Source of the DNA: Rhodocyclaceae bacterium
GTDB taxonomy: Bacteria > Pseudomonadota > Gammaproteobacteria > Burkholderiales > Rhodocyclaceae
Reading direction: 5' to 3'
Length of the DNA stretch: 64,000 bases
NCBI GenBank assembly: GCA_006218025.1
Contig: VBWA01000021.1
Span: forward strand, 34,008-98,007
Part shown: piece after piece, positions 1-64,000 of the stretch
Numbering within the stretch: position 1 is the stretch's first letter
Layout: each line of letters begins with the position of its first letter
Translations under genes and position numbers: made by a program
Notes under the pieces: generated by a model
Databases searched by the model: none
What the model was told of the DNA's origin: nothing
The model's input: the letters and a program-made list of their open reading frames with translations, nothing else

Positions 1-139
1 GCAGGCCCTCGATCATCTCCCGCGCCTCGATGCCGTTGGCCGCCACCCCGGCAATCTCGAGCTGCGGCCACAGTTGGGCAAGTCGGGCGACGAGATGTTT
101 GGCCAGCAGCGGCTCGTCGTCCGCGATGATCGCCTTCAT
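1..139 (-). CDS. Response regulator, N-terminal part (runs off the window)
   Basis: The visible 46 residues begin MKAIIADDEPLLAKHL, a receiver-domain start with the acidic D-D-E pocket. The ATG at 139 overlaps the stop of the upstream sensor kinase (ATGA at 136-139), so the two are translationally coupled. With a LytS-type kinase as partner, a LytTR-type regulator is likely, but the output domain lies outside the window. The family part is inference; the receiver identity is clear. Confidence 0.85.
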   Translation of the reverse strand, partial: MKAIIADDEPLLAKHLVARLAQLWPQLEIAGVAANGIEAREMIEGL

Positions 140-1143
140 GCCGGAACCTCGACGGGCACGCTCATCGTCGCCGTCGCGCCAGCGCCGACTTCCGAGCTCA
201 GCTCCAGGCTCGCCGTCGGCCCATAGAGCGCCGCGAGGCGGGCCCGGATGTTGGCGACGCCGATGCCCTCGCCTGGCATTTCGGCGAATCCGAGGCCATC
301 GTCGTTGACGGCAATCTGCAACCGGTCGCCCTGTCTCCGCGCCGATACGGTGACGCAGCCACCCGCGACCTTCGGCTCCAGCCCATGGCGAATCGCGTTT
401 TCCACCAGCGGCTGCAGCAGCATGGGCGGGAAGGCATGGGCCAGCAGCTCCGGAGCAATCTCGAAGGCGTAGGCCAGGCGGTCTCCCATGCGAATTTTCA
501 GGATCTCCAGGTATGCCGTCAGCAGCGCCACTTCGTCGGCCAGCGTGCCGCCCTCTGCGCGCGTGCGGGCCAGACTGGAACGCAGATAGCGAATCAGCGC
601 ATCCAGCAACCGGCCGGCCAGCTTCGGGTCAACCTCGATCAGCGCCGCGACGTTGGCCAGCGAATTGAACAGGAAGTGCGGCTCGATCTGCGCCTGGAGC
701 ATCTTGAGTTGGGCCTCGATGCTGCGCTTTTCGGCTTCGAGGCGGCGGTTCTCGCGCTGGTGCACCTCGGCAGCCAGCGCCACGTTGCGTTCGCGCAGGT
801 AGAAGAAGCCGCTGCCCATGACGCCCAGCGTGACACCCATGACAACCGCCTGCCAGGCGACCGCCGGCCACTCGACCCAACCGACGCCGCTCAGGCTGAC
901 GCCCAATAGTAGGCCGAACGCGACGCCCACCGGCACCGCCGCCAAGATCGCCAGCACGCGCCGCGGCCCCTCGGCGACAAACTGTCCAGCCAGGCTGCAG
1001 CTCACATAAATGGAGCAGCCGATGCACTGGGAAATCAGCAGATTGATGGCCCAGCCGGCGCCGACACCCAGCGCCGTGAGGAAGCCGGCGATCAGCGTGT
1101 TGCCGACGAGCGTGGCGAGCAGACGGCGCAAGTTGGAAGACAT
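136..1143 (-). CDS. LytS/AlgZ-type membrane sensor histidine kinase
   Basis: A 335-residue protein. The first ~130 residues form several membrane segments. They are followed by a short coiled linker (EVHQRENRRLEAEKRSIEAQ) and a His_kinase (PF06580) box, QIEPHFLFNSLANV, whose His is the phosphoacceptor. The C-terminal HATPase has LLQPLVENAIRHG (N box) and a DDGLGF motif. It would phosphorylate the response regulator encoded directly downstream with a 4-nt overlap. The last loop before the final strand reads EVGAGATAT and carries the dispersed repeat core described below, although GxG-rich sequence is also normal there. Confidence 0.92.
   Translation of the reverse strand: MSSNLRRLLATLVGNTLIAGFLTALGVGAGWAINLLISQCIGCSIYVSCSLAGQFVAEGPRRVLAILAAVPVGVAFGLLLGVSLSGVGWVEWPAVAWQAVVMGVTLGVMGSGFFYLRERNVALAAEVHQRENRRLEAEKRSIEAQLKMLQAQIEPHFLFNSLANVAALIEVDPKLAGRLLDALIRYLRSSLARTRAEGGTLADEVALLTAYLEILKIRMGDRLAYAFEIAPELLAHAFPPMLLQPLVENAIRHGLEPKVAGGCVTVSARRQGDRLQIAVNDDGLGFAEMPGEGIGVANIRARLAALYGPTASLELSSEVGAGATATMSVPVEVPA
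168..191 (-). repeat. Dispersed GTCGGCGCTGG repeat, copy in kinase gene
   Basis: Minus-strand copy, read in frame as E-V-G-A-G-A-T-A near the kinase C terminus. This is one of the weaker members, because a Gly-rich turn is expected here in HATPase domains and could resemble the repeat by chance. Confidence 0.45.
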
Positions 1144-1240
1144 GGCGCGATTATTCCACGCCGCAACCGCGCGTCGCCAGCCGTCTTGCGACAGGATGCC
1201 GGAACGGGAACATGAACTGCGTCCGGAACCGATGAACTGC

Positions 1241-1795
1241 TTACGGCAGCACCGGCTCCCGTCGCCGCGTGGCGCACAGACGCTGCATCACGGCCGGACG
1301 CGGGACGGCGACTTCCCCCTGCTCGAAAGCCACCACCGTCAGGCGCGGCCGCACCAAATCCAGCAGTTCGTCCGGGCGCAGCAGGAAGGCCGGATTGGAA
1401 GGCTTGCCGAAACGCTCGTTGCCGACCATGAAGGTTTCGTAGATCAACACCCCATCCATGTCCAGCGCATCGAGCAGCATCGGCAATAGCGGCCGAAACA
1501 GATAATTGGTGACCACGATCCCGTCAAACTTGCGCCCGCGATACGGCCAGGGTCCGCCTTCGAGGTCGGCTATCCGTGTCACAATGGCGGGGGCTTTGGC
1601 CCTGATTTCGGCCACGGCTTCGGCATCGCGATCAACCGCCTCCACCCGGTAACCGCGTTCCGCCAGCAAAAGGGAATGCCGGCCATGACCGCAGCCCAGA
1701 TCCAGCACCGCGCCGCCTGCCTTGATCAAGGGAAGGAAACGCTGCACCCACGGTGAGGTTATTCCGCTCATTTCGAATGCCATGTCGGGTATCAT
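1241..1795 (-). CDS. Class I SAM-dependent methyltransferase
   Basis: A 184-residue protein starting MIPDMAFEMSG. SAM motif I is VLDLGCGHGRHSLLLAERG, followed by the acidic VEAVDRD that binds the ribose. This is a compact Rossmann methyltransferase of the TehB/UbiE-like type. The substrate cannot be read from the sequence. The open frame continues upstream to 1924 but would overlap the divergent cyclase gene, so the ATG at 1795 (or the one at 1783) is preferred. Neither start has a clear ribosome-binding site. Confidence 0.8.
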   Translation of the reverse strand: MIPDMAFEMSGITSPWVQRFLPLIKAGGAVLDLGCGHGRHSLLLAERGYRVEAVDRDAEAVAEIRAKAPAIVTRIADLEGGPWPYRGRKFDGIVVTNYLFRPLLPMLLDALDMDGVLIYETFMVGNERFGKPSNPAFLLRPDELLDLVRPRLTVVAFEQGEVAVPRPAVMQRLCATRRREPVLP

Positions 1796-1844
1796 TTTGA
1801 ATCTAAACCATGCCGGAAGCCACTTCCCCGGGCCTTTATACCTG

Positions 1845-3194
1845 ATGTCCCCAAAACAGAGCACGCTGGCCGACCCCGCACAGGACAACAACGACGCCCT
1901 GCGGGAACAGCTAAGCACGACCACCGAAGCCTACAACCGTTTCGTGCCGCGCGAGTTTCTCCGCTTGCTGGGCATCGACGACATCCGCAAGGTCGAACTC
2001 GGGCAACAGGTCGAACGCAAGATGACCATCCTGTTTGCCGACATCCGCAACTTCACCTCGCTGTCGGAGTCGATGAGTCCGCAGGAAAACTTCAACTTCC
2101 TCAACTCCTACCTGATTCAGATGGAGCCGGTGATTGCCGCTCATGGCGGTTTCATCGACAAATACATCGGCGACGGCATCATGGCGCTGTTTCCCGATTC
2201 GCCGGATGCGGCATTGCGCTGCGGTCTGGCAATGATGGAGCGGCTCGAACAATACAACGACGGCCGCGAGCGCGCCGGCTACCGCCGGATCAAGATAGGC
2301 ATCGGCATCAACACGGGCATCGTCATCCTCGGCACCATAGGCGGCGCGGCGCGCATGGATGGCACGGTGATCGGCGACGCGGTCAACCTCGCGGCGCGAA
2401 TGGAGCGTCTTACCAAGGACTACAGGGTCTCGATTCTGATCAGCGAATACACGCTGTACTGCCTTGACGAACCAAGCCTCTGGTCGATCCGCTTTCTCGA
2501 TCGCACGCATGTGCGCGGCAAGCAAGGCACTCAATCGGTGTATGAAGTGTTCAACGCCGACCCTCCCGCCCTGAGGGAAGCCAAGAAGAAAACCCTCACC
2601 ATGTTCGAGGAGGCGCTGGCCTACTTTCACCTCGACGACCTCCTCACCGCCCGCGAGCGCCTCGCGGGCTACCTGGCGATCGTGCCGGACGACGACGCTG
2701 CCCACGTCTATCTCGAGCGTTGCGAAACTCCCGCTGCGGGTCTCGGCGAACAGCGGGGAGAACTGCCTTCAATCTGGCGGGAGGAGTACTCCTTTGGCGT
2801 GCCGGTTGTGGACGCGGCGCACAAGAACCTGCTTTCCGACATGAATGCCTTGGCCCGGGCGGTAAATGTCAGCGCCTTGCATCTGACCACGCCGCTGATG
2901 GCCCAGATCCGCTTCGCCGCGGTGCGCGATTTCGCGGTCGAAGAGCAACTGATGCAGGAAGACGGCTATCCCTTCCTCGAACTTCATGTCCGCCAGCATC
3001 AGCGTTTTTTTGAGTTCTTTGGCGAGTTGCGCCGCGAAATTGAGGAAGGCGAGGAGAATCGCGTCTATCTGGCCTTTCGCGTCAAGCGCTACCTGACCGG
3101 CTGGCTGATCAACCACATCCTCAGCGCCGACAGGCATTACGGCCACTACCGGGCCGGCAAGCGTCGAGAGCAGGGCCTGCGGCAAGTCACCTGA
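1845..3194 (+). CDS. Class III adenylate cyclase fused to a hemerythrin-like domain
   Basis: A 449-residue protein. Residues ~55-245 are a class III cyclase domain. FADIRNFTSLSE and DKYIGDGIMALF supply the metal aspartates, and TVIGDAVNLAARME supplies the transition-state Asn/Arg. The Lys in DKYIGD and the Thr in TVIGD fit adenylate cyclases of class IIIb. A short helical repeat around residues 250-300 (EALAYFHLDDLLTARERLA) also occurs at the end of the second cyclase at 6659. Residues ~310-445 are a bacteriohemerythrin-like domain with DAAHK, EEQLM, LHVRQH and HILSAD. The usual HFxxEE ligand motif reads DFAVEE, so one His ligand is replaced by Asp362. No membrane segment is evident. An O2/redox-sensing cyclase is inferred. 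Confidence 0.88.
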   Translation: MSPKQSTLADPAQDNNDALREQLSTTTEAYNRFVPREFLRLLGIDDIRKVELGQQVERKMTILFADIRNFTSLSESMSPQENFNFLNSYLIQMEPVIAAHGGFIDKYIGDGIMALFPDSPDAALRCGLAMMERLEQYNDGRERAGYRRIKIGIGINTGIVILGTIGGAARMDGTVIGDAVNLAARMERLTKDYRVSILISEYTLYCLDEPSLWSIRFLDRTHVRGKQGTQSVYEVFNADPPALREAKKKTLTMFEEALAYFHLDDLLTARERLAGYLAIVPDDDAAHVYLERCETPAAGLGEQRGELPSIWREEYSFGVPVVDAAHKNLLSDMNALARAVNVSALHLTTPLMAQIRFAAVRDFAVEEQLMQEDGYPFLELHVRQHQRFFEFFGELRREIEEGEENRVYLAFRVKRYLTGWLINHILSADRHYGHYRAGKRREQGLRQVT

Positions 3195-3285
3195 ACAGGC
3201 ACAAGCAAGCCGAAGGTGCTATGCTTTTATTGCGCCGCAGCATTTTCGCTGGCAAAGCACTTCAACAACGCTGCTGAACGCCGCC

Positions 3286-5976
3286 ATGCACAACGAACGA
3301 CACTACCTGCACACGCTCTTCGAGCCGCAATCGATCGCCATCGTCGGCGCCTCCGAGACGCCGAACTCGATTGGCGTCACGTTGGTGCGCAACATGCTCG
3401 ACTCGGGCTACACGGGGAAGCTGTTCTTCGTCAATCCCAGGCACGAAACGGTATTCGGACAACGCAGCTATCCGTCGGTCGATACCATTCCCCAGCGACT
3501 CGATATCGCCGTGATCTGCACCAAGGCAGCTACTGTCCCCGACATCGTCGATGCCTGTGGTCGCGCCGGTTGCAGAAACGCCATCATCATTGCCGGGGGC
3601 TTCGCCGAGGCCGGACCGCGCGGCGCGGCGCTGGAGCGCGCCACGCTGGAGAATGCCCGCCGCCACGGCATGCGCCTGATCGGGCCCAACTGCCTCGGCA
3701 TCATGCGCCCCGGCAGCCAGCTCAACCTGACTTTCGCCCATGGCTTCGCCCATGCCGGCACCATCGGCCTCATCTCGCAATCCGGCGCCCTGTGCACGGC
3801 GATTCTCGACTGGGCCTTGCCGAACAATGTCGGGTTCTCGAACGTGGTCTCGCTGGGCGCCGAAAGCGACATCGACTTCGGCGAAGTGCTCGACTACATG
3901 GTTTCCGACCCGCGTACCGAAAACATTTTCCTGTATATCGAGGGCATCAAGAACGCCCGCCGCTTCATGAGCGCGCTGCGCGCGGCGGCGCGCTGCAAAC
4001 CGGTGTTGCTGATCAAGGTAGGCAAGCATCCGGCCGGCGAAAAGGCCGCGCTCTCCCACACCGGCGCCCTGGTCGGCGCCGACGACGTGTTCGACGCCGC
4101 GCTGCGACGGGCCGGCGTCGTGCGCCTGGCCAACGTCGGCCAAATGTATGCTGCCGCCTCGGCCCTGTTCTCGCACTTCCGACCGCGCGGCAAACGCCTG
4201 GCGATCATCACCAATGGCGGCGGGCCGGGCGTCATGGCGGCCGACCACGCCGCGGACATCGACATCCCGCTGGCCCAGCTCGACCCTGCCACGCTCACCC
4301 GCCTCAACGAGTCCTTGCCCGCCAACTGGTCGAAGTCCAACCCCATCGACATTCTGGGCGACGCCGATCCGGCGCGCTATGGCGCTGCGCTCCAGGCCTG
4401 CATCGACGATGACAATGTCGACGGCATGCTGGTCATCCTGACGCCGCAGGCGATGACCGACCCGACCCAGGCGGCGCGCACGGTGATCGAGATCGCCCGG
4501 CAAAGCGACAAGCCCATGGTGACGTGCTGGATGGGCGAAGAGCAGGTAGGCGAGGCGCGCAAGCTGTTCAAGGGCGCGGCGATTCCCACCTTCCGCACCC
4601 CGGAACCCGCCGTCGACCTGTTCTCGCACATTTCCAACTACTACCGGAACCGGCAGTTGCTGATGCAAACGCCGCCCTCGATTTCAGAGCAGGCTCCGCC
4701 GCGACTGGAATCGGCGCGCCTGGTGATCGAATCGGCATTGATGGAAGGCCGCAGGGTCCTCAACGAAATGGAATCGAAGGCCGTGCTGGCCGCCTTCAAG
4801 ATTCCGATCGCGCAAACCGTGGTCGCCCGCTCCGCTTCGGAAGCCATGGTGCTTGCCGAGGAACTTGGGCTGCCGGTGGTGATGAAGGTCGATTCGCCGC
4901 AGATCGTGCACAAGAGCGACTCCGGTGGCGTGCGCCTGAATCTCCACAGCCTCGCCGCCGTGCGCGACTCCTGGCTGGAAATCATGGACGAGGTGAAAAA
5001 GAATTGTCCAGACGCGCACATCAACGGCATCTCCATCGAACCGATGATCCAGAAACCCAACGGCCGGGAACTGGTGGTCGGCATGATGCGCGACAAGATC
5101 TTCGGCCCCACGATCGTCCTCGGCCCCGGCGGCACCAGCGTCGAGGCCTACAACAGCGACCGCGCCGTGGCCCTGCCGCCGCTCAATCCGGTGCTGGTGG
5201 CCGACATGCTGGCCTCCACCCGGACCACCGCACGGCTCGGTGAATTTCGCAACATGCCGCCGGCCAACATGGAGGCGATCGAGGCCGTGCTGCTGCGCGT
5301 TTCGGCCATGGTCTGCGAAATGCCGTGGATCAGCGAACTGGACATCAATCCGCTGATCGTCGATGAACACGGCGCGGTGGCGGTGGACGCGCGCATCACG
5401 ATCGAAAACATGCCGATCACCGCGGGTCGCTATGACCACATGGCGATCCATCCCTACCCGTCGCACCTTAAGTCGAGCTACCAGGCCAAGGACGGTTCGC
5501 TGGTCACCATCCGCCCGATCCGGCCCGAAGATGTGCGGATGGAACAGGAATTCGTCAAGGGCCTGTCGCCCGAAGCACGCTACATGCGCTTCATGAACAC
5601 CATCCGCGAAGTGTCGCCGGCGCAGATGATCCGCCTCACGCAAATCGACTACGACCGCGAAATGGCCTTCGTCGCCACCATCGACGCAGATGGCATGGAG
5701 AAGGAAATCGGCGTGGTCCGCTACGCCACCAACCCCGATGGCGAATCCTGCGAGTTCGCCATCGTCGTCGCCGACGAGTGGCAGGGCAAGGGCCTGGCAC
5801 GCCGCCTGATGGGCATCCTGATCGACACGGCGCGCGCCAGCGGCCTCAGATACATGCACGGCGACTTCCTGGCCGAAAACTCGCGCATGCTGGCCTTCGT
5901 CGCCAGCCTGGGGTTCGTCCTCTCGGCCCATCCGGACGACCACGGCCTCAAGCGCGGCGTATTGGTGCTGAATTGA
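3286..5976 (+). CDS. Bifunctional acyl-CoA synthetase (NDP-forming)/GNAT acetyltransferase, Pat-like
   Basis: An 896-residue protein. Order: CoA-binding domain (residues ~10-140, SIAIVGASETPNSIG), succinyl-CoA-ligase-like domains (~150-460), ATP-grasp (~480-700, VVMKVDSPQIVHKSDSGG) and a C-terminal GNAT domain (~735-890, EWQGKGLARRLM). This matches protein lysine acetyltransferases of the Pat/YfiQ type, which acetylate and switch off acyl-CoA synthetases. The SHTGAL motif keeps His258, the phospho-His position of ADP-forming acyl-CoA synthetases, so synthetase activity is possible. The gene lies between two adenylate cyclases and upstream of an acyl-CoA ligase. Its stop overlaps the tag start (TTGA). 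Confidence 0.9.
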   Translation: MHNERHYLHTLFEPQSIAIVGASETPNSIGVTLVRNMLDSGYTGKLFFVNPRHETVFGQRSYPSVDTIPQRLDIAVICTKAATVPDIVDACGRAGCRNAIIIAGGFAEAGPRGAALERATLENARRHGMRLIGPNCLGIMRPGSQLNLTFAHGFAHAGTIGLISQSGALCTAILDWALPNNVGFSNVVSLGAESDIDFGEVLDYMVSDPRTENIFLYIEGIKNARRFMSALRAAARCKPVLLIKVGKHPAGEKAALSHTGALVGADDVFDAALRRAGVVRLANVGQMYAAASALFSHFRPRGKRLAIITNGGGPGVMAADHAADIDIPLAQLDPATLTRLNESLPANWSKSNPIDILGDADPARYGAALQACIDDDNVDGMLVILTPQAMTDPTQAARTVIEIARQSDKPMVTCWMGEEQVGEARKLFKGAAIPTFRTPEPAVDLFSHISNYYRNRQLLMQTPPSISEQAPPRLESARLVIESALMEGRRVLNEMESKAVLAAFKIPIAQTVVARSASEAMVLAEELGLPVVMKVDSPQIVHKSDSGGVRLNLHSLAAVRDSWLEIMDEVKKNCPDAHINGISIEPMIQKPNGRELVVGMMRDKIFGPTIVLGPGGTSVEAYNSDRAVALPPLNPVLVADMLASTRTTARLGEFRNMPPANMEAIEAVLLRVSAMVCEMPWISELDINPLIVDEHGAVAVDARITIENMPITAGRYDHMAIHPYPSHLKSSYQAKDGSLVTIRPIRPEDVRMEQEFVKGLSPEARYMRFMNTIREVSPAQMIRLTQIDYDREMAFVATIDADGMEKEIGVVRYATNPDGESCEFAIVVADEWQGKGLARRLMGILIDTARASGLRYMHGDFLAENSRMLAFVASLGFVLSAHPDDHGLKRGVLVLN

Positions 5977-6545
5977 GCGCGAGCGAACGCTGCCCCTGGT
6001 GCGGCGACGACCCGCTCTACGTCGCCTATCACGACACCGAGTGGGGCGTGCCCTGCCACGACGAGCGCAGCCTGTTCGAGTTCCTCATCCTCGAAGGCGC
6101 CCAGGCCGGACTGTCATGGATCACGATTCTCAGGAAGCGCGAGAACTATCGCCGCGCCTTCGACAACTTCGATCCCGCCAGGATCGCCCGCTACGGCGAG
6201 AAGGATGTGGAGCGGCTGCTGGGTGATGCGGGCATCGTCAGAAACCGGCTGAAGATCGCGGCCGCCATCGGCAACGCCCGCGCCACGCTGGAACTCTACG
6301 AACAGGGCGGTTCGCTCGACCAGTTGCTGTGGACATTCGTCGATGGCCGTCCGCGCATCAACCGCTGGCGCTCGCTGGCCGAAGTGCCTGCCATCACGGC
6401 GGAAGCCGAGGCCCTGTCGAAGGAACTCAAGCACCGCGGTTTCCGCTTCATCGGCCCCACGGTCATCTACGCCCACATGCAGGCGACCGGCATGGTCAAC
6501 GATCATCTGGTCTCCTGTCCGCGCCACGCCGAACTCGGCGCCTGA
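5973..6545 (+). CDS. tag: DNA-3-methyladenine glycosylase I
   Basis: A 190-residue protein. The start is the TTG at 5973 overlapping the previous stop (TTGA); it reads LSASERCPWCGDDPLYVAYHDTEWG, the usual Tag N terminus. Zn ligands are the Cys in ERCPWC, the His in YHDTEWG and the C-terminal H-x-x-x-C type motif (VNDHLVSCPRH). The core EGAQAGLSWITILRKRENYR is characteristic. It removes 3-methyladenine from alkylated DNA. No in-frame ATG exists near the N terminus, so the TTG start is well supported. Confidence 0.92.
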   Translation: MSASERCPWCGDDPLYVAYHDTEWGVPCHDERSLFEFLILEGAQAGLSWITILRKRENYRRAFDNFDPARIARYGEKDVERLLGDAGIVRNRLKIAAAIGNARATLELYEQGGSLDQLLWTFVDGRPRINRWRSLAEVPAITAEAEALSKELKHRGFRFIGPTVIYAHMQATGMVNDHLVSCPRHAELGA

Positions 6546-6590
6546 TCGCCAACGCCGCACCGGGGCCTGCCGCGGCGCATTCGCGGCCGC

Positions 6591-6617
6591 TGGACAGATT
6601 CGGATTCTGGTTACAAT
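6591..6617 (+). promoter_or_regulatory. Possible sigma-70 promoter of the GAF-PAS cyclase gene
   Basis: TGGACA (6591-6596) and TACAAT (6612-6617) are separated by 15 nt, 42 nt upstream of the ATG at 6659. The spacing is shorter than ideal. It suggests the cyclase has its own promoter rather than only reading through from tag. Confidence 0.35.
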
Positions 6618-6658
6618 ACAAACGTTTATAGCCCACTGGTGCGCTGCCCGGCGTTCGT

Positions 6659-9016
6659 ATGCAAATCGGCCTCGAAAACATTCGCGAGATTCTTGATCAC
6701 CACCTGAATCAAGAGGATTTCGAGCGACTGCTGCGAGGGCTCGACGACGCAGGCAAGGCCGAGCTCTTCCATCGGATCGTCGAGCACCTGCGCCGCAGCG
6801 AGGCGCTGGTCGATATTGCCAACCGCGTCTCGGACACCCTCTCGCTCGACGTCCTGTTTCCGCGCCTGATGGCAGTGGTTACCGAAGCGCTGGACGCCGA
6901 CCGCAGTTCGCTGTTCCTTCACGATCCCGAGACCGAGGAGCTGTTCTCGCGGGTCATCCAGGGTGATGCCATCGGCGAGATCCGCTTCCCCTGCCATCTC
7001 GGTGTCGCCGGCTCGATCTTCATCAGCGGCGAGGCGGAAATCATCGCCGACGCCTATGCCGACCCGCGCTTCAATCAGGAGTTCGACCGCCACACCGGCT
7101 ACCACACGCGCAACATCCTCTGCGTTCCGATCCGCAACAAGAAGCGCCAGGTGATAGGCGTCACCCAGGTACTGAACAAGCGCACCGGAGAGTTCGACGC
7201 CGAAGACCAGCGGCTGCTCGAAGGGTTGTCGCTGCAGGCCTCCGCGGCACTCGAGAATGCGCGCCTGTTCGAGAAGGTCGAGCGCCAGCAGCGCGAGGAA
7301 GCCATGCTGCTCGAAGTCAGCGCCTCGATCGTCTCGGAGATCCACCTCGATCCGCTGCTGATGAAGATCATGGCGGCGGCAACCTCGCTGCTCGACGCCG
7401 ACCGCGGAACCCTGTTCCTCTACGATGCGGCACGCGACGAACTGTTTTCCCGCGTCGCCGGCGGCATCGGCGGTGCCGAGATTCGCTTTCCGGCAATTGC
7501 CGGCATTGCCGGGGAATGCTTCACCAGTGGGCGGGTGATCAACATCGCCGACGCCTACAGCGATTCCCGTTTCAATCCCGAGTTCGACCGGCACACCGGC
7601 TACCACACCCATAGCATGCTGTGCATGCCGATCGTCGCCAGGGGCGAGCGCAAGATCGGCGTCATGCAGATTCTGAATCGAAAGGGCGGAGCGTTCGGCA
7701 ACTCCGATGAAAGGCGACTGCGCGCCTTCTCGGCCCAGGCCGCCGTCGCCATCGAGAATGCAAAGTTGTTCAAGGAGGTCAGCGCCGCACGCAACTACAA
7801 CGAGGCCATTCTGCACAGCATGAACAATGCCGTGCTGACGCTGGATGCCGACGGCGTACTGAAGAAGGTCAACGAATCGGCGCGACGAATTCTGCGCCTC
7901 AGCGACGATGACCTGCTGGGCCACACACTTGATGAGCACTTCACCGGGCGCAACAGCTGGGTGGCGAAAAGCCTGGAAAAAGTCCGCAGTTCGGGCAACA
8001 CCGACATCACCGTCGACACTGACCTGTTCATCGAAGGCGCCGACCTGATTTCAGTCAACCTGACCACGGTGCCTCTGACCAGCATCCAGCATGAGTCGAT
8101 CGGCTACATGCTGATGATGGAGGACATCACCCGCGAAAAGCGCCTGCGCAACACCATGTCGCGCTACATGAGCAAGACGGTGGTGGACCAGCTGCTGGCC
8201 AGCGGCGAGGCGGTGCTGGGCGGCACCGGGCGCGACGTCAGCGTGCTGTTTTCCGATATCCGCGGCTTCACCTCGATTTCGGAACGGCTCGGCGCCAAGG
8301 AGACCGTGGCATTGCTCAACGAATACTTCACCGAAATGGTGGATATCGTGTTCGCCCACAACGGGGTGCTCGACAAATACATCGGCGACATGATCATGGC
8401 GGTGTTCGGCTCAGTGCTGCAGACCAAGGACGACGCGAGCAATGCGGTCATGGTCGGCAACCGGATGTTGACCGGCCTGCACCAGCTGAACCGGAGGCGC
8501 GCCGCGCGCGGCGCCGAGGCGATCAGGATCGGGGTGGGCATCAGCACCGGCAATGTGGTCGCGGGAAACATCGGATCGCTGAAGCGAATGGAATACACGG
8601 TCATCGGCGACCGGGTCAACCTCGCCGAACGGCTGGAAGGCGCCAACAAGTTCTATGGCACCTCGATCCTGATCTGCGATGCGACCTACGACGCGATCAG
8701 GGATCACGCGTCCGCCCGCGAGATCGATCTGATTCGCGTGCGCGGCCGGGAAAAACCGGTGGCAATCTACGAGGCGCTCGGCCATCACTCCGAAGACAGC
8801 TTCCCGCACCGGGCCGAAGTGCTCGACGCATTCAACGAAGGACTGACGCACTACCGCAGGCGGGAATGGGGCGACGCGGAGCGCTGCTTCCGCCAGGCGC
8901 TGGGTGCCAACCCGGGGGATGGACCATCGAGAATCTACCTCGATCGCTGCGGGATCTACCGCGACGCGCCGCCCCCCGACGACTGGGACGGCGTCTGGAC
9001 GATGCAACATGACTAG
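6659..9016 (+). CDS. Adenylate cyclase with two GAF domains and a PAS domain
   Basis: A 785-residue protein with no membrane segments. Domains: GAF1 (~50-190) and GAF2 (~230-375), which repeat a similar GYHTxNxLCxPI segment; a PAS domain (~385-500, ILHSMNNAVLTLDADG); and a class III cyclase (~515-700) with FSDIRGFTSISE, DKYIGDMIMAVFG and YTVIGDRVNLAERLE. The Lys/Thr pair predicts ATP as substrate. The C-terminal ~60 residues (HYRRREWGDAERCFRQAL) are TPR-like and resemble the tail after the cyclase domain of the gene at 1845. Likely a soluble multi-input cAMP synthase; the GAF ligands are unknown. Confidence 0.9.
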   Translation: MQIGLENIREILDHHLNQEDFERLLRGLDDAGKAELFHRIVEHLRRSEALVDIANRVSDTLSLDVLFPRLMAVVTEALDADRSSLFLHDPETEELFSRVIQGDAIGEIRFPCHLGVAGSIFISGEAEIIADAYADPRFNQEFDRHTGYHTRNILCVPIRNKKRQVIGVTQVLNKRTGEFDAEDQRLLEGLSLQASAALENARLFEKVERQQREEAMLLEVSASIVSEIHLDPLLMKIMAAATSLLDADRGTLFLYDAARDELFSRVAGGIGGAEIRFPAIAGIAGECFTSGRVINIADAYSDSRFNPEFDRHTGYHTHSMLCMPIVARGERKIGVMQILNRKGGAFGNSDERRLRAFSAQAAVAIENAKLFKEVSAARNYNEAILHSMNNAVLTLDADGVLKKVNESARRILRLSDDDLLGHTLDEHFTGRNSWVAKSLEKVRSSGNTDITVDTDLFIEGADLISVNLTTVPLTSIQHESIGYMLMMEDITREKRLRNTMSRYMSKTVVDQLLASGEAVLGGTGRDVSVLFSDIRGFTSISERLGAKETVALLNEYFTEMVDIVFAHNGVLDKYIGDMIMAVFGSVLQTKDDASNAVMVGNRMLTGLHQLNRRRAARGAEAIRIGVGISTGNVVAGNIGSLKRMEYTVIGDRVNLAERLEGANKFYGTSILICDATYDAIRDHASAREIDLIRVRGREKPVAIYEALGHHSEDSFPHRAEVLDAFNEGLTHYRRREWGDAERCFRQALGANPGDGPSRIYLDRCGIYRDAPPPDDWDGVWTMQHD

Positions 9017-9028
9017 CAGCGGGCGCCT

Positions 9029-10567
9029 GTGATCGAGCTTTCATCCCTGCTGGCACACCACGCGCGCTACCGTCCGCATGCCACGGCGGTGGTGTTCGAC
9101 CGGCAGCGGCTCGATTACCGGGCCTTCAATGCCCGCGTCAATCGCATCGCGCATCTGCTGATCGCACTCGGCGTGAGGAAAACAGAGCGTGTCGCCACGC
9201 TGCTGCCCAACGCGCTGGAACTGCTGGAACTCTACTGGGGCTGCGCCCGGATCGGCGCCGTGGTGGTGCCGCTGTCGCCGCTATTGACCGGCGTCGGCTT
9301 GTCCAGCCTGATCAACGACGCAGGCGCCGTCTGCCTCGTCACGCAACGCAGCCTGCTGCCGGTGGTCGCCGCCGTATTGCCGGAACTCGCGACGCTGAAG
9401 CACTCGCGCGTGCTGCTGATCGATGGCGGAGAGCCGCCCTGGGGAGACTATGCCGCACTGGCGGCCGCTGCGCCGGAGACCGCGCCACCCCCGGCCGGCG
9501 TCACGGGCGACGACCTCTTCAACATCATGTACACCTCGGGCACCACCGGCCTGCCCAAGGGCATCATGCACAGCCACCGCGTGCGCGCCATGTACGCGCT
9601 GCTGCTGGGAGCTGCCTGGCGCATGACGCCGGAATCGGTGGTGCTGCATAGCGGTGCCATCGTCTTCAACGGCGCCTTCGTCACCCTGATGCCGGCCTTC
9701 CATCTCGGCGCTACCTACATCCTGCAGCGCCAGTTCGATGCGGCGGCGATGATCGCCGCCATCGCCGCGGAAAAGGTCACGCACATCATGCTGGTGCCGG
9801 CGCAGATCATCGCCCTGCTCGATTCACCGGCTTTCGATCCCGAAAAGCTGGCCTCCCTGCAGATGATCCTCTCGCTCGGCGCGCCGCTGGCCCAGCCGCG
9901 CAAGGACCAGCTGAACCAGTTGCTGCCCGGTCGCTTTTACGAACTCTACGGGCTGACCGAAGGCTTCCTCACCATTCTAGACAAGACCGAGGCCGCGCGC
10001 AAAGCCGGTTCGGTCGGCTGCCCGCCGCCCTTCAGCGAGGTGCGCATCGTCAATGAGGACGGCCGCGACCTGCCACCGGGACAAGCCGGCGAGATCGTCG
10101 GCCGCGGCCCCTTCGCCATGCAGGGCTACTGGGGCAAGCCGCAGCTCACGGCGGAAACCTTGCGCGACGGCTGGATCTACAGCGGCGACATCGGTTATCT
10201 CGACGACGAAGGCTATCTCTATCTGGTCGATCGCAAGAAGGACATGATCGATTCGGGCGGGGTCAAGGTCTATCCGCGCGACATCGAGGAAATCGCCGCG
10301 CGCCACCCGGCCGTTGCCGAGGTTGCCGTGTTCGGCATTCCGCACGAGACCTGGGGCGAAACCCCGCTCGCCGCCGTGGTGCTGAAAGTCGGCGCTGGTG
10401 CTACGGCGGAAGAACTTCGCGACTGGATCAACGAACGCGTCGCGGCGCGTTATCAGCGCGTCCAGGCTGTCGTCATCCTGTCCGCCTTCCCGCGCAATGC
10501 CGCCGGCAAAACGCTGAAGCGCGAGATGCGCGAACCTTACTGGGCGGGGCGCGCTAGCCGGATCTAG
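9029..10567 (+). CDS. AMP-forming acyl-CoA ligase (fatty-acid or related)
   Basis: A 512-residue ANL superfamily enzyme. P-loop YTSGTTGLPKG, ELYGLTEG, YSGDIGYLDDEGYLYLVDRKKDMI and a C-terminal catalytic Lys context (NAAGKTLKRE) are all present. It activates a carboxylic acid to the acyl-AMP and then the CoA thioester. The substrate cannot be decided from sequence; medium- or long-chain acids are the default guess. It starts 12 nt after the cyclase stop, so the two are probably co-transcribed. The loop KVGAGATAE (10385-10408) matches the dispersed repeat. Such enzymes are typical targets of Pat-type acetylation, and a Pat-like gene lies 3 kb upstream. Confidence 0.88.
   Translation: MIELSSLLAHHARYRPHATAVVFDRQRLDYRAFNARVNRIAHLLIALGVRKTERVATLLPNALELLELYWGCARIGAVVVPLSPLLTGVGLSSLINDAGAVCLVTQRSLLPVVAAVLPELATLKHSRVLLIDGGEPPWGDYAALAAAAPETAPPPAGVTGDDLFNIMYTSGTTGLPKGIMHSHRVRAMYALLLGAAWRMTPESVVLHSGAIVFNGAFVTLMPAFHLGATYILQRQFDAAAMIAAIAAEKVTHIMLVPAQIIALLDSPAFDPEKLASLQMILSLGAPLAQPRKDQLNQLLPGRFYELYGLTEGFLTILDKTEAARKAGSVGCPPPFSEVRIVNEDGRDLPPGQAGEIVGRGPFAMQGYWGKPQLTAETLRDGWIYSGDIGYLDDEGYLYLVDRKKDMIDSGGVKVYPRDIEEIAARHPAVAEVAVFGIPHETWGETPLAAVVLKVGAGATAEELRDWINERVAARYQRVQAVVILSAFPRNAAGKTLKREMREPYWAGRASRI
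10385..10408 (+). repeat. Dispersed GTCGGCGCTGG repeat, copy in acyl-CoA ligase gene
   Basis: Plus-strand copy in frame, encoding K-V-G-A-G-A-T-A in a surface turn before the C-terminal subdomain. The nucleotide match to the family core is strong. Relatives have a Gly-rich turn of equal length there, so chance or gene conversion cannot be separated. Confidence 0.5.
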
Positions 10568-11789
10568 CCGGAACCGGAACTGCCTTGCGGCGCATGGCGA
10601 GGACCGTCAGCACCGCCAGCACCTGCAACAGCGCTACGCCCGGCAGCACGCCATCACGACCGCCGGCATCCAGCAGCGCACCGAAGGCCAGCGGCCCCAT
10701 GGCCAGGCCGACGTCGATTCCGGAATAGACGAAACCATAGACGCGGCCGAAGGCCGGCGACGCATTGCCGCCTGCCAGCGCATCGGTGGCGACGCGGCGC
10801 ACCAGCAGGTCGCGCGACGGACCGGCGAGGCCCACACCGACGCCGATGCCGACCATCAGCGGAATCACGCCCCAGGCCGCCGGCAAACCGCTGGCCAGCA
10901 CGGCCGCGAAGATGGCCGCCGATATCATGGCCGTGCCGACCGCGCGCTCGTGCGATTGCACGCGTACGGCGATGAAACCTCCGGCCACCATGCCCGCCGC
11001 CGAACCCAGCAGGTAAGCGGTCAGCGCTCCCACTGCAGCGGCCGGCGAAAAGCCATAGATGCCGCCCAGCACCGGCGCCGAAAAATTCTGCAGGCCGCTG
11101 AAGGCCGCCGTGACCAGCAGAAAGAACAGGAAGGCCCGCCAGATCACGGGAACGCTGAGGAAACCGAAAGTTGCCCCCGCCGCCGTGCCGCCAGCGCCGA
11201 CTCTTGCGCGGTCATCGTCGAGCAGCGGCCGCGCCAGCTGCAGCGCGACAACCGAACACAAGGCCACCAGCGCCGCCGCAACGCCGGCGCCGCGCCAACC
11301 GGCCCAGGCCAGCGCCGTGCCGGAAATGGCCGCGCCAAGGGCCCAGCCGAGATTGCCCGACAGGCCGTGCACCGAAAACGCATGCCCGAGGCGCGAGGGC
11401 GATACCTTCTTGTTGAGCAGGGAGAAATCCGCCGGATGGAATACCGAATTGCCGCTGCCAGCGAGAGCCGCCGCCAGCAACAGCATCCAATAGTTGGCGG
11501 CGACCGAGAGCGCCACGCCCGAGGCTGCCAGCAGGCTGACTCCCGCCATCAACACGCGGCGCGCGCCGTAGCGATCGACAAGGATGCCGGCAAAGGCCTG
11601 GCCAAGGCCCGAGATGGCGAAAAACACCGTCATCAGGAAGCCGGCCTCGGTGTAGCTGAAACCGAAGGCCGGCATCAGCAGTGGAAACAGCGGCGGCAAC
11701 AAAAGATGGAACAGGTGCGAGGTGGCGTGGGCGACACCCACCAGTGCAATCACCACGGCATCGGCACGGACAGTCGTATTCGGGGTCAT
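10554..11789 (-). CDS. Major facilitator superfamily transporter
   Basis: A 411-residue protein with about 12 hydrophobic segments. The typical MFS loop after TM2 is seen as GILVDRYGARRVLM. The central cytoplasmic loop (DDDRARVGAGGTAAG) holds a copy of the dispersed repeat in frame. The cargo is unknown. The gene is convergent with the acyl-CoA ligase, and their last 14 nt overlap. It stands alone in transcription, with the next minus-strand gene upstream ending at 11871. Confidence 0.88.
   Translation of the reverse strand: MTPNTTVRADAVVIALVGVAHATSHLFHLLLPPLFPLLMPAFGFSYTEAGFLMTVFFAISGLGQAFAGILVDRYGARRVLMAGVSLLAASGVALSVAANYWMLLLAAALAGSGNSVFHPADFSLLNKKVSPSRLGHAFSVHGLSGNLGWALGAAISGTALAWAGWRGAGVAAALVALCSVVALQLARPLLDDDRARVGAGGTAAGATFGFLSVPVIWRAFLFFLLVTAAFSGLQNFSAPVLGGIYGFSPAAAVGALTAYLLGSAAGMVAGGFIAVRVQSHERAVGTAMISAAIFAAVLASGLPAAWGVIPLMVGIGVGVGLAGPSRDLLVRRVATDALAGGNASPAFGRVYGFVYSGIDVGLAMGPLAFGALLDAGGRDGVLPGVALLQVLAVLTVLAMRRKAVPVPARSG
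11181..11204 (-). repeat. Dispersed GTCGGCGCTGG repeat, copy in MFS gene
   Basis: Minus-strand copy, in frame, encoding R-V-G-A-G-G-T-A in the long cytoplasmic loop between the two six-helix halves, a position that tolerates insertions. Confidence 0.7.
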
Positions 11790-11870
11790 GCCATGATGCT
11801 AACCGAAATGCCCGGCCGAAAAAACCGGCATGGCCAGCAGTGTTATTGCCGGCGACCGGGGCGGAGCGGG

Positions 11871-12599
11871 TCAGCGCGAAACGATGGCGCCGCTGACCAG
11901 CTTGACCTTGTCGCCGATGCGCCACGACGGCAGGGTATCGGCGGCGATGGCGCGGGTGCTGCCATCGTCCATGCGCAGGCTGACCTCGTAGCTGGTGGTC
12001 TGGCTCCGGGATTTCTCGATAGTGTTGCCCAGCAGTCCGCCGCCGATCGCGCCGGCGATGCTCGCCACGGTACGCGTATTGCCGCGTCCGATATTGCTAC
12101 CCAATACGGCGCCGGCAAGGCCGCCGATCACGGCGCCCGCGCCGCTCGGCTTGGCTTCATGGGTGACCTGACGCACGTTGGCGACGACGCCGCAATCGAG
12201 GCAGGGCGGCGGCGTGGATGCGACGACCGGAGGCGGCGCATAGTCGGGCGGAACGCCGCCGGCGACGCGATACTGCTCCGGCACGGGAGTCGCGAGAGTC
12301 ACTTCTTCGACTTTTCGTTTTGCAGTCTTCTGATGGCTCACGGCCACCGTCTTGTTGGCGGCAACTACCGGCGCCGGTGCAGCGGCGGCAGGTGCTGTCG
12401 GGGCCGCAACGGGTACTGGCGCGGTCACGGGCGCCGCGGCGACGATGGCGGGCGGCTGCGAAACCGGAGCCGTCTTCGCGGGCAGGAGCCCGGTCAGCGC
12501 AGCGACACCTGCCAGGGACAGCAGGGTCACCGAAATGCCGGCGATCCACAACACGGGATGCAACGATGAAGACGAAGTAGCGGGGAGGGTGGTTTCCAT
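11871..12599 (-). CDS. Glycine-zipper 2TM-domain envelope protein
   Basis: A 242-residue protein. A membrane anchor lies at residues ~15-40 (LWIAGISVTLLSLAGVAALTG), followed by an Ala/Pro/Val-rich spacer. A glycine-zipper segment at ~150-185 (AGAVLGSNIGRGN, AGAIGGGLLGN) resembles SlyB/YgaU-type outer-membrane proteins. The end (MDDGSTRAIAADTLPSW) is a small beta domain. Probably an envelope-stress or peptidoglycan-associated protein; the function is not defined. It lies 24 nt downstream of another glycine-zipper gene on the same strand, so the two likely form an operon. Confidence 0.82.
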   Translation of the reverse strand: METTLPATSSSSLHPVLWIAGISVTLLSLAGVAALTGLLPAKTAPVSQPPAIVAAAPVTAPVPVAAPTAPAAAAPAPVVAANKTVAVSHQKTAKRKVEEVTLATPVPEQYRVAGGVPPDYAPPPVVASTPPPCLDCGVVANVRQVTHEAKPSGAGAVIGGLAGAVLGSNIGRGNTRTVASIAGAIGGGLLGNTIEKSRSQTTSYEVSLRMDDGSTRAIAADTLPSWRIGDKVKLVSGAIVSR

Positions 12600-12623
12600 T
12601 TTTTGAATATCCTGAGTAAGTTG

Positions 12624-13196
12624 TCAGCGTGGTGATGACCCCGGCGGACCATAACCCGGGGGAGGTGGAGGCGGGTAGCCCGAGGGCGGCGGTGGGTAGG
12701 CAGCGCCTGCCGGCGCTGAATTTCCGCTATCGGCGGGCGCCTGGGTCCGGCTGCGCGCCACGGCACCCGACACCGGCACCTGCTGCCCCTTGGCGTACAT
12801 GCACTGGACGTAGGCATTGTCGTAGTTGCGCTGGGTGGCGTAGGCGGAACCCTGGGCCGCGCCGGTGCCGGCCATGCTGCCGACCAGCAGACCGGTGCCG
12901 GCGCCGACACCGGCACCGTCGCGGCCGCCGATGGCCGCACCGGCCACGGCGCCGACCACAGTGCCGACCGCGGCGCTGCGCACACCGGCGTCGGCCGCCG
13001 CCTGGTTCGCATCCGCGCCACCGACCTGATGCTGGGCATACCGGCGGCATTCGGCATCGTCGCTGCGGAACTGCTCGAAGTTCTTGCCGCTGCCCGGCAG
13101 CGCCATCACACTGGGGCCGGTCGGCACGACGGCGCATCCGGCGAGCAGCAGCAGCGTGGACGCGGCGGCGAGGGAAGAAACGGATGATTTGATCAT
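12624..13196 (-). CDS. Glycine-zipper lipoprotein
   Basis: A 190-residue protein with a lipoprotein signal ending LLLLAGCAVVPTG (lipobox L-A-G-C). A central glycine zipper (VGTVVGAVAGAAIGGRDGAGVG) and a proline/glycine/tyrosine-rich tail follow. It is predicted to be tethered to the outer membrane. It pairs with the following glycine-zipper gene on the same strand. A role in envelope integrity is inferred only from the family. Confidence 0.82.
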   Translation of the reverse strand: MIKSSVSSLAAASTLLLLAGCAVVPTGPSVMALPGSGKNFEQFRSDDAECRRYAQHQVGGADANQAAADAGVRSAAVGTVVGAVAGAAIGGRDGAGVGAGTGLLVGSMAGTGAAQGSAYATQRNYDNAYVQCMYAKGQQVPVSGAVARSRTQAPADSGNSAPAGAAYPPPPSGYPPPPPPGYGPPGSSPR

Positions 13197-13220
13197 GGGG
13201 ATTTCCGATTCGACTCAGGG

Positions 13221-13601
13221 CTAATTAGGCGGCTGCGGCAACACCTTCTGCCATCCGCTCGGACATTCCCTGACATAGGGGTAATAGCCCCTCGCAGCCG
13301 CGCAGTAGTACCAGTAGTTGGCCGGCGCTGCGGCGACGGGCGCGGGCGGCAGCGGTGCCACAGGCTGTTCGATGTACACCTGCGGGGCCTGCTGTTGCAC
13401 CACCACCTGCGGGTAGTAGCGAGGATAGTAGGGCGGCGGGTAGTGCCACGGCGCGCCCCAATAGGGGCCGATCATCACGCCGAAGCGCACGTTGCCATGA
13501 TCGCGACCGTGGCCATGTCCATGCCCGCGGTCCGCCCATGCGTTGCCGACTCCGCCCGCTCCCAGCAGCAGGAGCACGATTAGCAGTTTGATCTTGTTCA
13601 T
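13221..13601 (-). CDS. Small secreted His/Pro/Tyr-rich protein
   Basis: A 126-residue protein with a signal peptide (MNKIKLLIVLLLLGAGGVGNAWA). It is followed by a His-Gly repeat (DRGHGHGHGRDHG), possibly metal-binding, and a Pro/Tyr/Gln-rich middle. The C terminus has YYCAAARGYYPYVRECPSGW, a short Cys-containing motif seen in small beta-proteobacterial envelope proteins. The ATG at 13601 is chosen over an upstream start because the signal peptide begins there. It lies 25 nt upstream of the glycine-zipper lipoprotein. Confidence 0.75.
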   Translation of the reverse strand: MNKIKLLIVLLLLGAGGVGNAWADRGHGHGHGRDHGNVRFGVMIGPYWGAPWHYPPPYYPRYYPQVVVQQQAPQVYIEQPVAPLPPAPVAAAPANYWYYCAAARGYYPYVRECPSGWQKVLPQPPN

Positions 13602-13710
13602 GGCATCCGTCCTTGTGTTCCGACGATGCCTATTCAACTCCGCGCGTGTAACAGATGTGCCCTAAAGCCGATGCGTTTTGTAAGCAATCGTTACGCGACT
13701 CTCGATGCGG

Positions 13711-13815
13711 TCATCGAAGCTCGCCACCTGCCATCGCTCCCAACCGGGAAAGAATTTCCTCGGGAAGAACCACCCCGAGCTCGCCGTCGACATCGATCAG
13801 TTCAAGCTGAGTCAT
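13711..13815 (-). pseudogene. Truncated MazE/AbrB-type antitoxin remnant
   Basis: A 34-codon frame with a good ribosome-binding site (AGAGGAG) 9 nt before ATG 13815. MTQLELIDVDGELGVVLPEE looks like the first strands of a SpoVT/AbrB swapped-hairpin antitoxin. It stops at GGELR, where full-length relatives continue for another 30-50 residues. No continuation was found in the other frames. It lies just downstream of vapC on the same strand and may be the residue of a second toxin-antitoxin pair. Confidence 0.5.
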
Positions 13816-13846
13816 ACAGAAATCTCCTCTTGCTGGACGAAACCTC

Positions 13847-14260
13847 TTACGCGTACAGAAATCCGAGGCGTTTTGCCGCTTTCGCCAGGGCCTTGTCCTG
13901 GGTTGCAAGCGGACACTTCAACCGTATCGCCAATTCGAGATAGGCGGCATCGTAAGTGGTGATGCCGTGGGATTCAGCCAGTTCGGCTATTTCAACCAGC
14001 GGAACCACCCTGCCGTCGGTCACCAGCGGCAGGCGCGAGGCGCGCGCCAGCAGGCCCTTGGCATCCTTGGCGGCGACGCGCTTGCGTCGTTGCGCGGTGA
14101 GCAGAACATTGGCGAATTCGAGATGCCATAGCGCAGGAACGTGCAAGGAGTAACGCGGCAAGGCATCAAGCAGGCTTTCGCTCCATGCGTTCGCCTCATC
14201 GTCCAGGAACCAGGGAATCGCCGCCGAACAGTCAATGACCAAGGGCGGCTTGGCACTCAC
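13847..14260 (-). CDS. VapC-type PIN-domain ribonuclease toxin
   Basis: A 137-residue protein. PIN-domain acidic residues are visible: D9 in VIDCSAAIPWF, E48 in HLEFANVL, D in TTYDAAYLELA and D in ATQDKAL. VapC toxins cleave RNA, often initiator tRNA or rRNA. Its ATG overlaps the stop of the vapB-like antitoxin gene (14257-14260), the standard arrangement. Confidence in the toxin family is high; the RNA target is unknown. Confidence 0.92.
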   Translation of the reverse strand: MSAKPPLVIDCSAAIPWFLDDEANAWSESLLDALPRYSLHVPALWHLEFANVLLTAQRRKRVAAKDAKGLLARASRLPLVTDGRVVPLVEIAELAESHGITTYDAAYLELAIRLKCPLATQDKALAKAAKRLGFLYA

Positions 14261-14508
14261 CGGCGCCCCGCCGCGATCAACTCGGTCAGGGTGCTGCCAG
14301 GTTTTGCGCCGCGATCAACGCCACGACGAAACGCCCGCAACTCGGCCGTCCAGTCTGCAAGCGCCGAAGCGTCGGACGATGCCTCGGGCGCCACCAGGCG
14401 CGCCACAGGTTTGCCGTGACGTGTCACCAATACTTCCTCGCCCTGCGCGACGCGCTCGACAAGCTGCGACAACTGGGCCTTCGCTTCAAAGATGCCGACG
14501 CTCAACAT
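14257..14508 (-). CDS. Phd/YefM-type antitoxin (VapB)
   Basis: An 83-residue protein. The N-terminal Phd/YefM DNA-binding fold reads VGIFEAKAQLSQLVERVAQGEEVLVTRHGKPVARLV. The C-terminal ~40 residues are probably disordered and bind the toxin. The ATG at 14508 has AGGAG 8-9 nt upstream. It neutralises the PIN toxin encoded next and likely autoregulates through the inverted repeat just upstream. Confidence 0.92.
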   Translation of the reverse strand: MLSVGIFEAKAQLSQLVERVAQGEEVLVTRHGKPVARLVAPEASSDASALADWTAELRAFRRGVDRGAKPGSTLTELIAAGRR

Positions 14509-14535
14509 GAGAATGCTCCTTGCTCCGGGATTTAC

Positions 14536-14565
14536 AGTATAACCAGATTTCGCATAATTCTGGTT
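14536..14565 (-). promoter_or_regulatory. vapBC promoter/operator
   Basis: Inverted repeat AACCAGA-N11-TCTGGTT (14541-14547 and 14559-14565), next to a minus-strand -10 hexamer TATACT (14541-14536) 28 nt upstream of the antitoxin ATG. The position fits autorepression by the antitoxin-toxin complex. No convincing -35 is visible. Confidence 0.6.
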
Positions 14566-14642
14566 ACTTTAGATTCTGTCCTTTGCGCTGGCGTTTCACC
14601 CCCCCCTCGGCATCCGCCTGCGCTGGTGTTAAATTTGGCGGC

Positions 14643-15731
14643 ATGCAGTCCAGCCCTTTCAACCGCCGCCTCGCCTGGTTCATCCTGTTGCAGTTCCTCA
14701 GCCTGCCGCTGGTCGGCTATGCCCTCGGCGGCGCCACCGGCATGCCTTGGCTGTGGAACCTGCTGACACCGGTCTGGGTCTTCGTCGTCTTCCCGCTAAT
14801 CGACACGCGGGTCGGGCTCGACACCCGCAATCCGCCGCCGGCGCTCGAACCCGCCCTCACCGTGGAGCCGGGCTACCGCCTGCTGGCTTTGGCGGCCCTG
14901 CCCGCCCATGCCCTGCTGCTGCTCTGGGGCGGGCCGGCCTTCGTCGCGCTTGCCGGCGAGAGCCCGATGGCCGCCGCCGGCCTCGGCCTGTCGGTCGGCA
15001 TCGTCGGCGGCGCGATCGGCATCACCTATGCGCATGAGCTGATCCACAAGCCGACGCCGCTGGAACGCAATGCCGGCGGCTTGCTGCTGGCGCTGGTCGC
15101 CTATGGCGGCTTCAAGGTGGAGCATGTGTTCGGCCACCACGTCGATGTCGCCACGCCGCGCGATACCTCGACGGCGCGGCTGGGGCAGTCGGCCTATGCC
15201 TTTTTGCTGCGGGCGATGGTGGTCAATCCGCTGCGCGCCTGGCAACTCGCCGGCGAGCGCTTGCAGGCGCGCGGACTTCCGCCGTGGCACTGGCGCAACG
15301 AGATGTATCTCTGGCACGGCCTGACGCTGCTGCTCGCCACTGCCATGTGGGCCTGGCTGGGCATCGCCGGCCTGGTGTTCTTCGTCATGCAGGCCCTGGT
15401 CGCGATCACGCTGCTGGAACTGGTGAACTACATCGAGCACTACGGCCTGTTGCGCGGCCGGCGCCCCGACGGCAGCTACGAGCGGGTGACGCCGCGCCAC
15501 TCATGGAACGACAGCCACCGCCTGTCCAACCTCGTGCTGCTCAACCTGCAGCGGCATTCGGACCACCACGCCCATGCCGCGCGGCGCTACCAGATCCTGC
15601 GCCACCACGACGATGCGCCGCAGCTGCCCACGGGCTATGCCTCGCTGGTGCTGCTGGCGCTGGTGCCGCCTCTGTGGCGACGGCTGATGGACCCGCGGGT
15701 GGCCGCCTGGAAGGCAGCCGCCGCTGCCTGA
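14643..15731 (+). CDS. AlkB-type alkane 1-monooxygenase / membrane di-iron hydroxylase
   Basis: A 362-residue integral membrane protein. Histidine boxes are HELIH (near residue 130), HVFGHH and LQRHSDHH, plus the AlkB-type NYIEHYGL motif. These coordinate the di-iron centre of AlkB-like hydroxylases, which insert oxygen into terminal C-H bonds of alkanes or related chains. The start at 14643 (MQSSPFNRR) gives a normal length; longer forms run into the vapBC operator. No rubredoxin gene is nearby. The gene is convergent with clpB, with 0 nt between their stops. The substrate is inferred only from the family. Confidence 0.85.
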   Translation: MQSSPFNRRLAWFILLQFLSLPLVGYALGGATGMPWLWNLLTPVWVFVVFPLIDTRVGLDTRNPPPALEPALTVEPGYRLLALAALPAHALLLLWGGPAFVALAGESPMAAAGLGLSVGIVGGAIGITYAHELIHKPTPLERNAGGLLLALVAYGGFKVEHVFGHHVDVATPRDTSTARLGQSAYAFLLRAMVVNPLRAWQLAGERLQARGLPPWHWRNEMYLWHGLTLLLATAMWAWLGIAGLVFFVMQALVAITLLELVNYIEHYGLLRGRRPDGSYERVTPRHSWNDSHRLSNLVLLNLQRHSDHHAHAARRYQILRHHDDAPQLPTGYASLVLLALVPPLWRRLMDPRVAAWKAAAAA

Positions 15732-18286
<2,555 letters not shown>

Positions 18287-18319
18287 GGGAAATGCCTCAA
18301 GAAGATATCATTGGGCACA

Positions 18320-18347
18320 ACATGGGGATTCCCGGACCGATTTCAAT
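18320..18347 (-). promoter_or_regulatory. Sigma-32 (heat-shock) promoter of clpB
   Basis: On the minus strand, -35 ATTGAAA (18347-18341) and -10 CCCCATGT (18327-18320) are separated by 13 nt. The RpoH consensus is CTTGAAA, 11-16 nt, CCCCATnT. The -10 is perfect and the -35 has one mismatch. It lies 34 nt upstream of the clpB ATG, exactly where a heat-shock promoter is expected. Confidence 0.88.
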
Positions 18348-18379
18348 CCTCGGACTTGAGTATGCGCTCAGGTATGCCC

Positions 18380-19363
18380 CTAGCGTCGTCCCTGCTGGCT
18401 CTGGAAGTACACCACTTTACGGGCCCGCATGACTTCGCCCAGCGGGCGATGATCCATCAGCGCGCTCCAGGGATCGAAGGCAGCAGCCTCGATGACCGCC
18501 GCCAGTTCCTCACCCGCCGCAGTTTGCGGATCCTGCGCAGGCAGGGTCAGCACGGCCACCGTGACATAGGGCGCGACGTCTTCGGGCCAGTCCACCGAGG
18601 CATCCTCGATCGGAGTCCGCGCTTCATCGACGAAAAACTGCAGTTGCAGTTCGAAACGCAGCGGGCCGCGTGCCAGATGGCTCCTGAAATCCCCCGCCCA
18701 ATCCGCGGCGGCGCCGGGCCTGACCTCGTCGCTGGCCGGCAGCAAACGCACGCGCGAGGCATAGGGACCGCAGGCAATCGGCGCCGCCGAATAGAAGCGC
18801 TCGGTGGCAAAGCCGGTAAAAGGCCGGTTGAAGGTTTGGGCGAAGCGCTTCATCATCTTCAGGGCGCCGAGGAAGCCGTAGCGCGAAACCAGGTAGCCGA
18901 GCAGCGCGCCCGGCCCCCTGGTCAGGCTTTTCACCAAGCCGACGAATTCGTCGGCGCCGGCAAAGGCAAAGGCCGGATGATTGATCAGCAGGAAATCCTG
19001 GCTCGCGGCGGGGCCTGAGCCCAGCGCGCCGGGGCCGCTGACGCCGCGGACCTTGATCGCGAAGCCGCGCACGTCGGGCTTCCTGTCAGCCTCACGATCG
19101 GTGCCGCCATTGGACAAGCGAATCCAGGTCTCGTAGGTGCCGGGCTCGGCAAACAATCCATGCCGCACATGGCCGGGCAAACCGGACAAGACTTCGAGGC
19201 TGCCTTGCAGGCCGAGTTGCTGCTTGCGGTGCAAGGCACGACCCTTGCCGAACTTCGCCGACTTCGCGGCCTGAATCTCCTTGAAGTCGCTCGCATAACC
19301 GGCATGGCGTTCGGCTTCGTCGGCCGCAATGCTTTCCTTCCATTCGGTGCTGGGCGTAGCCAT
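18380..19363 (-). CDS. Catalase-like heme protein
   Basis: A 327-residue protein starting MATPSTEWKESIAADE with AGGGAG ahead of ATG 19363. Catalase-core motifs are visible in shortened form: RLSNGG, then KPDVRGFAIKVRGV and QDFLLINHPAF. Length and motifs match the small catalase-related family (about 320 residues) rather than monofunctional catalases of about 480 residues. Peroxide turnover is plausible but unproven. No signal peptide is visible. It lies just downstream of a broken DUF1304 gene on the same strand. Confidence 0.78.
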   Translation of the reverse strand: MATPSTEWKESIAADEAERHAGYASDFKEIQAAKSAKFGKGRALHRKQQLGLQGSLEVLSGLPGHVRHGLFAEPGTYETWIRLSNGGTDREADRKPDVRGFAIKVRGVSGPGALGSGPAASQDFLLINHPAFAFAGADEFVGLVKSLTRGPGALLGYLVSRYGFLGALKMMKRFAQTFNRPFTGFATERFYSAAPIACGPYASRVRLLPASDEVRPGAAADWAGDFRSHLARGPLRFELQLQFFVDEARTPIEDASVDWPEDVAPYVTVAVLTLPAQDPQTAAGEELAAVIEAAAFDPWSALMDHRPLGEVMRARKVVYFQSQQGRR

Positions 19364-19383
19364 CGCGTCTCTCCCTGAAAGGT

Positions 19384-19717
19384 CTAAGCGGCCAGCACTG
19401 CCAGGAGCGCCAGCAAGGCCGGGCCGCCCTGAACGTAAAGAATGGTCTTCTTGACCGTGAGACCGCCGTAGATCCCCGCGACAATGACGCAAGCAAGGAA
19501 GAAGGCCTGGATATGGACTCCCGCGGCGGCGTTCGGATAAATCAGCCCCCAGACCAGTCCCGCGGCGAGAAAGCCGTTGTACAGCCCCTGATTGGCGGCC
19601 AGCACCTTCGACGCCTCGGCGCGCTCGCGGCCTGGTCCAGAGAAACATCTCGAGGTAAAGAAAATACAAATGTTCCAGCGCAACCAGCAGGACCAGGGCG
19701 ATGCCAAGAATTTTCAT
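19384..19717 (-). pseudogene. DUF1304 membrane protein, frameshifted
   Basis: The first frame gives MKILGIALVLLVALEHLYFLYLE and MFLWTRPR. The neighbouring frame then continues AEASKVLAANQGLYNGFLAAG to the stop, with three more hydrophobic segments. Together they make a typical DUF1304 protein of about 115-120 residues. The stretch expected between MFLWTxPR and AEASKVL (about 10 residues) is missing and the frame changes near 19632-19640. This implies a deletion of about 29 nt, assuming normal family length. It is the second short frame-breaking deletion within 2.5 kb, after clpB. Confidence 0.72.
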
Positions 19718-19876
19718 GATTTTTCCTTTTCACCTAAAGCATCCGCATCAAGTATGCTTCACCCGGTGGCTCAGGACAACATTTAATGCTGAAACGATGC
19801 TGTTTGATTTAAGTCACAATCTCGTAAGCCATTGGTGGTAGCTTGTTTCTTTTGGATTAATCACAGGAGAGAAATC

Positions 19877-20395
19877 ATGGCAGGCAAGGTCGAACAATTC
19901 AGCGAATTGCACCGCAAGAACATGGAAGCCGCCATGCGCATGGCACAGCTTTCGATCGAGAATTCCCAGCGCATCATGGCGCTGCAATCCGAACTGGCGA
20001 AAGAGATGTTCCAGAGCGGCGTGGAAAATGCCAAGGCGCAGACCGGCGCGCGCGATCCGCAGGCGATGATGCAGTTGCGCACCCAGTACGCGCAGGAGAC
20101 CACGCAGCGCATGGTCGCCGCCGCCCAGCAAATCGCCGAGATCAGCAACTCCGCGCGGTCCGAGTTCGCCCGCCTGGTCACGGAGCAACTGGCCTCCGGC
20201 AGTCAGGAGATGACCGAAGCCATGCAGACCTTCATGAAGTCCCTGCCGGGCCAAACGCCGAACATGATGGAATCATTCCAGCAGGCGATCGCTACCGCCA
20301 ACCAGGCCTTCGAGCAGATTTCGAAAGCTTCGACCGCTGCCATGAGCAGTGTCGGCGAGACGGTGAAGAAGGCCGGCGGCGCCAAGCGCAAGTAA
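19877..20395 (+). CDS. phaP: Phasin family protein (PHA granule-associated)
   Basis: A 172-residue helical, Ala/Gln/Glu-rich protein (MAGKVEQFSELHRKNMEAAM, then MVAAAQQIAEISNSARSEF) ending in a Lys-rich tail (KKAGGAKRK). This is the phasin pattern: an amphipathic coiled coil that coats polyhydroxyalkanoate granules. The ATG at 19877 follows AGGAGA at the right spacing. A strong terminator follows at 20418. The gene is monocistronic. Confidence 0.88.
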   Translation: MAGKVEQFSELHRKNMEAAMRMAQLSIENSQRIMALQSELAKEMFQSGVENAKAQTGARDPQAMMQLRTQYAQETTQRMVAAAQQIAEISNSARSEFARLVTEQLASGSQEMTEAMQTFMKSLPGQTPNMMESFQQAIATANQAFEQISKASTAAMSSVGETVKKAGGAKRK

Positions 20396-20417
20396 GAATC
20401 TGCGCAACTCCCATCGG

Positions 20418-20448
20418 ACGGCTGGCCGCGCAAGCGGTCAGCCGTTTT
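20418..20448 (+). terminator. Rho-independent terminator of the phasin gene
   Basis: Stem ACGGCTGGCCGC (20418-20429), loop GCAA, stem GCGGTCAGCCGT (20434-20445), then a short T run (20445-20448). The stem has a single internal G-T mismatch pair. It starts 23 nt after the phasin stop. Confidence 0.85.
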
Positions 20449-20526
20449 CCCTGGATTGCCCTGGAACCAGACCGATGGGTCGAACTGAAGCTTTGCAGTC
20501 GGCCGGGCGGAAACCGATGCTCTTCG

Positions 20527-21390
20527 TCAATTGGCCGAACGGCAATTCTGCGATTCGAATCTCGCGACATGGACCCGGTTCTTTCCTGACCGCTTGACTC
20601 CGTACATGACACGGTCGGCGGCATCGATCAACTCGTCAACGTCCGTCGGGGCGTGCGAGCAGGCGACGGCACCAATACTTGCCGTAACCTTGCACCCTGC
20701 TGTCCTCATGCCATCCTCTATGGCTCTTCGCAATCGTTCAAACGTCTCGGTGGCAGCTCCGACGGAGGTATTCGGGAGCAGTACGGCAAATTCGTCGCCG
20801 CCAAGTCGGCTCAGCAAGTCGCTGGTCCGCAACACGCTTTGCATAGTGTGCGCAGCGATCTGGAGCACCGCGTCGCCACGCCGGTGTCCCTGCGTGTCGT
20901 TCACCAACTTGAAATCGTCGAGGTCTATATATGCCATCACGATCGGGCTGGCGTCTCGTTGGCACAAAGCAAGTACATGCGGTGTTTGCTCGTGGAACGC
21001 GCGAGAATTCAGGAGGCCGGTGAGCCGGTCCTCCCGGGCCAATTCACTTTCCAGAACCTTCGACGCACGAAGGTCAGAAACCAGCTTGGCGACCAGCAGG
21101 AAGGCAAAACCCTGGACAAGCATGTTCCACCCCCAAATCCAATTCGAACCGTAACGCAATCCCGCTTGGTGGTTGGATAGTGCCCAAAGCGCTGTACAGA
21201 TCACAGCTGTGACCAGGGCATCCTTGCGCTCCAGATTTGTCGCCGCTATGGCGATTGGAATGAAATAAAAAGGATATAGCCGAACTTCACTGCCCGTAAA
21301 GAAATCGACGACCGCCACGCCAAGTGTCGCCGCCGCAACCACGGCGACTGACCCACTTCTTGCATATCGAAGATGGAGTTTCGAAATCAT
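20527..21390 (-). CDS. Membrane-bound diguanylate cyclase (GGDEF)
   Basis: A 287-residue protein. The first ~120 residues contain about five hydrophobic segments. The GGDEF domain follows: YIDLDDFKLVND, then RLGGDEFAVLLP, an intact active site. An RTSD sequence five residues before GGDEF matches the product-inhibition I-site. It makes c-di-GMP. The membrane part is a putative sensor of unknown input. The gene stands alone, with its stop facing the phasin terminator. Confidence 0.93.
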   Translation of the reverse strand: MISKLHLRYARSGSVAVVAAATLGVAVVDFFTGSEVRLYPFYFIPIAIAATNLERKDALVTAVICTALWALSNHQAGLRYGSNWIWGWNMLVQGFAFLLVAKLVSDLRASKVLESELAREDRLTGLLNSRAFHEQTPHVLALCQRDASPIVMAYIDLDDFKLVNDTQGHRRGDAVLQIAAHTMQSVLRTSDLLSRLGGDEFAVLLPNTSVGAATETFERLRRAIEDGMRTAGCKVTASIGAVACSHAPTDVDELIDAADRVMYGVKRSGKNRVHVARFESQNCRSAN

Positions 21391-21526
21391 CTGTTGCTTC
21401 GCGTCAGTTCGGATTTGTGGCGGGGAAGCAGTGTGCGAGGAATCGTAGCCAGCAAGCTGACCGCTTCAGATCGGTGACCATCAGATTACACGAAACGAGT
21501 CCCGCACCGCCCTTCGGTTTCCCGCG

Positions 21527-22036
21527 TTACTTGCCGCCTTCCCAGCGCCCGGCGGCCTGGTCGTCGCTCTCGCGGGCATCGACCCAGCGGCCGCCTTCCG
21601 GGGTTTCTTCCTTCTTCCAGAAGGGCGCCCGCGTCTTCAGATAGTCCATGATGAATTCGCAGGCGGCGAACGCCTCGCCGCGATGCGCCGACGAAACCGC
21701 GACGAAGACGATGCGATCGCCCGGCACCAACCTGCCGACGCGATGGATCACACGCACGCCGTAAATGTCCCAGCGCCCGCGCGCCTCCGTGACGATGGCT
21801 TCGAGGGCCTTCTCGGTCATGCCGGGATAGTGTTCGAGGGTCATGGCCTGCACTGCCGCCGTTACCTGCCCGCGAAGCGGATTTCCAGGTACGCAAAGCG
21901 AGTCAGCGCCGACTGTCTTGTCGGCCCGCACCAGGCCGACGAAACTGGCTACCGCCCCGACGTCGTCGCGTCCCGCCGACAGCGCGGCGATCTCGGCGCC
22001 CGCATCGAAATCGGCTTCCTGCACGCTGACCGACAT
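21527..22036 (-). CDS. moaE: Molybdopterin synthase large subunit, with an in-frame repeat insertion
   Basis: A 169-residue protein. MoaE core: VASFVGLVR, AMTLEHYPGMTEKALE, RVGRLVPGD, VAVSSAHRGEAFAAC and PFWKKE, including the catalytic Lys region. It transfers sulfur carried by MoaD to make molybdopterin. After VGLVR, where other MoaE proteins have only a few residues, it carries about 20 extra residues (GADSLCVPGNPLRGQVTAA). These are encoded by the long form of the dispersed repeat; the insertion keeps the frame. It starts 1 nt after the moaD stop. Confidence 0.93.
   Translation of the reverse strand: MSVSVQEADFDAGAEIAALSAGRDDVGAVASFVGLVRADKTVGADSLCVPGNPLRGQVTAAVQAMTLEHYPGMTEKALEAIVTEARGRWDIYGVRVIHRVGRLVPGDRIVFVAVSSAHRGEAFAACEFIMDYLKTRAPFWKKEETPEGGRWVDARESDDQAAGRWEGGK
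21857..21914 (-). repeat. Long form of the dispersed repeat, in moaE
   Basis: Minus-strand, 58 nt. It begins with the GTCGGCGCTG core half and ends with TAACGGCG. In between is a segment shared with the moeA copy, containing the hairpin CCGC-TTC-GCGG. It is translated as S-L-C-V-P-G-N-P-L-R-G-Q. Confidence 0.8.
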
Positions 22037-22037
22037 C

Positions 22038-22292
22038 TCAGCCGCCCGTAACCGGAGGGAAAAACGCCACTTCGTCGCCGGCCTTGACGGGTGCGTCAGA
22101 ACCGACCATCTGCTGATTCACGGCCGAACGCAGATTCTTGGTCGACGCCAGCGCCGACCAAGGCTCCCCGCGCGCGGCGAGGTGGTTCCGTAGCGCCCCG
22201 ACCGTACCGACCTCAGCGGGCAGCGCCAAGGCTTCGGAACCCACACCGAGCGCTTCGCGCAAGCCGGCAAAGAAAAGTACTTTGACCATCAT
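22038..22292 (-). CDS. moaD: Molybdopterin synthase small subunit (sulfur carrier)
   Basis: An 84-residue ubiquitin-fold protein ending PPVTGG. The terminal Gly-Gly is adenylated by MoeB and thiocarboxylated. The start is MMVKVLFFAGLREALG. The gene sits between moeA and moaE, almost touching both, so the three are translated together. Confidence 0.95.
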   Translation of the reverse strand: MMVKVLFFAGLREALGVGSEALALPAEVGTVGALRNHLAARGEPWSALASTKNLRSAVNQQMVGSDAPVKAGDEVAFFPPVTGG

Positions 22293-22299
22293 CGATTCA

Positions 22300-23619
22300 C
22301 TATAGCAGTTCGCAAAACGGCAGGAAACGCACCGTGTCGCCGCGCCGGATGGCTTGCCCCGGCGGATTGTCGATCAGCCCGTCGGCCCAGGTGCAGGACG
22401 TCAGCACGCCGGAACTCTGGTTGGCGAACAGTTCCAGCCCGCCTTGCGCATTGACGCGGGCGCGCAGAAACTCGCGGCGCGGATCGCCCTTGCAGTCGAA
22501 ATCGGCGCGCAGCGATTGTGCACGCGGCGTCACGCTCGATGTGCCCTGCGCCTTGAGGATGAAGGGCCGCACCAGCATGATGAAGGTGACGAAGCTGGAA
22601 ACGGGATTGCCCGGCAGGCCGATGAAGGCAGCAGCAGCCTCAGTTGCCGTCTCAGTTGCCGTTGCCTGCCCGCGAAGCGGAATTCCAGGCACGCAGAGCG
22701 CGCCAGCGCCGTCCGCAGGGGATACCGCCCCCGGCTGCGCCGGAGGCATAACTTCTCGCCGGACTGAACCGAACGCCAGCGGCTTGCCCGGCTTGATCGC
22801 GATCTTCCACAGGTCGAGCGAGCCCTCGGCCTCGACCGCGGGCTTGACGTGATCTTCCTCGCCCACCGAAACGCCGCCGCTGGTGAGGATCAGGTCATTG
22901 GCGGCCGCGGCCTCGCGCAAGGCGGTACGCGTGGCATCGCGCGAATCGGGCACGATGCCGAGGTCCGCCACCTCGCAGCCGAGCCCTTCGAGCAGCGCGC
23001 GCAGCGTGTAGCGGTTGGAGTTGTAGATGCCGCCCGGCTTGAGCGGCTCGCCGGGCATCGCCAGTTCGTCGCCGGTCGAAAACAGCGCGACCCGCAGGCG
23101 GCGAAACACCGTGAGCTGAGCCGCGCCGACCGATGCGGCGACGCCGACGTGGGCTGCCGACAAGCGCGTTCCGGCGGCCAACACCTCGGCTCCGGCCGCG
23201 ATGTCCTCTCCGCGACGGCGGATCCACTCGCCGGGGCGCGGCACATGATTCACCGTCACGCCGCCGTTATCCACCGCGCACAACTCCTGCATCACCACGG
23301 CGTCGGCACCGGCCGGCAGCGGCGCCCCGGTGAAAATCCGCGCCGCCGTGCCTGCAGCCAGCACATGGCCGACGCTGCCCGCCGGAATGCGCTGGCCCAC
23401 GACAAGCCGCGTACCGGCGGCGGGGACGTCGGCGCAGCGGACTGCGTAACCGTCCATCGAAGTGTTGTCCAGCGGCGGCACGTCGATGGTCGAATGCAGG
23501 CCTTGCGCCAGGATCCGCCCCGCCGCTGCGTGCGTCGGCACGGCCTGCGTCTCGCGCACCGGGTTGGCGCCGGCCAGCAGCCGCCCCAGGGCCTCTTCGA
23601 AATCAAGCATGTCTCGCAT
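22300..23619 (-). CDS. moeA: Molybdopterin molybdenumtransferase, with an in-frame repeat insertion
   Basis: A 439-residue protein. MoeA motifs: PPLDNTSMDGYAVR, GRPL-type FTGAPLPAGADAVV, LFSTGDEL, GGIYNSN, TSGGVSVGEEDHVK and GLPGNPVSSFV. It inserts molybdate into adenylated molybdopterin. Between KPGKPLAFG and AAFIGLPGNP, where homologues have about five residues, there are about 40 extra (residues ~284-326). These include GALCVPGIPLRGQATA, the same peptide type as in MoaE, and a 12-nt tandem duplication giving T-A-T-E. ATG 23619 overlaps the mobB stop by one base. Confidence 0.93.
   Translation of the reverse strand: MRDMLDFEEALGRLLAGANPVRETQAVPTHAAAGRILAQGLHSTIDVPPLDNTSMDGYAVRCADVPAAGTRLVVGQRIPAGSVGHVLAAGTAARIFTGAPLPAGADAVVMQELCAVDNGGVTVNHVPRPGEWIRRRGEDIAAGAEVLAAGTRLSAAHVGVAASVGAAQLTVFRRLRVALFSTGDELAMPGEPLKPGGIYNSNRYTLRALLEGLGCEVADLGIVPDSRDATRTALREAAAANDLILTSGGVSVGEEDHVKPAVEAEGSLDLWKIAIKPGKPLAFGSVRREVMPPAQPGAVSPADGAGALCVPGIPLRGQATATETATEAAAAFIGLPGNPVSSFVTFIMLVRPFILKAQGTSSVTPRAQSLRADFDCKGDPRREFLRARVNAQGGLELFANQSSGVLTSCTWADGLIDNPPGQAIRRGDTVRFLPFCELL
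22658..22713 (-). repeat. Long form of the dispersed repeat, in moeA
   Basis: Minus-strand copy. It runs from GACGGCGCTGG through the shared hairpin-bearing segment (TGCCTG...CAGGCA, inner CCGC-TTC-GCGG) to AACGGC. It is encoded as L-C-V-P-G-I-P-L-R-G-Q. Upstream (to about 22755) lies a further block, GCGGTATCCCC, also seen beside the copy at 42417. Confidence 0.8.
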
Positions 23620-24128
23620 CAACGAAACCCCATGTGGCGCAGGATGAAATCGGCAATCGCATCGCGATCGTTGAGATCGAGCACCGGCAGCTTGGTCTGC
23701 TGCGCCACCACTCCGGGCTCATCAGTCGCAATCGCCACGATGGTCTCGACGCCGCTGCCGGCGATCAGCGGCTTGCCGACCGAAGGGCGATGCACTTCCA
23801 GCTTGGGGATCGGCGTGTATTTGAAACCCTCGACCAGCACCAGGTCGCACTCGGAAAAGCGCGCGATCTGCTCGTCCAGCGAAGGCTCCGGCGCGCCGCG
23901 CAGTTCATGCATCAGCACCCAGCGCTGCTCGGAAATCAGCAGCACCTCGGCGCAGCCCGCCTCGCGCAGGCGGTAGGAATCCTTGCCAGGATGGTCGATG
24001 TCGAAACGATGGTGCGCGTGCTTGATCAGCGAAACGCGCAGGCCCGTCGCCGTCAGGCGCGGGATCAGCGCCTCCAGCAACGTGGTTTTGCCCGAGCCGG
24101 AATAGCCGGCAAGACCGAAGGTTTTCAT
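23619..24128 (-). CDS. mobB: Molybdopterin-guanine dinucleotide biosynthesis protein B
   Basis: A 169-residue P-loop GTPase: MKTFGLAGYSGSGKTTLLEAL (Walker A), then HHRFDIDHPGKDSYRLREAG, VLMHELRG and LVLVEGFKYTPIPKLEVHR. It assists MobA in forming MGD cofactors. The ATG at 24128 overlaps the upstream stop by 4 nt, and its own stop overlaps the moeA start. No mobA is present in the window. Confidence 0.93.
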   Translation of the reverse strand: MKTFGLAGYSGSGKTTLLEALIPRLTATGLRVSLIKHAHHRFDIDHPGKDSYRLREAGCAEVLLISEQRWVLMHELRGAPEPSLDEQIARFSECDLVLVEGFKYTPIPKLEVHRPSVGKPLIAGSGVETIVAIATDEPGVVAQQTKLPVLDLNDRDAIADFILRHMGFR

Positions 24129-25435
24129 GTCGAAGGCACCGTCAACACGGGAGCGAAGCCGCCGCCGGGCGTGCGAAAGTTGGTGGTCTGTCCCTGCCAC
24201 AACCGCGCCGCGATCAACTGCACATGCCCGGCATAAACGTAGTTGCGCAGATCGAGCTTGAGCTCTACCGGCGCCTCGTCCACCCGCAGCGTGCGCAAGG
24301 ACGGCGGCACCAGCGCCTGCGCGATGTAGTTGCCGGCCAGCACTTCGTCGAAGACGCGCTTGGTGATCTTGTCGCCGCGATACGCGGCCTTGGAGCCGTA
24401 ACCCGCCGCCGGCTTGAAGAAGAGTTGCTTGCGCCGCGCCCACAAGTCGTCGGCGTGACCGGGTACGACCAGCTCGGTGCGCGGAATCTTGTTCGCCAGC
24501 GTGGCGCGCGTCTCGGCATCGACGCCCCATCCGGCCAGCAGCGCGTCATCGCACAAGGCCACCAGGTTGCGCTTGTCGGCGTACAGGGCGTGCGCCTGCG
24601 GGTGCGGCGTGATCAGCGCCGCATCGGTGAGCCACGCTTCGCGCAACGCTGCATTGGCCGGCGCTTCCAGCGCGAAATCAGTGAGCCGGTTGTAGACCAG
24701 GTCGATGCGCGAACCGCCATGCCCACCGTACCAAAGCGCGCCGTCGCGCAGGGCCAGTTCCCGCGGATCGCAGATCACCGCCTCGATGCCGGCATTCTCG
24801 AACAGGCGCTGGAACAGCACGAACTCGGGATAGAGGTATTGCGTCAGCGGCGCTTCGTCGACGATTGCGATGCGTTTCGGCGTATCACCAGCGCCGACTT
24901 TCCCGGCAACCGCGGCAGCAAAGGCGCGCCACTCGGCACGGAACATTTCGAGGAACAGGTTCTCCGGCGTTTCGGAGCCGAGATCGCCGGGCAGCAGCGC
25001 TTCGACGTCATCGCAGCAGGCCTTCTGCGCGCGCGCCAGCAGGGCATTGAGCAGGCCGCCGCCAGCATTGGTATTGATCTCGATGAGTTGCGGCCCGGTA
25101 TTTCCTAAATGAAAGTCGTAGCCGAGGAAAACCCCGGGCGCCGCCGACCGATGCCGCGCACTCTCCGGCGCCCAGGCCAGCACATGCTCGCGATACGCGG
25201 GCAGCGCGACGACGCGCTCGACGGCGGCGACCAGGCGCGCCATGCGCTGCACGTGCTCGGCGCTGACGAAGGCCACCGAATCCGAGAACAAGTGCGGCCG
25301 CCCCGCCATCACCTCGGCGTGAAAGCCAGGGCTGACGCGTTCGAGCTCGGCCTCCAGCCCCGCGCGGTCGAGCGAAACGCACTGGCACCCGGCATTCAGC
25401 CGGTCGGCGAGTTCGATGCTGTAGTGGTTACTCAT
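24125..25435 (-). CDS. Uncharacterised ATP-grasp-like protein
   Basis: A 436-residue soluble protein. YDFHLGNTGPQLIEINTNAGG and FFKPAAGYGSKAAYRG resemble ATP-grasp or glutathionylspermidine-synthase-like carboxylate-amine ligases, but I do not recognise a characterised member. YADKRNLVALCDD precedes the putative nucleotide-binding strand. It overlaps dinG by 8 nt and mobB by 4 nt, so it is firmly inside the molybdenum-cofactor operon, although nothing ties it to that pathway chemically. A loop (AGKVGAGDTPKR) carries the dispersed repeat. Confidence 0.7.
   Translation of the reverse strand: MSNHYSIELADRLNAGCQCVSLDRAGLEAELERVSPGFHAEVMAGRPHLFSDSVAFVSAEHVQRMARLVAAVERVVALPAYREHVLAWAPESARHRSAAPGVFLGYDFHLGNTGPQLIEINTNAGGGLLNALLARAQKACCDDVEALLPGDLGSETPENLFLEMFRAEWRAFAAAVAGKVGAGDTPKRIAIVDEAPLTQYLYPEFVLFQRLFENAGIEAVICDPRELALRDGALWYGGHGGSRIDLVYNRLTDFALEAPANAALREAWLTDAALITPHPQAHALYADKRNLVALCDDALLAGWGVDAETRATLANKIPRTELVVPGHADDLWARRKQLFFKPAAGYGSKAAYRGDKITKRVFDEVLAGNYIAQALVPPSLRTLRVDEAPVELKLDLRNYVYAGHVQLIAARLWQGQTTNFRTPGGGFAPVLTVPST
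24878..24901 (-). repeat. Dispersed GTCGGCGCTGG repeat, copy in ATP-grasp-like gene
   Basis: Minus-strand copy in frame, encoding K-V-G-A-G-D-T-P between AAAVAG and RIAIVDEAP, that is, in a loop before a beta strand. Confidence 0.7.
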
Positions 25436-27398
25436 GCGGCAATTCTACCGGCAGCGCACGGAGGAAGAAGTTTTCGACCTCGACCACATCGCGCGTGCGG
25501 CGCATCGGCGGCAGCGAGCGCCAGATGGCTTTGCCGTAGGGCTTGCCGGTCAGGCGTGGGTCGCAGATCATCAGCACGCCGCGGTCGTCCTCGTCGCGGA
25601 TCAGCCGGCCCGAGCCCTGCTTCATGCTGATCACCGCGCGCGGCAACTGGTATTCCATGAAGGGGTTGCGCCCCGCCGCGCGCAGGCGGTCGATGCGCGC
25701 CGACAGCACCGGGTCGTCCGGCGGCGCGAAGGGCAGCTTGTCGATCACTACCAGCGACAAGGCCTCGCCGCGCACATCGACGCCCTCCCAGAAACTCTGG
25801 CTGGCGACCAGGATCGCATTGCCGAGAAAGCGGAAGCGCTCCAGCAATTCCGTGCGCGAGCCTTCGCCCTGCATCAGCAGCGGCAGTTCGAGGCCTTCGG
25901 CGGCGAGCTTTTCCTGCAGCAGCTCGCGGATGCGGCGCATCGCGCGCAGCGAAGTGCACAGCACGAAGGCGCGCCCGCCCGAGGCGCGGATCGCCGGCCA
26001 GGCGGCTTCCGCCACGGCTTCCTGGTACATCGCGCTGTTGGGGTCGGGCATGCCGGTCGGCGAATACAGCAGCGCATTTTTCTCGTAGTTGAAAGGGCTG
26101 CCCCACACCGCGGTATCGGCTTCGGCCAGGCCGAGTTCGCCGCAGTAGTGCGAAAAGTTGCTGCCCACTGCCAGCGTCGCCGAGGTGAAAATCCAGGCGC
26201 GCGGATGGCCTTCCATCTGGCGCTGGAAGATCGGCGCGATGTCGAGCGGCGTCAGGTTCAGCGACATCGCCTGCGAATAGACCTCGACCCACTTCACTAC
26301 ATCATCACCGCCGGAAACTTCGAGATCCGCCGCGCCCCGGCGCCAGCGCTTGAGCCCCTGCGCCAGCTCCTGCGCGCGGCGTAGGCAGTTGGCCAGGCCC
26401 TCGCCGCGGTCGGCCTGGGTTTCAAGGTGGCGCCCGAGTTCCTGCACCGCATCCACCAGCCCCTGCAGGGCTGCGCCGAATTCCGCCTCGCCTTCCAGCT
26501 TCGCCGCCGGCAGGCGCAGGTTCTCGCCCTTCACCGCCAGGCGCAGGTCGCGCGCCGCCTTGTCCAGCGCCTGTGCGGCGTCCTGCAACGGCGCGTAGTC
26601 CTTCGCGGCGACGATGCCCTCGTTGCGCGTGTCGCGCGCCAGCTCGATGATCTGCGTGGTCGATACGCTCTCGCCGAAGAACAGCCCCGCCACCTCCGGC
26701 AACTGGTGCGCCTCGTCGAAGATGATGGTGTTGCAGGCCGGCAGCAGTTCGCCCATGCCCTCGTCCTTGAGCATCACGTCGGCGAAGAACAGGTGGTGAT
26801 TGACCACCACCACATCGGCCGTCAGCGCATCCTGCCGCGCCGCCAGCACGAAGCACTCCTTCACGTTCGGGCATTCCTGGCCGAGGCAGTTCTCGCGCGT
26901 CGAGGTCGCCACGCCCCACGCCGCGGAATCCTCCGGCACATCGATGCATTCGGCCTTGTCGCCGGTCCGCGTGCGTTCGGCGAAGCGCGCGATCTTGCGC
27001 AGGTGCCCCGCTTCTTCGCGCGAAGCCAGCCGCCCGGCGCTCATCGCGTGCTCCAGGTGATAGGGACAGACGTAGTTGGCGCGCCCCTTCAGCAGCGCGA
27101 TCGAGGCGCCGACCTTGAGCGCATCGCGCACCGTCGGCAGGTCGCGGTTGAAGAGCTGGTCCTGCAGCGTCTTGGTGCCGGTGGAAACGATCACCTTGCC
27201 GCCCGAGAGCAGCGCCGGCACGAGGTAGGCGAAGGTCTTGCCGGTGCCGGTGCCGGCCTCCGTCACCAGCGCCAGATTGCCCGCGATGGCCGCCGCGATG
27301 CGCTGCGCCATCTCCAACTGCTGCGGCCGTGGGCGAAAGCCTGGCACGGCAGCGGCGAGCGGCCCCTCGGGGGCGAAGATGCGGTCAAGATCGGACAT
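25428..27398 (-). CDS. DinG/YoaA-type XPD-family DNA helicase
   Basis: A 656-residue protein starting MSDLDRIFAPEGPL. Walker A TEAGTGTGKTFAYLVPALL and DEAH box IIFDEAHQLPEVAG. Four Fe-S cysteines lie between NYVCPYHLE and ENCLGQECPNVKECF, typical of XPD-like 5'-3' helicases. C-terminal motifs: ESFWEGVDVRGE and KQGSGRLIRDEDD. It unwinds damaged or structured DNA. The in-frame extension to 27491 is rejected because it is made of the dispersed repeat (27448) and unrelated sequence. It is first gene of the operon running to moaE. Confidence 0.9.
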   Translation of the reverse strand: MSDLDRIFAPEGPLAAAVPGFRPRPQQLEMAQRIAAAIAGNLALVTEAGTGTGKTFAYLVPALLSGGKVIVSTGTKTLQDQLFNRDLPTVRDALKVGASIALLKGRANYVCPYHLEHAMSAGRLASREEAGHLRKIARFAERTRTGDKAECIDVPEDSAAWGVATSTRENCLGQECPNVKECFVLAARQDALTADVVVVNHHLFFADVMLKDEGMGELLPACNTIIFDEAHQLPEVAGLFFGESVSTTQIIELARDTRNEGIVAAKDYAPLQDAAQALDKAARDLRLAVKGENLRLPAAKLEGEAEFGAALQGLVDAVQELGRHLETQADRGEGLANCLRRAQELAQGLKRWRRGAADLEVSGGDDVVKWVEVYSQAMSLNLTPLDIAPIFQRQMEGHPRAWIFTSATLAVGSNFSHYCGELGLAEADTAVWGSPFNYEKNALLYSPTGMPDPNSAMYQEAVAEAAWPAIRASGGRAFVLCTSLRAMRRIRELLQEKLAAEGLELPLLMQGEGSRTELLERFRFLGNAILVASQSFWEGVDVRGEALSLVVIDKLPFAPPDDPVLSARIDRLRAAGRNPFMEYQLPRAVISMKQGSGRLIRDEDDRGVLMICDPRLTGKPYGKAIWRSLPPMRRTRDVVEVENFFLRALPVELPHE

Positions 27399-27447
27399 GG
27401 CGGGCGCGGCATGGTAGCACGCGGCGGCATGTACCCCGCCACACGCA

Positions 27448-27491
27448 AAAGTCGGCGCCGGCAATACGGCGCCGGAGATGTCGCAAAGCAC
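27448..27491 (+). repeat. Dispersed repeat with 3' extension, upstream of dinG-like gene
   Basis: Core at 27448-27472, then GATGTCGCAAAGCAC at 27477-27491. The extension is shared only with the copy near 42417. It lies 50 nt upstream of the dinG-like ATG, on the opposite strand to that gene. Confidence 0.75.
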
Positions 27492-27640
27492 AGCCTCGGG
27501 TCACACTGCGCCAGCGAGCGCGGCAAATTCTTCGCCCACCATCCGATGTTCAATCGGGTGGCTGCCGCCACCTCCTATTTGAATGCGCGATGGAATAGCG
27601 CCGCGAGCGAAGGACGCGGCGCTGTCGGTGAAATGAGCCT

Positions 27641-27681
27641 TTGACGTGCATCAATGCGGCCGCGCCGTTCGCGACTATCTT
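27641..27681 (+). promoter_or_regulatory. FNR/ANR-box promoter of the first glpAB operon
   Basis: TTGACGTGCATCAA (27641-27654) differs by one base from the FNR consensus TTGAT-N4-ATCAA. A -10 element TATCTT lies at 27676-27681. A start point near 27688-27689 puts the FNR box at about -41.5, the classical position for FNR class II activation. This fits anaerobic induction of glycerol-3-phosphate dehydrogenase. Confidence 0.7.
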
Positions 27682-27986
27682 GTCTGCACATACTCGCATG
27701 TCGGCAGGATTGCACCATCGCTGCCTTGCAACAGCATCGAAATCGGTCGAATTTTCGACGAAGGGTATCTGATGCGGAACAGTCTTCCAAACAAGTTTCC
27801 TGAAATCGGTCCCGGCACGCGTTCAGCCGTGATCAGGGCGGAGAATTGCCGCCTGGCGCGGCAAGCTGGCCCGGACCGCAATCTCCGTTGCCCCGATGCC
27901 GGAAGGTGGACGCGCATGATCGAATCCGCAAAGGCCGGATCGGGTTTCCCATCCTCGCAGGGTCGGGCGCGCGAAAAGAGGCGGCC
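27682..27986 (+). other. Long leader between the FNR promoter and glpA
   Basis: About 300 nt without a recognised gene. It contains a perfect hairpin TTGCCGC-CTGGC-GCGGCAA (27846-27864). A possible 72-codon upstream frame begins at ATG 27772 with AAGG ahead of it; its TGA overlaps the glpA TTG start (TTGA at 27987-27990), which would allow coupling. The frame has no recognisable product and may be chance. Confidence 0.35.
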
Positions 27987-29618
27987 TTGATTTCCCCACC
28001 TCGCATCCAGACCCAGGTCCTGATCATCGGCGGGGGCGTCACGGGTACCGCACTGGCCCGCGATCTTGCGTTGCGCGGCGTCGATTGCGTCCTCGTCGAG
28101 AAAGACGACATCAACGCCGGCGCCTCGGGGCGCAATCATGGCCTGCTTCACAGCGGCGCCAGATACGTCGCCGGCGACCGCGAAGCGGCGATGGAATGCT
28201 GCGCGGAGGGCGAAATTCTCAAGCGCGTGGCGGCGCAGGCGATCCACGACAGCGGCGGCTATTTCGTCGCCGTGGAAGGGGACGACGAACGCTACATCGC
28301 CGACTTCCCGCTGTACTGCGCGCGGGCGGGAATCGGGACGCGCGCGGTCGACGTCGCAACGGCGCGCGCGCTGGAACCTGCGCTCTCGGACCGGGCGATA
28401 GCGGTGTTCGAGGTCGCCGACGCATCGATCGACCCGTTCCAGCTTTCGCTGGAGAGCATGGCCCAGGCCCGCAGCCTGGGCGCGCGACTGATGCGGCGCA
28501 CTCGCGTCGTCGGCCTCGAACGTGAAGGCAGGCTGATCCGCGCGGTGCGGGTTCGATCCATGGCTGGCGGGGAAGATGTGCGGATCGAAGCCGCGCAGGT
28601 GGTGAACGCCGCGGGAGCGTGGGCACGGGAAGTGGCGCTGCTCGCCGGAGCGCCGATCGACATGACGTATTCCCAGGGCACGCTGCTGGTCACGCACACA
28701 CGCCTGGCCAGTCGTGTGGTGAACCGCCTGCGGCGCCCCGGCAACGGCGACATACTGATGCCGGGCGGGACTGTTTCCCTCGTCGGCACGACGTCCACGC
28801 GGGTAGACGCCCTGGATGACATTCACCCGACGACAGCCGATGCCGACCTGATTGTCGAGGAGGCTACGCGCATGCTGCCGGCGCTGGCGACGATGCGCTT
28901 CATCCGGGCTTTCGCGGGAGTACGTCCGCTGCTGGGCTCCCCCGGCGCGGCGGACAGCCGTTCCGTCTCCCGCGGGTTCGCCCTGATCGACCACGAAGAC
29001 CATGGCCTGGACAACCTGGCGACGATTACCGGCGGCAAGCTCACCACCTGCCGGCTGATGGCCGAGCGGGCCGCCGATCTGGTCTGCCGGCGGCTCGGCG
29101 TGACCCGCCCCTGTGTCACCGCCACGACGCCCCTGCCGGCGGTCCCGGAATGCGAATGGACCGAGCCGGGTCGTTCGGCGCGCGAGTGGATGCGTTCCCA
29201 CGCATCGGATGACACGCTCCTATGCGAATGCGAAATGGTGCCGGGCAGCACGGTCGATGCCATCTTCGACGCGCTGCGCGCTGCGGGCGACACGCCGACA
29301 CTGACCGACCTCGGCCTGCGCAGCCGCGTCGGCAAGGGGCCCTGCCAAGGGGGTTTCTGCGCCGTGCGCACCGTCGCCCACCTGTATCAGCGCGGCGACT
29401 TCCACACGCAACACGGCCTCGCCGAGATTCTCGATTTCTTCGGCGAGCGCTGGCGCGGCCAGCGCGCAATCCTGTGGGGCGAGCAACTCGCCCAGGCCGA
29501 GTTGATGGAGGCGCTCCACTGCGGCCTGTTCGGTGAGGAGCTGCGCGGCGAAGGATTGCGTCGCGCCGGGCCGCCCGCCGCCCCGAACGCCGATCCAGCG
29601 GACAAATCCTCACCATGA
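27987..29618 (+). CDS. glpA: Anaerobic glycerol-3-phosphate dehydrogenase subunit A (copy 1)
   Basis: A 543-residue protein (E. coli GlpA is 542). FAD-binding VLIIGGGVTGTALARDLALRG at the N terminus, FAD-domain motif HNHGLLHSG-type (NHGLLHSGARY), and a C-terminal BFD-type [2Fe-2S] domain with CECEMV and GKGPCQGGFC. It oxidises sn-glycerol-3-phosphate to dihydroxyacetone phosphate. The TTG start at 27987 follows AAGAGG and gives the family length; no ATG is well placed. It overlaps glpB by 4 nt. Related to, but clearly diverged from, the copy at 55076. Confidence 0.92.
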   Translation: MISPPRIQTQVLIIGGGVTGTALARDLALRGVDCVLVEKDDINAGASGRNHGLLHSGARYVAGDREAAMECCAEGEILKRVAAQAIHDSGGYFVAVEGDDERYIADFPLYCARAGIGTRAVDVATARALEPALSDRAIAVFEVADASIDPFQLSLESMAQARSLGARLMRRTRVVGLEREGRLIRAVRVRSMAGGEDVRIEAAQVVNAAGAWAREVALLAGAPIDMTYSQGTLLVTHTRLASRVVNRLRRPGNGDILMPGGTVSLVGTTSTRVDALDDIHPTTADADLIVEEATRMLPALATMRFIRAFAGVRPLLGSPGAADSRSVSRGFALIDHEDHGLDNLATITGGKLTTCRLMAERAADLVCRRLGVTRPCVTATTPLPAVPECEWTEPGRSAREWMRSHASDDTLLCECEMVPGSTVDAIFDALRAAGDTPTLTDLGLRSRVGKGPCQGGFCAVRTVAHLYQRGDFHTQHGLAEILDFFGERWRGQRAILWGEQLAQAELMEALHCGLFGEELRGEGLRRAGPPAAPNADPADKSSP

Positions 29619-30943
29619 CGGGCGAACGGCGGAACAGCTTCGACGTCGCCGTGATCGGCGCCGGGATGGCGGGCATGGCGGCAGCCCTGTTTGCCGCGCA
29701 ACGGGGCCTTTCGTGCATTCAGGTCGGCAGCGGCGGCGGCGTTTTGTTCGCGAGCGGACTGCTGGACCTGCTGGCTGTCCACCCGGCGGCGGAGGGTCGC
29801 CAGTGGCAATCCCCCTTCGCCGCCCTCGCCGCACTCGCGCGGGAGCAGCCCGACCACCCGCTGGCACGGGTCGATCCGGCCTCGATCCGTACCGCCTTCG
29901 AAACCTTCGTCACGGCGCTTGGCGAAGCGGGGCTTGCATATGCTCCGCTGGATGAGCGGAACCGGAAGGTGCTGACATCGATCGGAACGCTCAAGACCAC
30001 ATTCGGTGTGCCCTTGTCCATGGTTGCGGGCGCCAATGCGCTCGATGCTCTCGATGCGCCGAATACGCCGAATACGCCGCCACGCTGCCTTCTGGTCGAC
30101 TTTCGCGGCCTGCGCGAGTTCAGCGCCCGCCAGATCGCCACGACCCTGGCCGATCGCTGGCCGGGTCTATGCCACGGGCGGATAGAATTCCCGGGCTTCG
30201 AGGACGTACCCGAACTGTATGCAGCGCATCTCGCCCGTGCCCTGGAAACCGGGGAAACCCGAGACCGAACCATTGCCCTCATCAGGCCGATGTTGGGCGA
30301 TGCACAGTTGGTCGGACTGCCGACGGTCTTGGGTCTCGGCCGCTGCCGCGAGGTTCATGCGGCCTTCGAGGCGGGGCTGGGCGTGCCGGTGTTCGAGATC
30401 CCGACCATGCCGACATCGGTACCCGGGCTGCGGCTGCTGGGCGCGCTGGAAACCGTCATGTCGGCTCGCGGCGTCCGTCGACGTCGGCTGGCCAGCGTAC
30501 GCGCGCTGGCCTTCGACGCGAACACGGGAACGGCCACGCTCGACCTGGACGGCGTTCCCGGTGGCGAGCGCGTGTCCGCCCGCGCGGTGGTGCTGGCCAC
30601 GGGGAGATTCAGCGGCCGCGGGCTGACGGCTGATCGGGGGGGCGTCCGCGAGAGCATCCTCGGATTGCCCGTGCATCAGCCGGCCTCGCGCGAGGCATGG
30701 CACCAGCGCGATTTCCTCGATCCATCCGGTCACGCGATCAACCGCGCCGGGTTGCGGACGGACGACGCGTGGCGGCCGCTGGACATGAGCGGAAAACCAG
30801 CCTGGCCGCGACTCTTCGCCGTCGGCTCGATCCTTGCCGATCAAGACTGGATGCGCTCGAAGTGCGGCTCCGGGCTCGCAATCGCCACGGCCTGGGCGGC
30901 GATGCAACAGCTTGCGGATCAGTTGCACGGAAACACTGGTTAA
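29615..30943 (+). CDS. glpB: Anaerobic glycerol-3-phosphate dehydrogenase subunit B (copy 1)
   Basis: A 442-residue flavoprotein: VAVIGAGMAGMAAALFAAQRG near the start, FEIPTMPTSVPG in the middle, and a C-terminal GSILADQDWMRSKCGSGLAIAT. In the GlpABC complex, GlpB accepts electrons from GlpA and passes them to the Fe-S subunit. A Pro/Thr/Asn-rich loop (APNTPNTPP) is encoded by short tandem repeats. It overlaps glpA (ATGA). No ordinary glpC follows; two Hdr-like genes take that place. Confidence 0.92.
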   Translation: MTGERRNSFDVAVIGAGMAGMAAALFAAQRGLSCIQVGSGGGVLFASGLLDLLAVHPAAEGRQWQSPFAALAALAREQPDHPLARVDPASIRTAFETFVTALGEAGLAYAPLDERNRKVLTSIGTLKTTFGVPLSMVAGANALDALDAPNTPNTPPRCLLVDFRGLREFSARQIATTLADRWPGLCHGRIEFPGFEDVPELYAAHLARALETGETRDRTIALIRPMLGDAQLVGLPTVLGLGRCREVHAAFEAGLGVPVFEIPTMPTSVPGLRLLGALETVMSARGVRRRRLASVRALAFDANTGTATLDLDGVPGGERVSARAVVLATGRFSGRGLTADRGGVRESILGLPVHQPASREAWHQRDFLDPSGHAINRAGLRTDDAWRPLDMSGKPAWPRLFAVGSILADQDWMRSKCGSGLAIATAWAAMQQLADQLHGNTG

Positions 30944-31000
30944 TGTGAAACAACTTGTCCGGAGCGACTGGTGATAATCGAGCGAAGCGAGCCGACTGGT

Positions 31001-31046
31001 AACCCCCCGCGAGGGGCGAGGCGGGGTTTCGCACCGCACGCGGTGC
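31001..31046 (+). repeat. Hairpin-rich spacer between glpB and the Hdr-like genes
   Basis: AACCCC (31001-31006) pairs with GGGGTT (31023-31028), and CCCC-GCGA-GGGG (31005-31016) is an alternative. GCACCGC-AC-GCGGTGC (31031-31046) is a perfect second hairpin. No T run follows, so a REP-like mRNA-stability or partial-attenuation element is more likely than a terminator. Confidence 0.5.
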
Positions 31047-31103
31047 GCCGCCGCAGCCGGCTGGCTGTGCATGGCTCTCGCCGCCACGAGCGTTAAGAAA
31101 ACC

Positions 31104-32813
31104 ATGCCGCACACGCTCTTTCATACGGCCCTCTACGCATCCCTGGCGCTGTGCGTCCTCGGCCTGCTGTGGCGCAGCTCGGCCTGGTTTCGCGTCCGCG
31201 TCGGTCCCGACGCGCGCGCCGTCACGCTGTCGCAGCGGCTGGGCGCGCTGTTGCGGGGCACCGCTACGGCGCTGTTCGGCGCGCGGGTGTTACACATCCT
31301 CGGCGCCTGCTTCCTCGACGTGCTGCTCCTGCGCAGGCTGTTCGCCAGGGAGAAGCCGCGCTGGCTGGGACACCTGCTCATCCTGGCCGGATTCACGCTG
31401 CTGCTGTTGATGCACGCCTTCGAGGCGCTCGTCACGGTGAAGCTGTTTCCGGGTTACGAGTCGACCCTGGCTCCCTATCTCTTCCTGCGCAACCTCTTCG
31501 GGGCCATGGTTGTGGCTGGAATCGCACTGCTGTACTTCGAGCGGTGGCGCCGGCGCACAGGCCTGGTGTCGGTGCGCCGGCCCATGGCGGCGGCCTTTGC
31601 AGTGCTGTTGGGATTTGTCCTCGCGACGGGATATCTGCTTGAAGCGCACAAGATAGCCTCGCCGCAGGCTTTCTACCGCATGGCAAAGCGCTACAGCGGC
31701 ACCACCGATCCAGGAGAACTCATGCCGCTGCGCGCCGTCTGGGCCAGCGAATTCGGGGTGGCGTTCGACGATCTTAAGGAACCGTTCGCATCGAACGTCA
31801 TGGAACGAGGCCGCCAAATGCATGACGCTGACTGCGCGGGTTGTCACGCAAAGCCCGCGTCCGCCTTCGTCTCCTACCCGGTGTCGCGTTTGCTGGCGCC
31901 GGTGACGGCTCTTCTCGACAAGGGGCGCGCGGATATCTGGCTGCTATACCTGCATGTGTTCGCCTGCTTCCTGGGCCTTGCGACGCTGCCGTTCACGCGA
32001 TTCTTCCATGCCGTGGCGGTCCCGATCAGTCTGCTGGTCAATGCCTCGGCGCCGAATCGAGCGTTCTCCGCCGCCGGCCGCGCGTCGAGGCGGGCACTGG
32101 CATTGGACGCCTGCCTGCGCTGCGGCATTTGCGATGCCCACTGCTCGGTGGCCCCGCTGGCGCGCCACCTGGGCAACCCGTATCTCCTGCCTTCGCACAA
32201 GCTAGTTGCCACCGGCGCCCTGGCCAACGGCCGCCTGCTGCGGTCCGGTCGCGAAAGCGACGGTTTCCGGGTCGCGGAAGGGGCCTTCCTCTGCACCGAT
32301 TGCGGACGCTGCACCAACGACTGCCCGGCGGGGCTGGACCTGGAGGACCTGTGGCAGGCCGGGCGCGGCGACCTGGCCGCCGCGGGCCTTCCGGCGCCGG
32401 CGCAGTGGGTGCGGGCACTGCCCGCCTTGGCATGGGCCGAGGCGCTGGAAGCGGCTGCCGGGCAACACACCGCTACCGACCCGGATGCGTCCTGCGCGCC
32501 GCTCTCCGCCGACCGCCGCAGTTTCTCCCGCTGCGTCCAGTGCCAGACCTGCACCAACGTCTGCCCGGTCGTGGCGCAAAGCATCGCCGCCGACCACCGC
32601 GTCGATCTGACGCCGCAGAAAGTGATGAACCTGCTGCGGCTGGGCCTGCGCGACCTCACCCTGGGTTCGCGCATGGTCTGGGATTGCGCCACCTGCTACC
32701 AGTGCCAGGAAAACTGTCCCGAAGGCCTGCGCGTCACCGACATCATGTGCGAACTGCGGGCGCTGGCGGCGCACCGCCTGGGCGCGGTGCGAAGCTGGAA
32801 GGCGCCATCATGA
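31104..32813 (+). CDS. Membrane electron-transfer protein: membrane domain, c-type heme site and HdrC-like Fe-S domain
   Basis: A 569-residue fusion. The N-terminal ~230 residues have about five membrane segments with several His, resembling a b-type cytochrome. A CAGCH heme-c site sits near residue 245, followed by another hydrophobic pair. The C-terminal part has HdrC/GlpC-like [4Fe-4S] motifs: CLRCGICDAHC (~336), CTDCGRCTNDCP (~397), CVQCQTCTNVCP (~477) and CYQCQENCP (~531). It follows glpAB and overlaps the next gene (ATGA at 32810). Inferred role: carry electrons from GlpAB to the quinone pool or a periplasmic acceptor. Confidence 0.8.
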   Translation: MPHTLFHTALYASLALCVLGLLWRSSAWFRVRVGPDARAVTLSQRLGALLRGTATALFGARVLHILGACFLDVLLLRRLFAREKPRWLGHLLILAGFTLLLLMHAFEALVTVKLFPGYESTLAPYLFLRNLFGAMVVAGIALLYFERWRRRTGLVSVRRPMAAAFAVLLGFVLATGYLLEAHKIASPQAFYRMAKRYSGTTDPGELMPLRAVWASEFGVAFDDLKEPFASNVMERGRQMHDADCAGCHAKPASAFVSYPVSRLLAPVTALLDKGRADIWLLYLHVFACFLGLATLPFTRFFHAVAVPISLLVNASAPNRAFSAAGRASRRALALDACLRCGICDAHCSVAPLARHLGNPYLLPSHKLVATGALANGRLLRSGRESDGFRVAEGAFLCTDCGRCTNDCPAGLDLEDLWQAGRGDLAAAGLPAPAQWVRALPALAWAEALEAAAGQHTATDPDASCAPLSADRRSFSRCVQCQTCTNVCPVVAQSIAADHRVDLTPQKVMNLLRLGLRDLTLGSRMVWDCATCYQCQENCPEGLRVTDIMCELRALAAHRLGAVRSWKAPS

Positions 32814-33646
32814 AATACGCGCTCTTCCTCGGCTGCAAGATCCCGTCCCGGCTGCCGGCCTACGAATTGTCGACGCGCGCCGTGCTGCTGCGCCTGGGCG
32901 TCACTCTGGTCGATCTGGAGTTCAACTGCTGCGGCTATCCCGCCCGCAACGTCAGCCGCGAGGCCTTCGTGGTGGCCGCCGCCCGCAACCTGGCCATAGC
33001 CGAGCGCGCCGGCCTCGACGTTCTGACTCCCTGCACCTGCTGCTTCGGCAGCCTGCGGCACGCGATCAGCTTCCTGGAGGAAGACCCGGAACTGCGCTCG
33101 CGGGTATCGCAGGCGCTGGCCGTTGAGGGCATCGCCTGGTCGGGGAAGACGGAGGTCGAGCACCTGTTGCCGGTACTGGCCCGGACGATAGGCGTCGACG
33201 CGTTGGGCGCCGCGGTACGGGCCCCGCGCGCGGGCCTGCGTGTCGCCGCCCAGTACGGTTGCCACGCGTTGCGCCCGAGCAATGTCGCCCGCTTCGACAA
33301 CCCGTTGGCGCCAACCACCTTCGAGACCCTGATCCGCCTGACCGGTGCCACCCCGGTCGACTGGCCTCGGCAGTTGGACTGCTGCGGCGATCCGCTGCAC
33401 GAGTCCAACGCTCCGTTGTCGGAGCACATCGCGCGGGCCAAGATCGCCGATGCCAAAGCGTCCGGTGCCGAAGCGATGTGCACCGCGTGTCCCCACTGCC
33501 ACCTGCGCTTCGATTCGGCTCAGGCGGGTAGCCCCAAGCCGTCGATTCGCAGCCTGCTCTACACACAGCTCCTCGGACTGGCAATGGGCCTGGATGAGAA
33601 ATCCCTCGGGCTTGAGTGTCCGGAATCGCCAATTCGCGGAAGATAG
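32810..33646 (+). CDS. HdrB-like protein with two CCG domains
   Basis: A 278-residue protein beginning MKYALFLGCKIPSRLPAYE, as in heterodisulfide reductase subunit B. Two Cys-rich CCG modules: FNCCGYP with CTCCFGSL, and LDCCGDP with CTACPHCHLRF. These hold a non-cubane Fe-S cluster in HdrB. In methanogens HdrB reduces CoM-S-S-CoB. In bacteria such subunits occur in quinone-linked complexes. Here it completes a GlpAB-HdrC-HdrB-like set; the acceptor is unknown. Confidence 0.85.
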   Translation: MKYALFLGCKIPSRLPAYELSTRAVLLRLGVTLVDLEFNCCGYPARNVSREAFVVAAARNLAIAERAGLDVLTPCTCCFGSLRHAISFLEEDPELRSRVSQALAVEGIAWSGKTEVEHLLPVLARTIGVDALGAAVRAPRAGLRVAAQYGCHALRPSNVARFDNPLAPTTFETLIRLTGATPVDWPRQLDCCGDPLHESNAPLSEHIARAKIADAKASGAEAMCTACPHCHLRFDSAQAGSPKPSIRSLLYTQLLGLAMGLDEKSLGLECPESPIRGR

Positions 33647-33754
33647 GTCACCACGCCATCGAACCAGTCCCCGACGAACAAGGGAAATGAGGCAATCCCG
33701 TCGGGAGTTGTGGCACGCAGCCGGCATGTTGCGGCGCGCCGGCAGCGGACAGCC

Positions 33755-33859
33755 GAAGGCCTTGCCACCGCCGGCCTCGGCCACCGGCGCCATCTTGCCC
33801 GCGATCACCACTGCGATGCGCTGCGCCGTCTCCTCCGCCGCGGCCGTGGGCGAAAGTCG
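33755..33859 (-). pseudogene. Fragment of a DinG-like helicase gene
   Basis: The minus-strand reading gives AQRIAVVIAGKMAPVAEAGGGKAFG, a degraded form of AQRIAAAIAGNLALVTEAGTGTGKT from the intact gene at 25428-27398. The nucleotide match is long (TTGCCCGCGAT...GCGATGCGCTGCGCC...CCGTGGGCGAAAG). The Walker A is damaged and frames are mixed. It ends exactly where a dispersed repeat copy begins. Confidence 0.7.
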
Positions 33860-33877
33860 GCGCTGGCGGCACGGCGA
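33853..33877 (+). repeat. Dispersed GTCGGCGCTGG repeat, fused to the dinG fragment
   Basis: Core copy whose AAAG start is shared with the end of the dinG remnant. It lies 57 nt upstream of the DUF4160 gene, in the same orientation. Confidence 0.75.
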
Positions 33878-33933
33878 CTCGGCTTCGCAAGGCTGTGCTC
33901 ATGGCACCATCCCTCGCGGGTATCATATCGTCC

Positions 33934-34173
33934 ATGAGTCCAACGATTTTTCGCGAAGGCGGCTTCCGTTTCTACTTCTTTTCGCGGGAAGAATCGAGAA
34001 TGCACGTGCATGTACAAGGTCAGAATGGCGAGGCAAAGTTCTGGCTTGAGCCGGCGATTGAACTAGCCCAACATGCCGGTCTTTCCCGACGCGAAATAGG
34101 TGAAGCAACCCGCCTGGTTCAGGAGCATGAAAATGACATCCGCAGCGCTTGGCGCAAGCACTTCCCAGGTTGA
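33934..34173 (+). CDS. DUF4160 protein
   Basis: A 79-residue protein: MSPTIFREGGFRFYFFSREE, then RMHVHVQGQNGEAKFWLEP and LSRREIGEATRLVQEHENDI. These are the family's hallmark segments. DUF4160 genes are commonly followed by DUF2442 genes, as here (40-nt overlap), and the pair has been suggested to behave like a toxin-antitoxin module. The function is not established. Confidence 0.82.
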   Translation: MSPTIFREGGFRFYFFSREESRMHVHVQGQNGEAKFWLEPAIELAQHAGLSRREIGEATRLVQEHENDIRSAWRKHFPG

Positions 34174-34402
34174 GGTAACCAATATTTCGCAGCACGGCTT
34201 CTGGCTATTGCTGGCAGATGAGGAACTGTTTCTGCCGTTCTCCGAATTTCCGTGGTTTCGGGATGTCGCGGTCGGCAAGATTTTGCACGTCGAACTTCCC
34301 TCCTCCAATCACCTCTACTGGCCCGACCTCGACGTCGACCTGGCCGTTGAGTCCATTCGTCATCCCGAACGGTTTCCGCTTGTCAGTCGAGTAAGCACTT
34401 AG
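34133..34402 (+). CDS. DUF2442 protein
   Basis: An 89-residue protein: VEVTNISQHGFWLLLADEELFLPFSEFPWFRDV is the family core. The ATG at 34133 is chosen because AGGAG lies 7 nt upstream; the ATG at 34127 is too close to that site. It overlaps the end of the DUF4160 gene, so the two are coupled. DNA-binding antitoxin-like behaviour is suspected from gene pairing only. Confidence 0.82.
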   Translation: MTSAALGASTSQVEVTNISQHGFWLLLADEELFLPFSEFPWFRDVAVGKILHVELPSSNHLYWPDLDVDLAVESIRHPERFPLVSRVST

Positions 34403-34497
34403 GATTTGGCATCAAACGCGAGTACGCAAAGTAACGTGACGCTGACCCGTTAAGCCATGTCCAATCCGGAATAAATCCGACATGGCGGCAGGCCAAG

Positions 34498-34520
34498 AGT
34501 CGGCGCTGGCGGTACGGCGG
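34498..34520 (+). repeat. Dispersed GTCGGCGCTGG repeat, intergenic
   Basis: Core copy between the convergent ends of the DUF2442 gene and the 570-aa membrane protein gene. Its flank after the core (CTGTTCGGCC) resembles the flank at 46049 (ATTGTTCGCT). Confidence 0.75.
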
Positions 34521-34563
34521 CTGTTCGGCCCGAACCTGCCAGCGGTGATCCGCGCAACCTACG

Positions 34564-36276
34564 TCAGCCTAACGAATCGGAAGTTCTCGCGGGTGGACTC
34601 GAAAGCGCCAAATACTCTCGGTCCGGTTCCGGCCGCAGCCCTTTCGCGTAGGTCTTGACGAGTCGCGATTGCTCGGCATCGAAAGTAATGCTTCCAATTA
34701 GGCACGAATCAGCAATTTCTATATTCACTTCTCGCAGGCGCAGATAGTTTTTCTGTGTCCACGCCAACACAACAGCTTTAAGGGCTGCGTGATCTCGTCC
34801 GTAGCCTGAGCGTTTCCCCATCTTCAGGCCCATTACGTTTAAGCAGATTCCGAGAACGCGGGCTGACTTGTAGTTCGGCATAGAGTCAAGGCGCCATATC
34901 TCGTCACATAGCCGCCGCCGCAGTTTGAATTGAACGATCTTCCATGCCCTATTGTCGTTGCTGTTCTCGAAGAATTCGCCCCATACCGAGCCGTAATGGA
35001 TGCTCCATGCCTTGTCGGGCGAACCGTCGATGCAAGCCGCCGAAAAGATGATCTCGAACATCGCTTCGGCAAGTCGGTCGTAAAAGTCTTCATCTATAAG
35101 CCTGTTGCGCCGCGTCCCGCGAATTCGGAGAGTTCGCGCTTCCGGTGGCGGATTCAATTCGCCAATTAGGTTGATGCTGTCCTTGATAAAATCGACACCT
35201 GCTCGAAGACGGTGCCAAGCGTCGCCGTAGTCGTCGTCCCTCGCTTTGTTGACATCGGCTATCGCACGGTTGGTGGTTTCCCGAATTTCGCGCAACGCCC
35301 CCGTAAGGACGTAGGAGTGCTGACCCCAATGTTCGCCTTCCAAATAGCTCTTTAGCGTCATCTGTGTAACGCGGCAATAGGTCGAGAATTGATCCGCGTC
35401 CCAAGCCCAAACAGATTTGTAGTCGATGTCGAGTGGAGAATGATGCTGAAGTGCCTCCACCAGTTCGTAGTTTCCGTATAGCGCTTGGCTGAACGGCTTG
35501 ATGTATCCGAGAAGGCCCGAGTAATAGCCTTCGTCTTCGTGGTACAGCCCCGAATCCTTATTGCGGATCGCCTCGGCGGATACATTCTGCGCAAATAGGC
35601 CAATGGGAATATGGAATGCCTTGGCCTCTGCAACAGCATCGAGAAAGCGAATCACCGTCGACTGCGATGATGCTACCAAGTGCCGGCAAAATTTACGGTT
35701 GGCGATCAGCAGCAGCATGTCGTTGGCGTAGCCTTCGGCACACGGCCTGAGCTCGCCCTTAGCTTCAGCCTTCACCTTCCCGAAGTTGCCGGCCAGCGTC
35801 ACCAGCGACTCAGCGGAAGCGGCGAGTTCATCGGCGATGATCGGAAGTTCGACCTCAGATCCCTTCAACACAACGCGGTAGAGCTCCTGAGCATACTTGT
35901 TGAAATTGTTGCCTCCGAATATCGGTGGTTTGATGAAGGCGTAGTGCATCCACGTGATAACTAACCCGAGGAACAGCGCGCCCAGGATGCCTTGCCAAAT
36001 GGCAGTCGTAATGAGGCTATCGGGGACGAGCCATTTCTCATTGATCCAGATATCCGTCGCCAGCGTTCCAAATCCGATTAGGCCGATTAGCGCGTAGGTG
36101 ATCTTGAAAAGCGGGATAGGCGCAACAGAGACGCGAAACCGATAGCGAATATCGGATACCGTATAGATGATGATAAGCAAGGCGAGTGCGGCGATGAAGT
36201 CCTTAAAGCCAAATAGACTCACCACCTCCTTGGTCGGAACTAAACAAATATCCCAGAATAGATAGGTGCACTGCAT
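34564..36276 (-). CDS. Unrecognised 570-aa membrane-anchored protein
   Basis: Three hydrophobic segments lie in the first ~120 residues (FIAALALLIIIYTVS, ITYALIGLIGFGTLA, GILGALFLGLVITW). A ~450-residue cytoplasmic domain without recognised motifs follows. It has visibly lower GC and more A/T-ending codons than its neighbours, suggesting acquisition. The start at 36276 has no clear ribosome-binding site and could lie somewhat downstream. It lies next to the HTH-ATPase regulator, on the same strand, 142 nt away. An accessory, possibly defence or signalling, protein is a guess. Confidence 0.65.
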   Translation of the reverse strand: MQCTYLFWDICLVPTKEVVSLFGFKDFIAALALLIIIYTVSDIRYRFRVSVAPIPLFKITYALIGLIGFGTLATDIWINEKWLVPDSLITTAIWQGILGALFLGLVITWMHYAFIKPPIFGGNNFNKYAQELYRVVLKGSEVELPIIADELAASAESLVTLAGNFGKVKAEAKGELRPCAEGYANDMLLLIANRKFCRHLVASSQSTVIRFLDAVAEAKAFHIPIGLFAQNVSAEAIRNKDSGLYHEDEGYYSGLLGYIKPFSQALYGNYELVEALQHHSPLDIDYKSVWAWDADQFSTYCRVTQMTLKSYLEGEHWGQHSYVLTGALREIRETTNRAIADVNKARDDDYGDAWHRLRAGVDFIKDSINLIGELNPPPEARTLRIRGTRRNRLIDEDFYDRLAEAMFEIIFSAACIDGSPDKAWSIHYGSVWGEFFENSNDNRAWKIVQFKLRRRLCDEIWRLDSMPNYKSARVLGICLNVMGLKMGKRSGYGRDHAALKAVVLAWTQKNYLRLREVNIEIADSCLIGSITFDAEQSRLVKTYAKGLRPEPDREYLALSSPPARTSDSLG

Positions 36277-36418
36277 AGAGACGATACTGTGTGTCGTTTG
36301 GGTATGTGAGTCAAGTATGATCCATCAACGACGTGACCCCGATCCTTTTCGCCCATATATTGGCTGAAAGCGGACGGAGGTATTTCGCAAAGCCAAATGG
36401 CTCTGCCCCTTTGGCCGG

Positions 36419-37459
36419 TTACACCTGTTTCGTATCTGTCCCGGCGAGAACCCTGTTCGTCATGTCCTGCACTGCGGTTGTCATGTGCATGGGCACCAGA
36501 TCAATTGCCGGATGCGCGGTTGCGAAGACTCGAAATAGTTCATCGGCGAATCCCTGCCCGATGCTTTCAACGCCGGTGAAGTCCAGGATCACGGTCTTGA
36601 ATTTCTCGAATCGCGCAGTGAGCCGCTTCGCCTGTGAGCGGGACACCAGCTTCTCGCCTTCGTACTGTGCAAGTCGTACCGGAACAACTGTCTTGTCGAA
36701 TGTGAGTTCATCGGGGGCGGCAAATTTGTAGAACACGTCGTTGGTGGTGCGCGTGCTGTCATTGGCCAGCTTCATGAACACAACCGTTCCTGGCGCATCC
36801 GTTGGATGTTCCACCAGGAAATCCCTCGATCCGTCGTCGTGCAGGAAGCGCAGGTTTCCTGAAAAGATATTGAAGGAATCGAACATCTTCGATGAGAAGA
36901 AGATTCCCTCGCCGGTATGGTTCTTCGGGTCGGTGGTCAGCTTGCCTTTGGCGAGTTCCAGAATCGACTCCCGCGGGTCCGCAAGGCCGAGCGCGCGCTG
37001 AATCTTCAGGAAGATGCCCTCGCCGTCATCCGCCACCCATCCCAATGTGTGAAGCGCCGTTCGCCGTATGGCCACGTGGATGCCCGGCGAGCCCGAGTGA
37101 TCTATCGCGTTGTTGATCATCTCGGTCATGCCGTAATGCCAGATGTCGCGCACATTTTCCGGCAGGTCCTTTACGACCGAAGCGCCAATGGATCGCCAGA
37201 CGACGTCCTCGGCCAGGCCTTCTCGAGGAAATGATTGAGTGGCTTCCTGCTTGATTGCAGGTTGATATACGCGGGCCTTCGTCAGCCCTGAAGGAACAAT
37301 ATCGCCGTCCTTTACAAGCTGTATCAGATGATGGTTAGCCGCCTGCCGCGAGATGTGGAACTCCCCCACCAATGCCGCGGCAACATTCCTCCCACCAGCC
37401 TCTGCAAGGAGAAGGGCGCGCTTTCGCAATGCTTGTTTATCAATCTTCATGGCTAACAT
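36419..37459 (-). CDS. Regulator with winged HTH, GHKL ATPase and STAS-like (DUF4325) domains
   Basis: A 346-residue protein. Residues ~1-75 form a winged helix (GEFHISRQAANHHLIQLVKDGDI). Residues ~100-220 form a HATPase-like domain with EMINNAIDHSG (N box), ADDGEGIF (G1) and HTGEGIFFSSKMFD. The last ~90 residues are STAS-like (KTVILDFTGVESIGQGFADELFRVF). The layout suggests an anti-sigma/anti-anti-sigma-like switch wired to its own DNA-binding domain. ATG 37459 or 37450 is possible. The start region lies inside an array of ATTGTCAA sites, so autoregulation is likely. Confidence 0.78.
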   Translation of the reverse strand: MLAMKIDKQALRKRALLLAEAGGRNVAAALVGEFHISRQAANHHLIQLVKDGDIVPSGLTKARVYQPAIKQEATQSFPREGLAEDVVWRSIGASVVKDLPENVRDIWHYGMTEMINNAIDHSGSPGIHVAIRRTALHTLGWVADDGEGIFLKIQRALGLADPRESILELAKGKLTTDPKNHTGEGIFFSSKMFDSFNIFSGNLRFLHDDGSRDFLVEHPTDAPGTVVFMKLANDSTRTTNDVFYKFAAPDELTFDKTVVPVRLAQYEGEKLVSRSQAKRLTARFEKFKTVILDFTGVESIGQGFADELFRVFATAHPAIDLVPMHMTTAVQDMTNRVLAGTDTKQV

Positions 37460-37524
37460 TGTCAATTAGACGCTATTTATTGTCAAGCACTGCAACTATT
37501 ATTGTCAATTACCAGATTGACAAT
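37458..37524 (-). promoter_or_regulatory. ATTGTCAA operator array upstream of the HTH-ATPase gene
   Basis: ATTGTCAA occurs at 37458, 37479 and 37501. The last copy forms a perfect inverted repeat ATTGTCAAT-TACCAG-ATTGACAAT (37501-37524). Minus-strand TTGACA units could double as -35 elements. The spacing (21-22 nt) puts the sites on one helix face. Confidence 0.7.
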
Positions 37525-37630
37525 CAATCTGCCCAGGCTTGGTTGGCGGCCTTTCTGCCGCTTCCCGCCTCGATGGGAACAAGCTATTGCAACCCAACAA
37601 CCAGTTCATCGCTGAGCGAGGTTGAGCTTT

Positions 37631-37654
37631 CGCCGTGTCGCCGGCGCCGACTTC
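37631..37654 (-). repeat. Dispersed GTCGGCGCTGG repeat, intergenic
   Basis: Minus-strand copy (GTCGGCGCCGG core variant), 52 nt upstream of the alpha/beta hydrolase start and on the opposite strand to it. Confidence 0.65.
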
Positions 37655-37705
37655 TCACCAACGCGGCGTATATCATTGGCGCCGGTTTTCCACACACCCC
37701 ACACC

Positions 37706-38533
37706 ATGCCCGTTGTCCGCATTCGCGACATCGAGATCTGCTGCGAGATCGGCGGCGACGGCCCGCGCCTGCTGAAGATCTGGGGCACCGGTGCGGACCT
37801 GCGCCGGCCGCCGACCGATTTCGACCGCTACCTTGCCGCGCGCTTCACCGTGCTGGCCTTCGACCAGCGCGGCATGGGCCGCAGCGGCAAGCCCGAGCGC
37901 GACTGCACGATGGCGGACTATGCCGACGATGCCGCCGGCCTGCTCGATGCCGTCGGCTGGGAGCAGGCGGCCGTGCTGGGTTATTCCTTCGGCGGCATGG
38001 TGGCGCAGGAACTGGCGCTGCGCCATCCCCGGCGGGTGGAGCGCCTGGTGCTGATGTCGACCAGCGCGGGCGGCGCAGGCGGCTCGTCCTACCCGCTGCA
38101 TGAGTTGGCGGAACTGGATGATGAAGCACGCGTGCGCCGCTCGCTTGAACTGGCCGACAGCCGCCGCACGCCGCAATGGCAGCTGGCCAACCCGGCGCAG
38201 TGGCAACGCCTGGTGGACGATGGCATGGCGGCGCTGCAACCCGGCGCGGACGACCCCGCGCAGCGCGTCAGCAGGCTGCGGCAATTGGCGGCACGGCGGC
38301 AGCACGATACCTGGGCGCGCCTGCCCGGTCTGCGGATGCCGGTGAGCGTGTTTGGCGGACGCTACGATGCAACCGCCACGCCGGAGGTGCAACGCCGGCT
38401 GGCCTCGTGCATCGCCGGCGCCGGCTACCGCGAATTCGCGGGGGGACATCAGTTCTTCGTCGAGGACCGGAGCGCCGCGCCGGTGATTGCGGCTGCGCTC
38501 GGCGGAGGTGTCCCTCTTTCCCCTACAGGTTGA
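37706..38533 (+). CDS. Alpha/beta hydrolase
   Basis: A 275-residue protein starting MPVVRIRDIEICCEIGG. The oxyanion/strand region is FDQRGMGRSGKP, the nucleophile elbow is GYSFGGM (Ser), the acid is probably Asp in GGRYDATAT, and the His is in AGGHQFF. This is the fold of RutD/BioH-like hydrolases; the substrate is unknown. The upstream in-frame extension is made of the dispersed repeat and is not counted. Confidence 0.85.
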   Translation: MPVVRIRDIEICCEIGGDGPRLLKIWGTGADLRRPPTDFDRYLAARFTVLAFDQRGMGRSGKPERDCTMADYADDAAGLLDAVGWEQAAVLGYSFGGMVAQELALRHPRRVERLVLMSTSAGGAGGSSYPLHELAELDDEARVRRSLELADSRRTPQWQLANPAQWQRLVDDGMAALQPGADDPAQRVSRLRQLAARRQHDTWARLPGLRMPVSVFGGRYDATATPEVQRRLASCIAGAGYREFAGGHQFFVEDRSAAPVIAAALGGGVPLSPTG

Positions 38534-38614
38534 TCCTCTCGTCCGTGAGGCAGAACGACAAGAGAACACCAAGGGATCGGCTCCGGATTGGTTTCCATGC
38601 CGACCCGATTGGCT

Positions 38615-39247
38615 CTACTTCTTATTCACCGGCTCCGGGCCCGCGTAAGAATACTTCTCGACTTGCGTTCCCTTGCAAAGAGACACCACGTCACTTGCCA
38701 GCACGGACAACAGGTTGTTAAGCCCGTAATTCAGCGTCGTAACGTATTCCGAGTCCGCGCCCCACATATTGGTTTTGTCTCCATGCGCGCGGTAGTACTT
38801 CTCCTGCAACACGCCGTCTTTTCCGATGAACTGCGCCTTCAAGGCCACCATGCTGAAGATTTTCAGTCCGACTTGCCATGTGTAGGCCCGTGTCAGACTG
38901 GTTTTGATCAATATGCCTTCTTGCGGAGGATGGTCGACGTTGTTCAGGTCAACTTTGATGCCGAAGCTTTTGAGATCGGCCAGTCCATCAGTAACCCATT
39001 GGCTCATATTCCCGCTCAGAAGCGCTCCACCCATGGCCTGTCCGACCGTTTCCTTGTTCTGCCGGGCATCCGCCGCGACGGCCACCCGGATTGGACAGGC
39101 GTCAGCATATTGGACTGCGGGCGCTTCGCGGGTATCGTGGTCATACGCCATCTCGAGTCCAACGCGCGCTTCCGGGGCGGCCATGGCCGCAGCCGATACG
39201 CTGAACAGGCTTGCGCCGACAATCCTTGCCAGATTTTCGAGCTTCAT
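38615..39247 (-). CDS. Exported protein of unknown function
   Basis: A 210-residue protein with an apparent signal peptide (ARIVGASLFSVSAAAMAAPEA). The rest is soluble, with two Cys (DACPIRV, VSLCKGT) that might form a disulfide. No known family is recognised. Its ATG overlaps the stop of the lipoprotein gene upstream by 4 nt, so the pair is one unit, probably a periplasmic protein and its lipoprotein partner. Confidence 0.68.
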   Translation of the reverse strand: MKLENLARIVGASLFSVSAAAMAAPEARVGLEMAYDHDTREAPAVQYADACPIRVAVAADARQNKETVGQAMGGALLSGNMSQWVTDGLADLKSFGIKVDLNNVDHPPQEGILIKTSLTRAYTWQVGLKIFSMVALKAQFIGKDGVLQEKYYRAHGDKTNMWGADSEYVTTLNYGLNNLLSVLASDVVSLCKGTQVEKYSYAGPEPVNKK

Positions 39248-40131
39248 GGGGCGCTCCTTTCGCGTTGAGCCAATGCGGCAGGCTGTGCTTTGGGCAGCGA
39301 ATACAGTTTTCCGTCTTCACCGATAACTATCACCCGGTTGGCAAGCTCCTTCAGCGAACGTCCCTTGATCTCCCCCTGTTGCAAACCGGTGTTGAGGGAA
39401 AAGGTTTTCATTTCGTCTGATTTCGCGGGTGTTGCAACGACGTCAACATCCATCAGGATCAAATTCGTTAACTCCGTGACGGACTCGCGCAATGTGCTCC
39501 GAAACAGCGCGGCGTTGTCGGCGCTCCACATCTCCATCGACATCTTTCCGCCAGTGCCCACCGGCTTCGACTGGTAACTCAGTACCCCGCGCTGGATAGG
39601 CGTGTTGCCTTCGCCTTTCTCCCATATCGTTACAAATGCCTCGGCATCCAGAGTACGAAAATCCATGGTCAGCGAGTAGCGAGGAATGATCAGCAGCAAC
39701 GCATGCCCCGGCGGCAACTCCGCGCGCATCTGGTTGAGCTCGGCCAATGTCAGCATGCGCGGAGTAGTCACGACTTCGCCCATTTTGATTGGATACCTGG
39801 TCAGCTCGCGAGTGATCGTTTCATTGAACTCCCTGCGGAAATCGACATCCTCGATCGACGCATAGAAGGGGCCCATCAGCTTTTGGCTTTCCTTCACCCG
39901 TTCGTTCGTGATCGAACTGTCGATCATGGCCCCGATCAGCCCACCGCCGGTTGCAACACTGACCTGAGAAGGCTGCACCGCAGCGATAACTTCGTCCTGA
40001 ACAACGATCACGCGCGCCTTGAGCCCGCCCAGCTTGGCACGCTGCTCGGAATTCAGGCTAACGCGCATGGGTGTAGCGCACGCGCCGAGCAGCAACGACA
40101 GCAGTATCAGAGTGGTGATTCGATGCAGCAT
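39244..40131 (-). CDS. Lipoprotein of unknown function
   Basis: A 295-residue protein with lipobox LLLGACATPM (Cys at ~18). A short glycine-rich hydrophobic stretch (SVATGGGLIGAMIDSS) follows, as in other envelope proteins that resist detergents. No catalytic motif is seen. It is translationally coupled to the exported 210-aa protein. A dispersed repeat copy lies about 170 nt upstream. Confidence 0.68.
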   Translation of the reverse strand: MLHRITTLILLSLLLGACATPMRVSLNSEQRAKLGGLKARVIVVQDEVIAAVQPSQVSVATGGGLIGAMIDSSITNERVKESQKLMGPFYASIEDVDFRREFNETITRELTRYPIKMGEVVTTPRMLTLAELNQMRAELPPGHALLLIIPRYSLTMDFRTLDAEAFVTIWEKGEGNTPIQRGVLSYQSKPVGTGGKMSMEMWSADNAALFRSTLRESVTELTNLILMDVDVVATPAKSDEMKTFSLNTGLQQGEIKGRSLKELANRVIVIGEDGKLYSLPKAQPAALAQRERSAP

Positions 40132-40301
40132 CTAGGTCTCCTGCGTGGTTTGAGACAACGGCATACGCCGTCCGCATGCCCTATCGGGCAGCGCGCAGTG
40201 TGCCCTCCATGGGGATGCATTGTCAATTTCTAATCATGGAAGGTTGAACGACGATAAGGGGTCGGTTTCGGATTTGTCCGTGCGACATCGGACGTCTTCA
40301 A

Positions 40302-40325
40302 GAAGTCGGCGCTGACGGCACGGCG
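40302..40325 (+). repeat. Dispersed GTCGGCGCTGG repeat, intergenic
   Basis: Core copy with GCTGACGGC in the middle, between the end of the RelE-type toxin gene and the start of the lipoprotein gene, about 170 nt upstream of the latter and on the opposite strand. Confidence 0.7.
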
Positions 40326-40360
40326 GGCCAGCGCACTATGCAAGCCAGATTGCGCTTCGA

Positions 40361-40621
40361 CTAGTCCCGATAAACCTCGCGCCTGTGCCCGACCTTCACG
40401 ACTTCGACCACCACCTCCAGGTCGAGTATTTCGTAAAGAATCCGGTAATTCCCTTGCCGAATCCGATAGCACTCCTGGGCGGAAAGCTTTTCGCAGCCGA
40501 AGGGACGGGGATCGTCGCGCAGCGACTCGATCCGCTCCAGGATGCGGCGCAAGTCCACCTTCGGGATGTCCCGCAGGTCCTTTGCGACGGAGGTCTTGAA
40601 CCTCAGTTCATATCGAGCCAT
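40361..40621 (-). CDS. RelE/ParE-type toxin
   Basis: An 86-residue protein: YELRFKTSVAKDLRDIP, then CYRIRQGNYRILYEI and VVVEVVKVGHRREVYR. This is the RelE fold with the basic C-terminal residues used for mRNA cleavage on the ribosome. It overlaps the end of the antitoxin gene by 14 nt. Assignment to RelE rather than ParE rests on the tail R-x-x-V-Y and is moderate. Confidence 0.88.
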   Translation of the reverse strand: MARYELRFKTSVAKDLRDIPKVDLRRILERIESLRDDPRPFGCEKLSAQECYRIRQGNYRILYEILDLEVVVEVVKVGHRREVYRD

Positions 40622-40841
40622 CGGCTTTCAGCTTGGCCAGGAACTGTTCGTAACTCATGGTCTTTTCTTTTGCTCGGCCGGAAAACGCGGCCAGGTCTTC
40701 CTCGTCTTCCCGCAACGATGCCCGGACGGCGTCATTGACGATCTCGGACATCGAGCGGTGCGCGGTTGCCGCCTTGAGGCGCAGCGCCTGATGCAGCCCG
40801 GGTTCGAGGTACAGCGTGGAACGGATGGTTTGAGTGGTCAT
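40608..40841 (-). CDS. Antitoxin of the RelE-type pair
   Basis: A 77-residue protein: MTTQTIRSTLYLEPGLHQALRLKAATAHRSMSEIVNDAV is a ribbon-helix-helix domain. The C-terminal part (EQFLAKLKADGSI) is the toxin-binding arm. ATG 40841 has GGAG 8 nt upstream; the slightly longer frame from 40853 lacks one. It is likely to autorepress through the operator just upstream. Confidence 0.85.
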   Translation of the reverse strand: MTTQTIRSTLYLEPGLHQALRLKAATAHRSMSEIVNDAVRASLREDEEDLAAFSGRAKEKTMSYEQFLAKLKADGSI

Positions 40842-40853
40842 GAATATCTCCAA

Positions 40854-40878
40854 AACGTCGCAACGTTATGGCATCATA
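40854..40878 (-). promoter_or_regulatory. Toxin-antitoxin promoter/operator
   Basis: Inverted repeat AACGT-CGCA-ACGTT (40854-40867), just downstream of a minus-strand -10 TATGAT (40878-40873). The expected start point falls inside the palindrome, fitting autorepression. Confidence 0.55.
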
Positions 40879-40919
40879 GCACCCACTCTCCTTGCTGGAT
40901 AGATCGAACCGCTACGCGG

Positions 40920-42329
40920 CTACAGGTCGATTCTCTCGCCCATATGGGGCAGGTGCGGCACAGGCCAGCCGAGCTGATCATGGATCGCCAGGGCGAAGGC
41001 GGCCGAGGCCGCAGCTTCGCCATGCACGACATAGGCATGCTTCGGCGGTTTGTGGAAGCCGCGCAGCCAGGCTAGCAGCCCCGCCTGATCGGCATGCGCC
41101 GACAGGCCGCCCACGGTATGGATCGCGGCCCTGACCGGAACCGGCTTGCCGAAGATATTGACCAGGCGCGCGCCGTCGACCAGCCGGCGGCCTAGCGTGC
41201 CCGCGGCCTGGAAGCCGGTGATGAGGATGCTGCATTCGCTGCGGGGCAGGTTCTCGCGCAGGTGGTACTTGATGCGGCCGGCTTCGCACATGCCGCTGGC
41301 CGAGATGATGACCGCGCCGCTGCGAACCTCGTTCAGCGCGCGCGAGCCCTCGACATCGGCGACGAATTCCACTTTCATTTTCGCCGGATGCTGCTTCATC
41401 CAGGCGATCAGCTCGCGGGTCTCGCTGTCCATCAGCGCCGGATGCTCCCAGGTGATGTGCGTGGCGGCGGTGGCCATCGGCGAATCGATGTAGACCTTGA
41501 GCGGCGCCAGACGCTGGCGGCGCACCAGGTCGGCCAGGATGTAGATGATTTCCTGGGTGCGGCCGACGGCGAAGGCGGGCATGATCAGATTGCCATGGGT
41601 GTGGCGCGTGCGCTCGAAGGCGGCGACGATTTCGTCCTCGGTTTCCGCCAGGGGGCGGTGCAGGCGGTCGCCGTAGGTCGATTCGATGAACAGCACGTCG
41701 GCTTCGGGCACGACCTTTTCGGGGTCGTGCAGTACCGGCCGGCCGGACATGCCGATGTCGCCGGAAAAAACCATTTTGCGCGGCCTGCCCTCGCCGGTGA
41801 CCGTCACCTCCAGCCAGGAGGACCCGAGGATGTGGCCGGCGTCATGGAAGCTAACCGCCACTGCTTCAGCCGGGCGGATCAACTCCCGATAAGGTACCGG
41901 ACGCAGCAGCTTGAGCGACGCCTCGGCCTGGGCCACGGTGTAAAGCGGCGGCTGCAGGCTGCTGCTCTGGCCGCGCCGCCGCTGATGGCGCAGTTGCCAT
42001 TCCGATTCCTTCTCCTGGATGTGGGCGCTGTCGCGCAGCAGCACATGCAGCAGATCGATGGTCGCCGGCGTGGCATAGACGGGCCCGCGATAGCCGAGAA
42101 CCGACAGCATCGGCAGCAGACCCGAATGGTCGATGTGGGCATGCGTCAGCAGCACGAAGTCGATGGAGCGAACGTCGAAGCCGAACTTCAGGGCGTTGAG
42201 GTTTTTGCTGCGCGCCTCGCGCCCGCCCTGGAACATGCCGCAGTCGACCAGGAAACGCAGGTCGCCCGATTCGACCAAGGTGCATGAGCCGGTGACTTCT
42301 CCTGCTGCTCCGAAAAATCCGATGCGCAA
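40920..42329 (-). CDS. Beta-CASP metallo-beta-lactamase-fold RNase/hydrolase
   Basis: A 469-residue protein. Metal motif THAHIDHSG, later DAGHILGSS, FSGDIGMSG and the C-terminal GGLSAHADQ. The beta-CASP insert has ESTYGDR, PAFAVGRTQE and ISASGMCEAGR. This matches the RNA-processing/CPSF-like branch found widely in bacteria. It acts on RNA as an endo- or exonuclease; the substrate is unknown. It is divergent from the DUF1993 gene, with a dispersed repeat between them. Confidence 0.9.
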   Translation of the reverse strand: MRIGFFGAAGEVTGSCTLVESGDLRFLVDCGMFQGGREARSKNLNALKFGFDVRSIDFVLLTHAHIDHSGLLPMLSVLGYRGPVYATPATIDLLHVLLRDSAHIQEKESEWQLRHQRRRGQSSSLQPPLYTVAQAEASLKLLRPVPYRELIRPAEAVAVSFHDAGHILGSSWLEVTVTGEGRPRKMVFSGDIGMSGRPVLHDPEKVVPEADVLFIESTYGDRLHRPLAETEDEIVAAFERTRHTHGNLIMPAFAVGRTQEIIYILADLVRRQRLAPLKVYIDSPMATAATHITWEHPALMDSETRELIAWMKQHPAKMKVEFVADVEGSRALNEVRSGAVIISASGMCEAGRIKYHLRENLPRSECSILITGFQAAGTLGRRLVDGARLVNIFGKPVPVRAAIHTVGGLSAHADQAGLLAWLRGFHKPPKHAYVVHGEAAASAAFALAIHDQLGWPVPHLPHMGERIDL

Positions 42330-42390
42330 TTTGCGTTCCTCCCGTGGGGCTCATCATCGGCTGGAATCGGGCGGATTTCAATCCTGGTGG

Positions 42391-42458
42391 AAAGTTATGC
42401 GAAGCGGTATCCCCGGGGACGGCGCTGGTGGAACGGCGCGGAAGATGTCGCAAAGCAC
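42391..42458 (+). repeat. Extended dispersed repeat between divergent genes
   Basis: Starts with AAAGTTATGC and GCGGTATCCCC, both also present beside the moeA copy. The core follows (GGACGGCGCTGG, then GAACGGCGC at 42430-42438), then GATGTCGCAAAGCAC (42444-42458), shared with the copy at 27448. It therefore links three otherwise separate members of the family. Confidence 0.8.
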
Positions 42459-42516
42459 GGTCCGCCTCCGCACGGGATCTTCAATGGCAGAATGCATGAT
42501 TCACGGAGGCCCGATC

Positions 42517-43023
42517 ATGACCATCTCGATGTACCAAGCCAGCGCACCGCGCCTGGCCAACATGCTGCGCAATCTGGATGCCATCCTCGCCAAGGCGCAG
42601 GACCATGCGCCGGCGAAGAAGATCGATCCGACCGTTCTGCTCGGGGCCCGACTGTTCCCCGACATGCTGCCGCTGGTGAAACAGGTTCAGATCGCCACCG
42701 ACCACGCCAAGGGCTGCGTTGCCCGGCTGGCCGGCGTCGAGGTGCCCAAATTCGCGGATACCGAGCAGAGCTTCGAGGAACTCCGGGCGCGCATCGCCAG
42801 GATCATCACCTTCGTGGAATCGTTTTCCGCGGCACAGATCGACGGTTCCGAGGAGCGGGATATCGCGCTCATGGCGGGCGGAAAGGAAATGAGCTTCAAG
42901 GGCCTGCCCTACCTGCTCGGCTACGCCATGCCGAATTTCTATTTCCATCTGGTGACGGCATACAACATCCTGCGTCACAACGGCGTGGAAATCGGCAAGC
43001 GCGACTACATCGGAACGCCCTAG
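42517..43023 (+). CDS. DUF1993 protein
   Basis: A 168-residue protein starting MTISMYQASAPRLANMLRNL with GGAG ahead of ATG 42517. LFPDMLPLVKQVQIATDHAKGCVARLAG and the end PNFYFHLVTAYNILRHNGV are typical of DUF1993, a DinB-like helical family. The conserved His residues may bind metal. No reaction is known. Confidence 0.85.
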   Translation: MTISMYQASAPRLANMLRNLDAILAKAQDHAPAKKIDPTVLLGARLFPDMLPLVKQVQIATDHAKGCVARLAGVEVPKFADTEQSFEELRARIARIITFVESFSAAQIDGSEERDIALMAGGKEMSFKGLPYLLGYAMPNFYFHLVTAYNILRHNGVEIGKRDYIGTP

Positions 43024-43054
43024 GGGCTTCCTTCATCCCGGACGCCGCGACCCC

Positions 43055-43318
43055 ATGCGCTCGACCCGTGCCACCGCCGCCATCGCCCGGCTGAATGGGC
43101 GCAGCGAAGGCCATCACTACACGATGGCCCTGACCGGTAGCGGCCTGCTCATTCTGCGCGAGCGGGTTGCCGGCGCAGACCGCCCGCTTTCGGCAGCGCT
43201 TTCCCTGGACGAGTTCGTGCAACTCGTCGATTCGATGGGGCCGAAGAAGGAAGTCCGCATCACCAAAAGCGAGGCGGCCTTCATGAAGCAACTGGTCAAG
43301 AAGGACGGGGCGCCGTGA
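43055..43318 (+). CDS. Small hypothetical protein
   Basis: An 87-residue soluble protein (MRSTRATAAIARLNGRSEGHHY, LSAALSLDEFVQLVDSMG, ITKSEAAFMKQLVKKDG). It has normal codon use for the region and lies between the DUF1993 and aldo/keto reductase genes on the same strand. No family is recognised. No clear ribosome-binding site. Confidence 0.55.
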   Translation: MRSTRATAAIARLNGRSEGHHYTMALTGSGLLILRERVAGADRPLSAALSLDEFVQLVDSMGPKKEVRITKSEAAFMKQLVKKDGAP

Positions 43319-43369
43319 TGCCGGCGGGCGGGGCCCGGTGCCACGCTGAACCTTTCTGAGGAGAAGTCG

Positions 43370-44359
<990 letters not shown>

Positions 44360-44369
44360 CCTGCGGAAT

Positions 44370-44388
44370 CGCTCTCGTCATGAGAGCG
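44370..44388 (+). terminator. Weak hairpin after the aldo/keto reductase gene
   Basis: CGCTCTC-GTCAT-GAGAGCG, 10 nt after the stop. No T run follows, so termination is uncertain. Confidence 0.35.
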
Positions 44389-44491
44389 CGGGGTGCCGGC
44401 GCAAGGCCGATTCCACGGCTTCCAGCCCGATGTTCCCTCCTTGTGCCGTCCTTCTGCAGCGAACCGGCCGGAACGGCAAAACTGCGAACCC

Positions 44492-45940
44492 CTATCGTTC
44501 GTCCGGCGGCGTCCAGTGCGGGTAGTCGACCAGGCGAAAGACCCTTTCGCCGGGCCGCCGCGGCAGGATGATCTGGACGAAATGCGTGGTGTTGCGTTTG
44601 AGCCAGCGCCTGGTGGCGTCGCCCTCCAGATGTATCGGCACCATGCCCTGCGCGGACGGATTGTCCGGCGCGAAGTAACTGACGTTGGCGCCGGGCGCGT
44701 CGGCATACACCGACATGTAGAGCACCGGGTTGGCGCCCGCCGAAAACCTCGGGTAGTAGCCATCGACCAGATCGGTGCGGTCGAAATAGAGATTGCGCAG
44801 GGCCTCGTTCTGGCTGTTCTTCTTCACGTCCTCGAGGACATTGGCGTGCAGGTAGACATTGGGTGGGTCGTCCTCCCGGTCGCGGTTCGAGAAGAACTCG
44901 AGGAAGTAGTCGGGGACCGGCTTGCCGTGGTCATCGACGACATAGGCGTTGACCTGCATGTACTGGTGGAAGGACCCGGCGGTCGGGCTGTCCGGATCGG
45001 CCTTGGCGCGCTGCGCCGTGGCCTCGCTGATGTCGTTCCATTCCTTCAGGATGGCCCGATACGATTGCATTCCATCGCAGCCGAGCGCCCGCAGGATCAA
45101 CTGGCCGAGCTGCATTTTCTCGGCGTCGGTCTCGTTGAAGCCGTCGTCATTGGCGTCGTCGTCGCGCTCCGGATCGACGATGGAGCCGTGGGTGCGGGTC
45201 GGCAGCACGGCGAGCGGCACCTCGCATTCGAGCCGGCTTCCCCATGTCGTCATCATCTTGTCCGGATCGGTCTCGCGAAAATCGATGGTCACGCCGCGCG
45301 CGTTGAGGTTCGCGGCGCAGACCCTGACCGTGCCGTCGCTGCCGTCTTCGTTGGCGATCTGGCGCAGCAGCCCGCTGTAGCCGCGCGTGCCGACAATCAC
45401 GAAGGGCAGCACGCCATTCTCGCCGTAGTAGCTATGCGCATCGCCGCCGGGCGCGATCAGGACGTCGCGCTGAGCCAGTTCCCACTGGAAGGGGCTGGAC
45501 AGTTCGAGGTCGTTCAGCATCGAGGTTCCGGTATGGAAGCCGTGCTTGAGGCCCTTGACCAGGCGCCCGAGCATGCTCTTGCCCGTTGCCGCCAGCTTCG
45601 ATCCGAAGTTGGCCGGCGCCAGCATGACCAGGCGTTTGACCGGACATTCCCCCATTTTTCCGCGATAGCGGGTCGTCAGCCAGGCGCGCGCGACCAGGCC
45701 GCCCGTGCTGTGCACGATCATGTCGAATGGGGCCTGCAGTTCGCCGCTGAGGATTCGCTGCTCGATGACTTCCGCCATCCGGATCGCGACGTCCTGGACC
45801 CGAACGTCGTCTTCCATGGAAATGTAGTCGCCGAGCCAGAGCGTCTGTGCCTGGTAGTTATTCGCGGCGAGGAACCTGGCCAGCGGAAGGAAGGACTCGG
45901 AGGTGTCGCTCCAGCCATGAACGATCAATACCTGCGGCAT
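44492..45940 (-). CDS. Esterase/lipase-like alpha/beta hydrolase
   Basis: A 482-residue protein. The N terminus MPQVLIVHGWSDTSESFLPLA carries the HGW oxyanion loop. The nucleophile is Ser in MIVHSTGGLVAR. APANFGSKLA is a lipase-like continuation. The C-terminal ~200 residues form a beta-rich domain without recognised motifs and with many Asp/Asn (PERDDDANDDGFNETDAEK), possibly Ca-binding. No signal peptide is seen. The substrate is unknown. Confidence 0.78.
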   Translation of the reverse strand: MPQVLIVHGWSDTSESFLPLARFLAANNYQAQTLWLGDYISMEDDVRVQDVAIRMAEVIEQRILSGELQAPFDMIVHSTGGLVARAWLTTRYRGKMGECPVKRLVMLAPANFGSKLAATGKSMLGRLVKGLKHGFHTGTSMLNDLELSSPFQWELAQRDVLIAPGGDAHSYYGENGVLPFVIVGTRGYSGLLRQIANEDGSDGTVRVCAANLNARGVTIDFRETDPDKMMTTWGSRLECEVPLAVLPTRTHGSIVDPERDDDANDDGFNETDAEKMQLGQLILRALGCDGMQSYRAILKEWNDISEATAQRAKADPDSPTAGSFHQYMQVNAYVVDDHGKPVPDYFLEFFSNRDREDDPPNVYLHANVLEDVKKNSQNEALRNLYFDRTDLVDGYYPRFSAGANPVLYMSVYADAPGANVSYFAPDNPSAQGMVPIHLEGDATRRWLKRNTTHFVQIILPRRPGERVFRLVDYPHWTPPDER

Positions 45941-46048
45941 GATCAGATCCTTTTCCAGTAGCTTGAGCTTTGCATGTTAGGCAGTTTATGACGTCGTAGT
46001 CAATGCCCCCGACATGCCCCAACATCTTGCAGTGCAGCATCCGCTTTG

Positions 46049-46073
46049 AAAGTCGGCGCTGGTGGTACGGCGA
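46049..46073 (+). repeat. Dispersed GTCGGCGCTGG repeat, intergenic
   Basis: The best match to the family consensus: AAAGTCGGCGCTGG, then TGGTACGGCG. It is 109 nt upstream of the lipase-like gene, on the opposite strand. It is the last copy in the window. Confidence 0.8.
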
Positions 46074-46121
46074 TTGTTCGCTTGCAGCCGCCGCTGGCCG
46101 TCCTCGATGCGGGCACCGGCC

Positions 46122-47060
46122 TCAGGCAGGTACCGTCTTGACGCTGATCAGCAGCTGCATGGCGGCCGCCAGCAGCGCCGCGGCGCAGACGCTGTGCGCA
46201 ATCGCGAGGTGGAGGCTCAAGCCGCTCAGAATGGTCAGCACGCCCAGCGTGAACTGGACCAGCAGCAACGCCAGCAGCAAGGCAGCGCTCTGCCGTGTCG
46301 CCGGCTGCGCCAGCGCCCGCAGACCACCGAAGCCGAGCAGCAGCAGGGTCGCGACGGCGCAGTAGCGGTGCAGCAGGTGCAGCGCAACGCCGCCGTCATC
46401 GCCCATCGATGCCGCAGCGACGACGCGGGTGAAGGGATTGAGCGCACTCCAGCCTGCGGGCGCGGGCCAGGAGGCGTCGATGCAGCCGGGCAGGAAGGGG
46501 CAGGCAGTCGCCGCGTAGCGTGCGCCGATCAGGGCGCCCAGCGCCATGGTCAGCGCCAGCGTCCCCAGCCCCGCATGCAGCAGCGCGGCGGGACGGCGAC
46601 GGGGCGAAGGCGCTTGTTGCGTGCCAGCAGCGAGCGCCGTGCGCCATGACAGCAGAACCAGGCCGGCGCCGCCCAGGATGTTGATGAAGGCGGCCCACGC
46701 CCGATGCGGGTCGGCGCTCCAGATGCCGACGAAGGTGAGCACGATCATCAGCACCAGCAGGGCGGTGGCGTAGCGCGCCGGCGGCTGGATCGGCTGCGGG
46801 CGCAGGCATTGCCAGGCCAGGACGAATCCGAGCAGCAGCGCGGATGAGGCCACGACGCGGTGCAGGATGCGCGCCGCGTCGCTGTGCCGATACGGCCCGT
46901 CGACCAGCAACTGGCCATAGCAGTGGGGCCACGGGCTGCAGCCGAGGCCGGCGCCGTTGAGGCGGATGTAGGCGCTGACCAGCAGGATCAGAAATGACAA
47001 TGCCGTCAGCAGCAATGCCAGGTTTCTGATTCTGCGCAGACGGGCGTCGCGAGACTCCAT
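46122..47060 (-). CDS. CtaA/Cox15-type heme A synthase
   Basis: A 312-residue membrane protein with about eight hydrophobic helices. YIRLNGAGLGCSPWPHCYGQ and ILHRVVASS are the first heme-binding half. The second half has ALIGARYAATACPFLPGC and LHLLHRYCAV. The paired Cys and His fit heme A synthase, which oxidises heme O for aa3-type oxidase. The ATG at 47060 is preferred over a GTG at 47066. It lies 28 nt downstream of the DUF4126 gene. No oxidase subunits are in the window. Confidence 0.85.
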   Translation of the reverse strand: MESRDARLRRIRNLALLLTALSFLILLVSAYIRLNGAGLGCSPWPHCYGQLLVDGPYRHSDAARILHRVVASSALLLGFVLAWQCLRPQPIQPPARYATALLVLMIVLTFVGIWSADPHRAWAAFINILGGAGLVLLSWRTALAAGTQQAPSPRRRPAALLHAGLGTLALTMALGALIGARYAATACPFLPGCIDASWPAPAGWSALNPFTRVVAAASMGDDGGVALHLLHRYCAVATLLLLGFGGLRALAQPATRQSAALLLALLLVQFTLGVLTILSGLSLHLAIAHSVCAAALLAAAMQLLISVKTVPA

Positions 47061-47088
47061 GACCACGCGGTTCGCCCCTGCGATGCGC

Positions 47089-47721
47089 CTAGGGATTGGT
47101 ACCCGCCGTCGGTCGCGGCAGCGAGAACCCGCGGATCACGCCGGCAATGTTGCGCCACAGGATCGGCAGCAGCCATACGATCAGCGCCACCAACAGCACC
47201 AGCAGCGCCAGCATCAGCCAGGGATGCGCGAACATCAGCCACAGCCAGGTGAGGACCACGACGTCCTCGCCGAAGGATGCGGCAAGGTTGGTGAATGGCT
47301 CGGGCGAAGCATTGATGATGGCGCGCGTACCCGCCTTGGTGAAGTGCGTGCCGGCCGCCAGCGTGCCACCCATAATCGCCATCGCTGTCTGCCATTCGAC
47401 ACCCTGACCGCCGAACACCATGGCTGCAAGCGCCGCGCCGGCTGGAATGCGGATGAAGGTATGCACCGTGTCCCACACCGAATCGAGCAGGGGAATCTTG
47501 TCGGCGAAGAATTCGACGACCAGCATGACACCGGCAGCGCCCAGAACCCACGGATGCTCGAGCAGATGCAGACCCTCCGGCAGCACCAGCCAGCCCAGCT
47601 TGCCGGCGAGACCGACAACGAACAGCGTGGTGTAAAGGCGGACTCCGGAAGCCCAGCCGAGCCCCATGGCCAGCGCCAGCAGCGCGGCGAGGTCCATCGG
47701 CAAATGGGCAAGATCAATCAT
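47089..47721 (-). CDS. DUF4126 membrane protein
   Basis: A 210-residue protein with about six hydrophobic segments. LAMGLGWASGVRLYTTLFVVGLAG and VEFFADKIPLLDSVWDTVHTFIRIPAGAAL are the family signature. The role is unknown. It is probably co-transcribed with the heme A synthase gene. Confidence 0.82.
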   Translation of the reverse strand: MIDLAHLPMDLAALLALAMGLGWASGVRLYTTLFVVGLAGKLGWLVLPEGLHLLEHPWVLGAAGVMLVVEFFADKIPLLDSVWDTVHTFIRIPAGAALAAMVFGGQGVEWQTAMAIMGGTLAAGTHFTKAGTRAIINASPEPFTNLAASFGEDVVVLTWLWLMFAHPWLMLALLVLLVALIVWLLPILWRNIAGVIRGFSLPRPTAGTNP

Positions 47722-47793
47722 CGATGCTCCGCGTCCTGGAAAAACTCACACGGCTCTACTATAGCCCTCGAGGGAAATACCTCAAGCCACCCG

Positions 47794-49431
47794 CTAGGCA
47801 TAGGCGGGATAGTGCGGATCGAACACATGCGCCTGCACCTGCGCGCGCAGGTCGTCGCTTCGCGGTTTGGCGGCCAGCCCGCGCTGGTAGGCCACCTCGG
47901 CCACCGCGACAGCGATGCGGGCCGAGACTTCGCGAATGTTCGCCAGGGGCGGGAACAGGCTGCCTTGATCGAGGTCCGCCGCCGTGACCTGCGACGCCAG
48001 GGTATGGGCGGCAGCGAGGAACATCTCGTCGGTGATTCGCGTGGCACCGCAGGCGATCGCACCAAGCCCGACGCCCGGAAAGATGTAGCAGTTGTTGCCC
48101 TGGCGCGGCACCAGCGTCTTGCCGCCGTACTGCACCGGCAGGAAGGGGCTGCCGCAGGCGAACAGGGCGCGGCCGTCGGTGCCCTGATAAGCCTGCTCCG
48201 CCGTGCATTCGGCCTTCGAGGTCGGATTGGACAGCGCGAACACGATGGGACGCTGGTTGCCGTCGGCCATCGCGCGCAGCACCTCCGGCGTGAAGGTGCC
48301 GCCCACCGCCGCGACACCGATGATTGCCGTCGGCTGCAGCGCCTTCAGCGCCGAGAGGAAATCGGCGACCTGGGCATGCTCGTGGGCGTAGGGCAGCTTC
48401 TGCGCCGCCAGCCCCTCGCGCGACTTCACCACCAGGCCCTTGGAGTCAACCAGCCAGCAGTGCTGCCGCGCTTCGGCGGCGTCGACGCCCTGGGCCACCA
48501 TCGCCGCCACGAGCAGGTCGGCGATGCCGGTAGCCGCCTCGCCGGCGCCGAGGAAGAGGAATTTCTCGTCGGCCAGCTTCGTCCCCTTGACGCGCAGCGC
48601 GGACAGCACGCCGGCCACCGCGACGGAAGCAGTGCCCTGGATGTCGTCGTTGAAGGTGCAGATGCGGTTGCGATACCTTTCCAGCAGGCGGAAGGCGTTG
48701 TGATTGGCGAAGTCCTCGAACTGGATGATGACATCCGGGAACACCTCGCGCGCCGCGGTGATGAACTCGTCAATCAATTCGTCATAGGCCGGGCCGGTCA
48801 CCCGGTGGCGGCGCAGGCCGACATAGTAGGGGTCGTTCAGCAGGGTTTCGTTGTTGGTGCCCATGTCCAGCGTCACCGGCAGGCAGAGCGCCGGATTTAC
48901 GCCGGCGCAGGCCGTATACAGCGACAGCTTGCCGACCGGAATGCCCATGCCGTTGGCGCCCTGGTCGCCCAGACCGAGAATGCGCTCGCCGTCGGTGACG
49001 ACGATGATGCCGGCCTTGAGCGGCCAGTTGCGCAGGATATCGGCAATGCGGCCGCGATCATTGACGCCGATGAACATGCCGCGCGGCCGCTGGAAGATAT
49101 GCCCGTAACGCTGGCAGGCCAGGCCGACCGTCGGCGTGTAGATCAGGGGCATGATTTCATCGACGTTGTCGCAGACGACGCGGAAGAACAGGGCCTCGTT
49201 GCGATCGTGCAGGGAGCACAAGGCGACGAACTTTTCCAGCGGATCGGCAATACCGCGCAGGCTCGCCAGAAACCGCGCCATCTGCTCGTCCTGGCTATGC
49301 ACATGCGGCGGCAACAGGCCGCGCAGCCCCAGTGCATCGCGCTCGACCTCGGTAAAGGCGGTGCCCTTGTTGCGCAGCGGGTCGTGCAGCAGTTGTACGC
49401 CGTGCGGAGTCCCGGCCAGGCTTGTCTTCAT
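47794..49431 (-). CDS. maeA: NAD-dependent malic enzyme
   Basis: A 545-residue protein. PLIYTPTVGLACQRYGHIF is the malic-enzyme signature, VTDGERILGLGDQGANGMGI carries substrate residues, and FNDDIQGTASVAVAG binds the metal. FLGAGEAATGIADLL is the dinucleotide fold. Length and lack of a PTA-like domain fit the SfcA/MaeA form. It decarboxylates malate to pyruvate. A ribosome-binding site AGGAGG lies upstream of ATG 49431. A short copy of its 5' end seems to lie at 58814-58909. Confidence 0.9.
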   Translation of the reverse strand: MKTSLAGTPHGVQLLHDPLRNKGTAFTEVERDALGLRGLLPPHVHSQDEQMARFLASLRGIADPLEKFVALCSLHDRNEALFFRVVCDNVDEIMPLIYTPTVGLACQRYGHIFQRPRGMFIGVNDRGRIADILRNWPLKAGIIVVTDGERILGLGDQGANGMGIPVGKLSLYTACAGVNPALCLPVTLDMGTNNETLLNDPYYVGLRRHRVTGPAYDELIDEFITAAREVFPDVIIQFEDFANHNAFRLLERYRNRICTFNDDIQGTASVAVAGVLSALRVKGTKLADEKFLFLGAGEAATGIADLLVAAMVAQGVDAAEARQHCWLVDSKGLVVKSREGLAAQKLPYAHEHAQVADFLSALKALQPTAIIGVAAVGGTFTPEVLRAMADGNQRPIVFALSNPTSKAECTAEQAYQGTDGRALFACGSPFLPVQYGGKTLVPRQGNNCYIFPGVGLGAIACGATRITDEMFLAAAHTLASQVTAADLDQGSLFPPLANIREVSARIAVAVAEVAYQRGLAAKPRSDDLRAQVQAHVFDPHYPAYA

Positions 49432-49538
49432 GAATTTCCTCCTGTGGCCATCGAAAAGGCGGAAAGCCTGTCGGCAATACTAGCCCTGTCCGCGGCGTGC
49501 GACAATTGCGGAGATCCACGATGGCAGGCAATCTTCCT

Positions 49539-49600
49539 GAATCGATGCTCGATTCCATGTCCCTCGGGCATGAAATCACCTCAGTTATTCAAGCTATACT
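49539..49600 (+). promoter_or_regulatory. Candidate operator and promoter of the ugp operon
   Basis: A perfect inverted repeat GAATCGA-TGC-TCGATTC (49539-49555) lies about 40 nt upstream of a -10 TATACT (49595-49600). The start codon is at 49657. The -35 is weak (TGAAAT), which suggests an activator could bind the palindrome. Confidence 0.5.
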
Positions 49601-49656
49601 CGCGCGGAATTCCCTGTCGATATTTTCAGAAACCAGCGTACCCAGAGGAGAACACC

Positions 49657-50967
49657 ATGAAATCCAAGACACTCGCTGCCGCACTATTCACCGTCGGCGT
49701 CCTCGCCGCCCCCGCTGCTCAGGCCCAGACCGAAATTCAGTGGTGGCATTCGATGGGGGGCGCGCTCGGCGAGGCGCTCAACGGACTGGCGACAAAGTTC
49801 AACGAAAGCCAGAAGGAATACAAGGTCGTCGCCGTCTACAAAGGCTCCTACCCCGAGTCGATGACCGGAGCGATTGCGGCTTTCCGCGCCGGCAACGCGC
49901 CGCACATGTTGCAGGTGTTCGAAGTCGGCACCGCGACCATGATGGCGGCCAAGGGCGCGATCGTGCCGGTGACCAAGGTGATGGCGGACGCCAAGGAGCC
50001 GTTCGACCCGAAGGCCTACCTGCCCACCGTGACGGGCTACTACTCGGACCTGCAGGGCAACATGCTGTCCTTCCCCTTCAACAGCTCGACCGCGCTTTTC
50101 TACATCGACCGGAACAAGTTCAAGGCGGCCGGCCTGCCGCCGGTACCACCCAAGACCTGGAAGGAATTGATCGCCGTGGCAGAGAAGCTGAAGGCGGCCG
50201 GGCAGGACTGTGTTTATACGTCCGGCTGGCCATCCTGGGTACACATCGAGAACTTCAGCGCCTGGCACAACGTGCCGATCGGCACCAAGCAGAACGGCAT
50301 GGGCGGCTTCGACACTGAATTCACCATAAATTCGCCGCTGCATGTGCGCCACGTCGCGATGCTGGGCGACATGGTGAAGAAAGGCCTGTTCACTTACGCC
50401 GGGCGCACCAATCAGGCGGACTCCAAGTTCCAGTCCGGGGAGTGCGCGATGGCGACCATCAGCGCTGGCGCGCTGGCAGGCACCATCAAGGCGGGCAAGA
50501 CCGACTGGGAACTGAGTTTCCTGCCATACCACGACGACGTGAAAGGTGCCCCGCAGAACTCGATCATCGGCGGCGCTTCGGTGTGGGTGATGGGCGGCAA
50601 GAAAACGGACGAGTACAAGGGCGTGGCGAAATTCCTGTCCTTCCTCTCGCAACCCGAAATCCAGATGGGATGGCACACCACCACGGGCTACGTGCCGATC
50701 ACCAAGGCCGCCTACGAACTGACGCGCAGTTCCGGGTTCTATGACAAGAACCCGGGGCGGGACACGGCCGTCAAGCAGTTGACATTGAATACGCCGACAG
50801 AGAACTCCAAAGGCCTGCGTTTCGGCAATTTTGTGCAGGGACGCGAGGTGATCGAGGAGGAGATGGAAGCCGTGTTCGCGGGCAAGAAGGACGCCAAGAC
50901 TGCGTTGAACGATGCCGTGAAGCGCGGCAACGAAATCCTGCGCAAATTCCAGGCAGCGAACAAGTAA
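49657..50967 (+). CDS. ugpB: Glycerol-3-phosphate ABC transporter, substrate-binding protein
   Basis: A 436-residue protein with a signal peptide ([23 protein letters not shown]). The mature start [25 protein letters not shown], then [34 protein letters not shown], is very close to UgpB. Residues binding the phosphate (WWHSM, the S-Y-x-E-S motif) are kept. It delivers sn-glycerol-3-phosphate to UgpAE in the inner membrane. AGAGGAG lies before ATG 49657. The antisense-extended frame from 47059 is rejected. Confidence 0.92.
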
Positions 50968-50989
50968 GCTCGGTCAGCAGGCACGCCGA

Positions 50990-51877
50990 ATGGAAAAGCG
51001 CGTAGTCTTCCGCTCGGCGTGGCTGCCGTATGTGTTGCTGGCGCCGCAGCTCGCCATCACCATCATTTTCTTCTTCTGGCCGGCGGGACAGGCCGTCTGG
51101 TATTCCTTCCAGTTGCAGGACGCCTTTGGCCTGCACAGCGAATTTGTCGGTTTCGACAACTTCACGGCGCTGTTCAGGGATCCGCACTATCTGGAGTCGT
51201 TCAAGACCACGGCCGTGTTCAGCGTCGCCGTGGCCGGCTCGGGTATCGTCATCTCGCTGCTGCTCGCGGTGATGGCCGACCGCGTGGTGCGCGGCTCGGT
51301 CGCACTGCTCTACAAGACGGTCCTGATCTGGCCCTACGCCGTCGCGGCCGCGGTGGCCGGGGTGCTATGGGCCTTCCTCTTCGCCCCCTCCATCGGCATC
51401 GTCACCTACATGCTGAAGGGCATGGGCGTCGATTGGAACTGGATCATCAAGGGCGACCAGGCGATGCTGCTGATCATCATCGCCTCGGTGTGGAAGCAGA
51501 TCAGCTACAACTTCCTGTTCTTCCTCGCCGGACTGCAATCGATCCCGAAGTCGCTGATCGAGGCGGCGGCGATCGACGGGGCGGGACCGACGCGGCGTTT
51601 CTGGACCATCGTGCTGCCGCTGCTGTCGCCGACCGCCTTCTTCCTGCTGGTGGTCAACATCGTCTACGCGTTTTTCGAGACCTTCGGCGTGATCGACGCC
51701 ACCACCCAGGGCGGGCCGGCGCAGGCAACCCAGATCCTGGTATACAAGGTGTACCACGACGGCGTGAAGTCGGCCGACATTGGCGGCTCCTCGGCGCAAT
51801 CGGTGATCCTGATGATCATCGTCGTCGCGCTGACAGTGATCCAGTTCCGCTACATCGAGCGCAAGGTGCAGTACTGA
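50990..51877 (+). CDS. ugpA: Glycerol-3-phosphate ABC transporter, permease A
   Basis: A 295-residue permease with six membrane segments. The EAA loop reads [24 protein letters not shown], which docks on the UgpC ATPase. The start [20 protein letters not shown] is typical. It is 22 nt after ugpB. Confidence 0.93.
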
Positions 51878-51887
51878 TGGGCGCCCC

Positions 51888-52736
51888 ATGGTAGAGAAAC
51901 GACCGTTGCTCGACTTCATCACGCACGCCGTCCTGATCGTCGGCGCGCTGTTGATCGCCTTCCCGCTCTACGTGGCCTTCGTCGCATCCACGCTGTCGCT
52001 CGAAGAGATCATGTCGGTGCCGATGCCGCTGCTGCCGGGCAGCCATTTCATCGATAACTATTCCCAGGTGCTGTTCGCCGGCTCGACCACAGGCTCGAAG
52101 GCCGCCGTGCTGGACATGCTGATCAACAGCACGGTGATGGCCTTGGCGGTGCCGCTGGGCAAGACCACCATTTCGATCCTGTCTTCGTTCGCCATCGTCT
52201 ATTTCCGCTTCCCGCTGCGCAATTTCTTTTTCTGGATGATCTTCGTCACGCTGATGCTGCCGGTCGAGGTTCGCATCATCCCGACCTTCAAGGTGATGGC
52301 CGACCTCGGCCTGCTCAATACCTATGCCGGCCTGACGCTGCCGCTGATCGCATCGGCCACCGCCACCTTCCTCTTCCGCCAGTTCTTCATGACCATTCCG
52401 GACGAACTGGCCGAGGCGGCGCGCATCGACGGCGCCGGGCCGATGCGCTTCTTCTGGGACGTGGTGGTGCCGCTGTCGAAGACCACCATGGCGGCGCTCT
52501 TCGTCATCCAGTTCATCTACGGCTGGAACCAATACCTGTGGCCGCTGCTGATCACCAGCGACGAATCGATGTACACGGTGGTGATCGGCATCAAGCGCAT
52601 GATCGTCGGCGGCGACGCGGCCAACGAGTGGAACCTGATCATGGCCACCGCGATGCTGGCCATGTTGCCGCCGGCGGCGGTGGTGTTGCTGATGCAGAAG
52701 TGGTTCGTCAAGGGACTCGTGGAAACCGAAAAATGA
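51888..52736 (+). CDS. ugpE: Glycerol-3-phosphate ABC transporter, permease E
   Basis: A 282-residue permease with six membrane segments and the EAA loop [40 protein letters not shown] is a family signature. Spacing is 10 nt to both neighbours. Confidence 0.93.
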
Positions 52737-52746
52737 GCAAACGATA

Positions 52747-53757
<1,011 letters not shown>

Positions 53758-53792
53758 GTTGCAGGCACCCTGCCCCGAGGTGATGATCGGAC

Positions 53793-55079
53793 TTAGCGGC
53801 CTGACAGGAACCGTTTCGCTTCCGTCACCGCCCTGAAGGACGTGGCGATGGCGATGCCCGCTCCGCTGCGCCCGCGTATCCAGTCCTGGTGGGCAAGAAT
53901 GACCCCGGCAGCAAACAGGCGGTCATGGTAGCGGCGGCCCTCGCGGGTCAATGGCCTGAAGGAATCATCGACTTCGATCCCGGCCCGATGTATCGGATGG
54001 CCGCGCGGGTCGGTGTAGCGGTCGCGGTACCAGTCGGCCCTGCCTGCCGGTTGGGTCACCGGCAGGTCCAGCAAGTGCTCGCGGATTCCCGCGGGATGGG
54101 CTTCGAGACCGCCGCTCAGGAACCGGCCGGTCGCCAGGATAACCGCTTGCGCATGCACCCGGATCGGGCCATAGCTGTCGCTCAGGGCGAGGGTCGCGCC
54201 GTCGCCATCGAAGCTCAGCGCGGTGACTCTTTGCTGGGGAATCAGGGTCACACCCCGCTGCGGCAACACCTGCTGGAACAGCTCACGCAGACGGATCCCC
54301 GGCACGGACGGCGGCATGGTCGGAATCTCGAAGATTTCACGGCCCGTGAGGCGCTCCAGTTCGGCCCGCACATGGTCAGGGCGGTGCATGCCGAGGATCG
54401 CCGGGAGGCCGATGACCCTGGCCGCTCCGGCAACGCCGTTCAGCGCCTCGGCCAGCTGTTCCCGGGTGGCAGGAACCTCCAGCGCCCGCGCCATGACTTC
54501 GGGATAAACCTCGCCGCGATCCATGCCGGGAAAAACCAAGCGTCGCGTGGTGAGTTGCGGCCAGCGATCGCGCAGATTGGCCACCACCTCTGCGCCGCTG
54601 AAGCCCTTCAGGCCCCGGAAATCGACGATCACACAGGGCGTGTTGGCGGCCATGGCGCGTGGCCCGGCGGCCATGGTGGCCGGCACGCAGAGCGTCTGCT
54701 TCAGGGTGCCGACCGGAGTCAATGCCGTGATATTGGAAGCCCCCGGCGCACTGTAGGCCAATCCGCAGGCGCCGAGAAAATCCGTGAATTCGGCGAAGGC
54801 CTGTTGAATATCGTCGGCAGAAACCCTGCACAGCGGATGCTTCGGCTCCGTTTCGCGCAGGCTTGCCAGCGCCTGCCAGGGGTCGGTGACGAGGCCCGCT
54901 GCGCCGCCGAGCTTGCCGATCAAATCCAGGTAGCCCGTGGTGTAGGCCAGCGCTCCGGTGTTGCCGACTTGCGCGGTGACGATCTTGCGGTTGATGGCAA
55001 AGATAGCCGCGGCAAAGCCGGCGATGCCCGAGCCGATCACCGCCAGCTGCGTGGTGAAATGTCGCGGCTCGGCAGTCAC
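53793..55079 (-). CDS. glpB: Anaerobic glycerol-3-phosphate dehydrogenase subunit B (copy 2)
   Basis: A 428-residue protein starting with GTG at 55079, which overlaps the glpA stop (GTGA). LAVIGSGIAGFAAAIFAINR is the flavin-binding start. EIPTMPPSVPGIRLRELF and AGVILAHQDWIRGRSGAGIAIAT correspond to the same motifs in copy 1. Compared with copy 1 it has a shorter central loop. It passes electrons from GlpA to the Fe-S protein encoded at 56663. Confidence 0.9.
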   Translation of the reverse strand: MTAEPRHFTTQLAVIGSGIAGFAAAIFAINRKIVTAQVGNTGALAYTTGYLDLIGKLGGAAGLVTDPWQALASLRETEPKHPLCRVSADDIQQAFAEFTDFLGACGLAYSAPGASNITALTPVGTLKQTLCVPATMAAGPRAMAANTPCVIVDFRGLKGFSGAEVVANLRDRWPQLTTRRLVFPGMDRGEVYPEVMARALEVPATREQLAEALNGVAGAARVIGLPAILGMHRPDHVRAELERLTGREIFEIPTMPPSVPGIRLRELFQQVLPQRGVTLIPQQRVTALSFDGDGATLALSDSYGPIRVHAQAVILATGRFLSGGLEAHPAGIREHLLDLPVTQPAGRADWYRDRYTDPRGHPIHRAGIEVDDSFRPLTREGRRYHDRLFAAGVILAHQDWIRGRSGAGIAIATSFRAVTEAKRFLSGR

Positions 55080-56659
55080 CGGTCGCCCTCCAGCGTGTCG
55101 AGACCGAGCAGCCCGCAATGCAGGGCCTCCGCAAGTTCCATCTGCGCCGCCTGCTGTCCCCAGATGACGCAGCGCTGGCCCTTGAAGCGTTCGTCGAAAA
55201 AGTCGCGCAGGTGCGCAAGACCAGTGGCATCCCGGTAATGGCCCTGGTCATACAAGTAAGAGCCGATGCGGATGCCGCAGAACGATCCCTGGCAGGGCCC
55301 CTTCCCCGCCCGGGAACGCAGGGCCACGGCTTCGATCGTGCGCTCCTGCTCGGCGCCCGGCGCGCCGGCGAAGATCTGCTCGATCGCCGATTGCGGCAGC
55401 ATTTCGCATTCGCAGAGAATCATGTCGTCGGCATCCCGGTCCCGATGCCAGTGTTTCAGCGCGGTAGCGGGCTCGGTCCAGCTGCAGGCTTCGTCATCGG
55501 GCAACGGAACGGTGGCGGTCATGCAGGCCTGGTCGTTGCCGAGTCGGCGGGCGACGAGATCGACAGTCTTTTCGGCCATCAGGCGGAAGGTCGTGAGCTT
55601 GCCGCCGGTGATGGTGCAGAAGTTATTCACGCCTTGCGATGCGTGGTCGAGCAGCGCAAAGCCGCGCGATGCGGCGCGGTCGCTGGCATTCCCGACGGCC
55701 TGCAGCAGCGGCCGCACCCGGGAAAAGGCCCGGATGTAGCGGGCGCCGGCCAGCGCCGGAATCATCGCGGCGCCCTCGCGGATGTTGCGGTCGATTTCCT
55801 CCACGGTGGGGCCGACGCGTTCCAGATCGTCGACGCGGGTGGAGGTGGTGCCGAGCAGGGAAACCGTACCGCCGGGCACCAGGATGTCGCCGTCGCCGGG
55901 AGGCCGCAATCGGTTGACGACGTGGTGCGCCAGGCGGTCGTTGCTGACCAGGATGGTTCCCTTCGCGTAGAGCAGGCTGACGTCGGCACAGCCCGCCAGC
56001 CGCGCGATGTTCATGGCCCACGCGCCGCCGGCGTTCACGAACTGCCTGGCACGGATCGTCAGCGGTCGATTGTGCAGATGGTCGTGGCAAATGGCGGCGC
56101 GGATTTCTCCGTCCGCCATCTCGAAGCGCAGGACTTCCGTGTGGGGACGATAGACGCTGCCGTCGATCAGCCGGGCGTGATCGACGTTCAGCAGGGCCAG
56201 GTGAAAGGGATCGATGGTGGCATCGGGTACGCGACAGGCCTTGAACAGTTTGTCCGAGAGCACGGGCTCCAGCCTTCGCGCCTCGCCGGGACTCAGTTCC
56301 TCGCAGTCGATGCCGGCATTCCGGCACAGCGCCGGAAACTTCTCGGCAAACGCCGGATCGTCGCCCTCGACCGCGACGAACAGTCCGCCGGCCGTCTCGA
56401 TGCACTGCGGCGCGAGCCGCTTCAGCAGCGCGTTTTCCTGGCGGCACTCCATCGCCGCAGCGGGATCGGTCGAGACATAACGGCCGCCCGAGTGCAGCAG
56501 GCCGTGGTTGCCGCCGGAGGCGCCGGCGCACAGGTCGCGCTTGTCGATCAGCAGGCTGTGGATGCCGCGCAGCGCGAGGTCGCGCATGATCCCGGCGCCG
56601 GTCACGCCGCCGCCGATAATGAGGACCTCGGTTTCCAGTGTCGTTGCGTCGAAGGACAT
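55076..56659 (-). CDS. glpA: Anaerobic glycerol-3-phosphate dehydrogenase subunit A (copy 2)
   Basis: A 527-residue protein. FAD motif VLIIGGGVTGAGIMRDLALRG, then GGNHGLLHSGGRYVS; the BFD-type [2Fe-2S] domain has CECEMLPQ and GKGPCQGSFC. It oxidises glycerol-3-phosphate under anaerobic conditions. It is the same family as copy 1 but diverged, so duplication was old or one copy was acquired. It sits 3 nt after the Fe-S gene stop. Confidence 0.93.
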   Translation of the reverse strand: MSFDATTLETEVLIIGGGVTGAGIMRDLALRGIHSLLIDKRDLCAGASGGNHGLLHSGGRYVSTDPAAAMECRQENALLKRLAPQCIETAGGLFVAVEGDDPAFAEKFPALCRNAGIDCEELSPGEARRLEPVLSDKLFKACRVPDATIDPFHLALLNVDHARLIDGSVYRPHTEVLRFEMADGEIRAAICHDHLHNRPLTIRARQFVNAGGAWAMNIARLAGCADVSLLYAKGTILVSNDRLAHHVVNRLRPPGDGDILVPGGTVSLLGTTSTRVDDLERVGPTVEEIDRNIREGAAMIPALAGARYIRAFSRVRPLLQAVGNASDRAASRGFALLDHASQGVNNFCTITGGKLTTFRLMAEKTVDLVARRLGNDQACMTATVPLPDDEACSWTEPATALKHWHRDRDADDMILCECEMLPQSAIEQIFAGAPGAEQERTIEAVALRSRAGKGPCQGSFCGIRIGSYLYDQGHYRDATGLAHLRDFFDERFKGQRCVIWGQQAAQMELAEALHCGLLGLDTLEGDR

Positions 56660-56662
56660 GGT

Positions 56663-57934
56663 TCAGCCGCGCAGCTCCGGTCCCAGATAGATGCGTTCGT
56701 TCTTGCCGAGTATCCCCAGCGAGAGGCAGATCAGCGTCCACAGATGCACGACTCCGTAGTGCCCGCCGTAGAAGTGACCGATGTCGTGCATCTGCGAATG
56801 GCAGTTGTGGCAGGGCGTGAGGACATAGGCGGCGCCCGTGGCGGCGATCTGATCGAACTTGCGCTTGCCGTAGGCCCGCCGGTGCTCCGTCATGCCGGCC
56901 TGGAGGAAGCCGCCGCCGCCGCCGCAGCAATAGTTGGCGCTGCGGTTGGGCTGCATGTCGACGAAGTTTTCCTCGCCGACGAGGGTCCTGACGACGAAGC
57001 GCATGTCCTCGGCGATGGCGTCGCCGTAAGCCTTGCGCACAATCATGCAGGGATCCTGCACGGTGAACTTGATGGCATTGGTATTCCAGCGCGAATTGAC
57101 CGGCAGCTTGCCTTCGCGTATCCATTGGGCGTAGTAAGTGACGATACTTTCGAGGCGGAAATTGGCCTGCAGGCCGAAGCGCTCGATGCCGTGCCACATC
57201 GAGTAGTAGCTGTGGCCGCACTCGGTGTTCAGCCACACCTCGCAGCCGAGTGCATTGACCGCATCGACCCGCTTGCGGATCACCTCGCGCCACGCATCCT
57301 CGTTGCCCGAGAACATGCAGAAATTCTCCGCCGCCCAGCCTTTCGAGGCATAGGTCCAGTCGGCGCCGACGACGTCGAAGATCTTCCACAGCGGAACCAT
57401 TTCTTCCGGCTCGTTCATCGGCTCGCGGGAATTCTGGTTGACGAAAAAGTGCGCGCCCTTCTTGTCGATCGGCGCCTGCAACCGGCTGAAGCCCGGTTGT
57501 GTGGCGCGGACTTCCTCCAGCACCTCCGCGACCACGGCGACGAAGTCGGCGGGCGGCATGCCCATCGCGCTGGTCGAATCGCTGGATCGGGTGAGCTGGC
57601 AGGAGCGCACTATTCCCGAGGGCTTCTTGTCCTCGGGCCAGTTGCCGCGGGCGAGGTAAACCAGCTGCGAGACGTCGATGCTCATCGGACACACGTACTG
57701 GCAGCGCTTGCACAGTGTGCAGCACCAGATCCAGGGCGTAGATGAGAGTTCCTCATCCATTCCCAGCATGGCCATGCGAATGAACTTGCGCGGGTCCATG
57801 TTCTCGATCCCCGACGCCGGACAACCCGAGGAGCAGAGCCCGCAGGTCAGGCAGGCCTCGAAGTTGGCGCCCTCGGGCAGCAGCTTGAGAGCTGCTTCCT
57901 TGAAGTTGATGCTTGCTACCGCAGATTCCGTCAT
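56663..57934 (-). CDS. GlpC/HdrD-like Fe-S oxidoreductase
   Basis: A 423-residue soluble protein. Two [4Fe-4S] motifs: CLTCGLCSSGCPASG (~25-40) and CTLCKRCQYVCPMS (~70-85). Two CCG-type regions follow: EVWLNTECGHSYYSMW and ANYCCGGGGGFLQAGM, then CHNCHSQMHDIGHFYGG. It plays the part of GlpC, moving electrons from GlpAB toward quinone, but resembles HdrD/DsrK-like proteins more than E. coli GlpC. The ATG at 57934 follows a weak GGGA. The longer frame to 58180 is antisense to the HAD gene end and is rejected. Confidence 0.85.
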   Translation of the reverse strand: MTESAVASINFKEAALKLLPEGANFEACLTCGLCSSGCPASGIENMDPRKFIRMAMLGMDEELSSTPWIWCCTLCKRCQYVCPMSIDVSQLVYLARGNWPEDKKPSGIVRSCQLTRSSDSTSAMGMPPADFVAVVAEVLEEVRATQPGFSRLQAPIDKKGAHFFVNQNSREPMNEPEEMVPLWKIFDVVGADWTYASKGWAAENFCMFSGNEDAWREVIRKRVDAVNALGCEVWLNTECGHSYYSMWHGIERFGLQANFRLESIVTYYAQWIREGKLPVNSRWNTNAIKFTVQDPCMIVRKAYGDAIAEDMRFVVRTLVGEENFVDMQPNRSANYCCGGGGGFLQAGMTEHRRAYGKRKFDQIAATGAAYVLTPCHNCHSQMHDIGHFYGGHYGVVHLWTLICLSLGILGKNERIYLGPELRG

Positions 57935-57998
57935 GAGTTCATTCCCGGTGCGTGTCTCGGGCATGCCGCCGCATTCCTGCGAAGTATGACACCAGCGA

Positions 57999-58799
57999 CT
58001 AGGTTTTGCGCGTCGCCAGCAGCGCCTCGCTGAGTTCGACGAATCCCGCCCCGGAGCGGGCACCGGTGATCCACGCCGGTTTGGCTTCCAGTCGATCGGC
58101 GAAATCAAGCACATTGGCCACACCGACCGAATTGGGGAAGAAGCCGAACATCGGGACATCGTTGGGCGAATCGCCGACAAAAATCCAGCGCTCCAGTTCC
58201 GTCCCGTTCTCCAGCGAAATGCCGAATTCCTCGGCCAGCATCCGTTTTGTCGTGCTCAGCTTGTCGTAATCGCCGAACCAGCCATTGACGTGAATGGAAC
58301 TCACTTTCGCGCGCATTCCGGCCGCTTCCATGCGCTGCACGATGGCGTCGACGGCGACGGGCGGCAAAGGCTCGACATCCTCCCGAAAATCGATGGCCAG
58401 ATCGGCGACACGGCAGAACTGGTCGGAGGCAAGCGCGCAGCCCGGTACGGCGGCGAGGATCTCTGCGGCAATTGTTTCGATCCGCGACAGGCGGTCCGGC
58501 GGAGGATGGCCGACAAAGACAGTCTTGAGCCGCCTTGCCTCGCGGTCGTAGCGCATCCAGAAGGCGCCATTCTCACCGACCACGGCGTCCACCGGCCACA
58601 TGCGTGCAATGTGGTCGCACCAGCCGGCTGGCCGGCCGGTGACCGGAATCACCTGGATTCCGGCTGCGTACAGGCGCTCCAGCGCTGCATAGGCGGCCGC
58701 AGTCAGGCGCCCGTCGGTAGTGATCGTGTCGTCGATATCTGCCAGCACACCGACGATCCGCGATCGCGCTTGATGTGACAAATCGGCGAGTGGCCGCAT
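57999..58799 (-). CDS. HAD-superfamily (Cof-like, type IIB) phosphatase
   Basis: A 266-residue protein. Motif I LADIDDTITTDG, motif II PVTGRPAG, Lys in YDKLSTTKRML, motif IV VGDSPNDVPMF. This is the sugar-phosphate phosphatase type of HAD IIB. It is the first gene of the Fe-S/glpA/glpB operon (64-nt gap), so a polyol- or glycerol-phosphate substrate is plausible. ATG 58799 has GGGGG ahead; alternative ATGs at 58817 or further upstream exist. Confidence 0.8.
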   Translation of the reverse strand: MRPLADLSHQARSRIVGVLADIDDTITTDGRLTAAAYAALERLYAAGIQVIPVTGRPAGWCDHIARMWPVDAVVGENGAFWMRYDREARRLKTVFVGHPPPDRLSRIETIAAEILAAVPGCALASDQFCRVADLAIDFREDVEPLPPVAVDAIVQRMEAAGMRAKVSSIHVNGWFGDYDKLSTTKRMLAEEFGISLENGTELERWIFVGDSPNDVPMFGFFPNSVGVANVLDFADRLEAKPAWITGARSGAGFVELSEALLATRKT

Positions 58800-58813
58800 C
58801 GTGCCCCCGGAGT

Positions 58814-58909
58814 TCATTCGATTGCATTCCGGAGGGATCTGGCACACGGGCGCTGCAATTCCGCATCGCGCTCGACCCCGATAAAGGCGGTGCCCCGACT
58901 GGTTTTCAT
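58814..58909 (-). pseudogene. Possible remnant of a malic-enzyme 5' end
   Basis: A 31-codon frame with AGAGG before ATG 58909. MKTSRGTAFIGVERDAELQ resembles MKTS(13 residues)KGTAFTEVERDALGL of the malic enzyme at 47794-49431, with an internal deletion. The rest of the gene is absent. It may instead be a short leader peptide upstream of the HAD gene. Confidence 0.4.
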
Positions 58910-58921
58910 GAAAGTTTCCTC

Positions 58922-58935
58922 TTGATCACAATGAA
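58922..58935 (-). promoter_or_regulatory. Possible FNR-like box upstream of the second glp operon
   Basis: TTGATCACAATGAA is one base from TTGAT-N4-ATCAA. It would suit anaerobic control of the HAD/Fe-S/glpA/glpB operon, but no -10 is found at the expected spacing on the minus strand. Confidence 0.3.
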
Positions 58936-59102
58936 AGCCTTCAGGCGGGCATGAATCTCTCCTCGAAGAAACAGCCTCCCGCAGGGCAATCACGGCTATC
59001 GTACACAATTCGCCCGTACACAAGCACGTTCCCGAACCAGCCATTGCGGCGCCGGCCTGCATCCGACGGCGCCGGATTGCGGCAACGACAAAGGACCGCC
59101 CC

Positions 59103-59789
59103 ATGGACAAGCGACAACTGCACAACGTCGATGCCTGCGTCTTCGACGCCTACGGCACGCTGTTCGACTTCAACAGCGCGGCCAGCGCCGCCCGCGACGA
59201 ATTGGGCGACGACTGGCAGCGGCTCTCGGAGCTGTGGCGGCTGAAGCAACTCCAATACACCTGGCTGCGCGGGCTGGCGCAGCATCACGCCGACTTCTGG
59301 CAAGTCACCGGCGACGCGCTCGATTTTGCCCTCGCCACCTTGCGCATCGAACGCCCCGGCTTGCGCGAGCGCCTGATGAAACTCTACCTCGAGCTCAAGA
59401 CCTATCCCGAAGTGCCGGCCATGCTGCATGAGCTGAAAAGCCGCGGGATGAAGCTCGCGATCCTCTCCAACGGCACGCCAGCCATGCTCGCAGCGGTGGT
59501 CGGCAACGCCGCGCTGGAGGGAGTATTCGATGCGGTGCTCTCGGTCGAGGAAGTCGGCGTGTACAAGCCGCATCCGGCTGTCTATGGACTCGCCGCCGAG
59601 CGCCTGAAGGTCGCACCGTCGCGCATCTGCTTCCTGTCGTCGAACGGCTGGGACGCCTATTCGGCCAAGGCCTTCGGCTTTTCAGTGGTCTGGTGCAACC
59701 GCTTCGGCCAGGCTCCCGAGCGGATCCCGGCCACGCCTGACGGCGAGATCGCGGATCTCTCGGCGCTACCGACGATGCTCATCCGGTAG
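59103..59789 (+). CDS. Type II haloacid dehalogenase
   Basis: A 228-residue HAD enzyme: nucleophile Asp in CVFDAYGTLFD, Arg in YTWLRGL, LSNGTPAML, Lys in VGVYKPHP and SSNGWDAYSAKAFGF. The SNGWD sequence is diagnostic of (S)-2-haloacid dehalogenases. It hydrolyses 2-haloalkanoates to 2-hydroxyalkanoates. The natural substrate in this host is unknown. Confidence 0.92.
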   Translation: MDKRQLHNVDACVFDAYGTLFDFNSAASAARDELGDDWQRLSELWRLKQLQYTWLRGLAQHHADFWQVTGDALDFALATLRIERPGLRERLMKLYLELKTYPEVPAMLHELKSRGMKLAILSNGTPAMLAAVVGNAALEGVFDAVLSVEEVGVYKPHPAVYGLAAERLKVAPSRICFLSSNGWDAYSAKAFGFSVVWCNRFGQAPERIPATPDGEIADLSALPTMLIR

Positions 59790-59823
59790 AACTCAGGCGA
59801 GACAACCGGCCTTCGCCGTCCCC

Positions 59824-60795
59824 TCAATACGGCAGGTTGCGCAGCCGCTGGGCCTCGTTGTAGTTGCCCCGCGAGATCGCATCCTGGATCGCCTGCTGCC
59901 GGAAGGTCCGGGCCGCGGCAGCCGCTTCGGCGTCCCTGCGGCGGGATTCTGACTGCAGGCGCGATTGTTCCGCCTGCTGGCGCCGCTGTTCCGTCAGCGC
60001 CAGTTGCTGCTCCTGTCGGTAGGCCTGATCAATGCGGTATTTGTCGTCGCGCATCCGGGCCTCCAGCTGGGCTTGTTCCCGCGCCTCGGCGGCCCTTTCC
60101 TGTGCCGCGGTCGAGGCCTCGATGACGGCCTTCTGGTTCTCGACGACCCGCGAGGCGATTTCCGCCTTGCGATGAACCTCCTCGCGGCGCAGTTCGGCTT
60201 CCTTCAAGCGCAGCTCGCGCTCGGACATGTCCCTGGAATAGCCCAGCCCCAGATAAGCAAGGCCGAGTACCAGCGCCACGCCCGCCACTATCTTCAGTCC
60301 GCCGCCGGCAAATGTTCCGGTCGCGGACTGTTGCGCGGGGAGCGTGAATGCGACGGGTGCGGTCCGGTTGCGCAACTGATCCAGCAGTCGCCGGTCGAAG
60401 CGCTCGCGTGCGGCCGCGTCGCCAAGGGTTTCCACTGCGTAGCGGGTCTCGGGATCAAGCGGCGCTCCGCCTGCGGTGATAAGTCCGATCGCTTCGGCAA
60501 CTGCGGCGTCGCTGCTGTCGGCGGGCACCCCGAGCACGGCATAGAACGACGGCTTTTGTTGCAGGGCCAGTTGCCGGCGCAATTCGCCGCGCAGGCGCTG
60601 GAGTTCCGAATCCGGCGGCACCGCAGCAGGCTGCGCAGCGGCCATCACGGCGGCGACACGGCGGCGGATATAGAGGGCCTTGGTCTTTTCAGCATCGCCG
60701 CCGCTTTCGGCCAGTGCCCAGGCCCAGCTGGCGCGATCCTGCTTCCCGGATTCGATTTCCTCGGCGACCTGCCGGTAACAGTCTTCCGCTTGCAT
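59824..60795 (-). CDS. Membrane protein with a degenerate J-like domain and a long coiled coil
   Basis: A 323-residue protein. Residues ~100-150 (PSFYAVLGVPADSSDAAVAEAI) resemble a DnaJ helix pair but lack the HPD motif. One membrane helix (GLKIVAGVALVLGLAYLGLGY) sits at ~170-190. The rest is a highly charged Glu/Arg/Gln/Ala coiled coil. Likely an envelope scaffold; the function is unknown. Confidence 0.7.
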   Translation of the reverse strand: MQAEDCYRQVAEEIESGKQDRASWAWALAESGGDAEKTKALYIRRRVAAVMAAAQPAAVPPDSELQRLRGELRRQLALQQKPSFYAVLGVPADSSDAAVAEAIGLITAGGAPLDPETRYAVETLGDAAARERFDRRLLDQLRNRTAPVAFTLPAQQSATGTFAGGGLKIVAGVALVLGLAYLGLGYSRDMSERELRLKEAELRREEVHRKAEIASRVVENQKAVIEASTAAQERAAEAREQAQLEARMRDDKYRIDQAYRQEQQLALTEQRRQQAEQSRLQSESRRRDAEAAAAARTFRQQAIQDAISRGNYNEAQRLRNLPY

Positions 60796-60811
60796 GCCGC
60801 CCCTTGAGTAT

Positions 60812-60828
60812 CCATGTTAATTACATGG
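60812..60828 (-). promoter_or_regulatory. Palindrome upstream of the J-like gene
   Basis: CCATGT-TAATT-ACATGG, starting 17 nt upstream of the ATG at 60795. Possible operator. A second palindrome ATTGCC-GGG-GGCAAT (60859-60873) lies just after the anti-sigma gene stop and could mark transcript ends. Confidence 0.35.
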
Positions 60829-60898
60829 TTACTATATCCGACACCCATGCTGCTGGCAATTGCCGGGGGCAATCCGGCAGCCTGTCGCTTCTGATCGT

Positions 60899-61081
60899 TC
60901 AGCGACCGTCCCAGCCGCCGAAACGCCGGCAGGCCTCGCGCAACACGCCCAGCTGGCGACGATAGTTGCTGCAGCCGGCGCAGATCCAGACATGCAGGCG
61001 CAGGCCGATACGCTCGGACAGCGCGAGTTGGCGGTCCTGCTCTTGCGACATCAACGCAGTCGCTTGCCTGCAGCTCAGCAT
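60899..61081 (-). CDS. Anti-sigma factor with a zinc-finger (ZAS-like) domain
   Basis: A 60-residue protein: MLSCRQATALMSQEQDR, then LHVWICAGCSNYRRQLGVL. The H-x3-C-x2-C cluster is the zinc-binding anti-sigma module. It starts one base after the sigma gene stop. It has no membrane segment, so it would be a cytoplasmic redox-responsive anti-sigma rather than a transmembrane one. Confidence 0.82.
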   Translation of the reverse strand: MLSCRQATALMSQEQDRQLALSERIGLRLHVWICAGCSNYRRQLGVLREACRRFGGWDGR

Positions 61082-61082
61082 C

Positions 61083-61670
61083 TCAAGTCTCCGCTCCGGC
61101 AAACCACCTGGTTTCAAGACAGGCGCGCAGGCCCATGCGGGCGCGGTGCAGCACCACCCAGCAGTTGGACGAACTGATGCCGGTTTCCTTACAAATTTCG
61201 TCGGTGTCGAAGCCGAGGAATTCGCGCATCATGAAGACGCGGGCCGTCTTCGCCGGCAGATAGTCGAGGCAGGCCTCGAACACGGCCCAGAATTGCTGCT
61301 GTTCGAAGGAAGCCTCCGGATCCGCCCAGCGCCCCGGCTGCGTTTCCGGCTGCCAGTGGCCGCGCCGATCGAACAAGGACTCGGCGAGCAGATCGTCGCC
61401 GGCCTCGTCGTCGGCCAGCGAGCTTGCCGCGACTTCGCGGCTCTGGCCGCGAATGATGTCGATGATCTTGTTGCGCAGGATGGCGATCAGCCAGGTTTTG
61501 TAGGATGATCGGCTTTCGAAAGTGTGGCTGCCAAGGAGCGCCGCGAGCATGGTTTCCTGCACCGCGTCCTCGGCGGCGCCGGCATCGCGCAGCTGCAGGC
61601 GGGCAAAGCGCAGCAGATCGGGGCGCAGCGCGTTCAGTTCGCTTTGACGGTCGAATTCCATGGAACGCAT
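61083..61670 (-). CDS. ECF-type RNA polymerase sigma factor
   Basis: A 195-residue protein. Region 2: LRFARLQLRDAGAAEDAVQETMLAALLG, then SSYKTWLIAILRNKIIDIIR. Region 4: LPAKTARVFMMREFLGFDTDEICKETGISSSNCWVVLHRAR. A variable linker of about 50 residues lies between them. It is divergent from an exported MsrB gene (48 nt between starts) and is paired with a zinc anti-sigma gene, suggesting an oxidative-stress regulon. Confidence 0.92.
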   Translation of the reverse strand: MRSMEFDRQSELNALRPDLLRFARLQLRDAGAAEDAVQETMLAALLGSHTFESRSSYKTWLIAILRNKIIDIIRGQSREVAASSLADDEAGDDLLAESLFDRRGHWQPETQPGRWADPEASFEQQQFWAVFEACLDYLPAKTARVFMMREFLGFDTDEICKETGISSSNCWVVLHRARMGLRACLETRWFAGAET

Positions 61671-61718
61671 TTTGACTCATGATGACTGGCGTCGGCAAAC
61701 GCCATGCAGGAGAACACG

Positions 61719-62237
61719 ATGAACCGTCGCAAATGGATTTCAGGCATTTCCGGATTGATGGTCGCAGCCACGGTGCCGACTCTGTCCATGGTGCCCATGG
61801 GTTCGGCCAAAGCCGCCAGCGCCTTTCCCCTGACCAGGAGCCGCGAGGAGTGGAAGAAGCTGCTGGCGGCGGACGCCTACCACGTGCTGTTCGAGGAGGG
61901 CACCGAGCCTGCGGGCAGCAGCGCGCTGAATGCGGAAAAGCGCGCCGGCACGTTTGTGTGCGCCGCCTGCAATCTGCCGCTGTTCGACAGCGCCCACAAG
62001 TACGAAAGCGGCACCGGCTGGCCCAGCTTCTGGCAGCCGCTGGCGGGCGCCGTCGGCACCTCGACCGACTTCAAGCTGATCTACCCGCGGACCGAGTATC
62101 ACTGCTCGCGCTGCGGCGGACATCAGGGCCACGTCTTCAACGACGGCCCGCGTCCGACCGGCAAGCGCTACTGCAATAACGGCGTCGCCCTGAAGTTCAT
62201 AGCAAAATCCGAAGCCTTGCCGGCGCTGCGGACATGA
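61719..62237 (+). CDS. msrB: Exported methionine-(R)-sulfoxide reductase
   Basis: A 172-residue protein. The N terminus MNRRKWISGISGLMVAATV looks like a twin-arginine signal. The core has YHVLFEEGTEPAGSSALN, zinc cysteines CAAC and CSRCGGHQGHVF, GTGWPSFW and the catalytic Cys in RYCNNGVALKF (most relatives have RYCINS). It repairs oxidised methionine in envelope proteins. AGGAGA precedes ATG 61719. Confidence 0.92.
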   Translation: MNRRKWISGISGLMVAATVPTLSMVPMGSAKAASAFPLTRSREEWKKLLAADAYHVLFEEGTEPAGSSALNAEKRAGTFVCAACNLPLFDSAHKYESGTGWPSFWQPLAGAVGTSTDFKLIYPRTEYHCSRCGGHQGHVFNDGPRPTGKRYCNNGVALKFIAKSEALPALRT

Positions 62238-62470
62238 ATGCGACGCGCAGCCGGGTGGCGTCCGGAGGACTGCCGGCATACAAGTCCTAGTTCTCGGACA
62301 CCATTTGCGGCCTCATCGAGCACCTGCACCGGCACTGCATAGCGCCCGATGGAGTGACAATATTGGAGGTCTATCAGGAACAGGAATCACCCATCGATGC
62401 CCGGCTGTTTACGACATCAGACCAGCAGTGGCTGTTCAAGGACAGGGATCGCGACGGCATCGGCCCGTGA
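62234..62470 (+). pseudogene. Short frame after msrB, interrupted by an in-frame amber codon
   Basis: ATG 62234 overlaps the msrB stop (ATGA). The frame reads MNATRSRVASGGLPAYKS, then TAG at 62288, and continues in the same frame for 59 codons (FSDTICGLIEHLHRHCIAPDG, TILEVYQEQESPIDARLF). The family is not recognised. The continuation has a normal composition, so a once-coding gene broken by one stop is likely. Confidence 0.5.
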
Positions 62471-62512
62471 CTAGGCCCGTGACCGCCGCCGTACCACCAC
62501 TGCAGTGGTGAA

Positions 62513-63439
62513 TCAGCCGCCCTGACTGAGGGTGTTCACCAGCTTGGCCAGAGTTGCAGCCGCCGCTTCGTTGGCCACCTGGCAGGTTCCGGCGGCTTCA
62601 TGGCCGCCGCCGCCGTATTGAAGCATCAGCGCGCCGATGTCGGTCTTCGCCGTACGGTTGAGAATCGACTTGCCGACGGCAAACACCGTGTTCTGATTCT
62701 TCACGCCCCACATGACGTGCATCGAAATGTTTGCCTGGGGAAACAGGGCGTAAATCATGAAGCGGTTGCAGGCCCAGATCGTCTCTTCCTTGCGCAAATC
62801 CAGCACCACGAGATTGTTGTGTACGGTAGTGCAGCGCTGAATCTGTTCCCTGGCCTTCGGTACGTGCTCCAGGTAAAGGTCTACCCGCTCCTTGACGTCG
62901 GGCAGAAGGAGGATCTCTTCGATGGAATGATCCCGACAATAACCGATCAGGGACATCATCAGATCGTAATTGCTGACGCGGAAGTCCCTGAACCGTCCGA
63001 GGCCGGTCCGTGAATCCATCAGGAAGCTGAGCAGAACCCAGCGCATCGGGCTGAGGATCTCGTCGCGAGTGAACTTGGCCGAGTCGGCCTTGTCGACAGC
63101 TTCCATCATGAACAGGAAGCTGTCCGGAAAAACCCGCCCGCCGCCGAAATGCTCGTAAACAACCCGCGCTGCAGATGGGGCGTCTGGATTGATGATCAGA
63201 TTCGGGTGCTCCCCGGGGTTGCGCAGAATTTCCGAGGAATGATGATCGAAGGCCATGCCCACACTGGGCACATACGGCAGGTTGGTGGTGATGTCGTGCT
63301 CGGTGATGGGGACCTTGCCGTCCTGCACATCCTTGGGATGAACGAACACGATCTCGTTGATCATGCCGAGTTCCTTGAGCAGGATCGCGCAAACGAGGCC
63401 GTCGAAGTCGCTGCGGGTAACGAGTCGATGCATGGTCAT
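62513..63439 (-). CDS. DHH-family phosphoesterase
   Basis: A 308-residue protein. LVTRSDFDGLVCAILLKELG (first metal motif), FDHHSSE (the DHH motif), VDKADSAKF and the DHHA1 end YGGGGHEAAGTCQV are all present. It resembles exopolyphosphatase/oligoribonuclease-type DHH enzymes. The substrate may be polyphosphate, short RNA or a cyclic dinucleotide product; sequence does not decide. AGGAG lies upstream of ATG 63439. Confidence 0.85.
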   Translation of the reverse strand: MTMHRLVTRSDFDGLVCAILLKELGMINEIVFVHPKDVQDGKVPITEHDITTNLPYVPSVGMAFDHHSSEILRNPGEHPNLIINPDAPSAARVVYEHFGGGRVFPDSFLFMMEAVDKADSAKFTRDEILSPMRWVLLSFLMDSRTGLGRFRDFRVSNYDLMMSLIGYCRDHSIEEILLLPDVKERVDLYLEHVPKAREQIQRCTTVHNNLVVLDLRKEETIWACNRFMIYALFPQANISMHVMWGVKNQNTVFAVGKSILNRTAKTDIGALMLQYGGGGHEAAGTCQVANEAAAATLAKLVNTLSQGG

Positions 63440-63745
63440 GGCGCGAATCTCCTGGCAGTTTCGAGGAAAAAGACAAAATATGCCGCAACAGTTGCCAGAA
63501 TAGCGCTGAATTCCCCTGTTGCAAACATGCGATGGAAACTGACCATGAAGAGATATGCCGGGGAAGCGCACCAGCGCGTTGTCGCCGCTTGCGCGCAGGG
63601 CGCTGGCCGGTAGATAGCGCTTGGCGGCCAGCGTCGTGCGCTGGCATAATGGAATGCTGAATTTTCAATCCGAATACGGACGTTGCTGCCCGTATGAATA
63701 GCGCTGGTGGCTTGTCGAGCATTGAGCACAGATCAAGGAGGATCA
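63440..63745. other. Intergenic region before the methylase remnant
   Basis: No gene seen. It holds a perfect palindrome GCCAGCG-TCGTG-CGCTGGC (63627-63645) followed directly by a CATAAT sequence that could be a -10, and a strong AAGGAGG site near 63737 for the next frame. Confidence 0.5.
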
Positions 63746-63952
63746 TTGAACTTGACATCTCGGCAGCTCAGTCTTGACTTGAATGGCGGGTTGAGCAGAT
63801 CTCATTCCTCCAAGGTGGCTGCTGCAATTGAGAAATTGTCGGCAGCCGCAGGAACAGAATCTCGTGGCGCAATCTTTACCCGCGCTGAGGTTGTTGAATT
63901 CATTCTGGACTTGGTGGGATACACAGAGGACAAACCCCTAAGGAAACACTGA
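63746..63952 (+). pseudogene. 5' end of a restriction-modification DNA methylase, truncated
   Basis: A TTG start at 63746 follows AAGGAGG. The product reads LNLTSRQLSLDLNGGLSRS, then GAIFTRAEVVEFILDLVGYTEDKPL, the start of Eco57I-type adenine-N6 methylases, which normally continue into a LLEPSFGxGDFL SAM motif. Here it stops after KPLRKH. The sequence after 63940 looks foreign. GC is lower than in the surrounding genes. Confidence 0.6.
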
Positions 63953-64000
63953 ATAAGTATCAAACACTGTGAACGATTTCTTTGTCATGGAGTCAGACAA
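63938..64000. mobile_element. Possible left end of an insertion sequence
   Basis: The methylase frame is lost at CTAAGGAAACACTGAATAAG, a sequence resembling IS termini. An ATG at 63990 could begin a transposase. The window ends here, so identity is unproven. Confidence 0.3.

Follow-up and report, generated by a model that had tools for sequence, protein, structure and literature searches.

A dispersed 25-bp bipartite repeat in Rhodocyclaceae as a candidate DNA uptake sequence

Background

Known uptake sequences are 9-12 nucleotides long, and Rickettsia palindromic elements (RPE) are inserted palindromes that lie in frame inside genes at tolerant positions. DNA uptake sequences are known, according to the part of the source available to us, only from Neisseriaceae and Pasteurellaceae (PMC12616744). 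Those of Neisseriaceae (DUS), as described in the accessible portion of a second source, number about 1900 in Neisseria meningitidis, and slow degeneration is expected where uptake specificity is lost (PMC3630211).

Here we analyze a repeat found in a window of 64,000 nucleotides (the whole stretch of DNA that was analyzed) from a Rhodocyclaceae bacterium. With about 20 fixed positions within 25 it exceeds the 9-12 nucleotides of DUS and USS, and it shares with them a copy number in the hundreds, occurrence on both strands and both genic and intergenic copies. To the extent that the excerpted source allows, it is like DUS in its high copy number, its genic and intergenic copies, its dialects, its permissive positions and an expected slow decay, and differs in that DUS are much shorter and have a CTG core (PMC3630211). 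The present repeat, a putative uptake tag, has a loose spacer, occupies at most 760 places in the genomes counted and belongs to another family of bacteria. USS of Pasteurellaceae (subtypes Hin and Apl) would be alike in being a genome-wide self-tag, and differ in having a 9-nt core, AAGTGCGGT or ACAAGCGGT, in a gammaproteobacterial family; in the portions of the sources at hand we see no evident sequence kinship with the repeat (PMC12616744, PMC3630211).

RPE are similar in their in-frame presence in genes at tolerant positions; the repeat differs from them in that its short motif is weakly structured and appears to have replaced existing sequence at the best-resolved sites, and lengthening of genes in frame, of the RPE type, is seen at MoeA and not at four of the seven genic window copies. 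GTAG/CGTC-tagged REPs with their RAYTs, as far as the partial source describes them, resemble the repeat in being dispersed, enriched between genes and accompanied by hairpins at some copies, and differ in that the short form here has no clear stem-loop and a Y1 transposase is not consistently linked to it (PMC3733652).

One literature collection yielded nothing on uptake sequences in Rhodocyclales or Rhodocyclaceae, or on overrepresented uptake signals in the competence of Betaproteobacteria; in the text portions that one collection provides, we found nothing that looks related for Sulfuritalea together with repeats, and occurrences of the core letters or their complement among the matches listed, likewise in text portions, look unrelated. 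Judged from its letters and distribution, the repeat RAAAGTCGGCGCTGGCGRNACGGCGA is a candidate DNA uptake sequence, and we consider it fairly likely to be a lineage-specific self-tag read by a receptor of the transformation machinery.

Results

The initial annotation of the window described a dispersed short repeat at 14 places. All 14 contain it, and genome-wide it is far more numerous, with 760 places within three mismatches of AAAGTCGGCGCTGGNNNNACGGCG in the window's own genome, against one for the reversed-pattern control. The core is commoner than composition predicts in the window as well, where the 11-nt core with up to one mismatch occurs 23 times against 5.3 expected, a count that 0 of 100 shuffles reached. 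The consensus is a sharply bounded 25-mer with hardly conserved flanks and without strand bias (44 plus and 38 minus copies in a 400 kb sample of the closed genome G002); AAAGTCGGCG and ACGGCGA flank the loose spacer, about 20 positions are fixed, no frame of the consensus contains a stop codon, and the density is about one copy per 6 kb. An apparent strand bias of G002 among the matches listed was not borne out in the 400 kb sample.

A strand-biased signal (Chi, KOPS-like) was rejected on the observation that plus and minus copies are intermixed whatever the sign of the GC skew in G002, and an RNA element on a Rfam gathering scan of the window that returned 0 matches; no tRNA was found in the window. 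At least 120 stretches of viral contigs have an exact match, host flanks and virus not being told apart in this number, and they are left out of the argument.

Eleven of the 14 named copies are 24-mers within three mismatches, and the other three (21857, 22657 and 42391) are lengthened by one or two additional hairpin segments. They are listed here with genic or intergenic status taken from ORF scoring, not from annotation.

169..192, minus strand: short copy, GAAGTCGGCGCTGGCGCGACGGCG, towards the 3' end of a gene for a sensor histidine kinase; aligns with no gap to G002 and to G010, where it has diverged
10385..10408, plus strand: short copy in an AMP-binding (acyl-CoA ligase-like) gene, KVGAGATA; length equal in seven species and six repeat-poor family orthologues
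11181..11204, minus strand: short copy in an MFS transporter gene, RVGAGGTA; motif ungapped across seven species; G001 and G027 spell GAGTT
16740..16763, minus strand: short copy in the linker of a ClpB gene, KVGAGGTA
21857..21915, minus strand: long form in MoaE, a type B hairpin separating GTCGGCGCTG from ACGGCG
22657..22756, minus strand: longest form, in MoeA, carrying hairpins of types A and B; inserted in frame when compared with G002, G010, G016 and G022
24878..24901, minus strand: short copy in an uncharacterised 436-aa protein, KVGAGDTP; length at the site differs between species
27448..27471, plus strand: short copy, antisense to a helicase gene and in its start region; bounds a 6.4 kb segment on the left
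33853..33876, plus strand: short copy, intergenic (ORF scoring); bounds the same 6.4 kb segment on the right
34496..34519, plus strand: short copy, intergenic (ORF scoring); G022 also has a copy
37631..37654, minus strand: short copy inside an ORF of the other strand (ORF scoring); initially described as intergenic
40302..40325, plus strand: short copy, intergenic (ORF scoring); synteny break in G025 about 26 nt further on
42391..42438, plus strand: long form, type A, AAAGT, then TATGCGAAGCGGTATCCCCGGGGA, then CGGCGCTGGTGGAACGGCG
46049..46072, plus strand: short copy, intergenic (ORF scoring)

The initial claim of a single reading frame is true of the seven genic window copies, all of which read V/D-G-A, and fails in a wider sample (0.92 Mb from two genomes), in which 108 of 161 classified copies are intragenic and all six frames are represented. 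The V-G-A-G frame accounts for 51 of these 108 copies, and a second frame, antisense and by deduction reading A-V-[P/S]-P-A-P-T, for 24. Two window copies that had been called intergenic, 27448 and 37631, fall inside ORFs in antisense frames by ORF scoring; the ORF covering 27448 may extend too far at its start.

The description of a dispersed, frame-compatible repeat in excess between genes holds, the intergenic share of copies being 33/80 and 20/81 in two genomes, against 11.9% of positions. The placement upstream of start codons that had been noted in the window does not hold in general: a start is found within 200 nt for 16 of 50 intergenic copies and for 1113 of 2752 random positions (p = 0.25). 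The excess is at convergent gene ends, which account for 20 of 50 intergenic copies and for 630 of 2752 random positions (p = 0.007). On one contig of 299 kb the spacing of copies is more regular than chance would give (CV 0.70, p = 0.004), and in G002 even spacing was not significant (p = 0.11). As for a position at module borders, there is one clear case only, the 6.4 kb window segment between the direct copies 27448 and 33853, in place of which G010, G020 and G022 have a single copy.

Carriers make up 10 of 68 genera of the family (the general pattern), and within the genus the repeat is present in all 31 genomes examined, at 32-661 places each. Its spelling differs by genus and inside the genus, both in genome-wide counts and at orthologous sites. 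Three of the 31 species have GTT instead of GTC: exact AAAGTTGGCGCTG-N5-ACGGCG occurs 76 times in G001, 78 in G027 and 82 in G015, and 0-3 times in the remaining 28 genus genomes. At five window sites, GTT is found at 5/5 in G001 and 4/5 in G027; the plain short copies among these sites (ligase, MFS and ClpB) have GTC in G000, G002, G010 and G022. Other genera use ACGGCAC, GGTGCTGG or AAAGTCAGTC, and spellings also differ at the shared ClpB site.

Copies are kept sharp in G000 and G002, and G016 contains decaying relics. Up to five mismatches, G000 has 89 places against 0 in the control and G002 has 93 against 1; at six mismatches the numbers are 10 against 10 and 11 against 13. The 455 kb sample of G016, which includes contigs chosen for long-form-piece matches or for matching the window, has none at 0-1 mismatches, 26 against 1 at two to five and 18 against 4 at six. 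G063 and G132 have dialects that differ from the search pattern, so their mismatch histograms do not compare with the others, and the samples taken from G001, G021 and G027 are small.

Sharp upkeep, dialects and lineage-specific decay would be expected equally of a site for a chromosomal DNA-binding protein (in nucleoid organisation, segregation, replication or global regulation) that is directly selected copy by copy, with dialects following the protein, and the bipartite layout, AAAGTCGGCG and ACGGCGA round a loose spacer, resembles a two-part protein site. We nevertheless regard such a site as unlikely: 108 of the 161 classified copies are intragenic, in all six frames, and the alteration of enzyme residues at hundreds of places makes selection at each site hard to believe. 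The strand bias is absent too, and the segregation signals of this kind known to us are strand-biased or few.

The initial annotation likened the repeat to RPE, spreading by insertion, and this finds little support at orthologous sites: at four of the seven genic window copies (ligase 10385, MFS 11181, ClpB 16740 and histidine kinase 169) the motif is ungapped between well-matching and poorly matching species. The MFS copy in G010 has an adjoining 3-nt gap. Poor matches inside the genus may be decayed copies and not the state before gain, so an outside reference exists only for the ligase and ClpB sites. Length at the ligase site is equal in 6/6 repeat-poor family orthologues, and the distant ligase homologue of the carrier G091 has AKVGAGDTA in the same position; from these alignments the ligase copy is predicted to have arisen in place. 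In the ClpB linker, most repeat-poor family orthologues fall one codon short of the shorter carriers, and the linker also differs by four codons just upstream of the copy. The initial annotation named, as evidence that would count against its reading, orthologues in distant genera with identical residues at the same places. Repeat-poor relatives bear this out by half: they resemble the carriers in length and, in part, in residues at these sites, and lack the motif. Among 140 orthologous pairs, those lacking the motif include 11 ungapped and 3 gapped cases; 22 are unclear, and 9 have inserts within the element.

Length does change at three of the genic window sites, namely MoaE, 24878 and MoeA (22657), the last by a true insertion. 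About 120 nt are inserted in MoeA of G000 and absent from G002, G010, G016 and G022, and in relatives the MoaE site (21857) carries either a short or a type A form, or lacks the repeat. Orthologous sites can have the short form in one genome and the long form in another (L051/L088, L133/G000 and G000/G002), and pieces of the long forms match many places in four genus genomes. These observations are what favors a mobile palindromic element (RPE-like or REP-like) inserting in frame, of which hairpin copies would be the complete form and the 25-mer a minimal or trimmed one. We hold this to be quite improbable, given that the motif aligns at the same length at four of the seven genic sites of the window, for two of which an outside reference exists, that resident copies change dialect, and that G000 and G002 lack a decay tail. 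The short form folds weakly (z of -1.24 and -2.20 for two short copies), and the ACGGCAC and AAAGTCAGTC dialects, as deduced from their letters, would break its stem; on these two grounds we also rejected a structural hairpin as a conserved feature. Type B hairpins are found without the 25-mer as well (L300 and L317), so they look like a second element that landed in it. Mobilisation by a RAYT is unsupported, Y1_Tnp not being found in eight copy-rich genomes (G018, G125, G256, G177, G117, G153, G091 and G166, one of them 85% complete).

Homogenisation of old, inert repeats by ectopic gene conversion, with dialects spreading functionless, would yield the concerted change seen at many loci, and is nonetheless very improbable, because a 25-bp stretch with no homology on either side is short for RecA-dependent exchange and because gain at native near-matches and the enrichment at convergent gene ends are left unexplained.

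Discussion

At the best-resolved gene sites existing letters appear to have been replaced, with none added, and for this reason the repeat is likely to be an uptake tag. Many copies, dialects, same-length replacement, and upkeep or decay are hallmarks of DNA uptake sequences, on which basis we propose a third, longer uptake-signal system. That it constitutes an independently evolved system for uptake of self DNA in a Rhodocyclaceae-type clade of Betaproteobacteria (with a 25-bp bipartite tag, at least four dialects, one within-genus dialect switch caught in place and a tag decaying in G016) has, in our judgment of the sequence comparisons, slightly better than an even chance of being correct.

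An uptake tag would act as follows. Fragments with a good match to the motif would be taken up and recombined more often, better-matching alleles would displace worse ones, and the motif would build up where a near-match is tolerable, for instance in linkers and loops and at convergent gene ends. If the receptor changed its specificity, copies would be drawn towards a new dialect; if specificity were lost, they could decay, as in G016. The motif is longer than known uptake sequences and sparser than DUS, and three of the seven genic window sites change length; the long hairpin forms are left unexplained by an uptake tag.

The putative reader of the motif is probably a type IV minor pilin. Of the transformation machinery, ComEC is present in 44/44 genomes examined and a ComP_DUS-type pilin (one Pfam family) in 43/44, repeat-free genomes included, and the highest ComP_DUS scores include pilins of genomes without the repeat. 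G098, the sole genome without such a pilin, has about 105 repeat places. Assignment of the receptor by co-distribution was therefore rejected: ComEC and ComP_DUS fail to separate carriers from non-carriers, and neither of them co-varies with the motif.

The comparisons at orthologous sites also caution against taking every short in-frame repeat of a protein for an insertion. If the uptake reading is true, Rhodocyclaceae would be a third bacterial family with self-DNA uptake tags, and the motif, by indicating which DNA to supply, would provide a genetic handle for transforming relatives of Sulfuritalea. This clade has carriers, near-carriers, dialect switches and a decaying species together, a setting in which one could follow how such tags originate and change; it would allow receptor pilins to be compared with dialects in environmental, non-model bacteria.

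Copy number and anatomy of the repeat

The core GTCGGCGCTGG, followed a few bases on by ACGGCG, had been noticed at about 14 places in the window, and all 14 stood on re-inspection. With at most one mismatch, the 11-mer core occurs 23 times in the window versus 5.3 expected, a count that none of 100 shuffles reached, and the 24-mer pattern (at most three mismatches) finds 760 places in the window's genome (G000; 4.44 Mb in 141 contigs) versus one for the reversed control. Copies from 463 kb of G000 and 400 kb of a closed relative, G002, align as a sharply bounded 25-position motif, RAAAGTCGGCGCTGGCGRNACGGCGA, whose flanks are little conserved; in the same sample, plus and minus copies are about equally numerous and intermingled. 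The consensus contains no stop codon in any of the six frames, and single-strand folding of two short copies yields a stem that is weak and imperfect in each.

Hairpin segments lengthen three of the 14 copies in the window. They occupy either or both of two fixed points: a type A segment separates AAAGT from CGGCG, and a type B segment directly precedes ACGGCG. Short and long forms swap between species at orthologous sites. Type A is marked by GGTATCCCC, all seven occurrences of which in 463 kb of G000 fall within the motif; two window copies have it at the fixed point:

22657-22756: motif with type A segment containing GGTATCCCC
42391-42438: motif with type A segment containing GGTATCCCC

The type B hairpin (GCCTGGAA.TCCGCTT.GCGGGCAGGCA) is also found without the 25-mer in two genomes of the genus, G016 (partly in tandem) and G027 (loci L300 and L317), and type B appears to be a second, palindromic element landing in the motif.

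Distribution and dialects

All 31 genomes of the genus that we examined carry the motif, at 32 to 661 places each with at most two mismatches; by the same measure there are 0-2 places in six genomes from six other genera of the family, and 0-4 in 24 genomes from 24 other genera of the order. A general pattern, AAAGTC-N12-ACGGCGA with one mismatch tolerated, was run over 297 family genomes, and 10 of the 68 family genera have at least one genome with at least 95 places, the maximum in any genome of the remaining genera being 21. Within carrier genera counts vary, for example from 17 to 494 (g34) and from 9 to 409 (g43, which the pattern undercounts because its usual ending is ACGGCA). The middle and the ends of the motif vary by lineage:

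g34: AAAGTCAGTC...ACGGCG
g32: GGTGCTGG mixed with GGCGCTGG
g43: ACGGCA(C)

Exact AAAGTTGGCGCTG copies number 76-82 in G001, G015 and G027, and 0-3 in the other 28 genomes of the genus. Across the stretch that shares synteny with the window, 5/5 carrier sites have T in G001 and 4/5 in G027, and the ligase, MFS and ClpB sites have C in G000, G002, G010 and G022; copies at shared places thus differ in spelling by lineage. Separately, viral contigs contain at least 120 stretches with an exact motif match (L360-L439), host flanks and phage copies being counted alike.

Origin of genic copies

At the acyl-CoA ligase site the window reads LKVGAGATAEELRDW, and the six repeat-poor family orthologues aligned (2 to 19 places per genome by the general pattern) have sequences such as LQANASVDAEELRDW and LRDGAATSASELRSW, all as long as that of the window. 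The corresponding position of a distant ligase homologue, from the carrier G091, is AKVGAGDTAMQIQEW, probably gained independently. The ClpB linker, aligned with 29 other loci, reads EKVGAGDTAKNKLLR in the carrier G010 and is equally long in G082 (EKSGDGKKAANKLLR); in repeat-poor genera it is mostly one codon shorter and in a few one codon longer than in G010, and ClpB of G000 and G002 has four extra codons just upstream. The motif therefore sits in a linker whose length varies slightly, and its eight codons were not an addition. At exactly that place, genera of other dialects use their own spelling. The MFS and histidine kinase sites have the motif without gaps in comparisons within the genus alone.

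By contrast, the MoeA copy in G000 was inserted in frame and adds about 120 nt, with shorter inserts there in G027 and G001; length also varies at the MoaE site, partly through hairpins, and at 24878, where the G010 orthologue carries another palindrome (GTAGGAGCGAGCTTGCTCGCGA...) at the same gene position. A wider scan of 394 copies paired 95 of them with orthologous sites, giving 140 pairs: the motif was present in 95 of these pairs, diverged without a gap in 7, absent without a gap in 4 and absent with a gap in 3; 9 had an insert inside the element and 22 were unclear.

Placement and surroundings

The initial annotation had placed all genic copies in one frame. Its seven genic copies do read V/D-G-A; our own ORF scoring places two further copies, at 27448 and 37631, in antisense-frame ORFs. 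Of the 108 genic copies sampled in two genomes, 51 read V-G-A-G, 24 share a single antisense frame and the remaining 33 are spread over the other four frames. Intergenic copies make up 33/80 in G000 (one partly overlapping copy left out) and 20/81 in G002, versus 11.9% of positions. For the 50 of 53 intergenic copies with genes on both sides, 20 lie between convergent genes, versus 630 among 2752 positions drawn at random (p = 0.007), and the suggested proximity to gene starts is not enriched (16/50 versus 1113/2752; p = 0.25). On a single 299 kb contig the copies are spaced more regularly than expected by chance (CV 0.70, p = 0.004); in G002 this tendency falls short of significance (p = 0.11), and on a 100 kb contig piece (C3) the CV is 1.02.

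That copies mark module borders is clear in one instance, but one or two cases make no rule:

27448-33876: two direct copies (27448, 33853) flanking a 6.4 kb segment that contains FAD oxidoreductase and 4Fe-4S iron-sulfur oxidoreductase genes

In G010, G020 and G022 this segment is absent, a single copy is left and the flanks are continuous; in G025 the blocks around 40352-44361 are in a different order. Recombination at motif copies is possible. The final 18 kb of the window (46073-64000), possibly newer DNA, has no copy within three mismatches. This part has a locus for an ABC transporter, a solute-binding protein included. A 1302-aa ORF (47059-50967) has its solute-binding domain confined to residues 904-1232, and the long portion N-terminal to it is without a Pfam hit at E 1e-5.

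Upkeep, decay and a proposed uptake signal

Scored over 23 fixed positions, G000 has 89 places with at most five mismatches versus 0 for the control, and 10 versus 10 at six; the corresponding counts in G002 are 93 versus 1, and 11 versus 13. Almost no tail of decaying copies thus exists in either genome, and something keeps the motif sharp in both. G016, over 455 kb, has no copy at zero or one mismatch, 26 at two to five (control, 1) and 18 at six (control, 4), which is a decay tail; we infer that this upkeep ceased there.

Very many copies on both strands, resident copies that differ in dialect, apparent gains where a native near-match stood, placement at permissive positions and decay once upkeep stops together make up the signature of the uptake sequences of Neisseriaceae and Pasteurellaceae. 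One study states that loss of specificity could let DUS degenerate slowly (PMC3630211). ComEC is present in 44/44 genomes examined, carriers and non-carriers alike, and a ComP_DUS-type pilin in 43/44 irrespective of motif carriage, so neither is proof of a receptor or points to one in particular. According to PMC12616744, discrimination of self-DNA at uptake by short motifs, of 9-12 nt, is known from these two families only; the present tag is longer and bipartite. From the combined signature we propose what would be a third uptake-signal system, with this longer, bipartite tag, in which preferential uptake of motif-bearing DNA would provide the drive.
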